Shown here in pieces: positions 1 through 64,000 of a stretch of DNA of 64,000 bases (position 1 is its first letter; each line of letters begins with the position of its first letter). Origin of the DNA: Saccharomycodes ludwigii (taxonomy: Eukaryota; Ascomycota; Saccharomycetes; Saccharomycodales; Saccharomycodaceae); assembly GCF_020623625.1 (NCBI RefSeq), contig NC_060200.1, forward strand, positions 2,438,001-2,502,000, read 5' to 3'. Below the pieces are notes generated by a model. It was not told the origin of the DNA, ran no database searches, and saw only the letters and a program-made list of their open reading frames with translations. The translations under genes were made by a program, and so were the position numbers.

Positions 1-57
1 TCATTCCTTCTTTTTCTTTGCTCGTCTTATGCAATAAATACGAAAATAACGAGGAAA

Positions 58-2340
58 ATGAATGAAATAAATGACCAACAGATGGAAAACGTAGATAAAT
101 TAAAACAAAAAACTTATGAAGTTGAATTTCGATACACGCCGCCTTCAAAACAATCAAGACGGAAAAATACTTCTGATGTGTTAACGAATAATGAGTTTTC
201 CCCAGTTAAACAAACTGAACCATTTAAAAATATTGCAGCTCTTAGAGAAGAAGGAGAAAAGCAACAACAAAAGTCTAATCATGTTTCACTTGGCACTGAA
301 AATGTTGAAATTTTTTTACAACCAAACTTAATGGATACGTCAAAAAAAAGTGTATATACTGACGACTTCAACAAAGAATATCATACAGAACAAAAGGAGG
401 AATCTGTTATCATACAAAATGAAGGGAGGGAAATTGAAGAGGGAAAAGACGAAAATGAAGAAAAGAAAGTGGTAGAAGAAGGAGAAGAAGGAAAGGAAGT
501 AGAAGAAGAAGGAGAAAGACAAAAGGAATCCACAAATAACCAAACAGATGGCAATAGTAATATCAGTACAAAACACAATGAAGAACAAAATGGAACAAGA
601 ACAAAGCAAACGCAGCAACAAGAACCGGTGACAGAAGAGCCACCAAAAAAATTGCACTCAAAAATTGAAAAGAATGACGATGGACAAAAAGAAAACTCTA
701 CTGAAGAAGAACAAGAAATTCAAGAAAACTACAATAACCAAACAAAAGAAGATATTCAAGAGGAGAAAATATACCACGATCATGAAACAAAAGAGGTGCA
801 TCGAGAGCAAAAAAATGATGAAGAAGAAGAAGAAGAAGAAGAAGAAGAAGAAGAAGAAGAAGAAGGGGAAACTAGATGTGTATGTGGAGAATTTGATCCA
901 CCAGATGATTCAGGATTATACATTCAGTGTGACAATTGTTCTTGTTGGCAGCATGGTGTTTGTGTTGGATTCACTAATGAAAGTGAAGTACCAGAGAAGT
1001 ACTGGTGTGAAGTTTGCAAACCTGAATTTCATAGCCTATTTATTAACGCACGGGGGTTGACTCAAAGCCACTATAGTTCAGATACACCTTCCCCTGATTC
1101 TGCTTCTTTTCATCAAAGGAAAAAAAACAGGAACAACAATTCTTCTGAAGAACTTTCTTCTTCTTCTAAAAGACTTACAGAAAAAGCTTCGACTAAAATT
1201 TCTGTTTCCAATGGGTCTCACGCATCAAATGAATATTCAAAAAAGCTCAATGTAAGTTCTGAGGAAACAGATACTGCAAGCGTGGAAGCAGATACTAAAC
1301 AGAGTATCAATGCTAATGCTTCCATCCCCACTAATCTTGATGCTGTTCATGAGTCTGAAACCGATGCTTATAATAAAAGAAAACTTGAACCTTTTGGTGA
1401 AACTAAAAATGTTTCTATGGAGGATGAACATGAAAATGATGATACAGATTCTCAACTTAAAATGGAAGATGATTATAGTGGCGCGAAGGGTTCTAGAAAA
1501 AGAAAGAAAAGGAAAACACAGACTTTTACCGGTAATGATTCAAAAAAGGCTACATCTATTAAAAGAATAAAATCTCCTCGTGTTAAAAACTCCGTTAGAA
1601 CGAGAGCCACTTCATATGCAAGGGGAGAAATACAATATCAAATCATGTTGGAACAAGCTATTAGGGAAAGTAAAAAAGAGGTTGATGAAAATGGTGAGGA
1701 AACATTGGATGAAGAAGACGTTGTTGATGATGAGAGAGAAGACGAGGAGGAAGAGGAGGAAGAGCACGCCAATCTTCAACATTTGAATGAAAACGACTGT
1801 TCTAAAGCTCCTCCAAGATACACCAAAAATTCTAATGATACTAGTAACAAAAATAAACAACCTACTGTGGACGAAAGTGACACCAAAGAATCTGATGATA
1901 ATGATGCCTCAAAATTTATTAAGCCAAAATTACGTGCAGGTAAACCTATAGGCAGAAGGAAGAAAGGTGGTAGAAGTGTTAGAAGTAACACACCGACAAA
2001 AAAGGTAGCCTCTTCCCCCGCTTCCTCCAGTAATAATAAGCAGAAAGCCAATAATATTGAACTTGGCACAGATAAGCCTATCAAACCTAGAATACCCTCG
2101 CCAAGAGTATCTTTAGCAGAAATGAGAAGAAGAGCTAATGCAATTTTAGAATTCATAAGTAGAACACAGATAGAGCTTGTAACAGATAGGTCGCAAAAAG
2201 ATGACCTATTGAAATTCGTCGAGAGCTCTGCATTCATTGAAAGGGTAAATGGTATATTCAGTAATTATGATTCAGCTCTATCAGATATGGATTCATTAAC
2301 AAGCAAATTGTTACATTGGGAAGAAAAATACTCGAATTGA
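58..2340 (+). CDS. CTI6: Cti6-like PHD-finger subunit of the Rpd3L histone deacetylase complex
   Basis: The 760-residue protein has one PHD zinc finger at about residues 273-325, with Cys pairs in CVCG and CDNC, then WQH and a final CEVC. This matches Cti6, which reads H3K4 methylation for Rpd3L in the nucleus. The rest is low complexity: an acidic Lys/Glu-rich N-terminal half, a run of about 17 Glu just before the finger encoded by GAA repeats, a basic Ser/Arg-rich middle, and a second acidic stretch. The C-terminal 70 residues look folded. It is longer than S. cerevisiae Cti6 (about 500 residues, from memory), mostly through acidic expansions. VPS45 follows convergently. Only 57 bp of promoter are in the window. 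Identity rests on the finger plus synteny with VPS45. Confidence 0.85.
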   Translation: MNEINDQQMENVDKLKQKTYEVEFRYTPPSKQSRRKNTSDVLTNNEFSPVKQTEPFKNIAALREEGEKQQQKSNHVSLGTENVEIFLQPNLMDTSKKSVYTDDFNKEYHTEQKEESVIIQNEGREIEEGKDENEEKKVVEEGEEGKEVEEEGERQKESTNNQTDGNSNISTKHNEEQNGTRTKQTQQQEPVTEEPPKKLHSKIEKNDDGQKENSTEEEQEIQENYNNQTKEDIQEEKIYHDHETKEVHREQKNDEEEEEEEEEEEEEEEGETRCVCGEFDPPDDSGLYIQCDNCSCWQHGVCVGFTNESEVPEKYWCEVCKPEFHSLFINARGLTQSHYSSDTPSPDSASFHQRKKNRNNNSSEELSSSSKRLTEKASTKISVSNGSHASNEYSKKLNVSSEETDTASVEADTKQSINANASIPTNLDAVHESETDAYNKRKLEPFGETKNVSMEDEHENDDTDSQLKMEDDYSGAKGSRKRKKRKTQTFTGNDSKKATSIKRIKSPRVKNSVRTRATSYARGEIQYQIMLEQAIRESKKEVDENGEETLDEEDVVDDEREDEEEEEEEHANLQHLNENDCSKAPPRYTKNSNDTSNKNKQPTVDESDTKESDDNDASKFIKPKLRAGKPIGRRKKGGRSVRSNTPTKKVASSPASSSNNKQKANNIELGTDKPIKPRIPSPRVSLAEMRRRANAILEFISRTQIELVTDRSQKDDLLKFVESSAFIERVNGIFSNYDSALSDMDSLTSKLLHWEEKYSN
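818..868 (+). repeat. GAA trinucleotide repeat (poly-Glu) in CTI6
   Basis: An almost uninterrupted run of GAA codons, about 17 units, encodes a Glu tract directly before the PHD finger. Uniform codon use suggests recent slippage and likely length polymorphism. Confidence 0.9.
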
Positions 2341-2482
2341 GGTTTATAATACTACATAAAATAAGGGGTTTTTTTTAAAAAAAAAAAAAAAAAAAGTAAA
2401 ATAAAATAAATAAACAGTATATAAAGAGTAAATGATAAAACAAACGAGCTAATTAAAAATTCTCTCCCTCCATTCTTCCATC

Positions 2483-4264
2483 TTATAACAAATCAGTTAG
2501 CTGAGTGCTAGGGTTATTGGGACTTAACATGTGTTTACACTCCTTTATAAAGCTTTTCGTATTATGTATTATCGTACCGCCCAAAATGACCCTCATATTT
2601 GCATTTTTTGCACTATTGTTAAATTCATGAATAATTCTAGCTTCTTCCAAAGTAACACCCCCAACTATAAAGATAACGATATCTTGAGGCAAAATATTAG
2701 TGGAAGAACTGCTGGGATTTCCCCCTACTTTTGAAAATTTAGAGGGATCTAATGGTTTGTTTTGAGAAAGTTCTACTAAAATATTTAATAGTTCTGGATC
2801 GTGTTGCATGTAAACATTATCTGCCTGTTTTGTATGTAATGTATGGTTGAACTTTTTAGCCAAACCAGAAAGTAAATCATCATTTTTATTAGACTCGCCA
2901 CCAAGGGTGCCGCCGCTGTTATTTTTTTTAAAGTATTTAATAAATCTGTATATGAAATTTATATCATCTGGAGGCAATATACCACTCAATGAATTGGTAA
3001 CATCTTGTATCTTATCTTCAAATCTTAAACAATAAATCAGCGCCAATTTTAATTTATAAAAATTGGCAATCTGCGGGTCTTTAAACAAGCCTAAAATTGT
3101 TTGGTAATCTTCATTTTCATCAGAATGAACAGAAACATTTTGTTCTAGTTCACTGATTGACCATATTTGGTTTTTTTTTAATTGGGTATCCAATTCTCCT
3201 ACAATAGTCATATGCTTTGCCACATTGGATGATAGTTTTTTAAATTCAGGGAATTTAGCTATAAACTCCTTGATATCGTTGATCGTTTGTATGTTTTTGT
3301 TGCTTTTCGTTTTTTCCTTATAATCTGTTAAATAGTTCTTAACTTTATCACCCAAATCCCCAAAATTCAGATACATACTTTCTTTGAAAAATAAATCTTG
3401 TTTACTACTCAAAACAACTTTGCTCAGCTCTTTATCGCTTAAGTCGGCCACTTTATCAGCTAAATTAACAACATTTCTTCTGATCCCAATATATTCATGA
3501 ATCATGGATTGATAAGTCCAAGGTTGTAATAACGGAGTTAATGGATCAATAGATCTGTCCAATATTAATAAAATAGGGGCAGAATCCTGAGTTGGGAAAT
3601 CAAACAATTTCTTATCATACTTATTAATCTCCGAACTGACGTTTTGGGCCAATTTTAATATTCTGTTGTTGTTGCTAGTATTTTGATAATATACAATTGG
3701 TTTGATCTTCAATGATAACAGCAAAGATATGAGACTATTTGTGACGTCTTGCAAAATATTGAAATTCCAAACATTATTTTCGGTAAACATCTTTTCACTT
3801 GAAATATCCAAAGAAAACAAGTCTGCATTTACAATCAAATAATCTTGAAAAAGTTCTTGAACAAGAGTGACAACTTCTAAATCATCACTAGATGCTAATC
3901 TTTCCAATTGTTGTTTGCTAACAGTGTTGTTGAAAAAAAGTTGATATTCCCCATATTTTGGATTATGTAGTTCTTCACATAAATAATCTACAGTTCCTTC
4001 TGTTGGTTTAACGTAGCATAAACATCTCAATTGTCTCATAAAATCTCTGTTCGTTTGATTTTCCAACTTATCCACTAGATATATTTGATTTTCTAACAAA
4101 GTTGATTGTGTAGTACACATCGATATAGTTTCCACTGTGTCTTCATCAAGTAACAAAACTTTTATATGAGGTTGATTGTTACTTATAGCGTGATCCGATA
4201 TTTTCTTTGAGTCGGTATTTACAATTTTATTGACGTAATAATCTGCAACTTGAAATAAATCCAT
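2483..4264 (-). CDS. VPS45: Vps45, Sec1/Munc18 protein for Golgi-to-endosome SNARE fusion
   Basis: This 593-residue protein is close to the usual length of Vps45 (about 577) and has the Sec1/Munc18 layout throughout. The N-terminal domain begins MDLFQVADYYVNKI and is followed by LLLDEDTVETIS. The domain-3 hallmark LILDRSIDPLTPLLQPWTYQ is followed by MIHEYIGI. The C-terminal domain contains FIVGGVTLEEARII and ends in a conserved GGT segment. It binds the syntaxin Tlg2 and regulates SNARE assembly at the trans-Golgi/endosome. A short low-complexity Ser/Asn insertion lies near residue 530. It is convergent with CTI6. The promoter region holds a CCGGGTAA (Reb1-type) site at 4507-4514, about 240 bp upstream. 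Confidence 0.95.
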   Translation of the reverse strand: MDLFQVADYYVNKIVNTDSKKISDHAISNNQPHIKVLLLDEDTVETISMCTTQSTLLENQIYLVDKLENQTNRDFMRQLRCLCYVKPTEGTVDYLCEELHNPKYGEYQLFFNNTVSKQQLERLASSDDLEVVTLVQELFQDYLIVNADLFSLDISSEKMFTENNVWNFNILQDVTNSLISLLLSLKIKPIVYYQNTSNNNRILKLAQNVSSEINKYDKKLFDFPTQDSAPILLILDRSIDPLTPLLQPWTYQSMIHEYIGIRRNVVNLADKVADLSDKELSKVVLSSKQDLFFKESMYLNFGDLGDKVKNYLTDYKEKTKSNKNIQTINDIKEFIAKFPEFKKLSSNVAKHMTIVGELDTQLKKNQIWSISELEQNVSVHSDENEDYQTILGLFKDPQIANFYKLKLALIYCLRFEDKIQDVTNSLSGILPPDDINFIYRFIKYFKKNNSGGTLGGESNKNDDLLSGLAKKFNHTLHTKQADNVYMQHDPELLNILVELSQNKPLDPSKFSKVGGNPSSSSTNILPQDIVIFIVGGVTLEEARIIHEFNNSAKNANMRVILGGTIIHNTKSFIKECKHMLSPNNPSTQLTDLL

Positions 4265-4506
4265 CTCGCGAAATATTTATCCTTTTGTTCTCTTAGGATA
4301 GGTGTAATGTATTTGGGAACAGAACAAATGGTTTGTGTGTTATAGTAACAATAGCGATAAATACTGACTGTCTAGATAATCTGTTGATGTCCAAGAAGAT
4401 GCGAGTTAGACACACAACATTATTTTCTTGGGTTTCCTTAATTGTAAAACAAACAGACAAACAATTAAAAAAAAAAAAAAAAAAAAAAAAATATTGATAA
4501 GTATAG

Positions 4507-4514
4507 CCGGGTAA
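4507..4514 (+). promoter_or_regulatory. Reb1-type site CCGGGTAA upstream of VPS45
   Basis: An exact match to the Reb1 consensus (CCGGGTAA) sits about 240 bp upstream of the VPS45 start codon, where Reb1 normally clears nucleosomes. Function is inferred from the motif alone. Confidence 0.5.
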
Positions 4515-5001
4515 TTATCTAGGCAAAAAAGACGAAGAAAAAGTTATTCATGGAGAATAATGCTGTAAATTAACAACAAGCCTAGCAATCTAAAGGAGTT
4601 TCCTATTTAATACATACAAAGCTATTATCAATTATATATGATGTTTTCTTCCATATTCTTGGCTTAAGTTACGTGCTTTAAAGATATGCTTATAATCAAG
4701 TTGGGTTTATTATTATGTTTTGTTTTGTTTACTACTTATTACAAAATATAATATATTATCTTTGTTACTGCAAAGACATTTTTCAATTCGAAAAACAAAC
4801 ATATTTGCTTTGAATTTTTTTTTTTAAAAAAAAAAAACCACAATTCTAGTTAGTATTAGAAGATCATCATACAAGATTATCATTAACTAGTATTTTTGTT
4901 CCCTTCACTTTAAATAATCTGAAACAATTTTTGATATTGTTACTGATTAAAGGATAACAGTGTAAAAAATATCATGTATTATTTCGCTGACATTTCAGAA
5001 G

Positions 5002-5027
5002 TTTCCCGATGGGGACACCAATGCCAG
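5002..5027 (+). promoter_or_regulatory. Candidate alpha-specific P'Q element (Mcm1/alpha1 site)
   Basis: The segment starts TTTCC and ends CCAATGCCAG, with 11 bases between. That is the same half-site spacing as the S. cerevisiae P'Q consensus as I recall it (TTTCC, 11 bases, TCAATGACAG). It lies about 700 bp upstream of the pheromone ATG, farther than usual. A weaker look-alike, TTTCC then TCAATTCTCAG, lies at 5086-5118. Cell-type control by Mcm1/alpha1 is inferred. Confidence 0.45.
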
Positions 5028-5730
5028 AGTAAACAAAACAAAAGAAAAAAAAAAAAAAAAAAAGTTTTTAATGTCTTTATGAACTTTTCCTGAGAAATAA
5101 AGCATCAATTCTCAGTTAACTATCCAAAAGGTCATTGTATAAATATATATTACTATAGAACAAATTACAAGTGTATATTAAGTTTATTAAATAAGATTTT
5201 ATTAACATTTGTCACAAGCAATTGAATCAAATAAAAATTCTGAAACAGAATCCATTTATTTACTAGAAAACATACTTATAAATAAGATATAATAAACCAC
5301 AAAATAAAACTAGCTTACCTCAAACGAATCCGATTGAATTTAAAACAGAATTTTTAAATAGAAACTTAGCTTTTTTCTTTCTATTACTACGTTTAGTATT
5401 AGATAAATAGTTATAAATATCATGATAGATATAAAAAACGAGTTGGTTAGCACCTGGAAATAGAGCTGAATATGAAAAAAAAAAAGGTATATAAGAGACA
5501 TAAATTTAATTTAAACTTGATATATTCATATCTATTTTTTATTTATTATTATTATTATTTTTTTTTTTTTTTTTGATTACTTATGGAAATAATAATAATA
5601 TATATATATATACCATTCATACAGGAAAAAGTTCAACCTAAGTACAAAAACCGAAAGATAGGAAAAGAAAATAAACAAAAAAAAAAATCAAAAGGAAACC
5701 CAAGATAATTATCACTACTAAAAATATAAA

Positions 5731-6189
5731 ATGAGATTCTGTACCTTTTTATCTGCTACCTTATACGCTGTTTCATCCATTGCTTTTGCCGCTCCAATCA
5801 ATGAAACTGGTACCAAAGATACAGATCTGATGATCCCACAAGAAGCTGTCCTGGGTATTTTGGATTTATCCGAGGATAAAGATATTGGATTGGTTCCAAT
5901 TTCCAATGGTACTTTTAGCGGTATCTTATTTGTGAACACTACTATTGCTGAAATTGCTAGTAAAGAAACCAGTTCTGTAACTAGAAAAAGAAGTGCTATA
6001 GCCGATGCTTGGCAATGGTTAACTTTCCAATGGGGAGAACCAATGTACAAGAAGAGAGATGCTGAAGCTGAAGCTTGGCAATGGTTAAGTTTCCAGTGGG
6101 GGGAGCCAATGTACAAGAAGAGAGAAGCTGAAGCTGAAGCTGATGCTTGGCAATGGTTGACTTTCCAATGGGGGGAACCAATGTATTAA
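5731..6189 (+). CDS. MF(ALPHA): Alpha-type mating pheromone precursor with three peptide copies
   Basis: This 152-residue secreted precursor has a signal peptide (residues 1-20, ending SSIAFA|AP) and a pro-region with three N-glycosylation sequons (N24, N59, N69). Three 13-residue repeats follow, at 94-106, 116-128 and 140-152: WQWLTFQWGEPMY, WQWLSFQWGEPMY and WQWLTFQWGEPMY. Each follows a Kex2 site (KR or KKR) and a spacer of X-Ala dipeptides (SAIADA, DAEAEA, EAEAEADA) suited to Ste13 trimming. The C-terminal peptide needs no further processing. The frame of W-x-W-L and G-E-P-M-Y is the alpha-factor pattern, but the centre (FQW instead of the LKP of S. cerevisiae) is divergent. It lies next to UIP4, as MF(ALPHA)1 does in S. 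cerevisiae. Expected to be expressed only in alpha cells. Confidence 0.97.
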   Translation: MRFCTFLSATLYAVSSIAFAAPINETGTKDTDLMIPQEAVLGILDLSEDKDIGLVPISNGTFSGILFVNTTIAEIASKETSSVTRKRSAIADAWQWLTFQWGEPMYKKRDAEAEAWQWLSFQWGEPMYKKREAEAEADAWQWLTFQWGEPMY

Positions 6190-6551
6190 TTGAAATGATG
6201 TCTATTAATATGATCTTCTACTTAGCTATATTTTTTATTATTATTATTATTATTTCTGCTCAGCTATTGAAAAAAAGGCGTAATTTCAATTTTCAATTTT
6301 TAAGTTTTTGTACTTTTCAAAAAAAAAAAAAAAAAAAAAAAAAACAAATTAAAAAAATACCGCCTTTTTAAGATCATCTTCTTCCCTCCCTTTTATAATT
6401 ATTATTTTAGCTGAGCTTGCCAAAAAAAAAAAAAAAGGAATAAATAATTAAATAAATTAGTATATTTTCAAAAAAATTATTATTTACCTTATATGCTTTT
6501 CCCTCCATCTTCTTCTTCTTTCTATTTTTTTTTTAATATTTCTAATTCATC
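6190..6551. other. Convergent 3' intergenic region, pheromone gene to UIP4
   Basis: The region is AT-rich with A-runs at about 6320-6344 and 6421-6436, as expected for two facing 3' untranslated regions. Nothing else was seen. Confidence 0.7.
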
Positions 6552-7682
6552 TTAACCAGAGCCAGTGTTTGTATTATTACTTCTAGAGGAACTAAATAAG
6601 CATGCAAACAGTTTTTTAAAAAAAAGAATTAACCTTTCCCAAAAACTGGGAGTTCTTGAGAGATTGGTATCATTATTGTTATTGGTAGTAGTATGACTGT
6701 TACTGGTAGTAGTATGACTGTTACTGTTAGCAATACATTCATTATTACTATTACTTGAAATAACATCAGAAATAGTATTCTCACTTTGGTATCTGTTTCT
6801 AATACTACCCATTGTAGAAGTCAATGGGGTTGTTTCATTGGGCGAATTAGTTACGCTTTGATCTAAATCATTTGTAGTTGTATTCTGATCTATTAATTTT
6901 TTATCTGAGGTAGTGTTATCGTACTTGATGTTATTAGTTGTTGTATCACTTGACAAAGCTTTGAAAGGTGGATCCAAACATTCACTCTTTTGGTTTTCTT
7001 TCTGAGCAAGACTATCTTTACTCCCAGTATTTCTGTCGCTTGAACCTGGATACTTGTCTTCAAAATTAAATCTACTGGATTTATTAGTAGTTTTACCATC
7101 GTCTTCGCTAACGTCAACATTTTCATTAGATTCGCTACTATTTTTTATATCAAATTTGGGGGTAGAGCATGGTGTTTTACTACATATATCTTCATCGTTA
7201 CCAACTACATCTTTACCATATTCAGTATCGCTTATATTAAATTTAGGAGTAGAACATGGTGTTTTACTATTTACATTTTCCTCGTTATCAGCTACGTTAT
7301 GTGTTATACTTTTAGGTGTATTCAAAATATTGTCGCTATCACTGGCACCATGAATATTGATATATAAGACATTGTTTGTATTGCCATGTTCATCGTTTTC
7401 ACATGGAAAATTATCATCGGTAAACCATTCACCAGTGTCCTCGTTGATAAATTTAAAATTGATTTTAAGCTTTGATGATGTTTTATGGGGTTCAGTAACA
7501 TTAACATTAGAAGAACTTAACGTTTTGATATTTTTTAGTACATATTCCCATTGATTGTACTTAACATTATGAGTCATTTTCTTAATTACCCAGTTATTAA
7601 AACTTCCTGCAATACAAATGGTACCTGTTAAAGCATGTTTACAGACTATAGTGTAGGTGTCATTAGTTGCGATATTATTCAT
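6552..7682 (-). CDS. UIP4: Uip4-like nuclear envelope/ER protein with glycogen-binding-like domain
   Basis: The 376-residue protein has an N-terminal AMPK-type CBM48-like domain at about residues 1-110 (TIVCKHALTGTICIAGSFNNW, then QWEYVLKN and NNVLYINI). A long Ser/Asn/Thr-rich linker follows. Near the C-terminus, FWERLILFFKKLFACLF is a probable tail-anchor or amphipathic membrane segment. This is the architecture of Uip4, a Ulp1-interacting protein of the nuclear envelope and ER in S. cerevisiae. The linker carries two copies of SKTPCSTPKF about 30 residues apart, which look like proline-directed phosphorylation sites. The order pheromone gene, UIP4, MRN1 matches S. cerevisiae YPL187-YPL184. 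The promoter region contains a Reb1-type site and AGGGG motifs. Confidence 0.8.
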   Translation of the reverse strand: MNNIATNDTYTIVCKHALTGTICIAGSFNNWVIKKMTHNVKYNQWEYVLKNIKTLSSSNVNVTEPHKTSSKLKINFKFINEDTGEWFTDDNFPCENDEHGNTNNVLYINIHGASDSDNILNTPKSITHNVADNEENVNSKTPCSTPKFNISDTEYGKDVVGNDEDICSKTPCSTPKFDIKNSSESNENVDVSEDDGKTTNKSSRFNFEDKYPGSSDRNTGSKDSLAQKENQKSECLDPPFKALSSDTTTNNIKYDNTTSDKKLIDQNTTTNDLDQSVTNSPNETTPLTSTMGSIRNRYQSENTISDVISSNSNNECIANSNSHTTTSNSHTTTNNNNDTNLSRTPSFWERLILFFKKLFACLFSSSRSNNTNTGSG

Positions 7683-8402
7683 CTTTATGTATATATTTGA
7701 AATTTGGTGGTAGTATTGGTGTTAGTTGGATACGAACACTGTTATATCTACCTTATTTTATTTTTGCTCAGAAATAAAAAAGAAAAAAAAAAAAGAAAAT
7801 AGGAATTGAAATGCAAGTTACAAAGTTGTTGTGAAATTCAGATAAGTGGAACAAAGAAAACAACATATATTAAAAAAAGCTAAATGGAAATAAAAGTTGT
7901 TATCAATATCGCTTGTTTATTTTTAAGGGGGGCAAGTTTAATGTGTGGGTGTTTTCATTTTCAAAGCGGGGGGATACGGGGCCGGGTAAACGAGAAGGGC
8001 GGCAAATATTATTGTCCTTTTTTTTTAAGAAAAAGTCACATGATGCCAAGATAGATCAAATAAAACCCTGCAAAATAAGACCGAAGATTTCTCTCATTTT
8101 TTTTAAAAAAAACTACGATTTTTAAAACTGGTATTAAATTTATGCTCCGCTTTCTTAATGCACGGATGCATCTTGTCACCAAGGGGAAAAAAATAAAATA
8201 AAATCGACATTAATACTGCTTTAACTACTAATACAAATCTTAATTCTTTTTCTTTCTTTAAAAATTAAATTAAAAACATCAAACTAACTATCGATAAAAA
8301 AATATCATACATATATATATATGTATATATAAATACAAACAAAAAACCTTAAAAAAAAAAAAAAAAAAAAAACAATAAACACCACCATTTGCTCCTCTCC
8401 CT
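7683..8402. other. Intergenic region upstream of UIP4 and downstream of MRN1
   Basis: An unusually G-rich patch at about 7920-8000 contains runs of five to six G, AGGGG (stress-response-element-like) motifs and a Reb1-type CCGGGTAA at 7982-7989. The MRN1-proximal part is AT-rich with an A-run near 8351-8371. No RNA gene or credible ORF was seen. Confidence 0.6.
7982..7989 (+). promoter_or_regulatory. Reb1-type site in the UIP4 promoter
   Basis: An exact CCGGGTAA lies about 300 bp upstream of the UIP4 start codon, within the G-rich patch. Assignment is by motif only. Confidence 0.45.
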
Positions 8403-11039
8403 TCATACATTTTGGCGAGGCATATTTCCACAACGATCTTTTCCAAAATTAATTTTTAAACTTTTAAAATGTGAATTGTCCTTGATTTTATCAATCGCTA
8501 AAATAGCGTTATTAATGTCAGTAAAATTAATAAAACAACAATTTTTCTCAACCAAAAAATTAATCTGCTCTACGCTCCCATATTGGCTGAAAAATTTTCT
8601 TAAATTAGCTTCAGAAAAAAAGGGCTCACCATTATAAACATCTGAATCAAAAGTTATATTGCCCAAATATATGTTTCTTGACGCTCCCTGTCCAACAGCT
8701 AACGCCAAAGCGTTACTTAATGGTCCAGAATGTTTGCCCCAACCAACTTTGCACTTTCTTGAGTGAATAGTTAACCCATGCAATTGGCTCAGTGCATAAA
8801 ATTGAGCTGCAGCTGTTGGGTCAATAAAAGTTACAAAGGAAACATGTCTGTCTTCTAACAGTTTAATTTTTTGTAGCATACCACCCCGCACAACGTTACA
8901 AATTTCGTCAATACGGACATCTTTGGGTAGATTACCTAGGTATATAGTTCTATTGCCTAGATTATTAGCTCCTCCCGCAGTTGTAGCAATTGCAGCGGCA
9001 GCAGCTGATTGTTGGGCTAATGTGTTGGAAATAAACTGTGGGTTACTTTTACTAATTAAATGCTCCATACCATGTGGGATCCCCAAAAACATCGCTGCGT
9101 TATGTTGCTGTGTTTTAGTAATAAAGGAGCATCTATCTTTACCATAAGCAACTTTTTTATTACTATAATACGTGTTTGTAAAGGGTAAAGTAGTGACAAC
9201 TTTAATCGCAGAAAAAATAGAGGTGAAATGAACAAAAGCAATGCCCTTTTCTGCTACAATCTTAATATTTTCAATAGTACCGTAGTGTTTTAGATCATGC
9301 CTTAATTTTTCCTCAGTGATAGCAAGCTCTTCCTTTCCTTTTCCCTTTAAACTATTAGTTTCTTCTCCGTCTTCATTTTCCATGTCTTTATGTATAGGTG
9401 CCCGTTCTTCTTCACCATTGGTCTTATCATTATTGGCATTTGTTTCCCCCTCACCAATAATACCTCTGGACTTGTTATCAGTATTTAAATTACCAATGTA
9501 CACATTTCTTGTAGCTCCTTCATTATTAACGCTTGCTGCTACAATAGAGTCTAACGGGGTAGCTTTACCCCAACCAACCTTAATATTATTCCCACCAATG
9601 TTTAATTTTTTTAAGATTGCATCCGAATGAAATAGCAAGGCAGAATTTTCGTCTGTGAAAGATATAAATGCACATGACTTTTCTGGTAAGATCTTAACAT
9701 CTTCTATAACACCGCTACGTACATGATCTAGTAGCTGCGAATAAGTTAAATCTAATGGTGTGTTACCTAAATAAACGGTTCTACTAATTGGTTCAATAAG
9801 ATCGTTCATTGACGAAGATGTAGGTGGAATTGGTTCTTGTGGCTGCTGTAGTAATAATTGTTGTAATTGTTGCTGATGTGGCAACATTTGGTATGATTGA
9901 GAAGAAGAGAATGTATCCTTTTGTTGTTGTTGTTGTTGCTGTTGCTGTTGCAACATTTGTTGCATCTGTAAAAATTGTTGGGGGTTTTGCGATTGTTGTT
10001 GTGATGGATTATGCAAGTGGCGTTGTACTATTATTTGATTTTGGGATATGACTTGTGGCAAGAAATCAGAAGTGGGTGTTATAGAAGGGCTACTTGAAAA
10101 TGCTTGTGTTAAATGCTGGTTGTAAACTTTTTTTTTTGGTGCAACCTGTAACTCTATTTGTTGTTGCGCAAGGAGTTGTTTTGGTAAAAAAAAGGAAGCA
10201 GAAGTGTAATTAGGATCGAGATTGGAATTGGAATTGGAGTTGGAGTTTAAATTGGAAGTAGAATTAAAATTAGAATTAGAATTAGAATTAGAATTAGAAT
10301 TAAAATTAGAATTAGAATTAGAATTAAAATTAGAATTAAAATCAGAATTGAAGTTTGAGTAAGCGTTAGAATTAGAATTAGGAACAGGACTAGCATTAAA
10401 CATTTTCTTAGCAGTAGCAAATGCAGGAGAAGGATCTAAATTAACACTTGCAACAGGCTCCGAAGCATCATCAGGATTGGAAGAACTTGTAGTTAAGGGA
10501 AAATTATATGGATAGTTTGTTGCGTTATAAACACAATCTAAATTACCTTCTGGTCCAGGACCATATATTTCATTTGTAATTTTTTTATTATTTATATCTA
10601 CAGTGTTATTAGGAATATCATTAGAAGCTATGGTATTGACATTATAATCCCGGTGCCCATTACCATCATCGTCAATGGTATTACTAATTGTACTAGAATT
10701 ACCTTCACCTGGATAATAGTAACAGTGCTGATTGTTATCAACGTATTTATTTTTACCATTATATGTGGCAATTGAAGTATCAACACCAACATTATTGTCA
10801 AAATATTTTTCCTTTATGTTCAACCCATTATAATAATGGTCTTTGTTCTCATTTGTATTGTTGTCAATAGCAAGTATATTTTCAGCGGAATAGCCATATC
10901 CAGTATTAGAACTCGAAGATATAGAGGAGAATGAATTTTCATGTTTTAAAGCAGGAAAATCTTGAACATGAGAAAGCGTACCACTGCTACTACGGTTATT
11001 GTTGTTATTAATGATATTTCCTGGTGACAACGGAAAACT

Positions 11040-11070
<31 letters not shown>

Positions 11071-11414
11071 TCCCATAATCGTTGTAACGGCGTTTTCTTA
11101 CCTTGTATATTGTTACTACTATTTCTTCTTAAAGTGTTGTTATTCATTGTATTTTGTATAATCGTAGTATTACCACTATTATTATTGTTATTATTGGTAC
11201 TACTACTATTACTGCCGCTAGTATTGGTATTAATTTGATACTCTGTATAACTATCAAAACTATGCACACTACTCGATCTCCTTACATTGTATGAATCTAA
11301 ATATCTTCCAATTGGCGAAGGAGACGGTGAAAACATAGTTTTACTTGTGTTCGTAGCAGCAGAGGTGAAAGCGCTGTTATTGTTGTCTATATGATTAACT
11401 GTCATTTGGTACAT
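8403..11414 (-). CDS. MRN1: Mrn1-like RNA-binding protein with four RRM domains
   Basis: The 1003-residue protein has a long disordered N-terminal half rich in Asn, Ser and Gln. Four RRMs follow, at about residues 560-640, 650-790, 835-910 and 915-1000. Their RNP2 motifs are VYLGNT, VYIGNL, IYLGNL and IYLGNI, and their RNP1-like motifs are CAFISF, IAFVHF, VSFVTF and CCFINF. A charged spacer with Asp/Glu and Lys interrupts RRM2. In S. cerevisiae Mrn1 binds mRNAs, including those for cell-wall and mitochondrial proteins. This copy is much longer than S. cerevisiae Mrn1 (about 612 residues), through the N-terminal Asn/Ser and Gln tracts, including a tandem Asn-Ser/Asn-Phe repeat. Its promoter region is purine-rich. 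Confidence 0.9.
10216..10371 (-). repeat. Asn-Ser coding minisatellite in MRN1
   Basis: Tandem GAATTA/GAATTG-type hexamers encode alternating Asn-Ser and Asn-Phe dipeptides over about 50 residues of the disordered N-terminal region. This is probably a length-variable tract. Confidence 0.8.
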
Positions 11415-11618
11415 GTGTGATATACATCTGCATACATATATGCATATAGATATGTGGTTTATTTTATATGGGAAGGTGTGTAAATAGTGTATTGTTATAT
11501 TTTGAACAGTCGTAGTTTATAAATGGAGAAGAAAGAAAAAAAAGGAACGAAAAAAAAGGAACGAAAAAAAAAAAGAAAAAGAAAAAGAAAAAGAAAAAGA
11601 AAAGAAAAAAAAAAAAAG

Positions 11619-11649
<31 letters not shown>

Positions 11650-11913
11650 ACAACAGATGCAAAATGAGAAAAGTGTGAGGAATCCTTAAATAATACCACC
11701 AACTGCAATGATAACGCAGGGAAAGAATACGAGCGGAAGCTTAATAACGAGTTAAATTAAAAAAAAGAAAAGAAAAGAAAAGGAAAATCAAAGCTATGGT
11801 AATTTTATACAGTGTACTCAACTGTTTTGTACCTTATTAACAATTATAATTCAAGATATTTTAAATGCAATCTTATAGAATAAAAAAATAATTGCTCGAA
11901 TATACAAAAAATA
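11415..11913. other. MRN1 promoter region with purine-rich tandem repeats
   Basis: A nearly pure A/G stretch at about 11521-11650, made of AAAAAG-type units, dominates the MRN1 upstream region. A smaller GAAAA repeat lies at 11761-11785. No gene was seen. Confidence 0.7.
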
Positions 11914-12024
11914 TCTCCCGGGGGTGAGTCGAACACCCGATCTCAAGATTACTCAGAGAACGGTTATGAAAACCAATTCACAATATTACAGTCTTGCGCC
12001 TTAAACCAACTTGGCTACCGAGAG
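11914..12024 (-). tRNA. tY(GUA): tRNA-Tyr (GTA) with a 36-nt intron
   Basis: The minus strand reads CTCTCGGTAGCC at the 5' end and CCGGGAG plus discriminator A at the 3' end. All seven acceptor pairs form, including G-T pairs. The anticodon stem-loop reads ACTGTAA, then an intron of about 36 nt, then ATCTTGAG, so the intron sits one base after the anticodon, the universal nuclear position. The D arm and the T arm (GTTCGACTC) match the S. cerevisiae tRNA-Tyr pattern. The mature length is 75 nt. A T-run just past the 3' end is the Pol III terminator. A Ty3-type element is inserted 11-16 bp upstream of the 5' end. Confidence 0.96.
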
Positions 12025-12039
12025 CTAGAACACACAATA

Positions 12040-12460
12040 TATCGTAAGCGTAACTCAGGATTAGTCGTAATAATTACGGGTTCGGATTATGGTAATTAAT
12101 TCCTTGTTCTATTTAGGTCTTTACATATTATAATAATAATATATAATAAAGATTATTTAAAACTATAACTTAAATACTTTTGATGAATAACTTGATAATA
12201 AATCATCTCTTTATATATGATTTATTTTCACATTTATATTTGACGTTCATATTAATCTTTTCCAACATTTCGTTGTTGTGTTATCTTAGTAGTGATTTCA
12301 TGATCTGCTTTGAATGAGCGTAGCACTTTTGAGGTTGACTTATTTATTACTTTACTTCTTGCGGTGGACATTCTTTATTACTTTACTTCTTGAGGTTGAC
12401 ATTCTTTATTACTTTATATGTTGGTTGTAATATGCGTTTACTTGATTTCATATTACGACA
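12040..12460 (-). repeat. 3' LTR of the Ty3-type element
   Basis: In element orientation it starts TGTCGTAAT and ends CTTACGATA. The half nearest the tRNA matches the other LTR closely. The middle carries about three copies of a roughly 31-bp unit containing CTTTATTACTTTACTTCTTG, which the other LTR lacks. The last bases of pol run into this LTR. Confidence 0.93.
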
Positions 12461-15400
12461 TCCTCCTCCTCCGAAACTGAGTGTCTCCAGAGTTGTTTAA
12501 AGTTTGACAATAAGGCTGTCTTCCTATAGTCAGGTAATTTGTTAAAAATCCTAAGTGGTATTTCTACAGATAGAGTTGGATCAACATCGCTGAACTTTGC
12601 ATACAGCTTAGTCTTATCCTCTGTGATTCCAATTACACTAACTATTTCGGTTAATCTAAATTCCATTTCTTTTTCAGTTCTTGGCGGATGTTTTGGGTAC
12701 CTGTCTGGGTCATGTTTGAATTCTTTCAACCATTCAATGTTAATTACTCTATGTGTCTTTTTAGTACTTGGTAAATCTATTTCATAGGCGTTATCATTAA
12801 TTTTCTTTACTACCTTGAAAGGTCCTAAATATATCGGTTGTATCTTCCAGTATTTGCCTTTGACGAAGTATGCGTCTCTGTGTACTAATACATGTTGTCC
12901 TGGTTCTAATATAATTTGTATTCTCTTATTGTTCTTGGCTGCTTCATTGTTTTCAGCGTTTGCAGCTAAAAAATCTTTTGTTCGCAATTCTATTGCTTTC
13001 AATTTCTTGGCTAATTCGACTGCGGAGTCATTTTGTGCTGAACTCTCCCCCTCCGTAAATATTTGTGGTTTATTAGGAATATAACCCAAATCAACTTCAA
13101 ACGGAGCAGCTCGAATACTAGATAAATAAGTCGAATTGTAACAAAATTCTAAAATGGGCAAAAAATTATCCCATTGTTGGTGATGTACGGAGCAATAGCT
13201 TTTTAACATACGACCTAAGACTTGAATAACTCTTTCAGTTTGTCCATCTGTTTGAGGATGGTTACTACTTGACATTTTTAATTGAATTCCTAATCGTTTT
13301 ACTAATTCTTTGTATGCAGTGCTCATCATTCTAATATCCTTGTCTGAGGTAATAAATCGGGGAAATCCGTGGTAAGCAAAAACGTGTTTAAATAGTAAAT
13401 TAATAAGTTCAATGGAACCTGTAGTGGACTTGCATGGTATAAAGTGGCATCGTTTCGAGAATCTGTCTACGACAATTAAAATAAAGTCATTCTGACGAAA
13501 TGTAAGTGGTAGTCCTGAAGCAAAGTCGATAGTAATATGTGACCATCGTCCTTTTGGAACATCTAAAGATTGTAGTAAACCTTGTGAGGCTCGTCGGTGT
13601 TGCTTCATAACTTGACAGTTGTAACAATGTGCTACGTAATCTTGTATATTCGAATATAAACTAGGCCAATAATAGTCTTTTGCAATTTTATGAAAAGTGA
13701 TATCGGCACCAAAGTGTCCTCCTAATATAGCATTGTCATGATAGTACTCTAACACTGAATTTCTTGCTTTTTGTGGTACACATAGTCTGTCTTTGTAATA
13801 TAAGAAATTGTCTTTGTCTATTGTATATGCTTCTTGAAATTGTCTTGATGAAGTCCATTTTTTCTGATATTTCTTGAATAAATGTAAATCCATTCCTTCT
13901 GTGTTCACATTATCTATATGTTTCATTCCGTGCAGAACTGCAGCACACCAGGGGTCATTCTCATAAAGTTCAAGCCATGATTTTGCATCAATGGTATCTA
14001 CTTCTAAGCTTTTACTGTCTCGTGATAGTGTGTCAGCAATATGGTTCATTGTACCTTTTAAGTATGTCAAAGTGAAGTCGTATTCACTTAGCATGTCTAA
14101 CCAGCGGGAAATTCTTCTTGACGGTTCTTTCTTATTTTGTAATGATAAAAGTGAAATATGGTCTGTTCTTAATTCAAAATGGTTTCCATGTAGTAAATAT
14201 CGGAAATGATTTAGTGCTTCAATTATTGCTAATAATTCTAATTCTCCAGGTGGGTAATTCTTTTGTGCACCTTGTAAGCTTTTACTGAAGTATCCAATAA
14301 CTCCAATTAGCTTGTTGTTTTCTAATTTTTCTAATACGGCTCCAAGTCCATCATACGAGGCATCGGTAGTTAGTCTCATGTAACATTTGGGTGTATACGG
14401 GACTAATATTGGTGGTGAGCCTAGTGCTTTCTTTAAAGTTTCAACGCTTTGTGTTTGTTCGTCTGACCATTCAGTCTTCTTTGCTGTAAATTCAACTAGT
14501 GGCTTAGCTATATGACTACATCGTGGCATAAACCTTCTGTAAAAATTAATCATTCCTAAGAATCTCTGAACACTCTTAATATCTTGGGTAACTATTAAGT
14601 TCTTAATAGCATCGGTTTTTCCTTGTAATGGTCTGATACCATCACTACTAATTTCGTGTCCTAAAAATACTACTTTTCTTTGTGCAAAATAACATTTTGA
14701 TCTTTTTGCAACTAAACCATGATCTTTTAGTCTTTGTAATACTGTTTCTAAGTGTTTCCAATGTTCTTCTGTATTATCACTGTGTATTAGAATATCATCT
14801 AAATAAATACAAACAAATTTTAAATCTCTGAATATGTCACTCATTAGTCTTGCAAATGTTGAAGGTGCATTTCGTAAACCAAAAGGCATAACAGTAAATT
14901 GATACTTTCCAAATGGGGTGACAAAACTAGTCAAGGGTTTGTGTTCCTTTTTCATTGGAATTTGGTAATATCCATTTAATAGATCTAAGGTTGTGAATAT
15001 TTTTGAAGATCCTAGTTTGGCAAATATAGTGTCTAATAATGGTAGGGGAAACAAGTCTGGTTCTGTATTTTTATTCAACATTCTGTAGTCAACACATAAT
15101 CTGTAATCTCCAGATTTCTTCTTTACCATGATTATGGGTGAAGCTATTGGGGCTTTGGATTCTTCTATGTATCCATCTGACAATAAGCTATCAACCATTT
15201 TCCTTGCTTCTTCTTCAAGCTTGGGTGTACTTCTGTAAGGTTGCATTTTTGGAAGTCTCTCGGGATCCTTTAGTATTATTTCATGGTGTACATTTACCAA
15301 TTTATGTGTTTCAGGTAATAATTTAGTACCTACAATATCTCTAAACTTTTTCCTAAGCCATTCTGGAATAAAGTTCCATGTTTTATTTTCCTTTGTTTCA

Positions 15401-16107
15401 ATCGTCACCTCTAATAACTCGTTCAACTGTTCTTTGTCCTCGGTTTCTATGTTCAACAGTTCAGGGTTTGTTTCAAGTATGGGGTTCCCGACAATAACCT
15501 TGTTGTTAATTGTGTCTAAAATATACGCATCTATTTTATATTCTTTGTCGTTAATTGTAAAACGTACTGTTGTAGCTTTGTTCGTACCTTCTTTGGTTCC
15601 TTTAATCGCTCCACTTATACTCTGAAAGGGCGCTTTGGAAACTTCTAATCCAATTATCTCTACTAGATTTCGGCTAATTACACTTGTTGGGGCTCCTGTA
15701 TCCATCAGGACCGTTGCTAGTGTTGCATCGTTCAATAACAATTCTACTTCCCTCCTCCTTCCAATTTTAGGAGTTTTCATAATTAAGGGGTATATACGAG
15801 AGTTTTTTCTTTCTTTGAGTCTTTCTCTCATTCTGTCCATAACTTCATCCCTATCGTCTATTTCTACGATTGGATTCGTGTCTTTTTCTATTCCTGCCGT
15901 ACTGAGTTGTTCATCTGTACCGGTTTCTATTCCTTCAGCTTTTGTGTCGTTTGTAGCTGGTAATTGCGAGTTAGCATCGTAAAACACTTCTTCCTCGTCT
16001 TCGTTATAATATTGTTCAAATTTTCCTAATTCTTCAGGATCAGCGTAGGCAAATTCTACGTGACCTTGGTATAGACTTTTTATACTATTTGGTTCTGGTC
16101 TTTGCAA
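12448..16107 (-). CDS. Pol polyprotein of the Ty3-type element (PR-RT-RH-IN)
   Basis: A 1219-residue open frame. It carries a retroviral aspartic protease motif (MDTGAPTSVIS), reverse transcriptase with the YLDD box (IYLDDILIHS), RNase H (TTDASYDGLGAVLE, and HFELRTDH), an integrase zinc-binding region (HFGADITFHKI to CYNC), a DDE core (ITIDFASGLP onwards) and a C-terminal chromodomain-like or SH3-like tail. Integrase after RNase H defines the Ty3/gypsy order. Ty3 relatives express pol with gag by recoding; how it is done here was not determined. Confidence 0.95.
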   Translation of the reverse strand: MQRPEPNSIKSLYQGHVEFAYADPEELGKFEQYYNEDEEEVFYDANSQLPATNDTKAEGIETGTDEQLSTAGIEKDTNPIVEIDDRDEVMDRMRERLKERKNSRIYPLIMKTPKIGRRREVELLLNDATLATVLMDTGAPTSVISRNLVEIIGLEVSKAPFQSISGAIKGTKEGTNKATTVRFTINDKEYKIDAYILDTINNKVIVGNPILETNPELLNIETEDKEQLNELLEVTIETKENKTWNFIPEWLRKKFRDIVGTKLLPETHKLVNVHHEIILKDPERLPKMQPYRSTPKLEEEARKMVDSLLSDGYIEESKAPIASPIIMVKKKSGDYRLCVDYRMLNKNTEPDLFPLPLLDTIFAKLGSSKIFTTLDLLNGYYQIPMKKEHKPLTSFVTPFGKYQFTVMPFGLRNAPSTFARLMSDIFRDLKFVCIYLDDILIHSDNTEEHWKHLETVLQRLKDHGLVAKRSKCYFAQRKVVFLGHEISSDGIRPLQGKTDAIKNLIVTQDIKSVQRFLGMINFYRRFMPRCSHIAKPLVEFTAKKTEWSDEQTQSVETLKKALGSPPILVPYTPKCYMRLTTDASYDGLGAVLEKLENNKLIGVIGYFSKSLQGAQKNYPPGELELLAIIEALNHFRYLLHGNHFELRTDHISLLSLQNKKEPSRRISRWLDMLSEYDFTLTYLKGTMNHIADTLSRDSKSLEVDTIDAKSWLELYENDPWCAAVLHGMKHIDNVNTEGMDLHLFKKYQKKWTSSRQFQEAYTIDKDNFLYYKDRLCVPQKARNSVLEYYHDNAILGGHFGADITFHKIAKDYYWPSLYSNIQDYVAHCYNCQVMKQHRRASQGLLQSLDVPKGRWSHITIDFASGLPLTFRQNDFILIVVDRFSKRCHFIPCKSTTGSIELINLLFKHVFAYHGFPRFITSDKDIRMMSTAYKELVKRLGIQLKMSSSNHPQTDGQTERVIQVLGRMLKSYCSVHHQQWDNFLPILEFCYNSTYLSSIRAAPFEVDLGYIPNKPQIFTEGESSAQNDSAVELAKKLKAIELRTKDFLAANAENNEAAKNNKRIQIILEPGQHVLVHRDAYFVKGKYWKIQPIYLGPFKVVKKINDNAYEIDLPSTKKTHRVINIEWLKEFKHDPDRYPKHPPRTEKEMEFRLTEIVSVIGITEDKTKLYAKFSDVDPTLSVEIPLRIFNKLPDYRKTALLSNFKQLWRHSVSEEEDVVI
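12461..12472 (-). other. Polypurine tract of the Ty3-type element
   Basis: On the minus strand GGAGGAGGAGGA lies directly before the TG that opens the 3' LTR, the position and composition of the plus-strand primer in LTR elements. Confidence 0.8.
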
Positions 16108-16251
16108 CGATTGGTTGTAATTATTATTATTATTTTTTTCTTTTTTTGTAGTAATTTTTTATTGTTTTTGTAGTTTTCTTGTTGTTTTTTCTCTTTTTTT
16201 GTAAATCTAGCGATGGTTTTTCTATTTTTCTGTGTGTTTAAACAGTTTAGT

Positions 16252-17097
16252 TCAATATCTCTGAGGCGTGGGAGAACTCGCGTTTCTCTTTTGACTCTTT
16301 GGACATTTAGAAGCGTAGTGTCCTGAATCACCACATTCATAACATAATCCTTTATTTCTACATAAGCTTTCGAGGCGATTTTTCCAATAATCGTTATTCG
16401 AGTTGGACTTGTTGAAATTATGACGGTTTCTGTTATTGTAATCCCAACGTTCTGAGTTGTTGTAATTACGACGTCCTGAACTACTATTACGGTTCATATA
16501 TTTGGATTGCATGGCATCGATTTCCATGGCATCCGGATCATTGCTTGTTGATGTTGGTGTATCATACCAATTTACATTATTCGTTTTAGATCCTAAGTTG
16601 TCAGCTCTCCAGGCCATCTCTTCGGCTTCTCTCAAGGTTTGCGGGTCACGAATTCTCAATTCTCTACAAATGTCCTTTTTTAACCCAGCGATGAAAGTTA
16701 CAATTAGGGCTTTTTCTGAGACAAAGTCGATAGGCAATAACAATCTAGTTTTCTCGAACTTGTCAGTGTATTCCATAACACTCTTGGTCTGTCTCATTTT
16801 ATTTAAATCAAGGTACATTTGGTAAGGGTCAATAGCGACAAAAAAATGTTCTTTCAACTTAGCAACAACAGTTTCGTAGGGTACGTCTGTTAAGTCTGCT
16901 CTTCGGTATGCGTTTCTAAACCACGAGGCAGCATCACCATCCAAGTTTTCAGCTAAAAAACAAATTTTCTCCTGATTTGAAGAAATACGCCTAGTTACAA
17001 AACGAATTTCAACAGCATCTAAGAATTGGAGTAATGTGTGAACATCACGGCTTCCTGCGAAAGGGTTTAACCTAACACCATCAGTATTGTTACTCAT
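16252..17097 (-). CDS. Gag protein of the Ty3-type element
   Basis: A 281-residue open frame with a Ty3/gypsy capsid-like region (residues 15-170, with AASWFRNAYRRA and LKEHFF). A basic Asn/Arg-rich linker follows, then one nucleocapsid zinc knuckle, CYECGDSGHYASKC, near residue 260. The start codon lies 36 bp inside the primer-binding site. Confidence 0.92.
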   Translation of the reverse strand: MSNNTDGVRLNPFAGSRDVHTLLQFLDAVEIRFVTRRISSNQEKICFLAENLDGDAASWFRNAYRRADLTDVPYETVVAKLKEHFFVAIDPYQMYLDLNKMRQTKSVMEYTDKFEKTRLLLPIDFVSEKALIVTFIAGLKKDICRELRIRDPQTLREAEEMAWRADNLGSKTNNVNWYDTPTSTSNDPDAMEIDAMQSKYMNRNSSSGRRNYNNSERWDYNNRNRHNFNKSNSNNDYWKNRLESLCRNKGLCYECGDSGHYASKCPKSQKRNASSPTPQRY

Positions 17098-17132
17098 CGT
17101 TAATCTTATTTCTTTTGATCGTTTTCTATTTT

Positions 17133-17145
17133 AGCGGCGCTACCA
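17133..17145 (-). other. Minus-strand primer-binding site (initiator tRNA-Met)
   Basis: The plus-strand bases AGCGGCGCTACCA equal the 3' end of yeast initiator tRNA-Met, so the element strand is complementary to it. The site is two bases from the 5' LTR, the same offset as in Ty3. Confidence 0.9.
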
Positions 17146-17147
17146 GA

Positions 17148-17588
17148 TATCGTAAGCGTAACTCAGGATTAGTCGTAATAATTACGGGTTCGGATTATGG
17201 TAATTAATTTCTTGTTTTATTTCGGTCTTTACATATAATAATAATATATAATAAAGATTTATTTAAAACTATAACTTAAATACTTTTGATGAATAACTTG
17301 ATAATAAATCATCTCTTTATATATGATTTATTTTCACATTTATATTTGACGTTCATATTAATCTTTTCCAACATTTCGTTGTTGTTCCTTAGGCGGCATC
17401 TTGGTTACGGTGTTTTCCTGTAAAAGTGATTTCCATTACGGAGACTTCCTATTAAGGTAATTTCCATTGCGGAGACTTCCTATTAAGGTAATTTCCATTA
17501 CGGAGACTTCCTATTAAGGTAATTTCCATTACGGAGATTTCCTGTATGTTGGTTGTAATATATGTTTACTTGGTTTCATATTACGACA
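17148..17588 (-). repeat. 5' LTR of the Ty3-type element
   Basis: The ends are the same as those of the 3' LTR. The U3 half contains a 30-bp unit, including TTTCCATTACGGAGACTTCC, repeated about four times between 17427 and 17550. This unit is absent from the 3' LTR and shared with the solo LTR at 56225-56667. Confidence 0.93.
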
Positions 17589-17593
17589 CAATA

Positions 17594-18691
17594 TCGCAAA
17601 ATAGAATTGTATTTATAATAATTAACGCAAAATGTAGCAACTTCGGAAAAACCACGGAACGTTTGAAAAGTATGGAGATGACCGTAAGAAGGAGATTCCC
17701 TTAACGGACGAGAACGAAATCTTTTGGAAAAAAATAATGCAGTTTACATATAGAAAAAAAGGAAGATGAAAATAACTCATAGATATAAAGAGATGATTAT
17801 GAATTTAGTTGGAAACATATAAATTATAGTTTTATTAGTTAAAATTACATAGACAAAAAAACAAAAACTATTACATCTCTCTTGATTTAACTACTAAAGT
17901 ATTAAAATCATTTTACTAATCTTACCTCACTGTATACCCCCTCTGCGACATAACACCATCTCCAAAAGGTGAACCTATATTTCTTATGTAGTTTATACGT
18001 AAGATAATGATATCATCAAACTTTGAAACTCACTTTTAACGTGGCAGTGTTCCAATATAAGATACTTCAAATAACCGTTTAATAACTAATTAGTATTGCT
18101 AATATTAACCTCAAAATTAAGGTCCAAGTATCAAGAAATAAGTTATATATAAATGTGTTATTTAGGATTCATTTATCAATCTATTCTAAAATATAAATGT
18201 TAATTTTTTATATAATTAATATTTAAAGGTATGTAGGAAAAATAGGCAACACAGTTATTTTTTATTAACTTACTAACATGTATCATTCTACGACATAACG
18301 TTGGTTTACATTAGATGTGCTTTAATTACCAAATAATGGGTTATAGTATATTGGTGTTACCTTATTAATAAAAAAAAAAAACTCACAACCAAAGAAAGGT
18401 ATTATACAAAATAAAATAAATAAAATAAATAACATATATATAATATATAAAAAGGATAATGCAATATATATGGGTAAAAATGGTGATTACTATTGTCATT
18501 CAACAGTGACAATTGTAATAGTAGGCTATAATTATATGCAGAAAACACTACCACCATTAAAAAAATTAACAAAAGTAAGACTAAACAAACATGGCAATAA
18601 ATAAAAGGAATAAATATAGGGAATAAATCATATACAATGATAATAAATAAAGTTAAAAATACAAATCAAAAGGAAAAGTATGAGAACTCGG
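17594..18691. other. Intergenic region between the Ty3-type element and COA2
   Basis: No gene was seen. About 17594-17977 is unique sequence, including a mixed-composition stretch at 17636-17730 of unknown meaning. The 322-bp inverted repeat follows, and the rest is AT-rich with an A-run near 18370. The region is a candidate rearrangement junction. Confidence 0.6.
17978..18299 (-). repeat. 322-bp dispersed repeat, copy A (possible LTR relic of a second family)
   Basis: By eye this is about 98% identical to the reverse complement of 55879-56200. In the orientation of the other copy it starts GTTATGTCGTAGAATG and ends CATAAGAAATA, after which the two copies diverge sharply. Just beyond the end, a second TGTTATGTCG occurs (17945-17954, minus strand). 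Length, AT content, a TG-type start in copy B and a position near Ty3 insertions suggest a solo LTR fragment, but no coding part was seen. Confidence 0.75.
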
Positions 18692-18874
18692 TCAGTTTTT
18701 TTTCCTTTGCAATTGATCGTCGTCATTATCTTTTTTTTCTATTATTGGTGTATCTGAATTTAAAGTATGTGCTGGACATGGAAAAGCAGAAGTTAAAGCC
18801 ACTGATGAGAATGCTACTAGAAATGTGGTCATGAACACTTTATTAGTGATATTGTTTCTTGTGGCTGCTTTCAT
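18692..18874 (-). CDS. COA2: Small mitochondrial protein, probable Coa2 (cytochrome oxidase assembly)
   Basis: This 60-residue ORF begins MKAATRNNITNKVFMTTFLV, continues with a hydrophobic segment to about residue 30 ending PCPAH, and has a charged hydrophilic tail. The short length, single hydrophobic segment and PCPAH motif suit small mitochondrial inner-membrane assembly factors. In S. cerevisiae COA2 (YPL189C-A) lies beside GUP2 and NAB3. Here the ORF is near SCY1 and GUP1 with the orientation predicted by synteny. The sequence match itself was made from memory and is weak, so this could be another small membrane protein. The Reb1-type site at 19456 lies about 580 bp upstream. Confidence 0.55.
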   Translation of the reverse strand: MKAATRNNITNKVFMTTFLVAFSSVALTSAFPCPAHTLNSDTPIIEKKDNDDDQLQRKKN

Positions 18875-19505
18875 TGTCTATTTTCTTGGGCTATTGTCAC
18901 TTTATATGATATTACTATTCTGCGATCCTTTAATTTTTGGCAGTACCTTTTTTTCTTTTCTTTTCTTTTCTTTTCTTTCCAATGGATTGGCTTAGATGTA
19001 ATTATATATTTATATACGAACTTATATATATTGTTGAAGTAGAATAAGATAGAAAAATATAATTATAAAAAAATAAAATGGAAATATAAATAAAAGTTAG
19101 AAATTGATATGCTTTTATTGAGTTTAATATAATTTGACTGGGAACTGAAAAATACAGGAAAGAAAAGAAATAAAAAAAAAAAAAAAAAAAAAAACCAAGA
19201 TGTATTGAATCTAAAAAATAATGGCATTTTTTCTTTTTTTCTGCTGATTTTTATCGCTTTTTTTTTTTAATGGGATACAAAGGGATGTAATTGTTATTAT
19301 GATTTATTTCCCTTTGAATAAAGCGTTTTTAAGCGCATGGAAAAAATAAAAATAAAAATAAAAATAAAAAGCAACCAATTAAATTTAAAAGAAATAACTA
19401 ACCCATTTTTTTTCTTTTATATTTTTCAATTCTATCCTATTAATCTATTTACTTTCCGGGTAATAACTAACTTATCCCTTTATCACGTTTTTCTTTTTCC
19501 TTTTT
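18875..19505. other. Intergenic region between COA2 and the SCY1 3' end
   Basis: Contains a TTTTC tandem repeat at about 18950-18978, an A-run at 19171-19193, AAAATA-type repeats at 19341-19370 and a Reb1-type site at 19456-19463. No gene was seen. Confidence 0.65.
19456..19463 (+). promoter_or_regulatory. Reb1-type site just past the SCY1 stop codon
   Basis: CCGGGTAA lies about 45 bp downstream of the SCY1 stop codon (SCY1 is on the minus strand). It could serve the downstream COA2 promoter or act as a Reb1 roadblock terminator for SCY1. Both are inferences from the motif. Confidence 0.4.
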
Positions 19506-22139
19506 TTATATCAATGACTCGTACTGATTTATTGAGCTATCATTTTTTAAGTTGCTATTCGTATTGGAATTAACATTGTTTAATTTATTATTTGGTTGTA
19601 ATAAAGTCACAGAAAATCCGGGTGGAAGTGTTTTATTATTTCCAGCACGGCTGTTATTTATTGTATCCGTAGTATTCGACACAATCGATGATGTTGTTGA
19701 TACACTAGTTTTAGGAGCATTGTAATCAAAATTATAAGAGTTACCAGCACCTTTACTGCTCGTAGTTGAATTAGAGAAAAAGTCTCCAAATTCATCATTA
19801 TTGGTATTATTGTCAGAAAATTGTATGGCAGTCTTTGAATTATTGCCACCGCTAGCATTGCGTTTATTACTGGTTATAGTCGTACTCTTATTTTTCCATA
19901 TATTGGAATCGTTTGGATAATTAATACTGTTGGAATTAACGTTATTATTATTGCCATTATTATTAAATAATGCATCTCTACTTAGTACCAAAGGTGATCC
20001 CCTAGCAATGCTCTTGTTCTTGTCATTGGTAGCATTAGTAGAATTATTTGAAATAACAGTTGGAACAACCTTTTTTGGTTTAATGGGTGTGATTTTAATG
20101 TTAGCTGAATTGATTCTATCAATATCATTTTTTTTGACAACTGGTTTTTCAATAACTTGTCCAAAGAAATTGTTCTCAGTATTAACCGCGTTATTGCCAT
20201 CTGAGGTATTCCCACCTGGTACATCATATTCCTTCCTTTGCTTCAATGTTTGTAAATGTTTCTTCTGAACTGACATTGATATGCCATTAATTACCATAGT
20301 AAACCTTTCGTAATCCTTTAAATTTAAGGTATCAGCCATAGAAAACCTCCAAATTAAGGGCAATATCTTATCCACGATAATAACCTCATCAGATACAAAG
20401 GAGGATAGTTTTTCGAAAATGGGTACCATTTCTAATAAAATGCGTCTATCCTTAGATTTCATAACAGTAAATAACGGAAGCATATCATCCAATGCCTGAT
20501 ATTTGTCTATACTTTTGTTTTCAATCATTGTATAAAAGCATTTAGTAACCCCAATTTTGACATTCAGATTTGTGGTTAGAGAAAATAAATTAGACATTAA
20601 TGGAAAATAAAATTTTTTCACGGAGCTAAAATCAAACGAATCTAACATTAGTTCAACAGCAGATTTCTCCAAAGCCATTTCATGCAATCTGACGTTGGTA
20701 ACCTGTTTATTAACTGTGAATTCTAGTAGTGGCTTCAAAAAATTTTCCGTAAAATCGGCGGATTTAATTTTACTTTTCAAAATAGTTAAATTTTTATAAA
20801 GTATTGGTGCCGAGTCATATTGTAATAAATAATCCATTTTCAAAAATGGCAATATTTTCTCTTGAAATGATAATTGTGATAAATTATTGGCTATGGTTAA
20901 AATCAGTTGCAAAAAAATGGGAATTAAAGAGTGGAAATCTGATTTTTCATTATAACTCAAATCTAAATTTTCAGTCAATAACGGCAAAAATTTTCTATGC
21001 AACATGGTATTTGGAAATTTGGGCAAAATATCAATAAGCCCCTTGAAGAAAATTTCCTTCTCAGAAACAGTTTTAGTCGGTAAATCATCTAAAAAAATTA
21101 GTGTTTTTATTAGTGGGTTTTGAAATATTTTATCATTTAAAAAGTCTGTAATATGGCCATACCTCATATAGATATCTCTATTCATTAATTGAGGCAACAC
21201 ACCGGACCTTATGCTCTCTGGAATTTTCAAAAAAAGCTGATTCCACGACAATTGTGACAATTTCCTTTCAAATTTAGCGTAATCATCTTTATAGGAGCTT
21301 ATCGAGCCCTCACTTCTGAATAAGGGTTTACCATAATATAAAAAATATACAATGCACCCTATGGAGAAATAGTCGTTTTTAAACGATAAGGTATTTTCAA
21401 ATATTAACTCTGGAGCCGTATAATCATAATTTAAATGCATGAATTGAGGAGTACGCGGATCATATTGAGGTAAATTATAGTCGGCTGTTGAAGTTCCCTG
21501 AGGTAATTTAACTAAATGACCTAAACCGGCAACCTTCCAGTCGCCCTTTTCGTTGATGAAAATAGATTTAGGTTGTAAATCCAAACATACGGAGCTAACT
21601 GAATCGTGGATAAATTGTAATGCTTGTCCTGTCTGAAATATTCCACGTTGGAACATTAAATCGTTTGCAGATGCAGTACTATCATTTCTCTGTTGAAAAA
21701 AATCATTTTCTTCATTGTTTCCACTGGTAGCGTTGGTTAGTGAATTGTCACCAAAGACGTTGTACAACGATCCACTGACGTATTCTGTGACAAATAAAAA
21801 ATTCTTGGAATGTTCCTCAATAGGCTCAATAATTGTTAATATATTGGGGTGTTTTAATTTAGAGATGTTTCCGACCTGTGTCTTTAGCAAATCATATGCA
21901 TCTTTTATAACTTTTTGATCTTTTTTTATCGATGCTATTATGCCAGATTTTAGCAAATAATTTTCAAATTTTTTTTTATCAAATAGAAACACTGAACATT
22001 TTTCCAGATGAAAAAATTTTGATGAGCTTTTAGGTTTTGCAGTATAAACAGACCATGGTTCTGCAATAAAGGTGGGTGAAGCTGGTGTATATGAATAATT
22101 AGCGTTGATACCGTTTTTACCACTAAAGAAACTCAACAT
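19506..22139 (-). CDS. SCY1: Scy1-like pseudokinase (coated-vesicle traffic)
   Basis: The 877-residue protein has an N-terminal kinase-like domain at about residues 25-340. The catalytic HRD position reads CLD (SVCLDLQPKSIF) and the DFG position reads GLG (KVAGLGHL), so it is predicted to be inactive, as for the Scy1/SCYL family. A HEAT-repeat region (about 345-620) and a Ser/Asn-rich disordered tail follow. Strong family signatures are TAEPWS-like AEPWSVYTAKPKSSS, KLKHPNILTIIEP, DYTAPELIFENTLSFKNDYFS and FLDDLPTK. It acts in Golgi/endosome clathrin and COPI traffic, and the tail is the most variable part. S. cerevisiae SCY1 (YGL083W) also neighbours GUP1; here an SDR gene lies between them. 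Confidence 0.95.
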   Translation of the reverse strand: MLSFFSGKNGINANYSYTPASPTFIAEPWSVYTAKPKSSSKFFHLEKCSVFLFDKKKFENYLLKSGIIASIKKDQKVIKDAYDLLKTQVGNISKLKHPNILTIIEPIEEHSKNFLFVTEYVSGSLYNVFGDNSLTNATSGNNEENDFFQQRNDSTASANDLMFQRGIFQTGQALQFIHDSVSSVCLDLQPKSIFINEKGDWKVAGLGHLVKLPQGTSTADYNLPQYDPRTPQFMHLNYDYTAPELIFENTLSFKNDYFSIGCIVYFLYYGKPLFRSEGSISSYKDDYAKFERKLSQLSWNQLFLKIPESIRSGVLPQLMNRDIYMRYGHITDFLNDKIFQNPLIKTLIFLDDLPTKTVSEKEIFFKGLIDILPKFPNTMLHRKFLPLLTENLDLSYNEKSDFHSLIPIFLQLILTIANNLSQLSFQEKILPFLKMDYLLQYDSAPILYKNLTILKSKIKSADFTENFLKPLLEFTVNKQVTNVRLHEMALEKSAVELMLDSFDFSSVKKFYFPLMSNLFSLTTNLNVKIGVTKCFYTMIENKSIDKYQALDDMLPLFTVMKSKDRRILLEMVPIFEKLSSFVSDEVIIVDKILPLIWRFSMADTLNLKDYERFTMVINGISMSVQKKHLQTLKQRKEYDVPGGNTSDGNNAVNTENNFFGQVIEKPVVKKNDIDRINSANIKITPIKPKKVVPTVISNNSTNATNDKNKSIARGSPLVLSRDALFNNNGNNNNVNSNSINYPNDSNIWKNKSTTITSNKRNASGGNNSKTAIQFSDNNTNNDEFGDFFSNSTTSSKGAGNSYNFDYNAPKTSVSTTSSIVSNTTDTINNSRAGNNKTLPPGFSVTLLQPNNKLNNVNSNTNSNLKNDSSINQYESLI

Positions 22140-22483
22140 ATTCTAAGTTATTTACTTTTTTTTTTTACTTTATCAGTCTATTGCTTTAATTTACTTGTTA
22201 TTTTTTTTCTTTCCAGTTGATAAAAACGTAAACGGCAAAAAATAAAATAAATAAAAAAAAAAAAAAAAAAAAAACGATGGAAAACACACTTCAAGAAATT
22301 TCTTGAATTTAATATGTGTGTTGCTAGCCGGGTTATCATCGAACATACAAGAAAATACACTCGTGTAAAATTCTTCGGTCTTTTTATCTTGCCGATACAT
22401 TTCTCTGAAACTAATCTAATTTTTAACACTCATGAATACAAAATAAAAGAATATCCACGACAAAATATAACAAAATCAATACA
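22140..22483. other. Divergent promoter region SCY1/SDR gene
   Basis: 344 bp with A/T runs (about 22253-22273). Nothing else was supported. Confidence 0.6.
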
Positions 22484-23506
22484 ATGAGTACCACTATCGA
22501 TCAATCAACATTACCACCTGTTCCAAAGTGTAGTATGCTCTACGCAATTAAAGAAGCCTATTATGGATTTAGACCAAATTTACCAAAATTTACTGAAAAG
22601 GATTACCCCGATTTAAGTGATAAATTAGCTATTGTAACTGGTATGAATACAGGTATTGGTTATGAAGTGTGTAAACTTTTGCTTGCTAAGAATTGTACCG
22701 TTATTGGTGTTGTGAGAACTCAATCAAAAGGTGACTTGGCAGCTGAAAATTTAATTAAAGAAACGCAAGTATCTAAGGAAAAATTGCAAATTATTGCCGG
22801 TTGTGATTTTACTAAATTTGAAACTGTTAAGCAAACAGGTTTAAGTTTACAGAATAAGCTAGAGGGTAAAACAATAAATCTTATTATACATAACGCTGGA
22901 TTAATGTCCTCTCGTAATGATTTGAGTAATGAGGACGGGATTGAAGCTATGTTTGCCACCAATGTTATGGGTCCTCAATTGTTACAACATTTTTTGGATC
23001 CTCTTTTTTTGAAAAAGGATTCTAGTTTAAAAAGAATTGTTTGGGTTAGTTCTCTGGCTCATTTTGGTTCTCCCTCTAATTACGGGGTGAATTGGGATGA
23101 TCCAACATATAAAGATGTTAGCAGTAGAGCACATTCCTCGGTTTTGTATGGTCAATCAAAAGCTATTAATATTTATCAAGCTAAAATATGGGCAGATCTA
23201 AACCATGCAGACAAATATGGCATCATTTCTGCCTCTTGTTTCCCTGGTATTTTGAAAACTGATTTAACTAGAGACTATTCTTTTGTCATTAAGGGTATTG
23301 CTAACAGACTCTTTTGGGATTCTAAGTATGGTGCTTATTCTGAGTTATATGCTGCTTTGTCACCGGATCTATCCAAACAAGGCGAATACGTTGTACCTTT
23401 TGGAGAAGTACATGAACCAAGAGAAGATATTAAATTAGGGTTAAGCAATGGGGTTGGCTTAAAAATTTGGGAATATGTTGAAGAACAAATTAAACAATAT
23501 TTTTAA
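22484..23506 (+). CDS. Short-chain dehydrogenase/reductase, substrate unknown
   Basis: The 340-residue protein is a classical SDR with an extra N-terminal 45 residues. The cofactor motif TGMNTGIG is at 52-59, NAG at 137-139, the catalytic Ser in VSSLAHFG is near 189-190, and YGQSK (Tyr222, Lys226) completes the triad. The C-terminal part contains LFWDSKYGAYSELYAALSP and VPFGEVHEPRED, patterns of a fungal SDR group that S. cerevisiae lacks as far as I recall. The cofactor is probably NADP(H) but not certain. It sits between SCY1 and GUP1, which are adjacent in S. cerevisiae, so it is either a lineage-specific insertion or an ancestral gene lost there. The start has a good context, CAATACAATGAGT. 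Confidence 0.85.
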   Translation: MSTTIDQSTLPPVPKCSMLYAIKEAYYGFRPNLPKFTEKDYPDLSDKLAIVTGMNTGIGYEVCKLLLAKNCTVIGVVRTQSKGDLAAENLIKETQVSKEKLQIIAGCDFTKFETVKQTGLSLQNKLEGKTINLIIHNAGLMSSRNDLSNEDGIEAMFATNVMGPQLLQHFLDPLFLKKDSSLKRIVWVSSLAHFGSPSNYGVNWDDPTYKDVSSRAHSSVLYGQSKAINIYQAKIWADLNHADKYGIISASCFPGILKTDLTRDYSFVIKGIANRLFWDSKYGAYSELYAALSPDLSKQGEYVVPFGEVHEPREDIKLGLSNGVGLKIWEYVEEQIKQYF

Positions 23507-23822
23507 CGTAGCTAGTTAGATGAGTATAAAGACATTTTTAAATAATATATCTTGAAGGTTTAACTTTATATTATTTTATCTTAATTTTTTTTCTTTAAGT
23601 TTGACAATTTATGTTTTATAATGCTAATTCAGTTTCCGTTATTCCAATTTTTTTTTTTTTTTTTTTTTTTATTTTTTATCATTTTTTTTTTTTTTTTTAT
23701 TTTTCCCCTTCTTATTCACCTATTTTCGAAAATAATACTATATTAATGTCAATATTATAAAACAATGAACTGGATTAATAATACCAATCACATTGTCAGG
23801 GACTATATACATACATATACAT
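23507..23822. other. Intergenic region SDR to GUP1
   Basis: Dominated by T-runs (23650-23700). It includes an upstream ATG at 23765 whose frame overlaps the GUP1 start; see findings. Confidence 0.6.
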
Positions 23823-25592
23823 ATGGCCACAAACATGATAGAGAGCAAGTTGGAAAAAATATTATCCTATGTAGGGGCTTTTTTTTCATTGGAAACATTG
23901 GATACAAGACTTACGTATTCTAAAAAAACCGATACTAAAAAAATTTCTTTACAAAACATTAAAAAAACAAAAAAAACAAAAAGCAGGTGGAACACTTTTG
24001 AATTTAAAATATATGGATTTAGTTTTCTGCTTGTTGTTCCATTGTTGTTCAAAGCAGCAATTGATGCCACCAGTTCATCCAATCCAAACTATCCTAAATT
24101 TGAAGGATTACTAAGTGACGGTTGGATGTTTGGTCGCAAAGTTGATAATAGTGATAGCCAATACAGATTTTTCAGAGATAATTTATTTTTGTTATTGGGC
24201 TTGGCCATGGGCCATGTTTTGTTGAAAAGAGGGCTTTGCTTTTTCTTCAATTTACAACAAAAAAGGGAAAAAATTGATTTGGTAATCGGTATACTATTTT
24301 CACTCTTACTTCATGGAGTTAACGTAATACGTGTTTTCGTTCACCTTTTGATTTCATTTTTAATTACCAAAGTTACGACTAGCAAAATATTTTTTAACAA
24401 TAGTAAAGTCAAGGATATAGGCATTGCCATGACTTGGATTTATGGCATTGGTTCATTGTTTTTAAATGATAGATTCAGAACTATTGAATTTTCTAAAGTG
24501 TTACCATGTCTATCCTTTTTAGACCATCAATATAAAGGATTAATACCACGCTGGGATGTCTTTTTCAATTTTACCTTACTAAGAATGATCAGCTTTAATA
24601 TGGATTATATTGATAGAAGTTTTGAGAACAATAAGAATGTTGTAGTTAATGGAAACGATCAGCAAAAAGAGGAAGAAATTTTATTAAATGATATAGACAG
24701 AAACAATTACAAACACCCTCTCTCTGAATACAATTTTTCCAATTATTTGGCATATGTTTTATATACACCTTTATATATTGCAGGTCCGATTGTAACTTTT
24801 AATGACTATCACTATCAATGCCACCATATTTTGCCAAGTGTAAATAAAAAAAGAATAACATTATATGCACTAAGATTTGCCTTTTGTGTATTGACTATGG
24901 AATTTTTATTGCATTTTGTTTATGTAGTTGCCGCTTCCAAGACACATGCCTGGGATAACGACACACCATTCCAGCTAGCAATGGTTGGTCTTTTCAATTT
25001 AAACTTGATCTGGTTAAAATTATTAATTCCATGGAGATTGTTTAGATTGTGGGCCTTGTTAGATGGCATCGATCCGCCAGAAAACATGATTAGATGTATG
25101 GATAATAATTTTAGTGCATTGCAGTTTTGGAGGGCTTGGCATAGGAGTTACAATAAATGGGTTATTAAATACATTTATATTCCTTTGGGTGGATCATCTA
25201 ATAGAATTTTATCTACCTTGGCTGTCTTTTCTTTTGTGGCCATTTGGCATGACATTCAGCTGAAATTATTACTGTGGGGATGGTTGGTTGTGTTTTTTTT
25301 ATTACCGGAGATTTTTGTTACAAAACTTTTCAAACCATATAGAGAAAAACCGTGGTACAGAATAGTTTGTGGAGTCGGTGCTGTTTTAAATATCTGGATG
25401 ATGATGATTGCCAATTTATTTGGGTTTTGCTTGGGTCAAGATGGAACCAAACAGTTTTTATATGATTTATTATTTACATATGATGGTATTAGGTTTACCT
25501 TTCTAGCAAATTTGGGTTTGTTTATTGCTGTTCAAGTTATGTTTGAGTTAAGGGAACAGGAAAAAAGAAATGGTATATATGTAAAGTGCTAG
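23823..25592 (+). CDS. GUP1: Gup1, membrane-bound O-acyltransferase for GPI-anchor remodelling
   Basis: The protein is 589 residues from the first in-frame ATG at 23823. The frame is open ten codons further upstream but has no ATG there. It is a polytopic MBOAT protein strongly matching Gup1: [67 protein letters not shown], the Asn-containing [18 protein letters not shown] and the conserved His in [13 protein letters not shown], ending YVKC. Gup1 adds a C26 acyl chain to GPI anchors in the ER. It is single copy here, whereas S. cerevisiae has GUP1 and GUP2 from the genome duplication. It is convergent with LCL3, about 115 bp apart. Confidence 0.95.
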
Positions 25593-25623
25593 ATGTACAT
25601 AAATATAATATTTAAAGCAAAGC

Positions 25624-25625
<2 letters not shown>

Positions 25626-25670
<45 letters not shown>

Positions 25671-25687
25671 TAATGTGTGTGTGTGTA
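25626..25687. repeat. Compound microsatellite (TA)n(GA)n(GT)n between GUP1 and LCL3
   Basis: About 17 TA units, then five GA units, then after TAAT seven GT units, in the short gap between two convergent genes. Likely length-variable. Confidence 0.9.
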
Positions 25688-25706
25688 TTAGAAAAATGGT
25701 AGACAT

Positions 25707-26537
25707 TCAAGAACGTATACGTTTTTTATATTCAGCCGGTGTTTCCATGTGCTTCAGAGACCATATTCCCCTCTTTTTCATTTTTGCAACATCTTCTTCA
25801 TACCTATATTTTAGTTCTTGTCCATCAAACTCAGCACTTTGTGAACTACCCGCATAAACTGTACCTAAACCTAGTTCAATCATTTGTAAACTAATATCCC
25901 TATAACCAGAGAAAAGACCTGACCAGTATAAAACTTTAGCAACACACCTTCCATATTGGTCGATAGATAATGGCTTTATCCAAACGTCTTTACCAAGCAA
26001 AGTATGCTGCAACCATCTAAGGGCCTCTTCGCTAAACGGTTGGGCAGGATTTCCAAAATGTGATCTTTCCGGTGCATCTACACCGCAGAGCCTAACGGAT
26101 ATGGTTTCCAACCCCCTTCTATTTTTGTATTTAACCGGCAGTCTCATAAAATAATCCGAGGCAGTATCTTGATTTTTGAATAGAAACTTTTGCCAAAAGC
26201 TTTTACTGCTATTTTTAACTTTTTTGGGTTTAAAAGGTTCTGATGATTCTTTAATTGAAATTAATTCTGGAATTTCTCTAAACCAGCCCCAACCAGCCAA
26301 CACACCGCCTGGAGTATGATAAAAATGGAAGTTATCCCCATCGCCAACACTTGTGACTTTCCCCTTTAAAAAATGTTTTTTGAAAACATTTTTAGGTATA
26401 TCTGAAGCAGTTCCATATCTTTTAAAATATCTATTAAAGATTGAAAGTGTACTCAATATTGAACCTGTTAGAATTAATGACCATACCAGCACCTTTGGTG
26501 TCGTTAATGTTGTGTTTCGATTATCAGACATTATCAC
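25707..26537 (-). CDS. LCL3: Lcl3-like mitochondrial membrane protein with staphylococcal nuclease domain
   Basis: The 276-residue protein is close to the family length of about 274. An N-terminal transmembrane segment lies at about residues 15-38 (VLVWSLILTGSILSTL). An SNase-like domain spans about 55-265, with GKVTSVGDGDNFHFYHTPGG, VRLCGVDAPERSHFG, QPFSEEALRWL and the conserved Arg/Glu surroundings of the active site. It matches Lcl3, a membrane-anchored putative endonuclease of mitochondria. The start is taken as the first Met; a second Met lies two codons later (MIMSDN). MAD1 follows in the same direction, as in S. cerevisiae YGL085W-YGL086W. Confidence 0.92.
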   Translation of the reverse strand: MIMSDNRNTTLTTPKVLVWSLILTGSILSTLSIFNRYFKRYGTASDIPKNVFKKHFLKGKVTSVGDGDNFHFYHTPGGVLAGWGWFREIPELISIKESSEPFKPKKVKNSSKSFWQKFLFKNQDTASDYFMRLPVKYKNRRGLETISVRLCGVDAPERSHFGNPAQPFSEEALRWLQHTLLGKDVWIKPLSIDQYGRCVAKVLYWSGLFSGYRDISLQMIELGLGTVYAGSSQSAEFDGQELKYRYEEDVAKMKKRGIWSLKHMETPAEYKKRIRS

Positions 26538-26747
26538 TGCAACTATACTATTGTTCTTGATAAGATAATATGTAGAGTGGTTGTAATATTATCTAGATAA
26601 GTGGACTGAGACTTATCTGATCATTTATTAATTTTCTTGTAATTTTGATCAAAACGTTTACAATTGAATATATTTTAGACATTAAAAAAGAAAAAAAAAA
26701 AAAGGAAAATATGAAAAATGTAAAATGTAAACAAATGTCAAAAAATG

Positions 26748-26778
<31 letters not shown>

Positions 26779-27053
26779 GCTATTTAAACACGAAAATTTA
26801 GTCATATTTAAGAAAAAACAAAAAAGTACATATTATCTATTTTTAAGAAAGTTTTTTTCCTTTAATTGAAAAGTTAATTGAAGAGTCGTTTATCTCTTAT
26901 GATTAAATCTCATTTAGCCAGGAAAAGTTGATCTATTAGAATATATGTTCAGTTTAACATTGAATACATATTTTATAACACATACAAGCAATCACTTTTC
27001 TGTGAAACAAAAACATTGACATTACGTATTTTAATGACACCATGGTACAAAAT

Positions 27054-27084
<31 letters not shown>

Positions 27085-27113
27085 TATTTAGATACACATT
27101 TACGGATAATTAT
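26538..27113. other. Intergenic region between LCL3 and MAD1
   Basis: Contains a 29-A run (about 26749-26777) and a CT/AT microsatellite at about 27055-27084 near the MAD1 3' end. No credible gene was seen. Confidence 0.65.
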
Positions 27114-29240
27114 TCATATCACATCAGAATTTTGATCAGCATCACTTATTTTGTTGTACAATTGACCTTTCTGATTATACTTTTGTTCATACAATTTTAG
27201 TTGCACAGAAGCTAACAAACAGGGAATCTGTGATTTTTCATTAACCCAATAATTTAATAAGTCATCCCAGCTGTTAATTGATTTACTTAAGCTTGACTTT
27301 AGAGTATTATTGACCAAATCCATAACCAAAGCCTTACTTGGTTCATAACATGAAATTAATTTAACCTTATTTCCTGCAATAAACTCTATTTTAAAACCCA
27401 ATATGGTATTGACAGTATCTATAAACTCTAAAGACTTACTGTTAAACATTTGTTTCAATCGTAACATTTGTTTATTTTTTTGGAAGGTTGTATTTTCCAA
27501 TTGTTGTTTCTCAAACACAAGTCTTTCATAAACAGATCGAGGAATTTTCTCTGATATAGGAAGCTTGCCCAATAATTCTTCATTTTCTTGTTTTAATAGA
27601 GTTAATTCTGTTTTTTTGATAAATTGGTTTTTACTTAATGGGTTATCACGTAATTGCAATATTCTAATTTTTTGTTCTTTTAAATTTGATAACTTGGATA
27701 AATTATCCTTCAAGACCATATTTTCTGATTTCAATGTGGTGATTTCTCTTTCAAGTTCCAATTTTTCGAATTGAATCTTAGCAAATTTATCTTTGTCTTC
27801 TAACATGGTTTCAGGTGTTAATTTTCTTTTTTTACTACCAGCACTGCTCAACTCGTTTAATTTCTTCAATTCGTTAGTCAAATTCTCTGTTTGAGTTTTA
27901 TACTGATCTATCACAGAATTCCATTCATTGCTGTTGGAACTAGTGCTTTCCGACAATTTATTATCGCTATTAGAATTTAACATTTGTTCCAAATCTTGAA
28001 TTTGTTTTTTTAATAAATCACATTCTTCAAATGATAAAGATTTTTGTTGTTCTAGCTCATTGTTTAATTTTTTCAAATTTATTACAGTCTGCTCATATTT
28101 CTCATTTATATCTAGTAGTTCTTTGTTTTGAATATCTAAATCATGAACTTTTGTCTCCAAATTATCGCATTTTAATTTTAAATTCGTGTTTTCATTAATC
28201 AAAAGAGTTTTTTCCATCATTAAAGTCTTGGTGACGGTGGCAGTGCTTGCTGAATCTTTATCTAGGTTCAATAGTTGCTCTTTTAATTTAATATTTTCCA
28301 ATTCTAATGTTTCCAATTGTGGTTTCAAATCCTTATCAATTTTATCAAGCTTAGTTCGTAGATTGGAATTTTCGACATTTAAAAAGTCAATGTTTTCGTT
28401 CTTTTGCTTTAAATGTTTCAATTCTGTGGCTTGTTTCAAATTTGTACTTTCTAACTCTTGAATATAGGAGACATGATTCGTAATTTCCCTTCTTAATAGT
28501 GATATATCTTGCTCATTATAATTTTGAATATTTGCAGCGGTATTGTCTATATTTTTATTCATTTCTAATTCCAAAATATGTGATTCTAATTCATTGATCT
28601 TATTAAGGTTTTTTTTCAGTTCTAAGGATTTAGTGTTTAGATCTTGCCCATATCTATTGTTTAGATCCTTTGAAGTATCTAGCTCTAGTTTCAAATTATT
28701 CAATTGACCATTTAGTTCCTGTTTACCAATATTTAGATCATGTATTTTCCCCTTCAATTGTAAAATTTCGCCTTTTAAATCATGCACATCTGAAGTCACG
28801 GTTGTGTTTTTATTTTCTAATGCTTGTTTTTCATCTGTTATCTTCTGTAAATTATTGCCCAAGTTTTCGTTTTCCTTTAACAAATTTGAACATTCATTTA
28901 AATATTTATCCACTTCTTCCAACTTCTCGTTATATTTTTTAGTCATATTTTCTAATTGTGTGGTTAAATACAATTCTTTAATTTCACAATCATTTTTCAA
29001 AGTATTGTATGTATAATTTAAGCTCATTAGTTTTCTATGTAACTCATTCTTTTCCATAATAATGGTCGCTGTGCTATCATTACTACTAGTTTTATTATTA
29101 ATAGCAGTAGGCATGGTAGTAATATCGCTATGTTTAAGAAAAATATGTTGATTATCATTTTCGCTGCCATTGTCGATATTTAAGGCTGGTTCTTCTAAAA
29201 ATGGAGAGGAACCACCATCATCATTATTAGAGTCGGTCAT
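27114..29240 (-). CDS. MAD1: Mad1 spindle-checkpoint coiled-coil protein
   Basis: The 708-residue protein is almost entirely predicted coiled coil from about residue 60 to 600 (heptad Leu, Asn/Glu/Lys rich). The Mad2-interaction motif region reads KIRILQLRDNPLSKNQF, with the expected hydrophobic pair and Pro. The RLK motif used for Bub1 binding is present in MLRLKQMF, followed by the KSLEF segment and a folded C-terminal head (TVNTILGFKIEFI to the end). Length is near that of S. cerevisiae Mad1 (749). It anchors Mad2 at nuclear pores and unattached kinetochores. It is divergently paired with MMS2, as in S. cerevisiae. Confidence 0.95.
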   Translation of the reverse strand: MTDSNNDDGGSSPFLEEPALNIDNGSENDNQHIFLKHSDITTMPTAINNKTSSNDSTATIIMEKNELHRKLMSLNYTYNTLKNDCEIKELYLTTQLENMTKKYNEKLEEVDKYLNECSNLLKENENLGNNLQKITDEKQALENKNTTVTSDVHDLKGEILQLKGKIHDLNIGKQELNGQLNNLKLELDTSKDLNNRYGQDLNTKSLELKKNLNKINELESHILELEMNKNIDNTAANIQNYNEQDISLLRREITNHVSYIQELESTNLKQATELKHLKQKNENIDFLNVENSNLRTKLDKIDKDLKPQLETLELENIKLKEQLLNLDKDSASTATVTKTLMMEKTLLINENTNLKLKCDNLETKVHDLDIQNKELLDINEKYEQTVINLKKLNNELEQQKSLSFEECDLLKKQIQDLEQMLNSNSDNKLSESTSSNSNEWNSVIDQYKTQTENLTNELKKLNELSSAGSKKRKLTPETMLEDKDKFAKIQFEKLELEREITTLKSENMVLKDNLSKLSNLKEQKIRILQLRDNPLSKNQFIKKTELTLLKQENEELLGKLPISEKIPRSVYERLVFEKQQLENTTFQKNKQMLRLKQMFNSKSLEFIDTVNTILGFKIEFIAGNKVKLISCYEPSKALVMDLVNNTLKSSLSKSINSWDDLLNYWVNEKSQIPCLLASVQLKLYEQKYNQKGQLYNKISDADQNSDVI

Positions 29241-29696
29241 GTTTCTTGGTTAGTCTTTGACTTTTTTGGTCACTAATGTCAATTTTAATGAATAATAACA
29301 ACAAACTTTTAGATAATAATATGTTTATATATATACTATATTTTATTTTTTTTCTTACCGAGTTGGCTGGAAATAGAAAAAGGTAAAAAAAAAAAAAAAA
29401 AAAAAAACTGTACTATAACTTTTTAAAGTTTTTTTTATAAGAGTAGCGAAAAATACACGGAAGATTTGAAGTTCGGACTTTTAATTTTTTTTTTTTTTTT
29501 TTACCCCTTCAAATTTTTTTATCTTTTTTTTTTTTTTAAATAAGCGGTTACCGTTTATCCTCCAAAGCTTTTAATTCTTACAAATATTAATACAATACTA
29601 TGTTGCTATCTTTATAATTTTTATTTCTTTGACCTTTAATCCCTTAACAAAGAAAAAGTTTCGTTTTGAATGAAGCGTTATACAATAAACTAAGAA
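29241..29696. other. Divergent promoter region MAD1/MMS2
   Basis: Rich in A and T runs (29384-29407, 29488-29502). It holds a TCGGAC motif at about 29473-29478 that recurs in other promoters here. There is no sign of a 5' splice site for MMS2. Confidence 0.6.
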
Positions 29697-30113
29697 ATGT
29701 CCAAGGTGCCAAGAAGTTTTAGATTGTTGGAAGAACTAGAAAAGGGAGAAAAGGGTCTGGGCCCAGAATCATGTAGTTACGGTTTAGCAGATGCAGAAGA
29801 CATTACCATGACAAATTGGAATGGTACTATTTTAGGACCGCCACATAGTAATCACGAAAATAGGATCTACTTTCTGTCAATTAAATGTGGAGACAATTAC
29901 CCAGATCAACCACCAGAAATCAAGTTTATATCCAAGATAAACTTGCCATGCGTGAATGCTGAGAACGGGCAAGTTAGTGCTAATGAATTTCACACTTTAA
30001 AAAATTGGAAAAGATCTTATACTATGGAAACTTTGTTGTTGGATTTAAGAAAGGAAATGTCTACTGCAGCAAACAAAAAATTACCACAGCCAGCAGAAGG
30101 ATCCACATTTTGA
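29697..30113 (+). CDS. MMS2: Mms2, catalytically inactive E2 variant (UEV) of K63 ubiquitination
   Basis: The 138-residue protein is colinear with S. cerevisiae Mms2 (137 residues): MSKVPRSFRLLEELEKGEKG, then NWNGTILGPPHSNHENRIYF, LPCVN, ANEFHTLKNWKR and KKLPQPAEGSTF at the C-terminus. As a UEV it lacks the E2 HPN motif and catalytic cysteine arrangement. It pairs with Ubc13 to build K63 chains for error-free post-replication repair. The coding sequence is continuous from the ATG, whereas S. cerevisiae MMS2 has an intron right after its start. POS5 follows on the same strand. Confidence 0.97.
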   Translation: MSKVPRSFRLLEELEKGEKGLGPESCSYGLADAEDITMTNWNGTILGPPHSNHENRIYFLSIKCGDNYPDQPPEIKFISKINLPCVNAENGQVSANEFHTLKNWKRSYTMETLLLDLRKEMSTAANKKLPQPAEGSTF

Positions 30114-30626
30114 TATCTATTATTAGAAAAGAAGTGTAAAATATTGGTAGTCATAAAAAAAAAGATGTTATTGGTTATATTTTAGACTTAGTTAGTTTAA
30201 TGTACGTTTTCTTTTATCTTTTTTTATTAATTTATATATATATCTGTGTGTATTTATGCACTGCTAAGAGTTTTTTCTTTCCCCTCTCTCAAAATTGCCA
30301 ATATAAAAATAGAAAAAAAGAAAAAAAGCGGACCAATTTTTATTGCTATTCAAAGTCAAAAAAAAAAAAAAAAAAAGAAAAAAAAAATTACATTTATATA
30401 TATAAATTTTTTTAATAATTTGTCTTTTTTCGATTGTTTTTCATTTTCTTTTCTCTTCTCTTCTTTTCTTTTCTTTTTTTTTCAGGGAAGAGGAAGATTA
30501 ATATAAACATAACTCTTTCTTTTTCTCTTTCTATCTTTTCTTTTTTCTTTTAAGGAAGAATAAAAAAAAAAAATTAAAAAAAAAGTCATATAATTTCCAA
30601 GGCAGGTCCATCTTTGTTTCTAGAGC
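30114..30626. other. Intergenic region MMS2 to POS5
   Basis: Low-complexity A and T/C-rich sequence (A-run 30358-30376, CT-rich 30440-30550). Apparent short ORFs here are homopolymer artefacts. Confidence 0.65.
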
Positions 30627-32051
30627 ATGTCACTGCTAAGACCGCCAATGATATTGTTTTTACGTAACACATCGTTTAACTTAACCAAAAAGAACTTACT
30701 ATTGCAAAAAAAAAACTTTTTGAGTACCATTGTTAAAACAAAACCTGTTAGTGACCTACGTTCCAAAATATACGCAGATTATGTTTCGTCGCCCAAATCC
30801 AAGTTGCAATCATTGTTATGGCATGCGCCTGTTCAAAACATATTTATCATGAAAAAACCATGGACTATTAGAACTACCAAGGCAATGGCCATTTTTATCA
30901 AACACATACATGACACATATCCCTCAATTAATATAATAGTTACGCCTGACGTAATCGAAGAATTGACACCTATTTTATTGTCAAAAAATGATATAGAAGG
31001 CATCAAAGTTGTCCCCTCTCGAACTAATGCCGTTAATGCTGATACACCATATGTTTTGTATACAGGGTCTACTGAAGATATTATTAAAAAGACTGACTTG
31101 TTAGTTACGTTAGGTGGAGATGGTACCATATTGAGGGCAGTTTCTATATTTAGCAATGATTATGTGCCACCTGTGTTAGCATTTTCATTAGGCACACTAG
31201 GATTTTTATTGCCCTTTCAATTTCAGGATTATGTTTCTGTGTTTGATAAAGTTATTCACAGTAGAAGTAAAGTTTTACATAGGAACAGATTAGAGTGTCA
31301 TGTTCTAAGAAATGGTGTCAATATTACACAAAACAAAAACAAACAGGTATCTCCCTCAACAACAACAATTCCTATTACTACTACCGCTGCTACAACCAAC
31401 AGCAACAACAATAACAGTAGTAATAACGAAATGGTCCATGCTATGAATGATATTTTCTTACATAGAGGAGATTCGCCGCACTTAACCAATTTAGATATTT
31501 ATATAGATGGTGATTTTTTAACAAGGACAACTGCTGACGGTGTGGTACTATCTACACCAACAGGGTCTACAGCATATTCGTTAAGTGCAGGTGGATCTAT
31601 TGTATCGCCTTTAGTTCCATGTATCTTACTAACTCCTATTTGTCCTCGATCCTTATCATTTAGACCATTGATTTTAGCACATACTTCACATATTATGATT
31701 AAAATTGGTTCCAAAGCTTCGAGTGGAGGACCTTTAGATAATAAAGTTGTCAAGTTAAGCATTGACGGAATACCTCAACAGGATTTGCATATAGATGACG
31801 AAATACATATTATTAACGAAGTGGGGACTATATATGTTAATGGTTCCCATGTACCAACAAGAATAACTAAACCAGCCGTAATAACCAGTGGCACTAGCAT
31901 ATCTGGAGAAGGTGTCGTACGCGGGACCGCCAAAAATAGAGGCAAAATGTCGGGTATTTATTGTATAGCCAAGACAGAAAATGATTGGACTCATGGTATT
32001 AACGAACTATTAGGATTCAATTCTAGCTTCAGATTCACCAAGGAATCCTAA
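30627..32051 (+). CDS. POS5: Pos5, mitochondrial NADH kinase
   Basis: The 474-residue protein has a basic, Ser/Leu-rich N-terminus (about residues 1-40), fitting a mitochondrial presequence. The NAD kinase fold follows: GGDGT at 163-167 in LLVTLGGDGTILRA, a Gly-rich second motif in FSLGTLGFLLPF, and the active-site region DGVVLSTPTGSTAYSLSAGG. It phosphorylates NADH to supply matrix NADPH. It exceeds S. cerevisiae Pos5 (414 residues) mainly through a Thr/Asn/Ser-rich insertion at about 233-267. S. cerevisiae POS5 (YPL188W) likewise neighbours the alpha-factor/UIP4 block. Another Met lies seven residues downstream, and the presequence assignment holds for either. Confidence 0.95.
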   Translation: MSLLRPPMILFLRNTSFNLTKKNLLLQKKNFLSTIVKTKPVSDLRSKIYADYVSSPKSKLQSLLWHAPVQNIFIMKKPWTIRTTKAMAIFIKHIHDTYPSINIIVTPDVIEELTPILLSKNDIEGIKVVPSRTNAVNADTPYVLYTGSTEDIIKKTDLLVTLGGDGTILRAVSIFSNDYVPPVLAFSLGTLGFLLPFQFQDYVSVFDKVIHSRSKVLHRNRLECHVLRNGVNITQNKNKQVSPSTTTIPITTTAATTNSNNNNSSNNEMVHAMNDIFLHRGDSPHLTNLDIYIDGDFLTRTTADGVVLSTPTGSTAYSLSAGGSIVSPLVPCILLTPICPRSLSFRPLILAHTSHIMIKIGSKASSGGPLDNKVVKLSIDGIPQQDLHIDDEIHIINEVGTIYVNGSHVPTRITKPAVITSGTSISGEGVVRGTAKNRGKMSGIYCIAKTENDWTHGINELLGFNSSFRFTKES

Positions 32052-32993
32052 AAATCATAATGATATTCATTTAAGCCTTTCAATCGATACAGATATAGAC
32101 AAAAAGGACAAGATTGAGTTTACCGTTAAGTTTTTGTAATCTCCTTTTTTTTTACAAAAAAAAATAAATAAACAAATAAATAAAAAAAAAAATTAAAAAA
32201 ATATTCTTTTCTTGTTTCCTTTATAATAAAACAAAGAAAAAGACCAATATTTTAATTAAAAGAAATATATGCTTAATACTGTAATGTTCCATCGATCCTT
32301 GCAATTAACTACATACGAAGAGCACGAAGGCATCCTCTCTGCAATCATCTTATAAAATAAGATAATTAATGATAGTTCATTGCACCCAAGATCCATGGAT
32401 AAATATGTTCTCCAACCCGAGCAAACACTACGACAAAGTCGCAAGGCAACACTAATATCTTAAAATATAATTGTCATGGGTCTGTTATTTAAATAACTTA
32501 ACCTGCAACTATGATGCTTTTGGCGTATTGCGAAAGGGTGGTGAAAATGCGTTTGTTACTTTTTTTTGTATTTTTTTAATAAGAAAAATTATTTAGTAGA
32601 AAAAAAAATATATAAATCTTTTACAAGGAGAGATAGAGAGAGAGAGTGCATATATATATGATAATAATAATTTAAAATTCAATTGAAATTGAAATAACAT
32701 CAAAGCCATTTAAAAGTACTTTTTTAATATACTTTTTTAATATACTTTTTTTTTTAATTTTTGCAATTTTACGCAGAAAAAAAAAAAAAAAAAGAAATGG
32801 GAGGTTTTTTTTTGCTCTTTTAAATTTAGGGCTTTTTTTATATACACACCCGTAACTTAGGCATTTTACTTGTTTTCCTTCTTTTTGTTTTTGTTTTTGT
32901 TTTTGTTTTTGTTAAAAAAAAAAAAAATAAAATAAAATAACTGCAAAACTTTTGATCACATAATGGCAGCAATGATGGTAATAATATATCAAC
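32052..32993. other. Intergenic region between POS5 and the lipase gene
   Basis: Mostly A/T runs. The exception is a compositionally distinct block at about 32280-32460 that folds into two hairpins and is listed as a candidate H/ACA RNA. Near 32846 ACACCCGTAAC resembles a Rap1 site. TTTTTG repeats lie at 32885-32912. Confidence 0.6.
32290..32454 (+). ncRNA. Candidate H/ACA snoRNA (possible snR10 orthologue by position)
   Basis: A block richer in G and C than its surroundings shows a two-hairpin H/ACA layout. The first hairpin has GAT-CC-TTGCA (32294-32303) facing TGCAA-TC-ATC (32340-32349), with an inner AGAG/CTCT stem. A hinge follows with an H-box match, ATAAAA at 32352-32357 or AGATAA at 32360-32365. 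The second hairpin is closed by TTGC (32380-32383) with GCAA (32441-32444). ACA at 32449-32451 is followed by CTA, putting the ACA three bases from the proposed 3' end. In S. cerevisiae snR10 lies next to MMS2, between it and the alpha-factor gene, so snR10 is the positional candidate. No guide match was tested. Confidence 0.4.
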
Positions 32994-34337
32994 TCATTCA
33001 AGTTTTTTTAATCTATCAATTATTGGATCAAAACAAGTCTCTTTAACATCTGAAGCCCATAATGTATCCATATGCTCATAACCATCTATACTTATGAAAT
33101 CAACCAATGAATTGTTATTTTTTAGATTTTCCATGGTCCTATCCATATCTATTAAGATATCTGAAGTACCATAAACTAAAAACATTGGTAAATCCCTAAT
33201 CGTTTGCACGGGAAATATACATCCCTTAGATATAGAATTAGTTTCTAATGGGTAATTACTATAGGCATATTCTCGTTCCTCATCTTTTGTAATAAATTCT
33301 GCTAACAAACTTGGATTTTCTTCAAACATCTGAAACCTTTTCCTTTTGATAATTTGAAACCAATGAACCAAAGTTTTAACACTTGTTGGTGAAAACATGT
33401 GAGGATACCCTGCTTCTTTTTGGCGGATGGATATATTTCCATGCGTCCAATTAAATAGTAGTACTAGACATTTATCAACTACTCTCATAAAAGTTACCGG
33501 ACTTAACATTTTCTGCCAAAACAAAACGCTAGGCATTAATGATTTTTTGCCGAAAAAAGTGTATAACAAAATATGTGAGCAATGTATTACATAGTTTGCT
33601 ATAGGATGATTTAAATTTTTGGGAATCATGGCTGGCGATAACCCAATGAAAATTTTGAATTTTTTGCTTAAGTTAGGATTGATAGATAATGAGGCAAATC
33701 CTTGTGAAGCACCTTGGCTAAAGCCAATATATATGATTTTTTCTTGGTAGGTTAACTCCAGTATGTAGTCTATGGTATCTGGTATATCAAATATGGCATA
33801 TTCATCAAGTGAAAAGTCCCAAAACTTTTGTTCATTAACTTCATAATTAATATGTTTTCTGCTGTAACTGTTACCCCTGTTGTTGCCTAACCATACATCA
33901 TACCCCAAGTCCACTAATAAAAGCGGTAGACACTTTTCCTTGGTATCACCAGAAACGAATAGCTCACTGTTGGTTAATAAACCATGATGGAAATATACGA
34001 CAGGTTTGGTCTTACGGCTATCACCATCAATGTTATTAACATTAGTTGTCTTGGTTATCCTGTGGATGGTTAGTAAATAGCCATCCTTTGTTTTGACCAC
34101 ATGTTCGTGGACATAGTATCCATGAAGATAGCACAAGTCAGTAATATCTTTAGCTTTGGCTATTTTTTCTATTAATGGATCTGAATATTTGTATCTACTG
34201 CCAAGTTTACTGTTTTTATAGCCTTCCAAAGTAATTTCATCTAAAAACAATTTCAAAATATTGATTAAAAATATTATTGGCTTGCGAATTATGGAAAAGG
34301 TTACGAATAGTATTCCATAATATAGTCTTTCAAGCAT
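32994..34337 (-). CDS. TGL1: Tgl1-like steryl ester hydrolase / acid-lipase family
   Basis: The 447-residue protein has an N-terminal membrane-associated segment (about residues 5-32) and the alpha/beta-hydrolase acid-lipase fold. The oxyanion region is VVYFHHGLL (113-121), then GYDVWLGNNRGNSYS. The nucleophile elbow GFSQG places the Ser at 207. An Asp in YGTSDILIDMD and a His in DGYEHMDTLW complete the triad. KFWDFSLDEYAIFDIPDTI and FFGKKSLMPS match Tgl1 more closely than Yeh1/Yeh2. It hydrolyses steryl esters on lipid droplets. It stops soon after the His motif and lacks the roughly 100-residue C-terminal tail of S. cerevisiae Tgl1. It is not a neighbour of these genes in S. cerevisiae, so it sits at a rearranged position. 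Confidence 0.8.
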   Translation of the reverse strand: MLERLYYGILFVTFSIIRKPIIFLINILKLFLDEITLEGYKNSKLGSRYKYSDPLIEKIAKAKDITDLCYLHGYYVHEHVVKTKDGYLLTIHRITKTTNVNNIDGDSRKTKPVVYFHHGLLTNSELFVSGDTKEKCLPLLLVDLGYDVWLGNNRGNSYSRKHINYEVNEQKFWDFSLDEYAIFDIPDTIDYILELTYQEKIIYIGFSQGASQGFASLSINPNLSKKFKIFIGLSPAMIPKNLNHPIANYVIHCSHILLYTFFGKKSLMPSVLFWQKMLSPVTFMRVVDKCLVLLFNWTHGNISIRQKEAGYPHMFSPTSVKTLVHWFQIIKRKRFQMFEENPSLLAEFITKDEEREYAYSNYPLETNSISKGCIFPVQTIRDLPMFLVYGTSDILIDMDRTMENLKNNNSLVDFISIDGYEHMDTLWASDVKETCFDPIIDRLKKLE

Positions 34338-35059
34338 AATGTGTATGTTTATGTATTTATTTTTATATTTTAAAAATAAAAAATTGAAAGATGAATATAT
34401 AGATATAAAGCAACAAATGTTTTCTGTAGAAAGGAAAAAGGAAAAAGGAGAAAGAAGAAAAGAAAAAGAAAAAGAAAAAGAAGTAAAAGCAAAAACTTTG
34501 TCAGTCTAGGATTTGGTATTTGTATTGTAATTTAAATATTTTATTCAAATCTCAAATCAACAATTTGTGTCAATCTTATATAACAATTTTTCTACTACGT
34601 GATTTTTTTTTTTTTTCTTTCTTTTCTATATATAAATATAAATATTATACGTATATATATTTTTTTTTTAACGGTTTTTAAGATTTGTTATGTTTGCACA
34701 ATTTTAGTGGAAGTTCTCATACGAAAAAAAAAAAAAAAAAAGAAAAAAGCGTTATTTTTCTTTTCTTTTTTAGCAACGGCACTCGGATAAAACCACTTGC
34801 TTCCATTTCGGAAATCAAATACGGATATACACCAAATTAGAACAATCACGTGCACTTTTCATACCTTTTCTTTAAAAAAGAAAAAAAATAAAAAATTAAA
34901 AAATTAAAAAAAAAAAATAAAAAATAAAAAATTTCCGCAGCAGCGAAGGGTTAGTAACTTTAGTGCCATATATAGTAACACAATTAAAAACAAATTGAGT
35001 TCTAATTTCCTTTATATGTCCCTCAACTTGAAAAAAAAAATAACACAATATCAGCAAAT
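34338..35059. other. Divergent promoter region lipase/TCO89
   Basis: Contains purine repeats (34431-34490), a T-run (34605-34616), TTTCGGAAA at 34806-34814, an E-box CACGTG at 34847-34852 (Cbf1/Pho4-type) and about 75 bp of nearly pure A/T after it. No gene was seen; a centromere reading was considered and rejected. Confidence 0.6.
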
Positions 35060-35608
35060 ATGGAAAAAACAGTATCAACCTCATCTGGACATAATCTTAA
35101 GAAAATCAAACAATTTTCAGTTAAATCCAGAACTAAAAGTAGTGCAAGTTTCAAAGGCTTACTTAAATTACATAAAGCTTCCAGTCACGATGGAACAACA
35201 TTGCCCCTATATGATAAAAGTGATTCTGAAAGTATAAGTAGTAATAATAGCACTAATTCATTGAAAAAATCAAAATCCTCGGATTCTATAGCCAGAAGAA
35301 GAACTATTAATGGCTTAAATATGACAGCTTTATCGTCGACCAACTTAAGAACAAAGAATACCAATCATCAAAGTAACAATAACAATGCCAATTTCCAATA
35401 TATTAAGCCGATGAGTCCGTTAAATAATACTAATACAGATACTAATTTTACAGAATACATCAACAACAATCACAATAATAGTCTTAAATTAGTCCCTAAA
35501 TCAAGACGCAGTAGTAAATCAGTGGTATCCATTCATGATGGGAATGAATTTTATCAACAAGAATCATCTACTGATGAGGAGGTTGAACATTTCACTGATG
35601 ATGAAATA

Positions 35609-35655
<47 letters not shown>

Positions 35656-37927
35656 TGGTGGCGATGTCATGAAAAAGGAACATGGACGATTAAAACAGCA
35701 AAAAAGTAATGTTGACATTCGCAATAGCGGTAGTTCTTCATCCTCTTCTGTTGAAGAACGTGACAATAACATAATACATACTTCTACCTCATTTTTAGGA
35801 GGTACAAAAAAAAGGACAAAAAAATCAGCACATAAAGACAAGAATGTAAATAAAAGTAATACTAATAAATTAAACGCAATGGTGAATATTACAAAACCCC
35901 TAAGTTATATTGCTCCTTCTAGCCTAAGACCTGTTTCTCATCAATCCTTTGATCAAATACATAATAAAGCTGAAATTAGAAATGAGGAGGGGGAAGAGGG
36001 GGACCGTCTTCACCGTATTGACAATATCAACAATTATGAAAACAGCAACAATTTTATGGCTAATAATTATAATTATGATGATATCAATAATAATCGCACC
36101 AACTTTGTTACTGAAGATAATGATGATGATATAATTGGTTCAAACCATGCATACATGCAACCTACTTTAAGTGAGGCCGGTCATAGCCTGAAGAGACAAA
36201 TCACGCCATATACAAGGGGTCCAATAAACTCAGAAAATATTAAGTTAAACGGAGATATAATTGATGATAGTACTACTCAGATTAATATAAACAACAATAA
36301 TAGCAATAACAATAATTACCCTGGAGATAATGAGGGTAAAGACCAAATAGTCATCAATCAAAATCAATCATCTGATTTAATTTTATCTCAAACAGCCGAG
36401 ACTGTAGAGAAAATAGATAATACTAGCAGCAACAATAGCAACAGCAATTACGACATGGGTATAGCTCATGAAAATAATGTTAATCATGATACGAGGCCAC
36501 CAAGCTCCACAGCAAACAGTCTATACAACGGTGGAAATCCAGATATCAAGTTTAATTATATTAATCAAGATTTTTTGAATAGTGCCGACTCCTTACACAC
36601 AATGATGAGGCCTGCTATAACAGATACCTATAATATACAACAACAACAACAACAACAACAACAACAGCAACAACAACAACAACCGACTTCTTCATCACAG
36701 GGTAGAAGCGATTTTTCATCTTCAATATCAAGTTTAACAAGTAATTTACAGCAGCATCAACAACTCCAAAAAAATCAGCAACAATATCAACAACAGCAAC
36801 AACACGGTTTGTCAAAACAGCATTCAGTTACAAGGTTAGGAACATTGCTTACATCAAGACCATCCCAAACATCACTATTAAGATTTGCTACCGCAAATAA
36901 AGCATCGCTGCAACAACAACAGCAACAATTGCCAACTTCCAGAAATAGCGCAAACAATTTTCAAAGAATAATTCCTAAGTCTTCAAAAACATCTGGTTAT
37001 AATGGCAACAATAACGATGCATTCATGGAATTTACTGAAGATTCACCTAAAAAAGATACGTTTAATAATTTTCATTCATTTCTAAAATCAGATTCTACAG
37101 ATTCTGACTCGAGAACTCAACAGAAATTATGGTTACAAAGGGAAAACTCTATTTTGGATCTATCTTCTGATTATGAAAAACCCGATGCTGTATATTTGGC
37201 ATCATCTGTTGAGGCGAAAAGAGAGTTTGAAAGAATTTCTAGGGAGTATATTAATATAAAAAGATATGATAACCCATTGTATAGATCATTACAACAAATA
37301 AATGAATTTGGCAAGAAAAATGGTTCTTTAATTGATGATAAGGGCGTGATTGGAAACACTAGGAATGATACGAACGACAAAAAAAAAGGATCACGCACTA
37401 ACAAAAATAATACTCATAATAAAAATAGCAAAGCTGGCAGTGACGATGTTTTGGTAAGCATATTTGGCACACCGTCTTCTGAAATTAAAAGTATTTTAAG
37501 AAATATCTGGATCACAGAAAGTAAAAAATCTTTAAATGGTGCAAATGGTGGCGGTGGTGGTGAGTACAACACAAATAATAATCGTGGGAGTAATTTACTG
37601 AGAAATAACGAATCGCAATATTATATCCATCATCAGCGTCATAATTATCCTCACAATAATAATAACCATAACAATAAAAACCCTACCCTTAATAGTAACG
37701 TTAATAGCAATTCCAATAATAGTAATCCCATTAATAATAACACTATTAATGGCAATGTTAATAACAATATCTATGCTCCTAGCTTTCAGTCAACAAGATT
37801 AATGTTAAACTCCAATTTAAACTCACATCATAGAAATATGGCTTCATTTCAAATTGCAAACAGATCTGGAACTTCAAATACTAATACTACCAACGCAAAC
37901 AGAAACAGTTTTAATATCAATAGATAA
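35060..37927 (+). CDS. TCO89: Tco89, TORC1 subunit
   Basis: The 955-residue, largely disordered protein shares short conserved islands with Tco89. Near the N-terminus are KQFSVKSRTKSSASFKGL and RRTINGLNMTAL. STDEEVEHFTDDEIS follows. Towards the C-terminus are FNNFHSFLKSDSTDSDSRTQQ and KLWLQRENSILDLSS, then EAKREFERISREYINIKRYDNPL. Between them lie poly-Ser (AGC repeat), poly-Gln (CAA repeat, about residues 528-541) and poly-Asn tracts. Tco89 supports TORC1 signalling at the vacuole. It is longer than S. cerevisiae Tco89 (799) through these tracts. In S. cerevisiae it lies next to CTI6; here CTI6 is 35 kb away, which marks a rearrangement. Confidence 0.93.
35609..35656 (+). repeat. AGC repeat (poly-Ser) in TCO89
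   Basis: About 13 AGC codons in a row followed by AAC codons, encoding poly-Ser. A CAA/CAG run encoding poly-Gln lies at about 36638-36683 in the same gene. Confidence 0.85.
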
Positions 37928-38025
37928 ATATGACTAAACAGATAATATATAGTTTGAAAACGAGGCAAGAGTACTTGCTTAATAATTACTTGATATCATC
38001 ACGCAATTTATAGTTTAATATTTTT

Positions 38026-38066
<41 letters not shown>

Positions 38067-38144
38067 TGCTCACTACATATTTAATTTTATACAATCATAA
38101 TACAACATATATATTATTTCATTCACTTCGCAATTTATAGACCG

Positions 38145-41100
38145 TTATTCTTTTTCTTCAAAATGTTTAGTACTAATAATTGTCGAATCAATAATAGCCT
38201 CACTGGGAACTTTGTAATTAACAGCACGACCCTCACGAAATATTTTATCAATCATACCTTCAAAATCACCAGTAGCCTTTAAATTCAAATATTCTTTGAA
38301 GAGCAGTAATGCATTATGAGCATCTTCTATAGAATCATGATCACCAGTTTGAATGTCATTTTTTAACAATACATGGGCCAAATATCTTAAAGACAAGTAC
38401 CTCCCACCTTGCCAGAAATAAGTGGCAGTATCTTCCACCTGATTATTTGGAACATAGATCCCAATACCAGCAAAATCATTTGGTAAACCATGGCCTACAA
38501 TAATGCAGCCCAGTTTAATTAGTAACCAAAATTTTCTATAGCTTAATTGTCTCTGGCACAATTTTTTGTTACTTTTGTCTGGATCCAAATCGCCAGGGGA
38601 TATACCACTATAACGTGTTAGGTAATCCCCAATATGACCCTTGTGGATAATGTAATCATCAAACATGATTTTCCCCATATTCTTGTAGTCACCATATAAC
38701 ACTGATATCCTTGCTAAAACCACTCTAGCTGCTTGTATTAAATCAACATTTCCATTACAATCTATATGATACTTATTATTCGAAGCTAAGACAAATTCAG
38801 AATCCATTGCCAATAAGGTGCCCTTCACAGGAACTTCCTCAATATTGGTTAATCTTGTGAATTCCTGAGCAAAAATTTTCTGCGGAACGTTGTGTGTTAT
38901 ACTATTGATGTAATCGTTATTAATTGTACAAAACTCTTTTAACACATCTTTCTTGGTATATATAATAACCTGTGGGACTTTCCAATTATTTTTAAAGTCC
39001 AATACTATTTCTTCAGGCATTTCAACAACAACAAAATCATTAAACATGAACCACTTATATTCTGTGGCTGTGTTTGTTTTTTGATATATTTTCACAAAAG
39101 TAACATAATTGTGAGACATATTGTCGTTATACTTAACTTTTGCCACGAATCCGTTCAGTTCATATTCACATTTTTCAGCACAAAACCTTGGCAAATCTTC
39201 AGCATTTTCTTTAAAAATAAATTGATTATTTAGTTTCGTAATACCTAAATGAAAAATGTTTAGTAGCCAATTGTGATTTTTACCGTAGCATTTTTCGTTT
39301 AAATCAGCACTGGATATATCAACATTCAAAACAAAAGATTCTGGAAGTTTTGAGCACTTCTTACTACCACTGGTGAGGGAGTTGTTAAAACCAGCTATAT
39401 TGTTTTTAAAGGAATTGAAGCTGTGTTCTATATAATGTAAAATGGTAGGTGTAGACTGTCTTTTATTTGCTGTACTATTTAAAATTAAAACCTCATCATA
39501 GTTTGCTCTAAGTGAAACTTTCGTCTCTTTACTGATTGTTTTGCAAATAAATTTGTTAATATATTTGATATCGTTGCTGTCTTTCTTTCTCATATATCTG
39601 ACTAATTCAATAAAATTTTTTGGGAAAAAACATTTGGATTTATTTTCACATCCAATGCAATCAAAAACATAGCCTAATTCGTGTATCAGCGTTGTGGTGA
39701 CAAAGGGCTTCAATAAATGTTCTCTTGCCAGATTATTAAAGTATGGTGTAAATTTATATAGTTGAATCAAGGAATTTGGTGCATTCCCATCTGGTAAATT
39801 TATTAATCCACAATATTTAGTGTTGTTTAGATCACTGTATTCGGTTTTCGGGGTCTTTTTAACTCGACGAAATAATAAAGGCGGGGATCCTGATAATATT
39901 GATGTTGCAGTTGGTTGTGATAATGAGGATAAGGAAGTCGATAAAGAAGTGACGTTAGTTGTGTTTCCCACAGTAGGTTGTACTACAGTTGAAGCATTAG
40001 ACAAATTTTTTGAGCCATTTTCCTTGTCAAGTTTGAAAATTTCCCATTTCAAGCTCTCATCGTTTACTGTCATGTTTTCTTGAACGTGTTTGATTGAAAT
40101 ATATTTCTCATATGGGGGACCATAACTGCTTTTATTGTATGGTATTAAATGATATTTGTTGTATAAACTATGAAACGATGGAGTATTGGCGTTATAGATA
40201 CCGTTGGCATTGCCATTGGGGAACTTTAAATCTGGCCTGAAAAAATTCGGAACAGTTCCACTAGAATTGAAAATCGTATTATTCCATGAACTTAGCAATA
40301 GTTCATCATATGAGGACATGCCTACAGAACTTAACGGTTTCGTGTAATCATCAATTTTAAACGGCTCCTTTGCTGGCAAATCGTTGTTCATATCAGCAAA
40401 CTCCAAGGGTGAACTCATTGAATTTAAAAATCTTGTAGTGCCACCAGTTCTACTCCACGTATGTATCATACTTTCATCAGAGCCAACGATTCCCAAGTAA
40501 TCACCATTGTAGGAGATGTTAAAATGTGTGATCTTCCCTGGGTGAGTATATGTATGGGTTAATGTTGGATTGAACATATCTGTAAATTGAAATTGGCCGA
40601 AATTAGATGCCGTTACCACCACTGACGGTAAAACGGGGTGTAAGTGTACAAAATCAGCACCAGCTGTGAACGCAATTGGTGTCAAATCTCTCATAATCCG
40701 CAAATCAAACACTCTAACATATGGATCAGATATATAATCAAATTTTTTGGTTTTACCCACAGTTACCAATGTATTATTTGCTACATCAATATCAGATACA
40801 TAGGATGCATGTGCTTTCAAAGACGTTACTACTTTATTGGATGTAGTATCGATTATATCGACGCTGCCATTATCATTCCCAACAAAAATCAGTTTATTGC
40901 TTGCCTGATCACTGCTTTTCATTACGTTAATGTTCTTCATGTAATAGTCTATTCTCGAAACAAGTTTCCCCTGTTTATAGTCAATATTGAAGATGGAATC
41001 GTAACTCCCACCGATAAAACAGTTTGTATTACTAAAATCATTTGCTGTTATTGCTTTGATACCATAGGTTAATTCATGTAGATTTAAAGATGTGTAATTT

Positions 41101-41477
41101 GCCATTAATAACCCCCTTCTATTACTGAAATTTAATGACGTATCAGTTACTGTTAAGAGACCATCGGGGGTGGAAACCCCATCAAATATGCCTGATTCTG
41201 CGGGACCCATGAGAAAATTAGAAACTGAATGCCTCGTATATAAATGATAAGTGTTTAATGAATGTTGTTGAACAGACTGTCCTGATGGAATCACCTGTCT
41301 GTAATAAGCAGAAAGTTTGCCAATAGAATCACCAACCCAGTATAAATCTGAATATTTATCGTAAAAGGTCTTGGTAATCTTTTTCGGTATCCTTGAATCT
41401 AATCTTAATTGAGGATTATGATGTAGGTGAGGAATTAAATCTTCAGGCTGATGATAACATGGTATCCAATTATCCAT
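38145..41477 (-). CDS. PAN2: Pan2, catalytic subunit of the Pan2-Pan3 poly(A) nuclease
   Basis: The 1110-residue protein is close to S. cerevisiae Pan2 (1115). An N-terminal WD40-type propeller spans about residues 20-350. A linker binding Pan3 follows, then a ubiquitin-hydrolase-like domain (about 480-830) beginning at TKYCGLINLPDGNAPNSLIQ without a protease triad. The C-terminal DEDD exonuclease carries LAMDSEFVLA (first Asp and Glu), GHGLPNDF and SIEDAHNALLLFKEY. It shortens mRNA poly(A) tails in the cytoplasm. A run of about 37 T lies in the 3' gap (38029-38065). It is divergent from RTT10 across about 720 bp. Confidence 0.97.
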   Translation of the reverse strand: MDNWIPCYHQPEDLIPHLHHNPQLRLDSRIPKKITKTFYDKYSDLYWVGDSIGKLSAYYRQVIPSGQSVQQHSLNTYHLYTRHSVSNFLMGPAESGIFDGVSTPDGLLTVTDTSLNFSNRRGLLMANYTSLNLHELTYGIKAITANDFSNTNCFIGGSYDSIFNIDYKQGKLVSRIDYYMKNINVMKSSDQASNKLIFVGNDNGSVDIIDTTSNKVVTSLKAHASYVSDIDVANNTLVTVGKTKKFDYISDPYVRVFDLRIMRDLTPIAFTAGADFVHLHPVLPSVVVTASNFGQFQFTDMFNPTLTHTYTHPGKITHFNISYNGDYLGIVGSDESMIHTWSRTGGTTRFLNSMSSPLEFADMNNDLPAKEPFKIDDYTKPLSSVGMSSYDELLLSSWNNTIFNSSGTVPNFFRPDLKFPNGNANGIYNANTPSFHSLYNKYHLIPYNKSSYGPPYEKYISIKHVQENMTVNDESLKWEIFKLDKENGSKNLSNASTVVQPTVGNTTNVTSLSTSLSSLSQPTATSILSGSPPLLFRRVKKTPKTEYSDLNNTKYCGLINLPDGNAPNSLIQLYKFTPYFNNLAREHLLKPFVTTTLIHELGYVFDCIGCENKSKCFFPKNFIELVRYMRKKDSNDIKYINKFICKTISKETKVSLRANYDEVLILNSTANKRQSTPTILHYIEHSFNSFKNNIAGFNNSLTSGSKKCSKLPESFVLNVDISSADLNEKCYGKNHNWLLNIFHLGITKLNNQFIFKENAEDLPRFCAEKCEYELNGFVAKVKYNDNMSHNYVTFVKIYQKTNTATEYKWFMFNDFVVVEMPEEIVLDFKNNWKVPQVIIYTKKDVLKEFCTINNDYINSITHNVPQKIFAQEFTRLTNIEEVPVKGTLLAMDSEFVLASNNKYHIDCNGNVDLIQAARVVLARISVLYGDYKNMGKIMFDDYIIHKGHIGDYLTRYSGISPGDLDPDKSNKKLCQRQLSYRKFWLLIKLGCIIVGHGLPNDFAGIGIYVPNNQVEDTATYFWQGGRYLSLRYLAHVLLKNDIQTGDHDSIEDAHNALLLFKEYLNLKATGDFEGMIDKIFREGRAVNYKVPSEAIIDSTIISTKHFEEKE

Positions 41478-42199
41478 TTCTATATATATATATCTTTTTC
41501 TTCTTTTAATAGATGTTACGTGAATTGTTTTTAATTTTTTATTGGTATTTCCTTTATCTTTTTCCCTCTTTTTTCCCAGGAAGTATGCTATTAAAATTAT
41601 ATAACTTAGTTATGGATCTAATAGGCATAAATCTAATCTAATCCCGATCAAATAAGTGGAATATAAAACAACAATAAGAATTAATTTTAAAGATTTGTTT
41701 TAAATGAAAAATATAATAATTATTTAGATTAAAGTTCCTTATAAAACTGCTACATTTTTATTAATGTTTTATAATTTTTAATTATTAATATTTGTCGCTC
41801 TCACTTTTTTTTTATTTATTTTTTTTTTTTTCCCCTTCGTTTTCTTTTTAAATAAAACATGTCCAATGTTTCATTTGTCCGTATATACCGAACCAAACAA
41901 AACAATAATAATATATAAACCGTATTTATTCTTAAGCCCTTCGGACTCGAAAAGTTTGGCTTTTTTTGTTTTTGTTTTTGTTTTCAAGTCTGAAAAAGAA
42001 AGAAAAATATGATACTAAAGAATTTCTTTTTTCTTTCTTTTCTTTTTTTCATATTCAGGTTGTGTAACAAACAAACATATACATATATATATATATATAT
42101 AACTTTAAGACTGAATTTTTCATTCTTTTTTTTTTTTTTTTTCTAATCATAACATTCTTTGACCTTGAACATTGCATAAAAATTTTTAAATAACCAAGT
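41478..42199. other. Divergent promoter region PAN2/RTT10
   Basis: AT-rich with T-runs and a TCGGAC motif at 41941-41946, preceded by CCCT. TTTTTG repeats are near 41962-41982. No gene was seen. Confidence 0.6.
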
Positions 42200-45100
42200 A
42201 TGCCATTAGTACCGTTGAATCATACAGGTCCTTCATTGTGCGTGAAAGTTTTGCCCTCTTTAGTCACTGGCAACGATAAATCTTCTATAGAAGTTTGGAA
42301 TGCTCAAGGTCCGTATTTATTAATCTATACATTCCCAGAAAATAAGTTAATACACAGATGCCAAATTTTCTCCAGAAATAAAATACATGGTATTTCTATC
42401 AATTCCCAAAATGAGATTTTGTTTTACGGTGGCTGCAATTATTTAGTCACCACTAGAAATGAAATATTAAAACAACAATCTGCCTTTAATAAGAACTCAT
42501 TAGTTAATAAAGAAAAGCGTTCCGGCTCTGAATGGATTATTAGCGGTGAAATATCCAATAATTCCAAGTTATATTTATTAACTTGTTACAACAAAGTCAT
42601 AATGTATGATCTGGTACCAGCTACTGACGGTGACTGCATTGACACTTTATATATTGGAACAAAAGCTTTATTTCAAGAAAGGTCAATTTTATATTCAGGC
42701 TCATTGAAAATCATACCTACAACTACTGATATTGAAAATATAGACAATAAAGAGAAAGTATTGGTCAATGCAGGTACTGTTATGGGCGGAATATTAATAT
42801 GGGATTGTTATTTGGAAAAATTAATTCATAATTTGAAAGGCCATGAGGGTTCTATATTTGACGTTGTGACTAGTGCTAATACCAAATTAGTGGCAAGTTG
42901 CTCCGATGATAGGACAATTAGATTATGGGATAATGACTTCAGGTCTGGCAAGGAATTGTCTGTTGCATTTGGTCATAGTGCAAGAATTTGGAAGCTAAAA
43001 TTTATCAACAATGATACCCAACTAATCAGCACTTCTGAAGATTGCACTGTGAAAGTCTGGGATATTAGGCAGGATACACATGAATTGGTCCTACAAAAAA
43101 CATATGAAGTTCACCAATTAAAAAGTGTTTGGGGTTGCGATTTTTGGAATGATTTTATTTTTACTTGTGGTAATGATGGCAGAGTTAAAGTCACTAAAAT
43201 CAACGAGGAAAAAACATTACAACAATCTTCCCTGTTAACCTATTCGCTTAAAGAAATTTTAAATAATAATGTTCCTGCTGTTGGTAAATCTGAAATTATC
43301 AAAGGTTTCCACTGGTTTAATAAACATGGGTTGATCATTATTACCTCGGAAGGTCGTGTTTTCCAATTAAAGGTCACAGCTTTACAACAAGAACACTGCG
43401 GGACTTGGATTTTTCTATTTAGAAACCCAAGTTTCGAGAATTATTCATTAACCCATGGTTTGGAAGACTTGGAAACTGTGGTCTTTTCTAACAATAAGGG
43501 TCATTTACTATTTTTAAAATTGAATAAAAATGGGGATCATGAACAATATAATCTTTATGCACCCGTTGAATTGTGTAAAGTAACTGGATGTTTTTTCAAA
43601 TACACCGATGGTAAGGTGTTTTGTTTATATGAGTCTCCGAATTCTGAGGAACCCCTTGTACTATTACAAATTAATTCCAGCGCATTTATCATTGAAAAAG
43701 TCGTGCAATTAAGGAAACCGAAAATTTTTTTATCAACGTGTTTTGAACTATATGAAAATTTATTGTTAGTTGGTTCCAGACATAGCACTGTAGGTATCTG
43801 GGATTTAAATAGCGTTGAAATTGGCGGATCTAGGCATGTATTGATCAGAAAATTAACACCTGGTGATACTACTACATCTATAAGATACACGGGGAAACAT
43901 TTAAAAAGTACTAAAGAAGATATTAATACAGATCGTGGTGATCCTATTTTTTCAATAACTAACAGAGATGGTTATTATAACTTTATAAGTGTTAATAACA
44001 GGTTTTCAACCTTGAAGTATAAAATTATACATTCCAACAAAATAGTCCGTGGATTTTTGGAAGACGGTAATTTTGTGATGAGTCCCAATAATACCAGTGA
44101 CTTTGTGATTAGTGGATTTAAATCCAATATTTTTCATATATCTAATGAAACTGGCAATTATGAAATCATTAATGAGATTTGTGGTGGTGCTCATAGACAA
44201 TTGAAATTATTTGAAATTTGTACCACTGAAACTATTGGGACCAATAGATTTGATAAATTATTGGTTTATATTAAAGCCAGTGTATTACATCTCAAAAAAA
44301 TTAATACGAATATGAGTTTACAAACATTAAATAATGGTACACATGGTAAAGAAATCAGAGATATAACAATTAAACCAGTCAGTAAAAGCTTAACAGCCGA
44401 TACTTTATTTATAACCGGTAGTGAAGACACCACATTGAAATTGAGTAAATTTGCTTCTGATGCTAGCACACATGGCTTTACAAACTTTTGGACCTTACGA
44501 GCACATGTTTCCGGCTTACAAAAAGTTAAGTTTATCAGTGATAATTTTGTAATTTCTACTTCAGCCAGAGAAGAATTGTTTCTATGGGAATTAAACGAAT
44601 CCACTGATAACACTCCATTTTTGAATTTGGTTTGCAAAATACCTGTCATTTCCAAAAACAATCCTGATTTACGTATTATGGATTTCGATGTTTTATTTAT
44701 TGAAAATACTTTGAATTCTGAACCTGATGCTTCAATAGATGCTGACTTTGCCTTGGTTACGATATATTCTGATTCCAGTATTATATTGTGGCATTACAGT
44801 AACGCCTTACAGAAATTCAACAAGTTGTTAGTAGGCAAATATGAAACTTGTTGTTTATTAAATGTTTCCCTAAGAATTTTGAATAACTCAAGTGTTTACA
44901 TTGTTGTTGCGCCGACAGATGGATACTTAGTATATTACAACGTCACCGAATACATTCCATTTGGTGTTGTGCGGAGTAATGGCAAATTGGAGTTGATGGA
45001 ACCTTTTCAAGAATACAAGAGTATTGAATTACCTCATTACCAAGGTAGAAACCGTATTCATCAATCGGGTATTCGTGCAATGGAAGTTTTTGTTCCAAAT

Positions 45101-45472
45101 GGTAAAAGTAACGAGTTTATTGTAGTCACAGGTGGTGATGATAATGGTTTAGGTGTTACTGTGTTTACCCTTGATTCTACTACTGGCAATGATTTACTAT
45201 GTGTTAAAAACACCTTTTTTGATCCAAAAGCTGCTTCAAGTACCATTACTTCTATAAACGTTATAGAAAATAAAAGTGACAAAGATAAAATTAACTTTTT
45301 AGTGTGCTCTATTGATCAAAATTTAAGATTATGGGAATTTGATGGAATTACTTATAAGTTGAAGATAAGTGATAAGAAATATACTTCGATTGCAGATACG
45401 GGGTCAAGCGATACGTATAATTCTAACTTTGCTTTAATTGGTGGTGTTGGTTTATCTTTGTGGAGTTTGTAA
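42200..45472 (+). CDS. RTT10: Rtt10/Trm734 WD40 protein (tRNA 2'-O-methylation partner of Trm7)
   Basis: The 1090-residue protein has WD40 repeats over most of its length. The clearest are GHEGSIFDVV followed by ASCSDDRTIRLWD (about residues 210-245), STSEDCTVKVWDIR, VGSRHSTVGIWDLN and SIDQNLRLWEFDG near the C-terminus. It matches Rtt10 (WDR6 family; 1013 residues in S. cerevisiae), which supports Trm7 methylation of Nm34 in tRNAs and endosomal recycling. The pairing with RTC6 downstream on the opposite strand matches YPL183C/YPL183W-A. CATAAAAATTTTTAAATAACCAAGTATG precedes the ORF in an AT-rich leader. Confidence 0.93.
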   Translation: MPLVPLNHTGPSLCVKVLPSLVTGNDKSSIEVWNAQGPYLLIYTFPENKLIHRCQIFSRNKIHGISINSQNEILFYGGCNYLVTTRNEILKQQSAFNKNSLVNKEKRSGSEWIISGEISNNSKLYLLTCYNKVIMYDLVPATDGDCIDTLYIGTKALFQERSILYSGSLKIIPTTTDIENIDNKEKVLVNAGTVMGGILIWDCYLEKLIHNLKGHEGSIFDVVTSANTKLVASCSDDRTIRLWDNDFRSGKELSVAFGHSARIWKLKFINNDTQLISTSEDCTVKVWDIRQDTHELVLQKTYEVHQLKSVWGCDFWNDFIFTCGNDGRVKVTKINEEKTLQQSSLLTYSLKEILNNNVPAVGKSEIIKGFHWFNKHGLIIITSEGRVFQLKVTALQQEHCGTWIFLFRNPSFENYSLTHGLEDLETVVFSNNKGHLLFLKLNKNGDHEQYNLYAPVELCKVTGCFFKYTDGKVFCLYESPNSEEPLVLLQINSSAFIIEKVVQLRKPKIFLSTCFELYENLLLVGSRHSTVGIWDLNSVEIGGSRHVLIRKLTPGDTTTSIRYTGKHLKSTKEDINTDRGDPIFSITNRDGYYNFISVNNRFSTLKYKIIHSNKIVRGFLEDGNFVMSPNNTSDFVISGFKSNIFHISNETGNYEIINEICGGAHRQLKLFEICTTETIGTNRFDKLLVYIKASVLHLKKINTNMSLQTLNNGTHGKEIRDITIKPVSKSLTADTLFITGSEDTTLKLSKFASDASTHGFTNFWTLRAHVSGLQKVKFISDNFVISTSAREELFLWELNESTDNTPFLNLVCKIPVISKNNPDLRIMDFDVLFIENTLNSEPDASIDADFALVTIYSDSSIILWHYSNALQKFNKLLVGKYETCCLLNVSLRILNNSSVYIVVAPTDGYLVYYNVTEYIPFGVVRSNGKLELMEPFQEYKSIELPHYQGRNRIHQSGIRAMEVFVPNGKSNEFIVVTGGDDNGLGVTVFTLDSTTGNDLLCVKNTFFDPKAASSTITSINVIENKSDKDKINFLVCSIDQNLRLWEFDGITYKLKISDKKYTSIADTGSSDTYNSNFALIGGVGLSLWSL

Positions 45473-45779
45473 TACATAAATTCGGCTTTTATTTTTTTTT
45501 TTTGTATAATAATTTGTCCATATTGTATTAATAAAATAATATAAATCATCTAGTTATGTCTTTTTTTTTTCTTTTTTTTTTTTTGATTATAATTGTTTTA
45601 ATTAAAATACTATTATTTAATTTATTATCTAATTTAAATGATAATTTATTTACAGGATGAATTCTGGCAACCTTACTTTTTAGCATTCATTAGTCACAAT
45701 GTGTATTAGAACATATGACAATATACATATATAAATGTGCATTTATATTGGTTTAATTATATGATAGTATTTAAAAAGC
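45473..45779. other. Convergent 3' intergenic region RTT10/RTC6
   Basis: AT-rich with T-runs near 45491-45503 and 45561-45584. Nothing else was seen. Confidence 0.6.
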
Positions 45780-46627
<848 letters not shown>

Positions 46628-47760
46628 ATGCTTAATGAGAATACTGCCAAAGATAATAATACTACCCAACCATCACAACAAAAGAAGAAAAGTATATTAA
46701 AGCGTCAATCCCTAACAACGGAAGAATCTATTCCAAATATTGCAACTACCGTTACTACAGGCCTACCTAATGGTGCTAAGCGATTTCTACTACCTTCAAA
46801 GTTTAACCTATCAAAAAATGATGTCCTTCTTTCGAGGGAAAACAATACTACTTCTAGGATAAACACTACAAAGTTGCAAGCCAAATTGAAAAACATGAAT
46901 AATAAAATTGCTGCTGAGGGAAAGAAAAGGAGACGTGTTTCGTTTGCACCAGATGTTACTTTGCATACGATAGATTTTATTTCTTTATCTAGACAGCCAA
47001 CTAACATAGATACCAGTGTAACAACAAATGGTGTTAGTAAAAGTATTAATCTTGATAATATTAACAAAAATTACAATACTAATAATGAAACTAGTAAAAT
47101 AAGAGCTATAGAGGACAAAGGACAAAACTACGATCAAAACAGTATGTCTATAGGCAATAATCATAACTATATTAATAATTCGGATGAAGAGACTAATACA
47201 ACAATGGATTTTACTAATCCCATTGGCCAAATATTTGAATTGCCTAACAAAATACCTGAAATCAAACATGTTACTAATGCTATCAAAAATGGTGATGAAA
47301 GTAGTACTACTGCTAAGGATGAACAAGAACCACAACAAGAAGTAGACCAAACTAGTAATGTTACGTTATCAATGGAGATTACCAAGTTGTTTACCAATGA
47401 AAATAGGAATATTTTGGATGATAACTCAAAAGACTATGAAAAAGAGCCAAATAGAGTACCAAGTACCTCGTTTATTGAAAATGTTAATGGTAATGGCAAC
47501 AATACAAGTAATCAAAGTCTTACCACAATGGAACTTACCAATTTAGACAATCTTGATGATTTGGCGCACAAAGATGAGGAAAACAGAATACTGAATTCAC
47601 AACGATCAAACGTGAAAAATATTCATGGACAGGAGGCTGTAGACATGGGAGAGGAAACTATGGATTTTACAAAAGCATTTACTACTATTCATAATACTGA
47701 TAGCTACGCTAATGACAATAGTATTCCTATCATTAATAAGATTAATACTGGCATTAGTAG

Positions 47761-47802
<42 letters not shown>

Positions 47803-49900
47803 TAGTAATGGTGATAATGATAATAATAATGACGATACTAATAGTGAATCAGAGATTTTTGCTGATAATAAACCTTTACTGTTAAACAATAAGAATTTTT
47901 TAGTTTTGGAAAAGGATCCTAGTTCAAGCACCTTTTTATCCCAGCCATTATTGCCAGAACAATTGAGTTCATTTAAGCTATCACAAATGGTTACTTCTAC
48001 ACAAAATCAGTCACAAAAAGCTGTGATGGAAGAACCACAAGCAGCTGTTTCAGAAAACAATAGCCATGAAAAAAGTGTTGCTGTCAAAGATTCCAAAGAA
48101 ATGGATGATAATGAACTGGATAACAACGACTTAAGTTTTGATGAAAAATTATCTCCTATACCCGTTTCTCATCCATTTTCCCCAACAAAAGAAATTAAAA
48201 GGATATCGTTAGAGACTCCAAAAGACTCTTTGGAATTTATTCATTCTAAAATAAACCATAATGAACGCATAGATATTAATAAACAGGAGGGTGACACTGA
48301 CAATGGGACACAAGAAAATAAGACTACCAAAAATAAGCTGGATTTTTTTTTGAAAGAAATAGGTATTGAATTACCACAACTTGCCAAAGACAAATCAACT
48401 AACACGAACGCCAGTTTTTCCACAAGTAATATCACTAGATTATACAAATACTATAAAGACATGAGTGAGGTTTCCACATCGGATTTGTATATCAATTTGC
48501 ATTGTAATACACCAATATTAGAAATTTATCAATTTATTTATCAAGAATTAGTTAAAAAATTAGACAATTTTAATATTGACTACGATAGTCTACTAAAGAA
48601 ACATGAATCTTCTAATAGTAATAGTACTAGTAGTATTCATCACAGAAATTTACTATTTTTACTTGAAAAATGGTTTTCGCCAGAATTTCAAGATAATAAC
48701 GATAAAAAACCCTTATTTATGGAGCAATTTAATGAATTAAAAACCTATTCAAAGTTGGAGGCAGAATATATGTGGTTGAGTTGGAGATCTCAACAATTAG
48801 ATGGAATAATTACTGTTTTAGAAGATAATTACAATCTAGTTAAGGAGGAGTACCAAGATGTCTTGACTAGTTTTGATGAAACATCAAATATTTATAAAAA
48901 TGCACTGGTTATAAAAGATGAATTAATCAAAACCATCGAATTATATAAATCTAGCGATGGTTTGACTACTATTGCCGGTAATTCCATAGTGTCCCCTCTT
49001 AGAAATAAAGCTACCAAAAATTTGACTTTATCCGATAGAATTAAATGGGAAAAGTGGAAATTAAAATTAAAAAATAGCTATGACATTGATATTGGTGATA
49101 TTGATGATTCACTAAAAAGGAAAGACGAAATTATGGAAAAGATTATCCAATTGAAGCAGATAAAATTTAAAAAGACAAATGTTAAAGAGCAAAAATGCGA
49201 CCAAATTGATGATGATTCTTTACCAAGTATTGCTCATAAAAAAGAGATAGAAGATTTAAATAGTGAAAATTTTCTTAAAATTAAAAAAATTATATGTGAA
49301 ACTTCAAAATACTCAAAAAAAAAAGTTATTTTTGATACTGACAGTGAAAATGAAGGGAAATGTACTTTTAAATTTAAGGAATTAAATTTAATTATCAAAG
49401 TTGACCATTCCCTACCTGATGTTGATCAAAATAACATAATTTTTGAAATGGATGAACCATTCGATAATTTTTTGAGTGTATGGTGGTATAATACATATTT
49501 CAAGAAAATTAAAAATAAGATATATGAGGGCACAGGGAATGATGCAATGTTCACCAAATTGCATGATATTGTCGACAAAATTAATATATTTTATCAAATT
49601 TTGATAAATATAACCAATTTGACCTACATATATTCCACCAAATTGACCCAACAAAACTCAATACAATCGACAGTAATTAAGTTTGATGTTTTAACAAATT
49701 TATATAAATTAACCCTTAGTTTTACCGGCCAACAGATTATCGATTTAATCCTAAACAATGCAAGTAACAATAATAAACTTGTTACCCCTGTAAAGGTTGA
49801 GAAACAGTTTTATAGTAATGACGTTACAGTGCATTCAACTGATCTTTTTACTGGTGGTGTTCTTTCAATATTGCCATGGTTGAAACGTATTGTTATTTAA
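46628..49900 (+). CDS. SPC105: Spc105 (KNL1) kinetochore scaffold
   Basis: The 1090-residue protein has both PP1-docking motifs near the N-terminus: SILK at 22-25 and RVSF at 103-106 in a basic context. MELT-type repeats used by Mps1 and Bub3 occur at about 193 (MDFTNPIG), 249 (MEITKLFT), 301 (MELTNLDN) and 345 (MDFTKAFT). An Asn tract (AAT repeat, about 47768-47800) follows. A coiled coil lies at about 690-880 and tandem RWD-like domains fill the C-terminal 200 residues. It scaffolds the spindle checkpoint at kinetochores with Kre28. S. cerevisiae Spc105 has 917 residues; the excess is in Asn-rich linkers. NUP145 follows on the same strand, as in S. cerevisiae. Confidence 0.95.
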
Positions 49901-50403
49901 TATTTTTATATTGTGCTGTATTTAAAATACTTTTAAATGGCGATGTTTCCAATTTTGAACTATAACTGTGTTTTTTTTTTGACAACATACACATATACAC
50001 AGAGATTGTTAAATATTCTTAAGTACTTTTCAATAAAAATTGTAAATGAAACCTATCAGTGATTTATCACTTTATTTTTATGGAAAGTTTAATTCTCCTT
50101 TTCACTTAATCTAAAATTTGTGTTTGATTTTAATATCTGTAAATTGACCGAATTTCTAACGGACTTTAAAAGTATTCGGTTACAGTTTTATTTCTTTGGT
50201 TATATTTTTTATTTTTTATTTTTTATTTTTTATTTTTTATTTTTTTTTAGAAAAAGCAAAAAAATTTTATTTTGTTTTTTTCTTTTTTTCCAGACTCAAA
50301 ATAAATAAAATAAACAAATACAAAAAAAAAAAAAAAAAAACAGGATCTATATTATCACAACATATTAAGTGATTAAAAAAAAAAACAAAAAAACAAATGA
50401 GTA
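49901..50403. other. Intergenic region SPC105 to NUP145
   Basis: Contains a TTTTTTATTTT repeat at about 50204-50247 and an A-run at 50322-50340. A four-codon upstream ORF at 50397-50411 overlaps the NUP145 start. No gene was seen. Confidence 0.6.
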
Positions 50404-53400
50404 ATGTTTAATACAACTAGCAACAATAACAATAATAACATAAATACCACCGCAATTGGCGGTAATTTGTTTGGTAATTCTGGTTTGAACACATCGACTC
50501 CACAATCCACACCAGTTCCAAGAACTAATGTGTTTGGACAGCAGCAGCAACAACCACCCACAACTGTTAAGCCTACTAATACGCTATTCGGTAATAATGG
50601 TATTGGGGCAGCTTCCACACCTAGTCCTGTCACTAATAACTTATTTGGTACCAATAAACCATCCACTGGTCTGCTTAACAATCCTACAACTAATACAGGT
50701 ACTAATACCACAAATGGTACTTCGTTGTTTGGGAATTCTTCAAAAACAATGACTGCAAATATTGCTCCGGTAGATAATAAGCCTCAAATAAAAACTGGGA
50801 CTACAGGTTTATTTGGATCTGCAACTATGAACCCTTCCACTAATAAAAATGGTGGGCTTTTTAATAATGGAAACACGCAGACCAATTCTTCGTTTACCAA
50901 TAAACCCACAACAACCAATTCTAATTCGTTATTTGGTAATAATTCATCAGCCACCTCAGCGCCCATTTCTTTATTCGGTAACACAAATAGTAATAACACT
51001 GCTACAGGTAATGGGAATTTTGGGGCCTTAAACAACAGTGGGTCTCAAATGTCAAATACCATCCCGAATGCTTCTTCTAATCCATACGGTTTGAAGATAG
51101 AAGAAGTGTTGATTACAAAGATGCCTGCATCAATTACAAGTTCATTGAATAACAATACTTCAGACGTAATTAATAATCAAAAAACGGTTTTCAATATTAG
51201 ATCGAAAAATCCCACAAGCTTAAAAAGAAATTCATTTCAAAGTTCCACTTTTAATGAAAGTAGCTTAATTAGCAAATTGGGCTCTAGACTACTTAATGGT
51301 AAATCAACAGATTCTATAAGAGGCTTGTTTTCTGCGTCATCGTCATTAACAAGCGGCACTGCTAATTTTTTATCGAACTTTGGTAGCTTTGATAAAAATA
51401 CTCTAGATAATCAGCAAAATAATAATGGTATCACCAAGAATAATAAAAAGCTAGCACAAAATCACATTTTTTTTACTAATGGTGTTATAGCTAAAAAAGA
51501 TCTATCTGGTATTCGTAAATTAAAAATTGACCCTAAAAGAATTGCTTTGAAAAGACAAAGATTGGCTAATGGACTAAGTTCGACTAGTAAATTTGGATCT
51601 ATTGAAGATGATAATGTCAACAACGGCGAATCGAGTATTCATAATCCTAAAGATAATCGTAAACCAGACTCAAATTATAGAGTTTTCGGTAGTCATGAAT
51701 TGAAGGAAGATTTGAATGTTGAATCAAGTGGTGAATCGAGCAACGAAGAGAGCAGTAGTTCTAGCAAATCCTCTGCCAAACCTGCTGATTCCTCTGATAT
51801 TGATTATTGGTGTTCGCCTTCAATTGAGGCATTATCTGAAATGTCTGAAAAGGAATTGAGTCTTGTTCCTGACTTTGTTATTGGTAGAAAGGGCTATGGT
51901 TGTATTGCATTCAGTTATGATGTCGATTTATCAAACTTTAAAGAAGATTTTAAGGGTAAGCTTTTTGGAAATATTGTTGTTTTCAATGATAACAGAACTG
52001 TTGAAGTGTATCCAGACGAAAAAACAAAACCGACAGTTGGTAATGGCATTAATGTGCCCGCAATAATAACTTTGGAAAAAATTTACCCAATTGATGTCAA
52101 AACGAAAAAACCTATAAAAAACGGTTCCAATATTCCTGGAATTCAAAATTTTGTGAAAAAATTGAAAAATCAGCGTGGTATGGAATTTATTTCTTATAAT
52201 CCATTTGGTGGTGTGTGGATATTTAAAGTAAAACATTTTAGTATTTACGGTTTGGTTGATGATAATTCTGTTGCCGTTGATCTTGACGGTGTGGAAGTTT
52301 CGGATGAAATTAAAAATAGAAATATTGCATACCCTAAAATGCGAGCTGATGAATATTCAGATGTTGATTTGCCGGGCGCATTTGAAAGAACAACTAGTAA
52401 TAAGCAGCAATCTAATACCAGTAGTGCTTTGAACATCAATTCGACGGATATAGTCTTGTCTACCCCCAAAATTCCAGGGAAGCTTTTAGATTTAGTCCAA
52501 AATGAGGACATTGTTGTTGAAAGAGATTATGAGCCCTCTGATGTTGATGAATCTGATTTTGATGACTTAGAAGTACAACCCGACTTAGACACTGCTGATG
52601 ACTGGGTTGAACAATTGGCACTTGCTGGTACTTCGAAAAAATCTATTTTTGCTGATCAAAGGTTTTTTTTTGATAAAAATGCAGATTTGGATAACTTATT
52701 GTTTGCTTCGTTTAATAGAAACGTGGAAGAATATCAGAAAATTATTAAGGAGCGTAGATTGGTGCGTTGGAATTTCGCTTCGTTTAACCAAGACTCTACT
52801 CTTTTGATCAAATCTGTTAATGGTATTGGTGCCAAAATTGTTACTTGCCCTGCTATTAAAGGTGGTAAAGACCCCAAAACGTTGGTAAATATTTTCACTC
52901 AAATTATTCCGAGAGTTAATTTTGAAACAAGAAATGACACACATGGGTTTCCTATAGTTTCCAAGGATATTGGCTTTAATTTTCAGAATTTATACGATGC
53001 CAATAGTGAAGATTCCAAGTGGAATTTATTACACATATTATTTGACAAAATGAATAAGCCGCAAAATTATGAAAATGAAAATGTTTGTCAATCTTTGATG
53101 AAGAAACAGAAATTGAACAGGTTAATTGAATGGGTTAATATGGAAATTAGTGAGGAGATAAGTTTAAAGCTGTCCACTTATAGCAGCAAAAGTGACAATG
53201 CCGATCAATTATATAAAATCATATTACATTTAGTTAACAATGACATTGTTGAAGCAACTTCGTTGGCTATTTATTCCAATAATCCGCACTTGTCGTGTGT
53301 TATACCAATGTTAACTTCTAATAACAATGCGTTTAAGAAAATGGCCAAGTTGCAATTATCTAAATGGAAGTCTTTAGGTTGTTCTGTTGATCCACAGATT

Positions 53401-54456
53401 ACTTGTATTTTTAAAATTTTGAGTGGTGACTTTGTCTATTTGAGTGACTTGAGTTGGCTTGCCAATTTTGCTTTGCATTTGAATTATTGTGATATTTATA
53501 GGAGTTCTATCAGTGATGTTGTTGCTGATTTCTTTTGCCATTTTAAAATTCATGATGTCAATAATCAGGTGGATAAAAGCGTTGTGGCTAGTATTTTGAA
53601 ATTTTATACCGCTAGTACTGGTGAAGCCAGTAAATACAATGAGTTGTTAAAAGCTTTAAAATTTAGCGAATCGCCTTTGGATTGTGTTTTGACCTGGTTT
53701 TTGATTCAAATTTTGAGTGCCAAACATAAGAAACTTCAAATTGATTATAATATAAAGGATATTGCATCATTAAACTTTATAGAACAATTAAAATGTAATG
53801 GGCTATGGGAGGAAAGTATGTATGTCGCAACATTTATTGAGAACAATTTTGTTGCCACTAAACAATTCAAAAATCTACTTACGCTAGAAATTAAGCGTTT
53901 TCAAGATAATATCCCATTTTTGAAAAAGTTGAAAATACCTGAAAGTGAACTTTATTACCATTTGAGTTTAAGTTTTAAAAATAGTTTTGATTCTTACAAT
54001 GAGAGTTTATGTTTAATTAAAGCTGGCAAGTATAAAGAGGGGATTGCTGTAATTACTAAGATATTGGGTCCCAAGTGTATTTTATCTTCAGATGATAAAG
54101 AACATTCGAAAGTTTTGGATTTGATTGAAACATTTCCCAAAAATATTCGTGATAGTGATTGGGATAGATCAATTGGATTATACAAAAGATATTTACGTTT
54201 ATTGTTATTAAAGGACAGTGGAAAAGATAATTTAGAGACCATTATGGACCTATTACCTTTATATTATGAAAACACTAAATGCATTCAATATTGTTATGTT
54301 TCATGCATGGAGATGTCGTTTAAAGTTTCTTTAGAATATATTGAAAGGTTCATTCAAGGGGAGAGCGCCGATAGAAGACAAGACTTGATGAACAAGATTT
54401 TAAATTTGCCGTTGGGAGAACCAGAAGCAAACCATTTAAAACGTCTATTAAAGTGA
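50404..54456 (+). CDS. NUP145: Nup145, self-cleaving nucleoporin precursor (Nup145N + Nup145C)
   Basis: The 1350-residue protein has an N-terminal FG region with GLFG/NLFG/SLFG repeats (residues 1-215), a linker, and the autoproteolytic domain at about 465-613 (YWCSPSIEAL ... VIGRKGYGCI ... VYPDE). It ends at HFS with His611, Phe612 and Ser613, and cleavage is expected between Phe612 and Ser613. The remaining 738 residues are the alpha-helical Nup145C of the Y-complex, with VEQLALAGTSKKSIFA at its start. Both this and S. cerevisiae Nup145 (1317) begin MFN, supporting the start. Nup145N (Nup98-like) lines the channel and Nup145C builds the scaffold. NBP35 follows convergently. Confidence 0.97.
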   Translation: MFNTTSNNNNNNINTTAIGGNLFGNSGLNTSTPQSTPVPRTNVFGQQQQQPPTTVKPTNTLFGNNGIGAASTPSPVTNNLFGTNKPSTGLLNNPTTNTGTNTTNGTSLFGNSSKTMTANIAPVDNKPQIKTGTTGLFGSATMNPSTNKNGGLFNNGNTQTNSSFTNKPTTTNSNSLFGNNSSATSAPISLFGNTNSNNTATGNGNFGALNNSGSQMSNTIPNASSNPYGLKIEEVLITKMPASITSSLNNNTSDVINNQKTVFNIRSKNPTSLKRNSFQSSTFNESSLISKLGSRLLNGKSTDSIRGLFSASSSLTSGTANFLSNFGSFDKNTLDNQQNNNGITKNNKKLAQNHIFFTNGVIAKKDLSGIRKLKIDPKRIALKRQRLANGLSSTSKFGSIEDDNVNNGESSIHNPKDNRKPDSNYRVFGSHELKEDLNVESSGESSNEESSSSSKSSAKPADSSDIDYWCSPSIEALSEMSEKELSLVPDFVIGRKGYGCIAFSYDVDLSNFKEDFKGKLFGNIVVFNDNRTVEVYPDEKTKPTVGNGINVPAIITLEKIYPIDVKTKKPIKNGSNIPGIQNFVKKLKNQRGMEFISYNPFGGVWIFKVKHFSIYGLVDDNSVAVDLDGVEVSDEIKNRNIAYPKMRADEYSDVDLPGAFERTTSNKQQSNTSSALNINSTDIVLSTPKIPGKLLDLVQNEDIVVERDYEPSDVDESDFDDLEVQPDLDTADDWVEQLALAGTSKKSIFADQRFFFDKNADLDNLLFASFNRNVEEYQKIIKERRLVRWNFASFNQDSTLLIKSVNGIGAKIVTCPAIKGGKDPKTLVNIFTQIIPRVNFETRNDTHGFPIVSKDIGFNFQNLYDANSEDSKWNLLHILFDKMNKPQNYENENVCQSLMKKQKLNRLIEWVNMEISEEISLKLSTYSSKSDNADQLYKIILHLVNNDIVEATSLAIYSNNPHLSCVIPMLTSNNNAFKKMAKLQLSKWKSLGCSVDPQITCIFKILSGDFVYLSDLSWLANFALHLNYCDIYRSSISDVVADFFCHFKIHDVNNQVDKSVVASILKFYTASTGEASKYNELLKALKFSESPLDCVLTWFLIQILSAKHKKLQIDYNIKDIASLNFIEQLKCNGLWEESMYVATFIENNFVATKQFKNLLTLEIKRFQDNIPFLKKLKIPESELYYHLSLSFKNSFDSYNESLCLIKAGKYKEGIAVITKILGPKCILSSDDKEHSKVLDLIETFPKNIRDSDWDRSIGLYKRYLRLLLLKDSGKDNLETIMDLLPLYYENTKCIQYCYVSCMEMSFKVSLEYIERFIQGESADRRQDLMNKILNLPLGEPEANHLKRLLK

Positions 54457-54529
54457 AACATATATAATGTATAATATATATATGAAATGAACATTTTTTT
54501 TTTTTTAAAAAAAAAAAAGAAAAAGCCAT

Positions 54530-55564
54530 TTAAAGTTCTATCTTTTCCCTTAATTTAAAAAGTATATCTAATATGGCATCGGTTGCCGGGCTATCTGGGT
54601 TAACATCTATAAAATTCATACCACTATCACAGCATTTTCTTATTCTAGGGTCTAAAGGAACCGACCCCATGAACGGCAAATTCAACTCTTTACACAACTG
54701 CATAGCACCCCCAGTAGTTGGCTTAAAAATCCTAGATTCATTTTGGCAATTAGGACAAACAAACCCACTCATGTTTTCCACAACACCTAGTATTTTAATT
54801 CCAGTTTTGAAACAAAAATCAATCTCTTTTCTTACATCTAATAAGGCTACTTCTTGTGGAGTTGTAACAATTAACGCCCCATCGATTCCGGATTCCTTTA
54901 AATAGTTATTAATAGTAATGTGTTCATCAGATGTGCCTGGAGGAGTGTCAATGATTAAATAGTCTAACCCATCACCATCATTACTCCAATCTACATCTTT
55001 TAAAAACTTTTTAATTAAAGCATTCTTCTTGGGGCCTCTCCATATAATAGCAGAATCATCTTCAGGGAGCATATATTGAATAGACATTGTTGCTAGATTT
55101 TCAGTGACATATACTGGAGTTAGTCCTGTATTAGATTCATGAACCAATTCGTTATGGCAACCAAACATTCTAGGCATGGAGGGGCCGCAGATATCTAGAT
55201 CCATACAACCTATATTCAATAATTCGCTAGTGTCTACGTCTTCATTATCAACAGTGGCAGAACATGAACTTAAACCCCACGTGAGCATGGCTGTAAAAGT
55301 ACTTTTTCCTACACCCCCTTTACCACTTAATATCAATATTTTGTGTTTAATACAAGACAAATTGTCTGTAATTAATGGGATATCTGGATCAGGACCTTTG
55401 GGTAAGGATTCACAAATTGTTTTGTTGGCACAGCCAGTACACGAATCACTCTTGCCTGCGTTCTCTGATTCTGGACCTGGACAGTGCTCGGGCTCAGGTT
55501 TGATTAGAGTATAATTCTGCAAATCAATTTTATTATCAGATGAGCCTTTAGTTTTACCAGTCAT
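54530..55564 (-). CDS. NBP35: Nbp35, cytosolic Fe-S cluster scaffold P-loop NTPase
   Basis: The 344-residue protein has the N-terminal ferredoxin-like cysteines C28, C42, C45 and C51 (C-x13-C-x2-C-x5-C). The deviant Walker A motif GKGGVGKST is at 81-89. It also has LIIDTPPGTSDEH and the C-terminal CPNC cluster-binding motif in GFVCPNCQNES. With Cfd1 it assembles 4Fe-4S clusters for cytosolic and nuclear proteins. Length matches S. cerevisiae Nbp35 (328). It is convergent with NUP145, with a 73-bp gap holding T/A runs. The promoter carries a CGGAT inverted repeat. Confidence 0.97.
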   Translation of the reverse strand: MTGKTKGSSDNKIDLQNYTLIKPEPEHCPGPESENAGKSDSCTGCANKTICESLPKGPDPDIPLITDNLSCIKHKILILSGKGGVGKSTFTAMLTWGLSSCSATVDNEDVDTSELLNIGCMDLDICGPSMPRMFGCHNELVHESNTGLTPVYVTENLATMSIQYMLPEDDSAIIWRGPKKNALIKKFLKDVDWSNDGDGLDYLIIDTPPGTSDEHITINNYLKESGIDGALIVTTPQEVALLDVRKEIDFCFKTGIKILGVVENMSGFVCPNCQNESRIFKPTTGGAMQLCKELNLPFMGSVPLDPRIRKCCDSGMNFIDVNPDSPATDAILDILFKLREKIEL

Positions 55565-55878
55565 ATTATATTAAATAATTTATTTATATGTAATGTATTC
55601 TTTGGTGTTTTTTTTTTTTTTTTTTTTTCTTACCTTATTTTTTTTAGTAATATGGTCATTGCTAAATTATTTTGTATTACTAATAATACAAGTTTTTTTT
55701 TTCTTTTTTTTTTTTTTTTTTTTGAAAAATCGCATTTAGATAATTGATCGGATACGTTTTCATCCGATTCCCGAAAAAGTAAAGAAATTTTCATTTCGCA
55801 TGTTTCCTTTCTTAGATATCGATATATATATTTATATATATATACATGTTTTTTTTTTGTTCTTAAGCATGAATGTTT
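55565..55878. other. NBP35 promoter region
   Basis: Two long T-runs (55609-55629, 55694-55723), then an inverted repeat ATCGGAT (55747-55753) with ATCCGAT (55762-55768) spaced by eight bases, then CCCGAAAAAG. The 322-bp repeat begins at the far end. Confidence 0.55.
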
Positions 55879-56200
55879 GTTATGTCGTAGAATGATACAT
55901 GTTAGTAAGTTAATAAAAGATAACTGTGTTGCCTATTTTTCCTACATACCTTTAAATATTAATTATATAAAAAATTAACATTTATATTTTAGAATGGATT
56001 GATAAATGAATCCTAAATAACACATTTATATATAACTTATTTCTTGATACTTGGACCTTAATTTTGAAGTTAATATTAGCAATACTAATTAGTTATTAAA
56101 CGGTTATTTGAAGTATCTTATATTGGAACACTGCCACGTTAAAAGTGAGTTTCAAAGTTTGATGACACCATTATCTTATGTATAAAGTACATAAGAAATA
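55879..56200 (+). repeat. 322-bp dispersed repeat, copy B (possible LTR relic of a second family)
   Basis: Inverted relative to copy A at 17978-18299 and about 98% identical by eye. It begins (T)GTTATGTCGTAGAATG and ends CATAAGAAATA about 20 bp before the target duplication of the Ty3-family solo LTR. No coding capacity was seen. Confidence 0.75.
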
Positions 56201-56224
56201 ATACTTTACTATTTTGTGAAAGCA

Positions 56225-56667
56225 TGTCGTAATATGAAACCAAGTAAACATATATTACAACCAACATACAGGAAATCTCCGTAATGGAAATTACCTTAAT
56301 AGGAAGTCTCCGTAATGGAAATTACCTTAATAGGAAGTCTCCGCAATGGAAATTACCTTAATAGGAAGTCTCCGTAATGGAAATCACTTTTACAGGAAAA
56401 CACCGTAACCAAGATGCCGCCTAAGGAACAACAACGAAATGTTGGAAAAGATTAATATGAACATCAAATATAAATGTGAAAATAAATCATATATAAAGAG
56501 ATGATTTATTATCAAGTTATTCATCAAAAGTATTTAAGTTATAGTTTTAAATAATCTTTATTATATATTATTATTATAATATGTAAAGACCTAAATAGAA
56601 CAAGAAATTAATTACCATAATCCGAACCCGTAATTATTACGACTAATCCTGAGTTACGCTTACGATA
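56225..56667 (+). mobile_element. Solo LTR of the Ty3-type element
   Basis: A 443-bp LTR, TGTCGTAAT to CTTACGATA, opposite in orientation to the full element at 12040-17588, with its own 5-bp duplication AAGCA (56220-56224 and 56668-56672). The U3 half has the 30-bp tandem repeats of the 5' LTR; the U5 half has the variants of the 3' LTR. It lies 8-12 bp upstream of tRNA-Asn. Confidence 0.95.
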
Positions 56668-56679
56668 AAGCAAGTTCTA

Positions 56680-56753
56680 GACTCCATGGCCAAGCTGGTT
56701 AAGGCGTGCGACTGTTAATCGCAAGATCGAGAGTTCAATCCTCTCTGGGGTCG
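56680..56753 (+). tRNA. tN(GUU): tRNA-Asn (GTT)
   Basis: A 74-nt gene without intron: GACTCCA at the 5' end pairs with TGGGGTC at the 3' end, with discriminator G. The anticodon loop reads CTGTTAA. The D arm (GCCAAGCTGGTTAAGGC) and the T loop GTTCAATC are standard. A T-run terminator follows at about 56763-56772. A Ty3-family solo LTR lies just upstream. Confidence 0.97.
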
Positions 56754-57075
56754 ATTTCTATCTTTTTTTTTTATTATTACTTTTTTTGCATTTTGCTTAT
56801 TATACAGATAGTTCGCTTGGAGGCGAAGAAATACACGGGCAAACTTTGAGGGGGGGAAAATTTTTTTTTTTTTTTCTTGTTTTATTTGAGACAAAAATGC
56901 TTTGCTTTTCTTCTGCTGTCTAATTTTATTTTTTTTTTTTTGGAACTTTCTCTTTTATATTAGGTGTATTTTCATTTTTATTATTATCAATCACATCTAA
57001 TTATACGAACAATTTTATAAATAATAACTAAAACAAGAAAAAAGAAATTATATCTCAAACATATAACTTGGACAG
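56754..57075. other. NAB3 promoter region
   Basis: Pol III terminator T-run, a G-run at about 56851-56857 and T-runs to 56941. AT-rich leader up to the NAB3 ATG. No gene was seen. Confidence 0.6.
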
Positions 57076-59568
57076 ATGAGTGCTGAAGAACAAGAAGTTT
57101 CAAATACTAATAGCGATAGCATTGATAATAGTAACGTCGATGAACAAAGTGGTGAAGGCGAAGAAGAAGATCAACAAATTGATTATTCTGTTTCAGAGCA
57201 GGAAGATAATGATGATGATGACGCTCAGGAACTAGATCAAGAAAAAGAGGACGAATTAGAAAGAGAAAGAGATGCGGAAGAAGAAGAACAAGATGAAGAT
57301 GAAGATGAAGATGAAGAAAAAGAAGCCGAAAAGAGTGAAGATGAAATAGAAGCTGAAGAAGCTCAAGAATTTAACCCAGACGAGGCTGATGATGATGAGA
57401 AGAAACAGGAGGAGGAAGCTGAAAGAGATGAGAACAGTTATAAGGGGGAAGAAGATGATGAGGGAAAAGATACGAATAGTGATAATGAAGAAGAAGCAGA
57501 AGAAGAGGGTGGCGTTAATGAGAAAGAAGAAAAAGAGGAGGAGGAGGATGAAGAAGAGGAAGAAGGAGAAGAGGAAGAGGAAGAGGAAGGAGAAGAGGAA
57601 GAGGAAGGAGAAGAGGAAGGAGAAAAAGAAGATAATGATTTAAGTTCTATTCCTACTGACAAAGTAGATTTTGACTTGCTAGAAAAACAAGCTAAGTTAG
57701 TCAATGAAAGTGGGTTGTTAAACAGTGAATCATTTAAAACAATGTCTAATAATCAAAAAATTTACGCTATTTTAGAAGTTATCAACTCAAGCGAAACCAC
57801 TGCTATGCCATACGTTGGTATTCCGGATAAATTCAATAATAAATATGTTAATTCCTACAACAATGAAAATGAAGGTGGCAATCATTTTTCTTCCAATAAT
57901 CATAATAAATCTACGCAACATCGGGATAATGATGAAGAAGAACCTAAATCCGAAGAGGTTCTAGCAGCAGAAGCCAGAAGATTAGCGCCACGTCCAGTTA
58001 TGTCTGGCCCATTTTCAACTGAGGAAGAAGCCCGCTATGAAGAATATTTGCGTGGCGAAAATAGAGTTACTGAAATTCAATATTTTCCTCCTAAATCTAG
58101 ATTATTTATTGGTAATTTACCTTTGAAGAATGTGACCAAGGAAGATTTGTTCAGAATATTTTCCCCATACGGACATATTTTACAAATCAATATCAAAAAC
58201 GCATTTGGTTTTATTCAATATGATAATGCCCAATCTGTTACTGATGCCATTCTGTGCGAATCCAGGGAATATAATTTTGGCAAAAAGTTGATTTTAGAGG
58301 TTAGTAGTTCTGCTGCTAGACCTCAATTCGATCACGGGGACCATGGTACCAACAGCAGCTCCACTTATATTTCATCTACAAAGAGAAATTTCAATAGGAT
58401 GTCTGGTGGGATGGAAGATGGTGGTACCAACTCTATTCCTAATGAAATGGATTCCTTCGATGGTGGTAACAACAAAAGATTAAAGAAGAATGGTCCTGTT
58501 CCTCAATGTCAGGTCTATGTCAAAAGAACTGCAGATCGTACTTTTGCTAATGAAGTTTTTAATAGGTTAAGATATAGTACTGGTTTGAATGTTGATATGG
58601 TATTTTTAAAACCACGCATGGAATTAAGAAAAATGATTAATGATGATGCTTATAAAGGAGTTTGGGGTGCAGTTTTAGTAAACAAGACAAATAATGTAGA
58701 CGTGCAAACTTTTTATAAGGGCGTGCAAGGGGAAATCAAATTCGATGAGTATATCAGTGTTTCCGTTGATAATGCGATTTCTATATTTACTGATTTGAAA
58801 ATGAAAAAGGAAGGCATGGCCAATACATCTGGTGGGTATGGTAATGGTAGTGTACCAGGTGGCATGGGCTTATCTCCTTCTTTAGCTCCAGGCCAACAAT
58901 TTTATGGAGGCGCACCACCAGTGGTTCCAAATGTTGGGGGTGTTTCTGGATATATGGGTAGTCCTCCGCCTCAAAGGGTTCCTCAGCCAGGTTATATGTA
59001 TAATAATGCTGGTGCACCCACCCCCGCTACTGGCGGTATGTACCCTCAACAGGCTTACCCTAGTTCCAATGTGGGGTTCCTGCCTCAACAGCAACATCAA
59101 CCACCGCTTAACAGCCCCAATCCTGCTGCTGCTGTCCAACAACAATTGTTATCTACTCTACAAAATTTGCCTCCAAATGTTTTATCTGGATTATTATCTG
59201 CTGCCCAACAACAGCAACCGTTGCAACAGAATGCAAGCAATCCATCTCGTAAACAACAAATAGTGAGTTTATTACAAAACCAGCAGCCAATGCAACAAAA
59301 TGCAGATAATTTATCTGAGCAGCAACAATTAATGAACTTATTGCAACAGCAGCAGCAGCAGCAACAACAACAACAAACGCAACAGTCTTCGTATAGTGGT
59401 GTGCCGGTTAGTAGTTATCAACAACATCCACAACAATACCCTACACAACAGCAACAGCAACACCCATCTATGTCACCACCAAATGCTCCAACGGAGCAAC
59501 AACCACCGCAACAAGCTGCTAGTAATGTTCAGAGTTTGTTAGATTCCTTGGCTAAATTACAAAAATAA
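57076..59568 (+). CDS. NAB3: Nab3, RNA-binding subunit of the Nrd1-Nab3-Sen1 termination complex
   Basis: The 830-residue protein has a very acidic Asp/Glu-rich N-terminal 190 residues, a helical Nrd1-interaction region (about 195-245), and one RRM at about 343-415 (RLFIGNLPLKNVT, then AFGFIQY as RNP1). An anticodon-binding-like HEF region (CQVYVKRTADRTFANEVFNR) and a Pro/Gln-rich C-terminal part with poly-Gln runs follow. A final helix (NVQSLLDSLAKLQ) corresponds to the tetramerisation helix of Nab3. This is the Nab3 architecture (802 residues in S. cerevisiae). It binds UCUU-type motifs and directs termination of snoRNAs and unstable transcripts. Its own 3' region is rich in TCTT. It neighbours MIY1, as in S. 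cerevisiae (YPL190C-YPL191C). Confidence 0.95.
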   Translation: MSAEEQEVSNTNSDSIDNSNVDEQSGEGEEEDQQIDYSVSEQEDNDDDDAQELDQEKEDELERERDAEEEEQDEDEDEDEEKEAEKSEDEIEAEEAQEFNPDEADDDEKKQEEEAERDENSYKGEEDDEGKDTNSDNEEEAEEEGGVNEKEEKEEEEDEEEEEGEEEEEEEGEEEEEGEEEGEKEDNDLSSIPTDKVDFDLLEKQAKLVNESGLLNSESFKTMSNNQKIYAILEVINSSETTAMPYVGIPDKFNNKYVNSYNNENEGGNHFSSNNHNKSTQHRDNDEEEPKSEEVLAAEARRLAPRPVMSGPFSTEEEARYEEYLRGENRVTEIQYFPPKSRLFIGNLPLKNVTKEDLFRIFSPYGHILQINIKNAFGFIQYDNAQSVTDAILCESREYNFGKKLILEVSSSAARPQFDHGDHGTNSSSTYISSTKRNFNRMSGGMEDGGTNSIPNEMDSFDGGNNKRLKKNGPVPQCQVYVKRTADRTFANEVFNRLRYSTGLNVDMVFLKPRMELRKMINDDAYKGVWGAVLVNKTNNVDVQTFYKGVQGEIKFDEYISVSVDNAISIFTDLKMKKEGMANTSGGYGNGSVPGGMGLSPSLAPGQQFYGGAPPVVPNVGGVSGYMGSPPPQRVPQPGYMYNNAGAPTPATGGMYPQQAYPSSNVGFLPQQQHQPPLNSPNPAAAVQQQLLSTLQNLPPNVLSGLLSAAQQQQPLQQNASNPSRKQQIVSLLQNQQPMQQNADNLSEQQQLMNLLQQQQQQQQQQQTQQSSYSGVPVSSYQQHPQQYPTQQQQQHPSMSPPNAPTEQQPPQQAASNVQSLLDSLAKLQK

Positions 59569-60068
59569 GAGTAAAAATAAGAATAAGAGTGTTACTATAG
59601 AGGACCGAACGAGGGTGGAAGATATCTAGATAAATTATGACTTGATCAGCCTTTCACATTTACTTGTTTCTTTTATTGCTAATTTTAACAATTTTTTCTC
59701 TCTTCTTACCTGTTGTATTTCTTTTTTTCTTTCACTAACTTCTTCCTTTAGTGTATCCTTTTTTTGCCTGTTATACTTATATCTTTCTATTTTCCTCTTC
59801 TTTTTGTGTTAATTTTTTTTTATTTTCTTCTTCTTTTTTTTTTTTTTTTTTTTTTTTCATTTCGTTTTTGATTTATAAACAATAATCATTTGTTTACATT
59901 TATATCTTTTTTTATTTACTTTTGTGATTAAAGGGTATTTTATAGTGTTTTAGATATGGTACTTTATTTGTCTTGTCATAATCTGTTGTATTTTTTTTTT
60001 TAATATTACTTATGTCGTATCCAATATTACTTGCTTGATGGTGATATTATGGTGTGAAAATGATAGTC

Positions 60069-60100
<32 letters not shown>

Positions 60101-60878
60101 ATGTGCAAATATGTAAGTTCCTCTCCAATTTGTTTTCCTTGACTGATTAATCTTTTATAAATCTTTTTGCATTTTTTTTTTTTAAAATCATTTCTTGGCT
60201 TTTTTTATTTATTGTTAGAATTGGTTTTTTTTTAATTTGCCGCAGTGGAATAACTGTGCACAACAAACGTGGAGACGGGGAATAAATTAAACATGAGCAT
60301 AAACTTAAACAATAAAAAAGTAAAAGTGATTTTTTAATTTTATTTTTATTTTTATTTTGAGGTCAGATACCGAAATGTTATGTGTATTATTTACTTATTT
60401 CCCCTCCCCGGTTTGAAAGTCGTTGGTCTACGGTATTTTCTTTGTATTTGATCAATACGTGTGAATGTTATTTATTAATTTTTCTTTTTTATAGTCAAAA
60501 TACACCCCCTCTTTTCTTTTTTCGGGGTTTGTGATGAAATAATCAAAAATTATATATTAAAATAAATTAAGTCTATAAATTACTTACACAACGTGACATT
60601 CTGTGGCTTAGTTGTGCTTTCTGTTCTAAATGAAAAATTAAAATTATAAAACCATGAAAATATCAGAAAAAAAATTTTTTTTTTTTTTTTTTTTAATTGA
60701 TCTCCTATATAAAATTAATCTCCTATATAAAGGATCTATATTCGGCATATTATTCAGAATTCGTATAGAATTAAATTAAGTTAAACTAAATTTGATGTAT
60801 AGACTTACTCGCCATTTGCTGCCTTGTAAATATCGCGAGATTCGTCAAGTACCAAACGTTTGAAATTTAAAACAAATT
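59569..60878. other. 1.3-kb intergenic region downstream of NAB3
   Basis: The first 300 bp are T/C-rich with about a dozen TCTT motifs. Long T-runs lie near 59839-59857 and 60069-60088. Two blocks are richer in G and C, 60236-60290 and 60361-60440; the latter has ATACCG (60367-60372) facing CGGTAT (60431-60436). A short duplication of ATCTCCTATATAAA(AT) lies near 60700-60732. No RNA gene or ORF can be supported. Confidence 0.5.
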
Positions 60879-62861
60879 ATGATTAGAGGTGTAGGTCTGT
60901 TTCTAATAGGCGGCTTTCTGGCTTGCAATGCTATTTATTTCCTATACTTTTTTGCTATAGATGACCCAAATGTAAATTATCAGCTTAACACAGCTACTCA
61001 AAAACAAGAAGCAGAAAGTAAAAACAACTTGAACTATCAGAATTATAGAGATTTTGTCAGAGAAATAGATGTATATAATGCTAGTGCTATATTCAATTCA
61101 GTCAATTCAGCGTTGAAACAAAAGGATTCAGATATTTTCCCCGCTGGTGTTTCATATTTTCCTGCAGTTATCCCTGAGGGAACGATACTATATCATGCAG
61201 GTGCCGGTATTCCTGATGGATTTGAATGGTTAGCTATGGATATGGAATTTAGTATGAATTTTGGCAGTAGGGGACGAAAAACCAGAGGTTCAAAATCTTT
61301 AAATAGATTTGGAAATTGGGGACCAGGCGGACCCAAACATGGTCCTAATTTCAAAAAGCGTGATAATGAAGATGAATCAACAGATAACACAGAAGATACA
61401 GAGAACAATCATAATTATTGTGACGACAATGATGGAAATAACAACGGCTTTCATGGGCCCAATAATCGTATTTCTTCACTTATGAGTTTTAGAGTCAAGA
61501 GAGATTTGAATAAAATGCTTTATTTGGATGGTGCCTCGGCTTCTAAATCGAAAGATACTGGTGAAATGGACACTCAAAAAATTTTGTCCGATGAGATAGT
61601 AAAAAGATTGAATCTAACTGACGAAAGTGATGAGGATGGGGAGGATGGAAACGAGAAGAAAAAATATGTCATGGATGAAAGATTATATGCTCAAAATATA
61701 TGCAAATGGGGTGAACAGTTCGGTCTTCATGGTTATATTAGAGTGGAGATGGGATTTGAGGTGGTATTATGTGACTTCAGCAACCTAGAAATGATATCTA
61801 ATGTTTCGATGAAGTTTTCGGACGATATTTTAGATTTGCCCCCAAATCAGGATATTACCTTTAAAAATGGCTGGCCAATAAATTGTAACGATGGTACTTT
61901 AATGGATGATTTACTAACACCCGAGCAAAAAACCATTTTAGAATTGGAAAATTTTAGAGAGGACAAGTTAGTTAAATTAGGTCTCATTGAAGGGTGGGAA
62001 CAGGCCAGAATTGCTGGTATAAGTCATAACTGGGGCGACAAACGAATTGGAATTGATTATAGGTATCTGATTACTGGTATCAACAGAACTTGGTTGGACC
62101 CTAATGCTTATAAAAGAAGACTTGCATTTGCAGGAAACGAAACTTTGGTTGAGATCGTAGACGATTTAGAACACATTCTAAAAAACTTTCAATTTAATCA
62201 GTATAGAAGCAATAACTGGCAACTCAAAACGGAACAAGTCGTTGATAAGTTTGCACCTATTATATTATCTCTGGAACACTTACTTAATTCCTCTGCACTA
62301 AATTTCCAAGATAAAGTCTTAAATATTACAATGTACACATTGCCTTTCGTTAAAAGATACTGGCACAAGGTTGAAGATGATTATCACAGCAATGGTATAA
62401 ATTTTGGGGTATGGGAGTACTCTTATCCTTTACTAAGTTTGCAAACAGACTCAGATTATCTAATCTGGTCATCTTTTGTTAATATTTTAGATTCAATTTT
62501 TGACACCATATACAATGTTTTTGACAACGTTTCACCCTTGGCAACAGAGTGCTTAACAAACGGTTATATTGATGAAACAAAAGAGGAAGCTGTTTTGAAA
62601 CCCCTGTTAGAACAAATACACCAATTAAAGAGTATTTTAAATTGGGTTCAATTTGGTTATAAATGTGCTAGGGCCTGTGAATGGGATGAAATTTGTTATA
62701 CTCCTTCTTGGGGTCCTGGTCCTATGGGGCGGGCTCTCCCAAGTGATTACAACAGTACTGGTATGATTGGCTTTATTAACGATGATGAAAATAAACTACT
62801 AGTTATTGATTCTAATGAGCAATGTATTAAAGTTACCGATTTACTACAGGGACGTGGCTGA
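60879..62861 (+). CDS. Uncharacterised conserved fungal membrane-anchored protein
   Basis: The 660-residue protein has one N-terminal signal-anchor segment (about residues 4-27), so most of it is probably lumenal or extracellular. I recognise a fungal family of unknown function by YFPAVIPEGTILYH followed by FEWLAMDMEFSMNFG (about 90-130), LYLDGASASKSKDTGEMDTQ (about 212-231), and ICKWGEQFGLHGYIRVEMGF then VVLCDFSNLEM (about 275-305). Cysteines cluster near the C-terminus (CARACEWDEICYTPSWGPG), consistent with disulfides. There is a charged Asn/Asp-rich insertion at about 160-200. The LYH plus WLA-E-S pattern faintly recalls ADP-ribosyltransferase folds, but that is speculation. It lies between NAB3 and MIY1, which are adjacent in S. 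cerevisiae. Confidence 0.75.
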   Translation: MIRGVGLFLIGGFLACNAIYFLYFFAIDDPNVNYQLNTATQKQEAESKNNLNYQNYRDFVREIDVYNASAIFNSVNSALKQKDSDIFPAGVSYFPAVIPEGTILYHAGAGIPDGFEWLAMDMEFSMNFGSRGRKTRGSKSLNRFGNWGPGGPKHGPNFKKRDNEDESTDNTEDTENNHNYCDDNDGNNNGFHGPNNRISSLMSFRVKRDLNKMLYLDGASASKSKDTGEMDTQKILSDEIVKRLNLTDESDEDGEDGNEKKKYVMDERLYAQNICKWGEQFGLHGYIRVEMGFEVVLCDFSNLEMISNVSMKFSDDILDLPPNQDITFKNGWPINCNDGTLMDDLLTPEQKTILELENFREDKLVKLGLIEGWEQARIAGISHNWGDKRIGIDYRYLITGINRTWLDPNAYKRRLAFAGNETLVEIVDDLEHILKNFQFNQYRSNNWQLKTEQVVDKFAPIILSLEHLLNSSALNFQDKVLNITMYTLPFVKRYWHKVEDDYHSNGINFGVWEYSYPLLSLQTDSDYLIWSSFVNILDSIFDTIYNVFDNVSPLATECLTNGYIDETKEEAVLKPLLEQIHQLKSILNWVQFGYKCARACEWDEICYTPSWGPGPMGRALPSDYNSTGMIGFINDDENKLLVIDSNEQCIKVTDLLQGRG

Positions 62862-63345
62862 CTAAAGTTGGTATAGTTCGGCAGATTATCTTTTAATTTT
62901 TGTTTTTTTTTTTTTTTTTTTTTCATTTGGAATATATATATATATATATATCTTTTTTCTATTCTTATGATTTTTCTAAAACAATATAAAATTAATAGTA
63001 TATTTTTAACATTTTATATTTTTTTTTTTTTTTGGTCAAATTCCTTAATGCAGTCTTATGTTATTAAAATTGCCGTTGAAAAAAATAAAAAGGGGCACCA
63101 CGGGAGGCCATGTGAGTCGGTCGTGTTTTCGAATTGTATTTTTTTTTTTTTATGTTTGTTTTTTTTTTGTTTATTTTGAATTAATAGTTGTTGCTGTTAA
63201 AAATAAAAATGTATTCCTTAATACAAGAGAACCCTAAATTGTAAAACTAAATATTACTTTTATTTTCTCCTAAGGAACACACACACATATATATATATTG
63301 ATAGATAAGAGGTTTATATAGAAACTATCCAAACTTTATATCGAA
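62862..63345. other. Intergenic region upstream of MIY1
   Basis: T-runs (62906-62922, 63019-63033, 63139-63150), a (TA)n tract near 62935-62950 and CA/TA repeats at 63281-63297. Short ORFs here are low-complexity and were not called. Confidence 0.6.
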
Positions 63346-64000
63346 ATGTCTTCTAATTATAATAATTTCCACGAAGAAGTTTATAATCAACAAAATGGTA
63401 ATACTTATGAAAATATTTACGGTCAAGACCTTAATCAACAAGACAATAATGCCTATAACAATTTCAATAACCAAGATTATAATCAACAGAACTACAATAA
63501 TTATGATAACAATGTAGCATCAGAAGGACATATTTTCGATGATAATAATGGATATACTACGAATAACAATATTAATAATAATTATGGATCTGCTAGGCAA
63601 GCAACAAGTAGTTACGTTCCAGACACCAGTATATTTTATGAGACTCCAGTACAACCTACCCAGCAACAGATACAAAATACTAATAACAAATATTATGACA
63701 ATAATATCAACGGTTCTCAAAATCAAAGCGTTATTTATAGTAACAATGTCAGACTGAATAGCGATAATAATGATCACAACAATGCTACTGATGTTTATGT
63801 TCAAGCTCCTGAGGCTTATAATACCAATAATGGTATTGTTAATAAAACAGGTCAACAGAAACAAAACGGCAATGCCCCTCAATTTGCAAACGTGGCCAAT
63901 ATTTATTTTCAGACAAAAGTTATTTCCTTTGCAGGATTTGCGCATAGAATTCTTCTACAAAATGAAAATGGTCCCTGTGCTTTAATTGCATTAACCAATA
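63346..64000 (+). CDS. MIY1: Miy1 (MINDY-type) K48-specific deubiquitinase, 5' part
   Basis: The reading frame opens at ATG 63346 (after ATATCGAAATG) and is cut by the window end after 218 codons. Residues 1-185 are an Asn/Gln/Tyr-rich, prion-like low-complexity region. At about 189-218 comes the start of the MINDY catalytic domain: TKVISFAGFAHRILLQNEN followed by GPCALIALTN, with the predicted nucleophile Cys211. S. cerevisiae Miy1 begins almost directly at this domain, so the N-terminal extension is unusual. It trims long K48 ubiquitin chains. The NAB3 neighbourhood supports the call. Confidence 0.9.
   Translation, partial: MSSNYNNFHEEVYNQQNGNTYENIYGQDLNQQDNNAYNNFNNQDYNQQNYNNYDNNVASEGHIFDDNNGYTTNNNINNNYGSARQATSSYVPDTSIFYETPVQPTQQQIQNTNNKYYDNNINGSQNQSVIYSNNVRLNSDNNDHNNATDVYVQAPEAYNTNNGIVNKTGQQKQNGNAPQFANVANIYFQTKVISFAGFAHRILLQNENGPCALIALTN

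Follow-up and report, generated by a model that had tools for sequence, protein, structure and literature searches.

tRNA genes and Ty elements have been blamed for the breakpoints of yeast chromosomes largely by association, and the question raised by the present locus is which of the repeats lying at the two ends of one displaced gene block was responsible for its rearrangement. The locus lies in a 64,000-nucleotide stretch of DNA (the window) from Saccharomycodes ludwigii, a pre-duplication wine yeast, in which a 37.6-kb block (18300..55878), running from COA2 to NBP35, is bounded by two arrays of tRNA genes, LTRs and a 322-bp repeat. Enough anatomy of a single event is left here to tell the likely bystanders (Ty3 copies and tRNA genes) apart from the probable agent, which is an old LTR existing in two closely similar copies.

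Gene order of the block and its neighbours

The block comprises COA2, SCY1, SDR, GUP, LCL3, MAD1, MMS2, POS5, snR10, a lipase gene, TCO89, PAN2, RTT10/TRM734, RTC6, SPC105, NUP145 and NBP35, with names drawn from matches in Pfam, PDB or Rfam; for some, among them SCY1, GUP, LCL3 and RTC6, the domain was read together with the gene neighbourhood in S. cerevisiae. At the first junction (J1), MRN1 (8403..11414, minus strand), which lies near NBP35 in other yeasts, is the outer neighbour and COA2 (18692..18874, minus strand) the inner one. At the second (J2), NBP35 (54530..55564, minus strand) lies inside and NAB3 (57076..59568, plus strand) outside. Gene order and strands in the window are as given in the first-pass annotation, which had read the block between the mirrored arrays as inverted.

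Locus tags of NBP35 and MRN1 are two steps apart in nine of the 12 yeasts for which both tags are shown, namely all seven of the pre-duplication Saccharomycetaceae and two that are post-duplication. The exceptions are T. blattae and S. uvarum (both post-duplication), where the two genes are on different chromosomes, and Wickerhamomyces pijperi, outside the family, where the tag numbers are far apart; since the W. pijperi proteins come from short contigs (51 and 9.6 kb), adjacency is not readable there. LIF1, a candidate for the gene that separates NBP35 from MRN1 in other yeasts, was not accepted, the search giving a single weak XRCC4 match on C5 that fell below the cut-off. As regards NBP35 and MRN1, the tags of the relatives gave no sign that the new adjacency is ancestral.

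For the other end, the S. cerevisiae order was used for comparison, and the ancestral adjacency of COA2 and NAB3 is presumed from the S. cerevisiae gene names only. A breakpoint relative to related species is found at both ends of the block, by locus tags for NBP35/MRN1 and by the presumed order for COA2/NAB3. Across 9,504 interleavings of two S. cerevisiae tracks, the reversal distance falls every time the COA2..NBP35 inversion is undone, and neither new adjacency (MRN1-COA2, NBP35-NAB3) ever occurs; the runner-up among 276 reversals shortens the path in 75% of 1,500 sampled ancestors. The inversion proposed between the arrays is therefore well supported, as evident from the locus-tag spacing and from the shortening in all interleavings. 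The two inversions proposed earlier are too few, because CTI6, VPS45 and TCO89 are also displaced or flipped; the best ancestor requires four on this marker set.

Other rearrangements have their junctions at J3 (VPS45|MFalpha, 4265..5730) and in the region J4 (snR10..lipase and TCO89..PAN2, 32554..38145). Comparison of J3 with the three intergenic pieces of J4 gave only short A-rich matches as shared repeats, the best being 38 bp, 82% identical and direct (E 0.002, low-complexity masking on).

Anatomy of the two arrays

Array 1 consists of tRNA-Tyr, a full-length Ty3-like element, LTR-B and the 322-bp repeat, and array 2 of the 322-bp repeat, a solo Ty3 LTR and tRNA-Asn. The mirrored order noticed earlier is thus present in the sequence, with an intron in tRNA-Tyr, a full-length element and an extra LTR-B as corrections. 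The tRNA-Tyr(GTA) gene (about 11914..12024, minus strand), at the outer end of array 1, is missed by ARAGORN in bacterial mode and called Asn in intron mode; its exons, once spliced, read GTA. The tRNA-Asn(GTT) gene (56680..56753, plus strand) occupies the outer end of array 2. The two genes are of different kinds and oppositely oriented across the block ends, and each is whole, with no trace of a crossover inside it. Both are absent from the genome tRNA list of 63 genes. The pairing of tRNA and LTR is by itself ordinary, since an LTR match occurs at 13 of 36 tRNA loci fetched from the genome; among those fetched, seven loci outside the window have a Ty3 LTR 12-15 bp upstream of the tRNA gene, in the tRNA's direction at five. 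What stands out from this background is that the 322-bp repeat, in two copies, lies at both junctions.

The full-length Ty3-like element (12040..17588, minus strand) carries gag (16252-17097) and pol (12448-15840), as identified by Pfam, between LTRs at 12040-12460 and 17148-17588. Its gag and pol domains, its 5-bp target-site duplication (TATTG in the element direction, intact on both sides) and its site just upstream of a tRNA gene are those of a Ty3-type element. The solo Ty3-like LTR of array 2 (56225..56667, plus strand) is flanked on both sides by an intact AAGCA duplication. These LTRs measure 421-443 bp, against the 240 bp given previously. LTR-B (17598..17955, start approximate, plus strand), the LTR of another Ty3-related family, is confined to array 1 and has no counterpart in array 2.

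When other Ty3 copies were tested for the duplication, five of eight were positive; two of the three failures are inner ends of full-length elements, and the third (L023) is a true mismatch. The element in array 1 and the solo LTR in array 2 inserted separately, their duplications being different and not exchanged, and a crossover inside the Ty3 LTRs is rejected on these grounds. Over 440 aligned bases, the 5' LTR of array 1 and the solo LTR share 99.3% identity; seven copies elsewhere outscore the array 1 copy as matches to the solo LTR and four tie with it, so that a special kinship of the mirrored LTRs is rejected as well. Intact duplications give no date by themselves; the likeness of about 99% among Ty3 family members, compared with 97.8% between the 322-bp copies, suggests that the Ty3 copies, likely bystanders, arrived after the inversion.

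The 322-bp repeat (LTR-C) is present at 17978..18299 (plus strand), at J1 beside COA2, and at 55879..56200 (minus strand), at J2 beside NBP35. The inverted copies differ by 7 mismatches in 322, a divergence of 2.2% (95% CI 0.9-4.4%) or 97.8% identity. Copy 1 apparently lacks about 25 bp of its start and is followed by 22 bp of unassigned sequence, and its inner end looks arbitrary; at copy 2 the same LTR may reach about 56224. The outer end, GACATAAC[A/G], coincides with the terminus of related LTRs to within one base at both junctions, and the flanks beyond it differ between the COA2 and NBP35 sides, as two LTR insertions would give. No perfect 5-bp target-site duplication is found, the best match being 4/5 in own and exchanged configurations alike. 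No further high-identity copy was found in the 12.5-Mb genome among the candidates scored (40 of 44 in one search and 10 of 10 in another), and the next-best match to LTR-C, on C6, covers 63 bp at 79% identity. The first search also gave relatives of LTR-B, down to 69%, and parts of LTR-C are matched at 61-69% by many genome LTRs; its low copy number holds solely at high identity. The repeat is an old, low-copy Ty3-like solo LTR.

Origin of the inversion

Two LTR-C copies would have lain inverted relative to each other, one at each of two tRNA genes separated by about 37.6 kb, and homologous recombination between them would have inverted the COA2..NBP35 block on the Saccharomycodes lineage. 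Inverted copies lying exactly at both junctions are what recombination between transposon copies predicts, and we consider a crossover through LTR-C moderately probable. The earlier suggestion of a repeat-mediated inversion survives as likely in this form, with the 322-bp repeat as the mediator; it does not hold for the Ty3 LTRs, which have intact and different duplications, or for the tRNA genes, which are complete.

An account by staggered breaks, in which a single LTR-C was duplicated in inverted form at both junctions while single-stranded ends were filled in, is possible, though unlikely. This mechanism, which PMC4965816 documents and describes as prevailing in some Drosophila groups, gives two high-identity inverted copies, one per junction, and would account for the missing LTR-C duplications and for the way the array 1 copy ends arbitrarily on its inner side. 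However, at both junctions the shared segment ends, on its outer side, no more than one base from the LTR terminus, which is improbable for a random break. Staggered-break inversion is not known to be a common mechanism in yeasts.

It is rather doubtful that the tRNA loci broke and rejoined for other reasons, with LTR-C, LTR-B and Ty3 gathering there independently before or after. The frequency of LTRs beside tRNA genes in this genome fits such a coincidence, as does the roughly threefold over-representation of tRNA genes at yeast breakpoints stated in PMC2675101. Nevertheless, a family with two close copies would have to hit exactly these loci in inverted orientation, which by reasoning rather than calculation is improbable, and recent independent insertions should keep their target-site duplications, of which LTR-C has none that is clean.

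A derived order in the Saccharomycetaceae, with the S. ludwigii order as the ancestral one, is very improbable: a single Saccharomycodaceae order was looked at, and W. pijperi, the sole out-of-family yeast with both tags, has them far apart in number, but the NBP35-x-MRN1 arrangement is common to the pre-duplication Saccharomycetaceae and two post-duplication ones, and the identity of the repeat is far too high for so old an event, barring gene conversion. Recombination of the mirrored Ty3 LTRs or of the tRNA genes themselves, for which the near-identity of the LTRs and the opposite tRNA orientation speak, is scarcely credible in view of the unexchanged duplications, the closer Ty3 copies elsewhere and the complete, dissimilar tRNAs.

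Comparable inversions and strain diversity

Inversions of this type are already known, and the S. ludwigii case is a well-preserved example. In yeasts, inversions with oppositely oriented tRNA genes at their ends are described in PMC7990762 (citing Kellis et al. 2003) and PMC2675101 (Gordon et al. 2009); as in those, both ends lie at opposite tRNA genes with LTRs and gene order is changed between them, whereas in S. ludwigii the two tRNA genes are unlike in kind and both whole, and the junctions are occupied by a distinct LTR present in two copies. The flip/flop polymorphism of Saccharomyces chromosome XIV, as outlined in PMC9731477, likewise has a block of tens of kb between inverted repeats (24 kb against 37.6 kb), but the repeats there are 4 kb long, carry genes and are homogenised, and both orientations are known, as compared to 322 bp and one orientation seen in S. 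ludwigii. The Drosophila staggered-break inversions, as characterised in PMC4965816, share an inverted duplication with no other close copy at both junctions, and differ in that the S. ludwigii segment has an LTR terminus at one end. Transposon-mediated inversions are similar in that the same element lies, inverted, at either end; in S. ludwigii the elements are old solo LTRs that lack any other close copy, and their target-site matches, own or exchanged, are 4/5 at best. In Drosophila, Galileo is said to have generated such inversions by ectopic recombination between its copies.

Meiotic crossing over in S. ludwigii is extremely suppressed, and heterozygous inversions should therefore cost little in meiosis; given this small expected cost, the frequency of the inversion among strains would be informative. 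Strains differ from the reference by about 18,000-308,000 SNPs, or 0.1-2.5% of 12.5 Mb, according to PMC8567612. The event may be recent enough to fall inside this diversity, and since the LTR-C divergence of 2.2% lies within it, the inversion might still segregate. That it is young and still polymorphic, or that the block turns over repeatedly by way of the LTR-C copies, is suggested only tentatively and seems rather unlikely. The word 'inversion' is absent from the main text of PMC8567612 and from that of PMC7903802, and no paper joining Saccharomycodes with inversion and synteny was found in the literature searched. Strain UTAD17, for which the matches shown include no NBP35 tag, has SCODWIG_00439 and SCODWIG_00440 as its UIP4 and MRN1 matches, on a contig of 25,880 bp.

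Gene order and the COA2–NBP35 inversion

The genes of the window, named from domain matches together with S. cerevisiae neighbourhoods, run CTI6(+), VPS45(−), MFalpha(+), UIP4(−), MRN1(−) to the left of array 1 (the left tRNA-LTR-repeat cluster); COA2(−), SCY1(−), SDR(+), GUP(+), LCL3(−), MAD1(−), MMS2(+), POS5(+), snR10(−), lipase(−), TCO89(+), PAN2(−), RTT10/TRM734(+), RTC6(−), SPC105(+), NUP145(+), NBP35(−) between the arrays; and NAB3(+), a 660-aa open frame without Pfam match (60879-62861, +) and a MINDY deubiquitinase gene(+) to the right of array 2. As compared to the S. cerevisiae tracks, the short-chain dehydrogenase (22484-23506) and the lipase (32994-34337) are extra. The alpha-factor precursor (5731-6189) carries a tryptophan-rich peptide three times, each ending GEPMY. 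The gene at 6552-7682, presumably UIP4 to judge by its neighbours, shares 98% identity with SCODWIG_00439 of S. ludwigii, and MRN1 is 100% identical to SCODWIG_00440 of the same species over the scored part (residues 530-1003). The host genome comprises 12.5 Mb in 8 contigs, seven of them large; the published S. ludwigii genome is given as 12.5 Mb in 7 chromosomes (PMC8567612).

In the 20 kb read on each side of the window, 19 frames were scanned, 5 of them without Pfam match. The nearest left-flank genes are a KN homeobox gene (TOS8/CUP9), an RRM gene (CBC2), a phosphatase (PPQ1) and, between PPQ1 and CTI6, an extra beta-lactamase-fold gene (L050:7812-9074); the right flank carries NUFIP1 (RSA1), MPC1, a Rad9-like gene (DDC1), KXD1 and TLDc (OXR1), then a DDE_Tnp_4 transposase-like frame with a neighbour on the opposite strand lacking a Pfam match (L052:3825-4913, 5196-6014; resembling a Harbinger-type pair), a DEAD helicase (DBP3) and a permease (HNM1). 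With names and strands taken from S. cerevisiae, the order of the named genes presumably follows that of tracks from its chromosomes VII and XVI, interleaved. Departures are the beta-lactamase-fold gene, the transposase-like gene with its neighbour and, farther left, an RCC1 gene (SRM1) amid Bystin (ENP1) and two unscanned frames resembling HIS7 and ARO4, a group which we take to be a chromosome II track.

When the two S. cerevisiae tracks were interleaved into 9,504 ancestors (lipase, SDR, RTC6, snR10 and the unnamed frame omitted; reversal distance without hurdle correction), neither the MRN1-COA2 nor the NBP35-NAB3 adjacency was present in any of them. Undoing COA2..NBP35 shortens the distance in all 9,504; for the runner-up among 276 reversals the share is 75%, in a sample of 1,500 ancestors. 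On this marker set the two inversions proposed in the first-pass annotation do not suffice, as the single best ancestor requires four: COA2..NBP35, one like the first of that pair but extending to TCO89, and two correcting VPS45 and CTI6..TCO89. COA2..NBP35 recurs in 6 of 6 optimal scenarios.

Protein searches with NBP35 and MRN1 (best 120 of 5,663 and best 120 of 1,707 matches) gave 12 species with numbered locus tags for both among the matches listed, and in nine of these the tags are two steps apart, which by numbering conventions leaves space for one gene between. Seven are pre-duplication yeasts (two Lachancea, two Eremothecium, Zygosaccharomyces rouxii, Zygotorulaspora mrakii and Torulaspora globosa) and two post-duplication (Tetrapisispora phaffii and Vanderwaltozyma polyspora). 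The two genes lie on separate chromosomes in post-duplication T. blattae (0A, 0B) and S. uvarum (7, 16), a separation compatible with duplication and subsequent loss. The tags of Wickerhamomyces pijperi, a yeast from outside the family, are far apart (005625, 004859); the contigs bearing them measure 51 and 9.6 kb, too short for adjacency to be read. Inversion of the block between the mirrored arrays, as originally proposed, is thus real on well-supported grounds. The intervening gene elsewhere is presumably LIF1; nothing LIF1-like was recognised among the window's genes, and an XRCC4 search of the genome gave one sub-threshold match, on C5.

The 322-bp repeat at the junctions

Array 1 consists of tRNA-Tyr, a complete Ty3-like element in the tRNA's direction (12040-17588), LTR-B (another LTR, about 17598-17955, opposite direction), 22 bp and LTR-C, the 322-bp repeat (17978-18299, +); array 2 of LTR-C (55879-56200, −), some 25 bp, then a Ty3 LTR standing solo (56225-56667) and tRNA-Asn. 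At high identity LTR-C was found at two genomic places, the two junctions, mutually inverted (40 of 44 candidates scored in one search, 10 of 10 in another), its copies differing at 7 of 322 positions. On the outer side it ends in GACATAAC[A/G], the terminus that related LTRs have; on C6 a distant relative (64% over 159 bp) ends likewise, and other genomic LTRs match parts of LTR-C at 61-69%. LTR-C is an old LTR.

The LTR-C terminus is adjoined by two different flanks, on the COA2 and NBP35 sides, as expected of two LTR insertions. Its own duplications match at best 4 of 5 in both own and exchanged configurations and are therefore non-discriminating; the array 1 copy apparently lacks the first 25 bp. 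Since the inversion runs exactly between the copies, the simplest account is that two pre-existing inverted copies recombined, which would invert COA2..NBP35 between them. Had staggered-break repair duplicated a single copy, the copy number would be equal, yet the shared boundary should then not fall on an LTR terminus, where it does fall; this origin is less likely. Recombination between LTR-C copies, with LTR-C probably the agent, is moderately supported; the event is of a known kind, unusually legible.

Ty3 copies, tRNA genes and age

Crossover between two inserted elements swaps flanks, so that target-site duplications no longer match. Those of the Ty3 copies are perfect yet different (TATTG in array 1, AAGCA in array 2). 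A duplication was seen in 5 of 8 other Ty3 copies tested; of the remaining three, L023 has a genuine mismatch, and the other two come from the inner side of full-length elements, where a duplication would not be expected. Seven copies elsewhere outscore the array 1 copy against the solo LTR, and four tie with it. Both tRNA genes are complete and of different kinds. Neither Ty3 copies nor tRNA genes thus appear to have carried the crossover; they are bystanders, or markers of a hotspot. Of the repeat-mediated inversion first suggested for the mirrored arrays, the part resting on LTR-C is retained as likely and that resting on Ty3 LTRs and tRNAs is not.

The Ty3 copies lie 16 bp (array 1) and 13 bp (array 2) from the tRNA 5' end, and a Ty3 LTR lies 12-15 bp from it at seven other loci, fetched partly for carrying one, in the tRNA's direction at five. 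Some related LTR occurs at 13 of 36 fetched tRNA loci (of 63 listed, from 914 candidates; the list includes neither window tRNA). Such common placement suggests that a mirrored tRNA-Ty3 layout may well occur at two outward-facing tRNA genes.

From outermost to innermost the order is LTR-C, LTR-B, Ty3, as expected if every newcomer inserts beside the tRNA start, and the Ty3 copies likely postdate the inversion. Their duplications do not date their arrival, because an LTR-C crossover leaves these intact whatever the arrival time. LTR-C divergence (2.2%; 0.9-4.4%) is within the spread of S. ludwigii strains, reported at about 18,000-308,000 SNPs against the reference (PMC8567612). The inversion may therefore postdate the most ancient splits between strains, provided that the copies were not kept alike by gene conversion. 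Two parental strains are described as highly collinear (PMC8567612), which has no bearing on other strains.

The array 1 element has unlike LTRs despite its intact target-site duplication: aligned over 408 bases, the 5' and 3' LTRs share 82.6% identity, and the 5' LTR is 99.3% identical to the solo LTR over 440. The difference might reflect gene conversion, or else recombination in the course of reverse transcription. On C4 (345085-346417), three Ty3 LTRs stand in tandem with 5-bp spacing, AGTTT ahead of each, and a primer-site-like sequence after the third.
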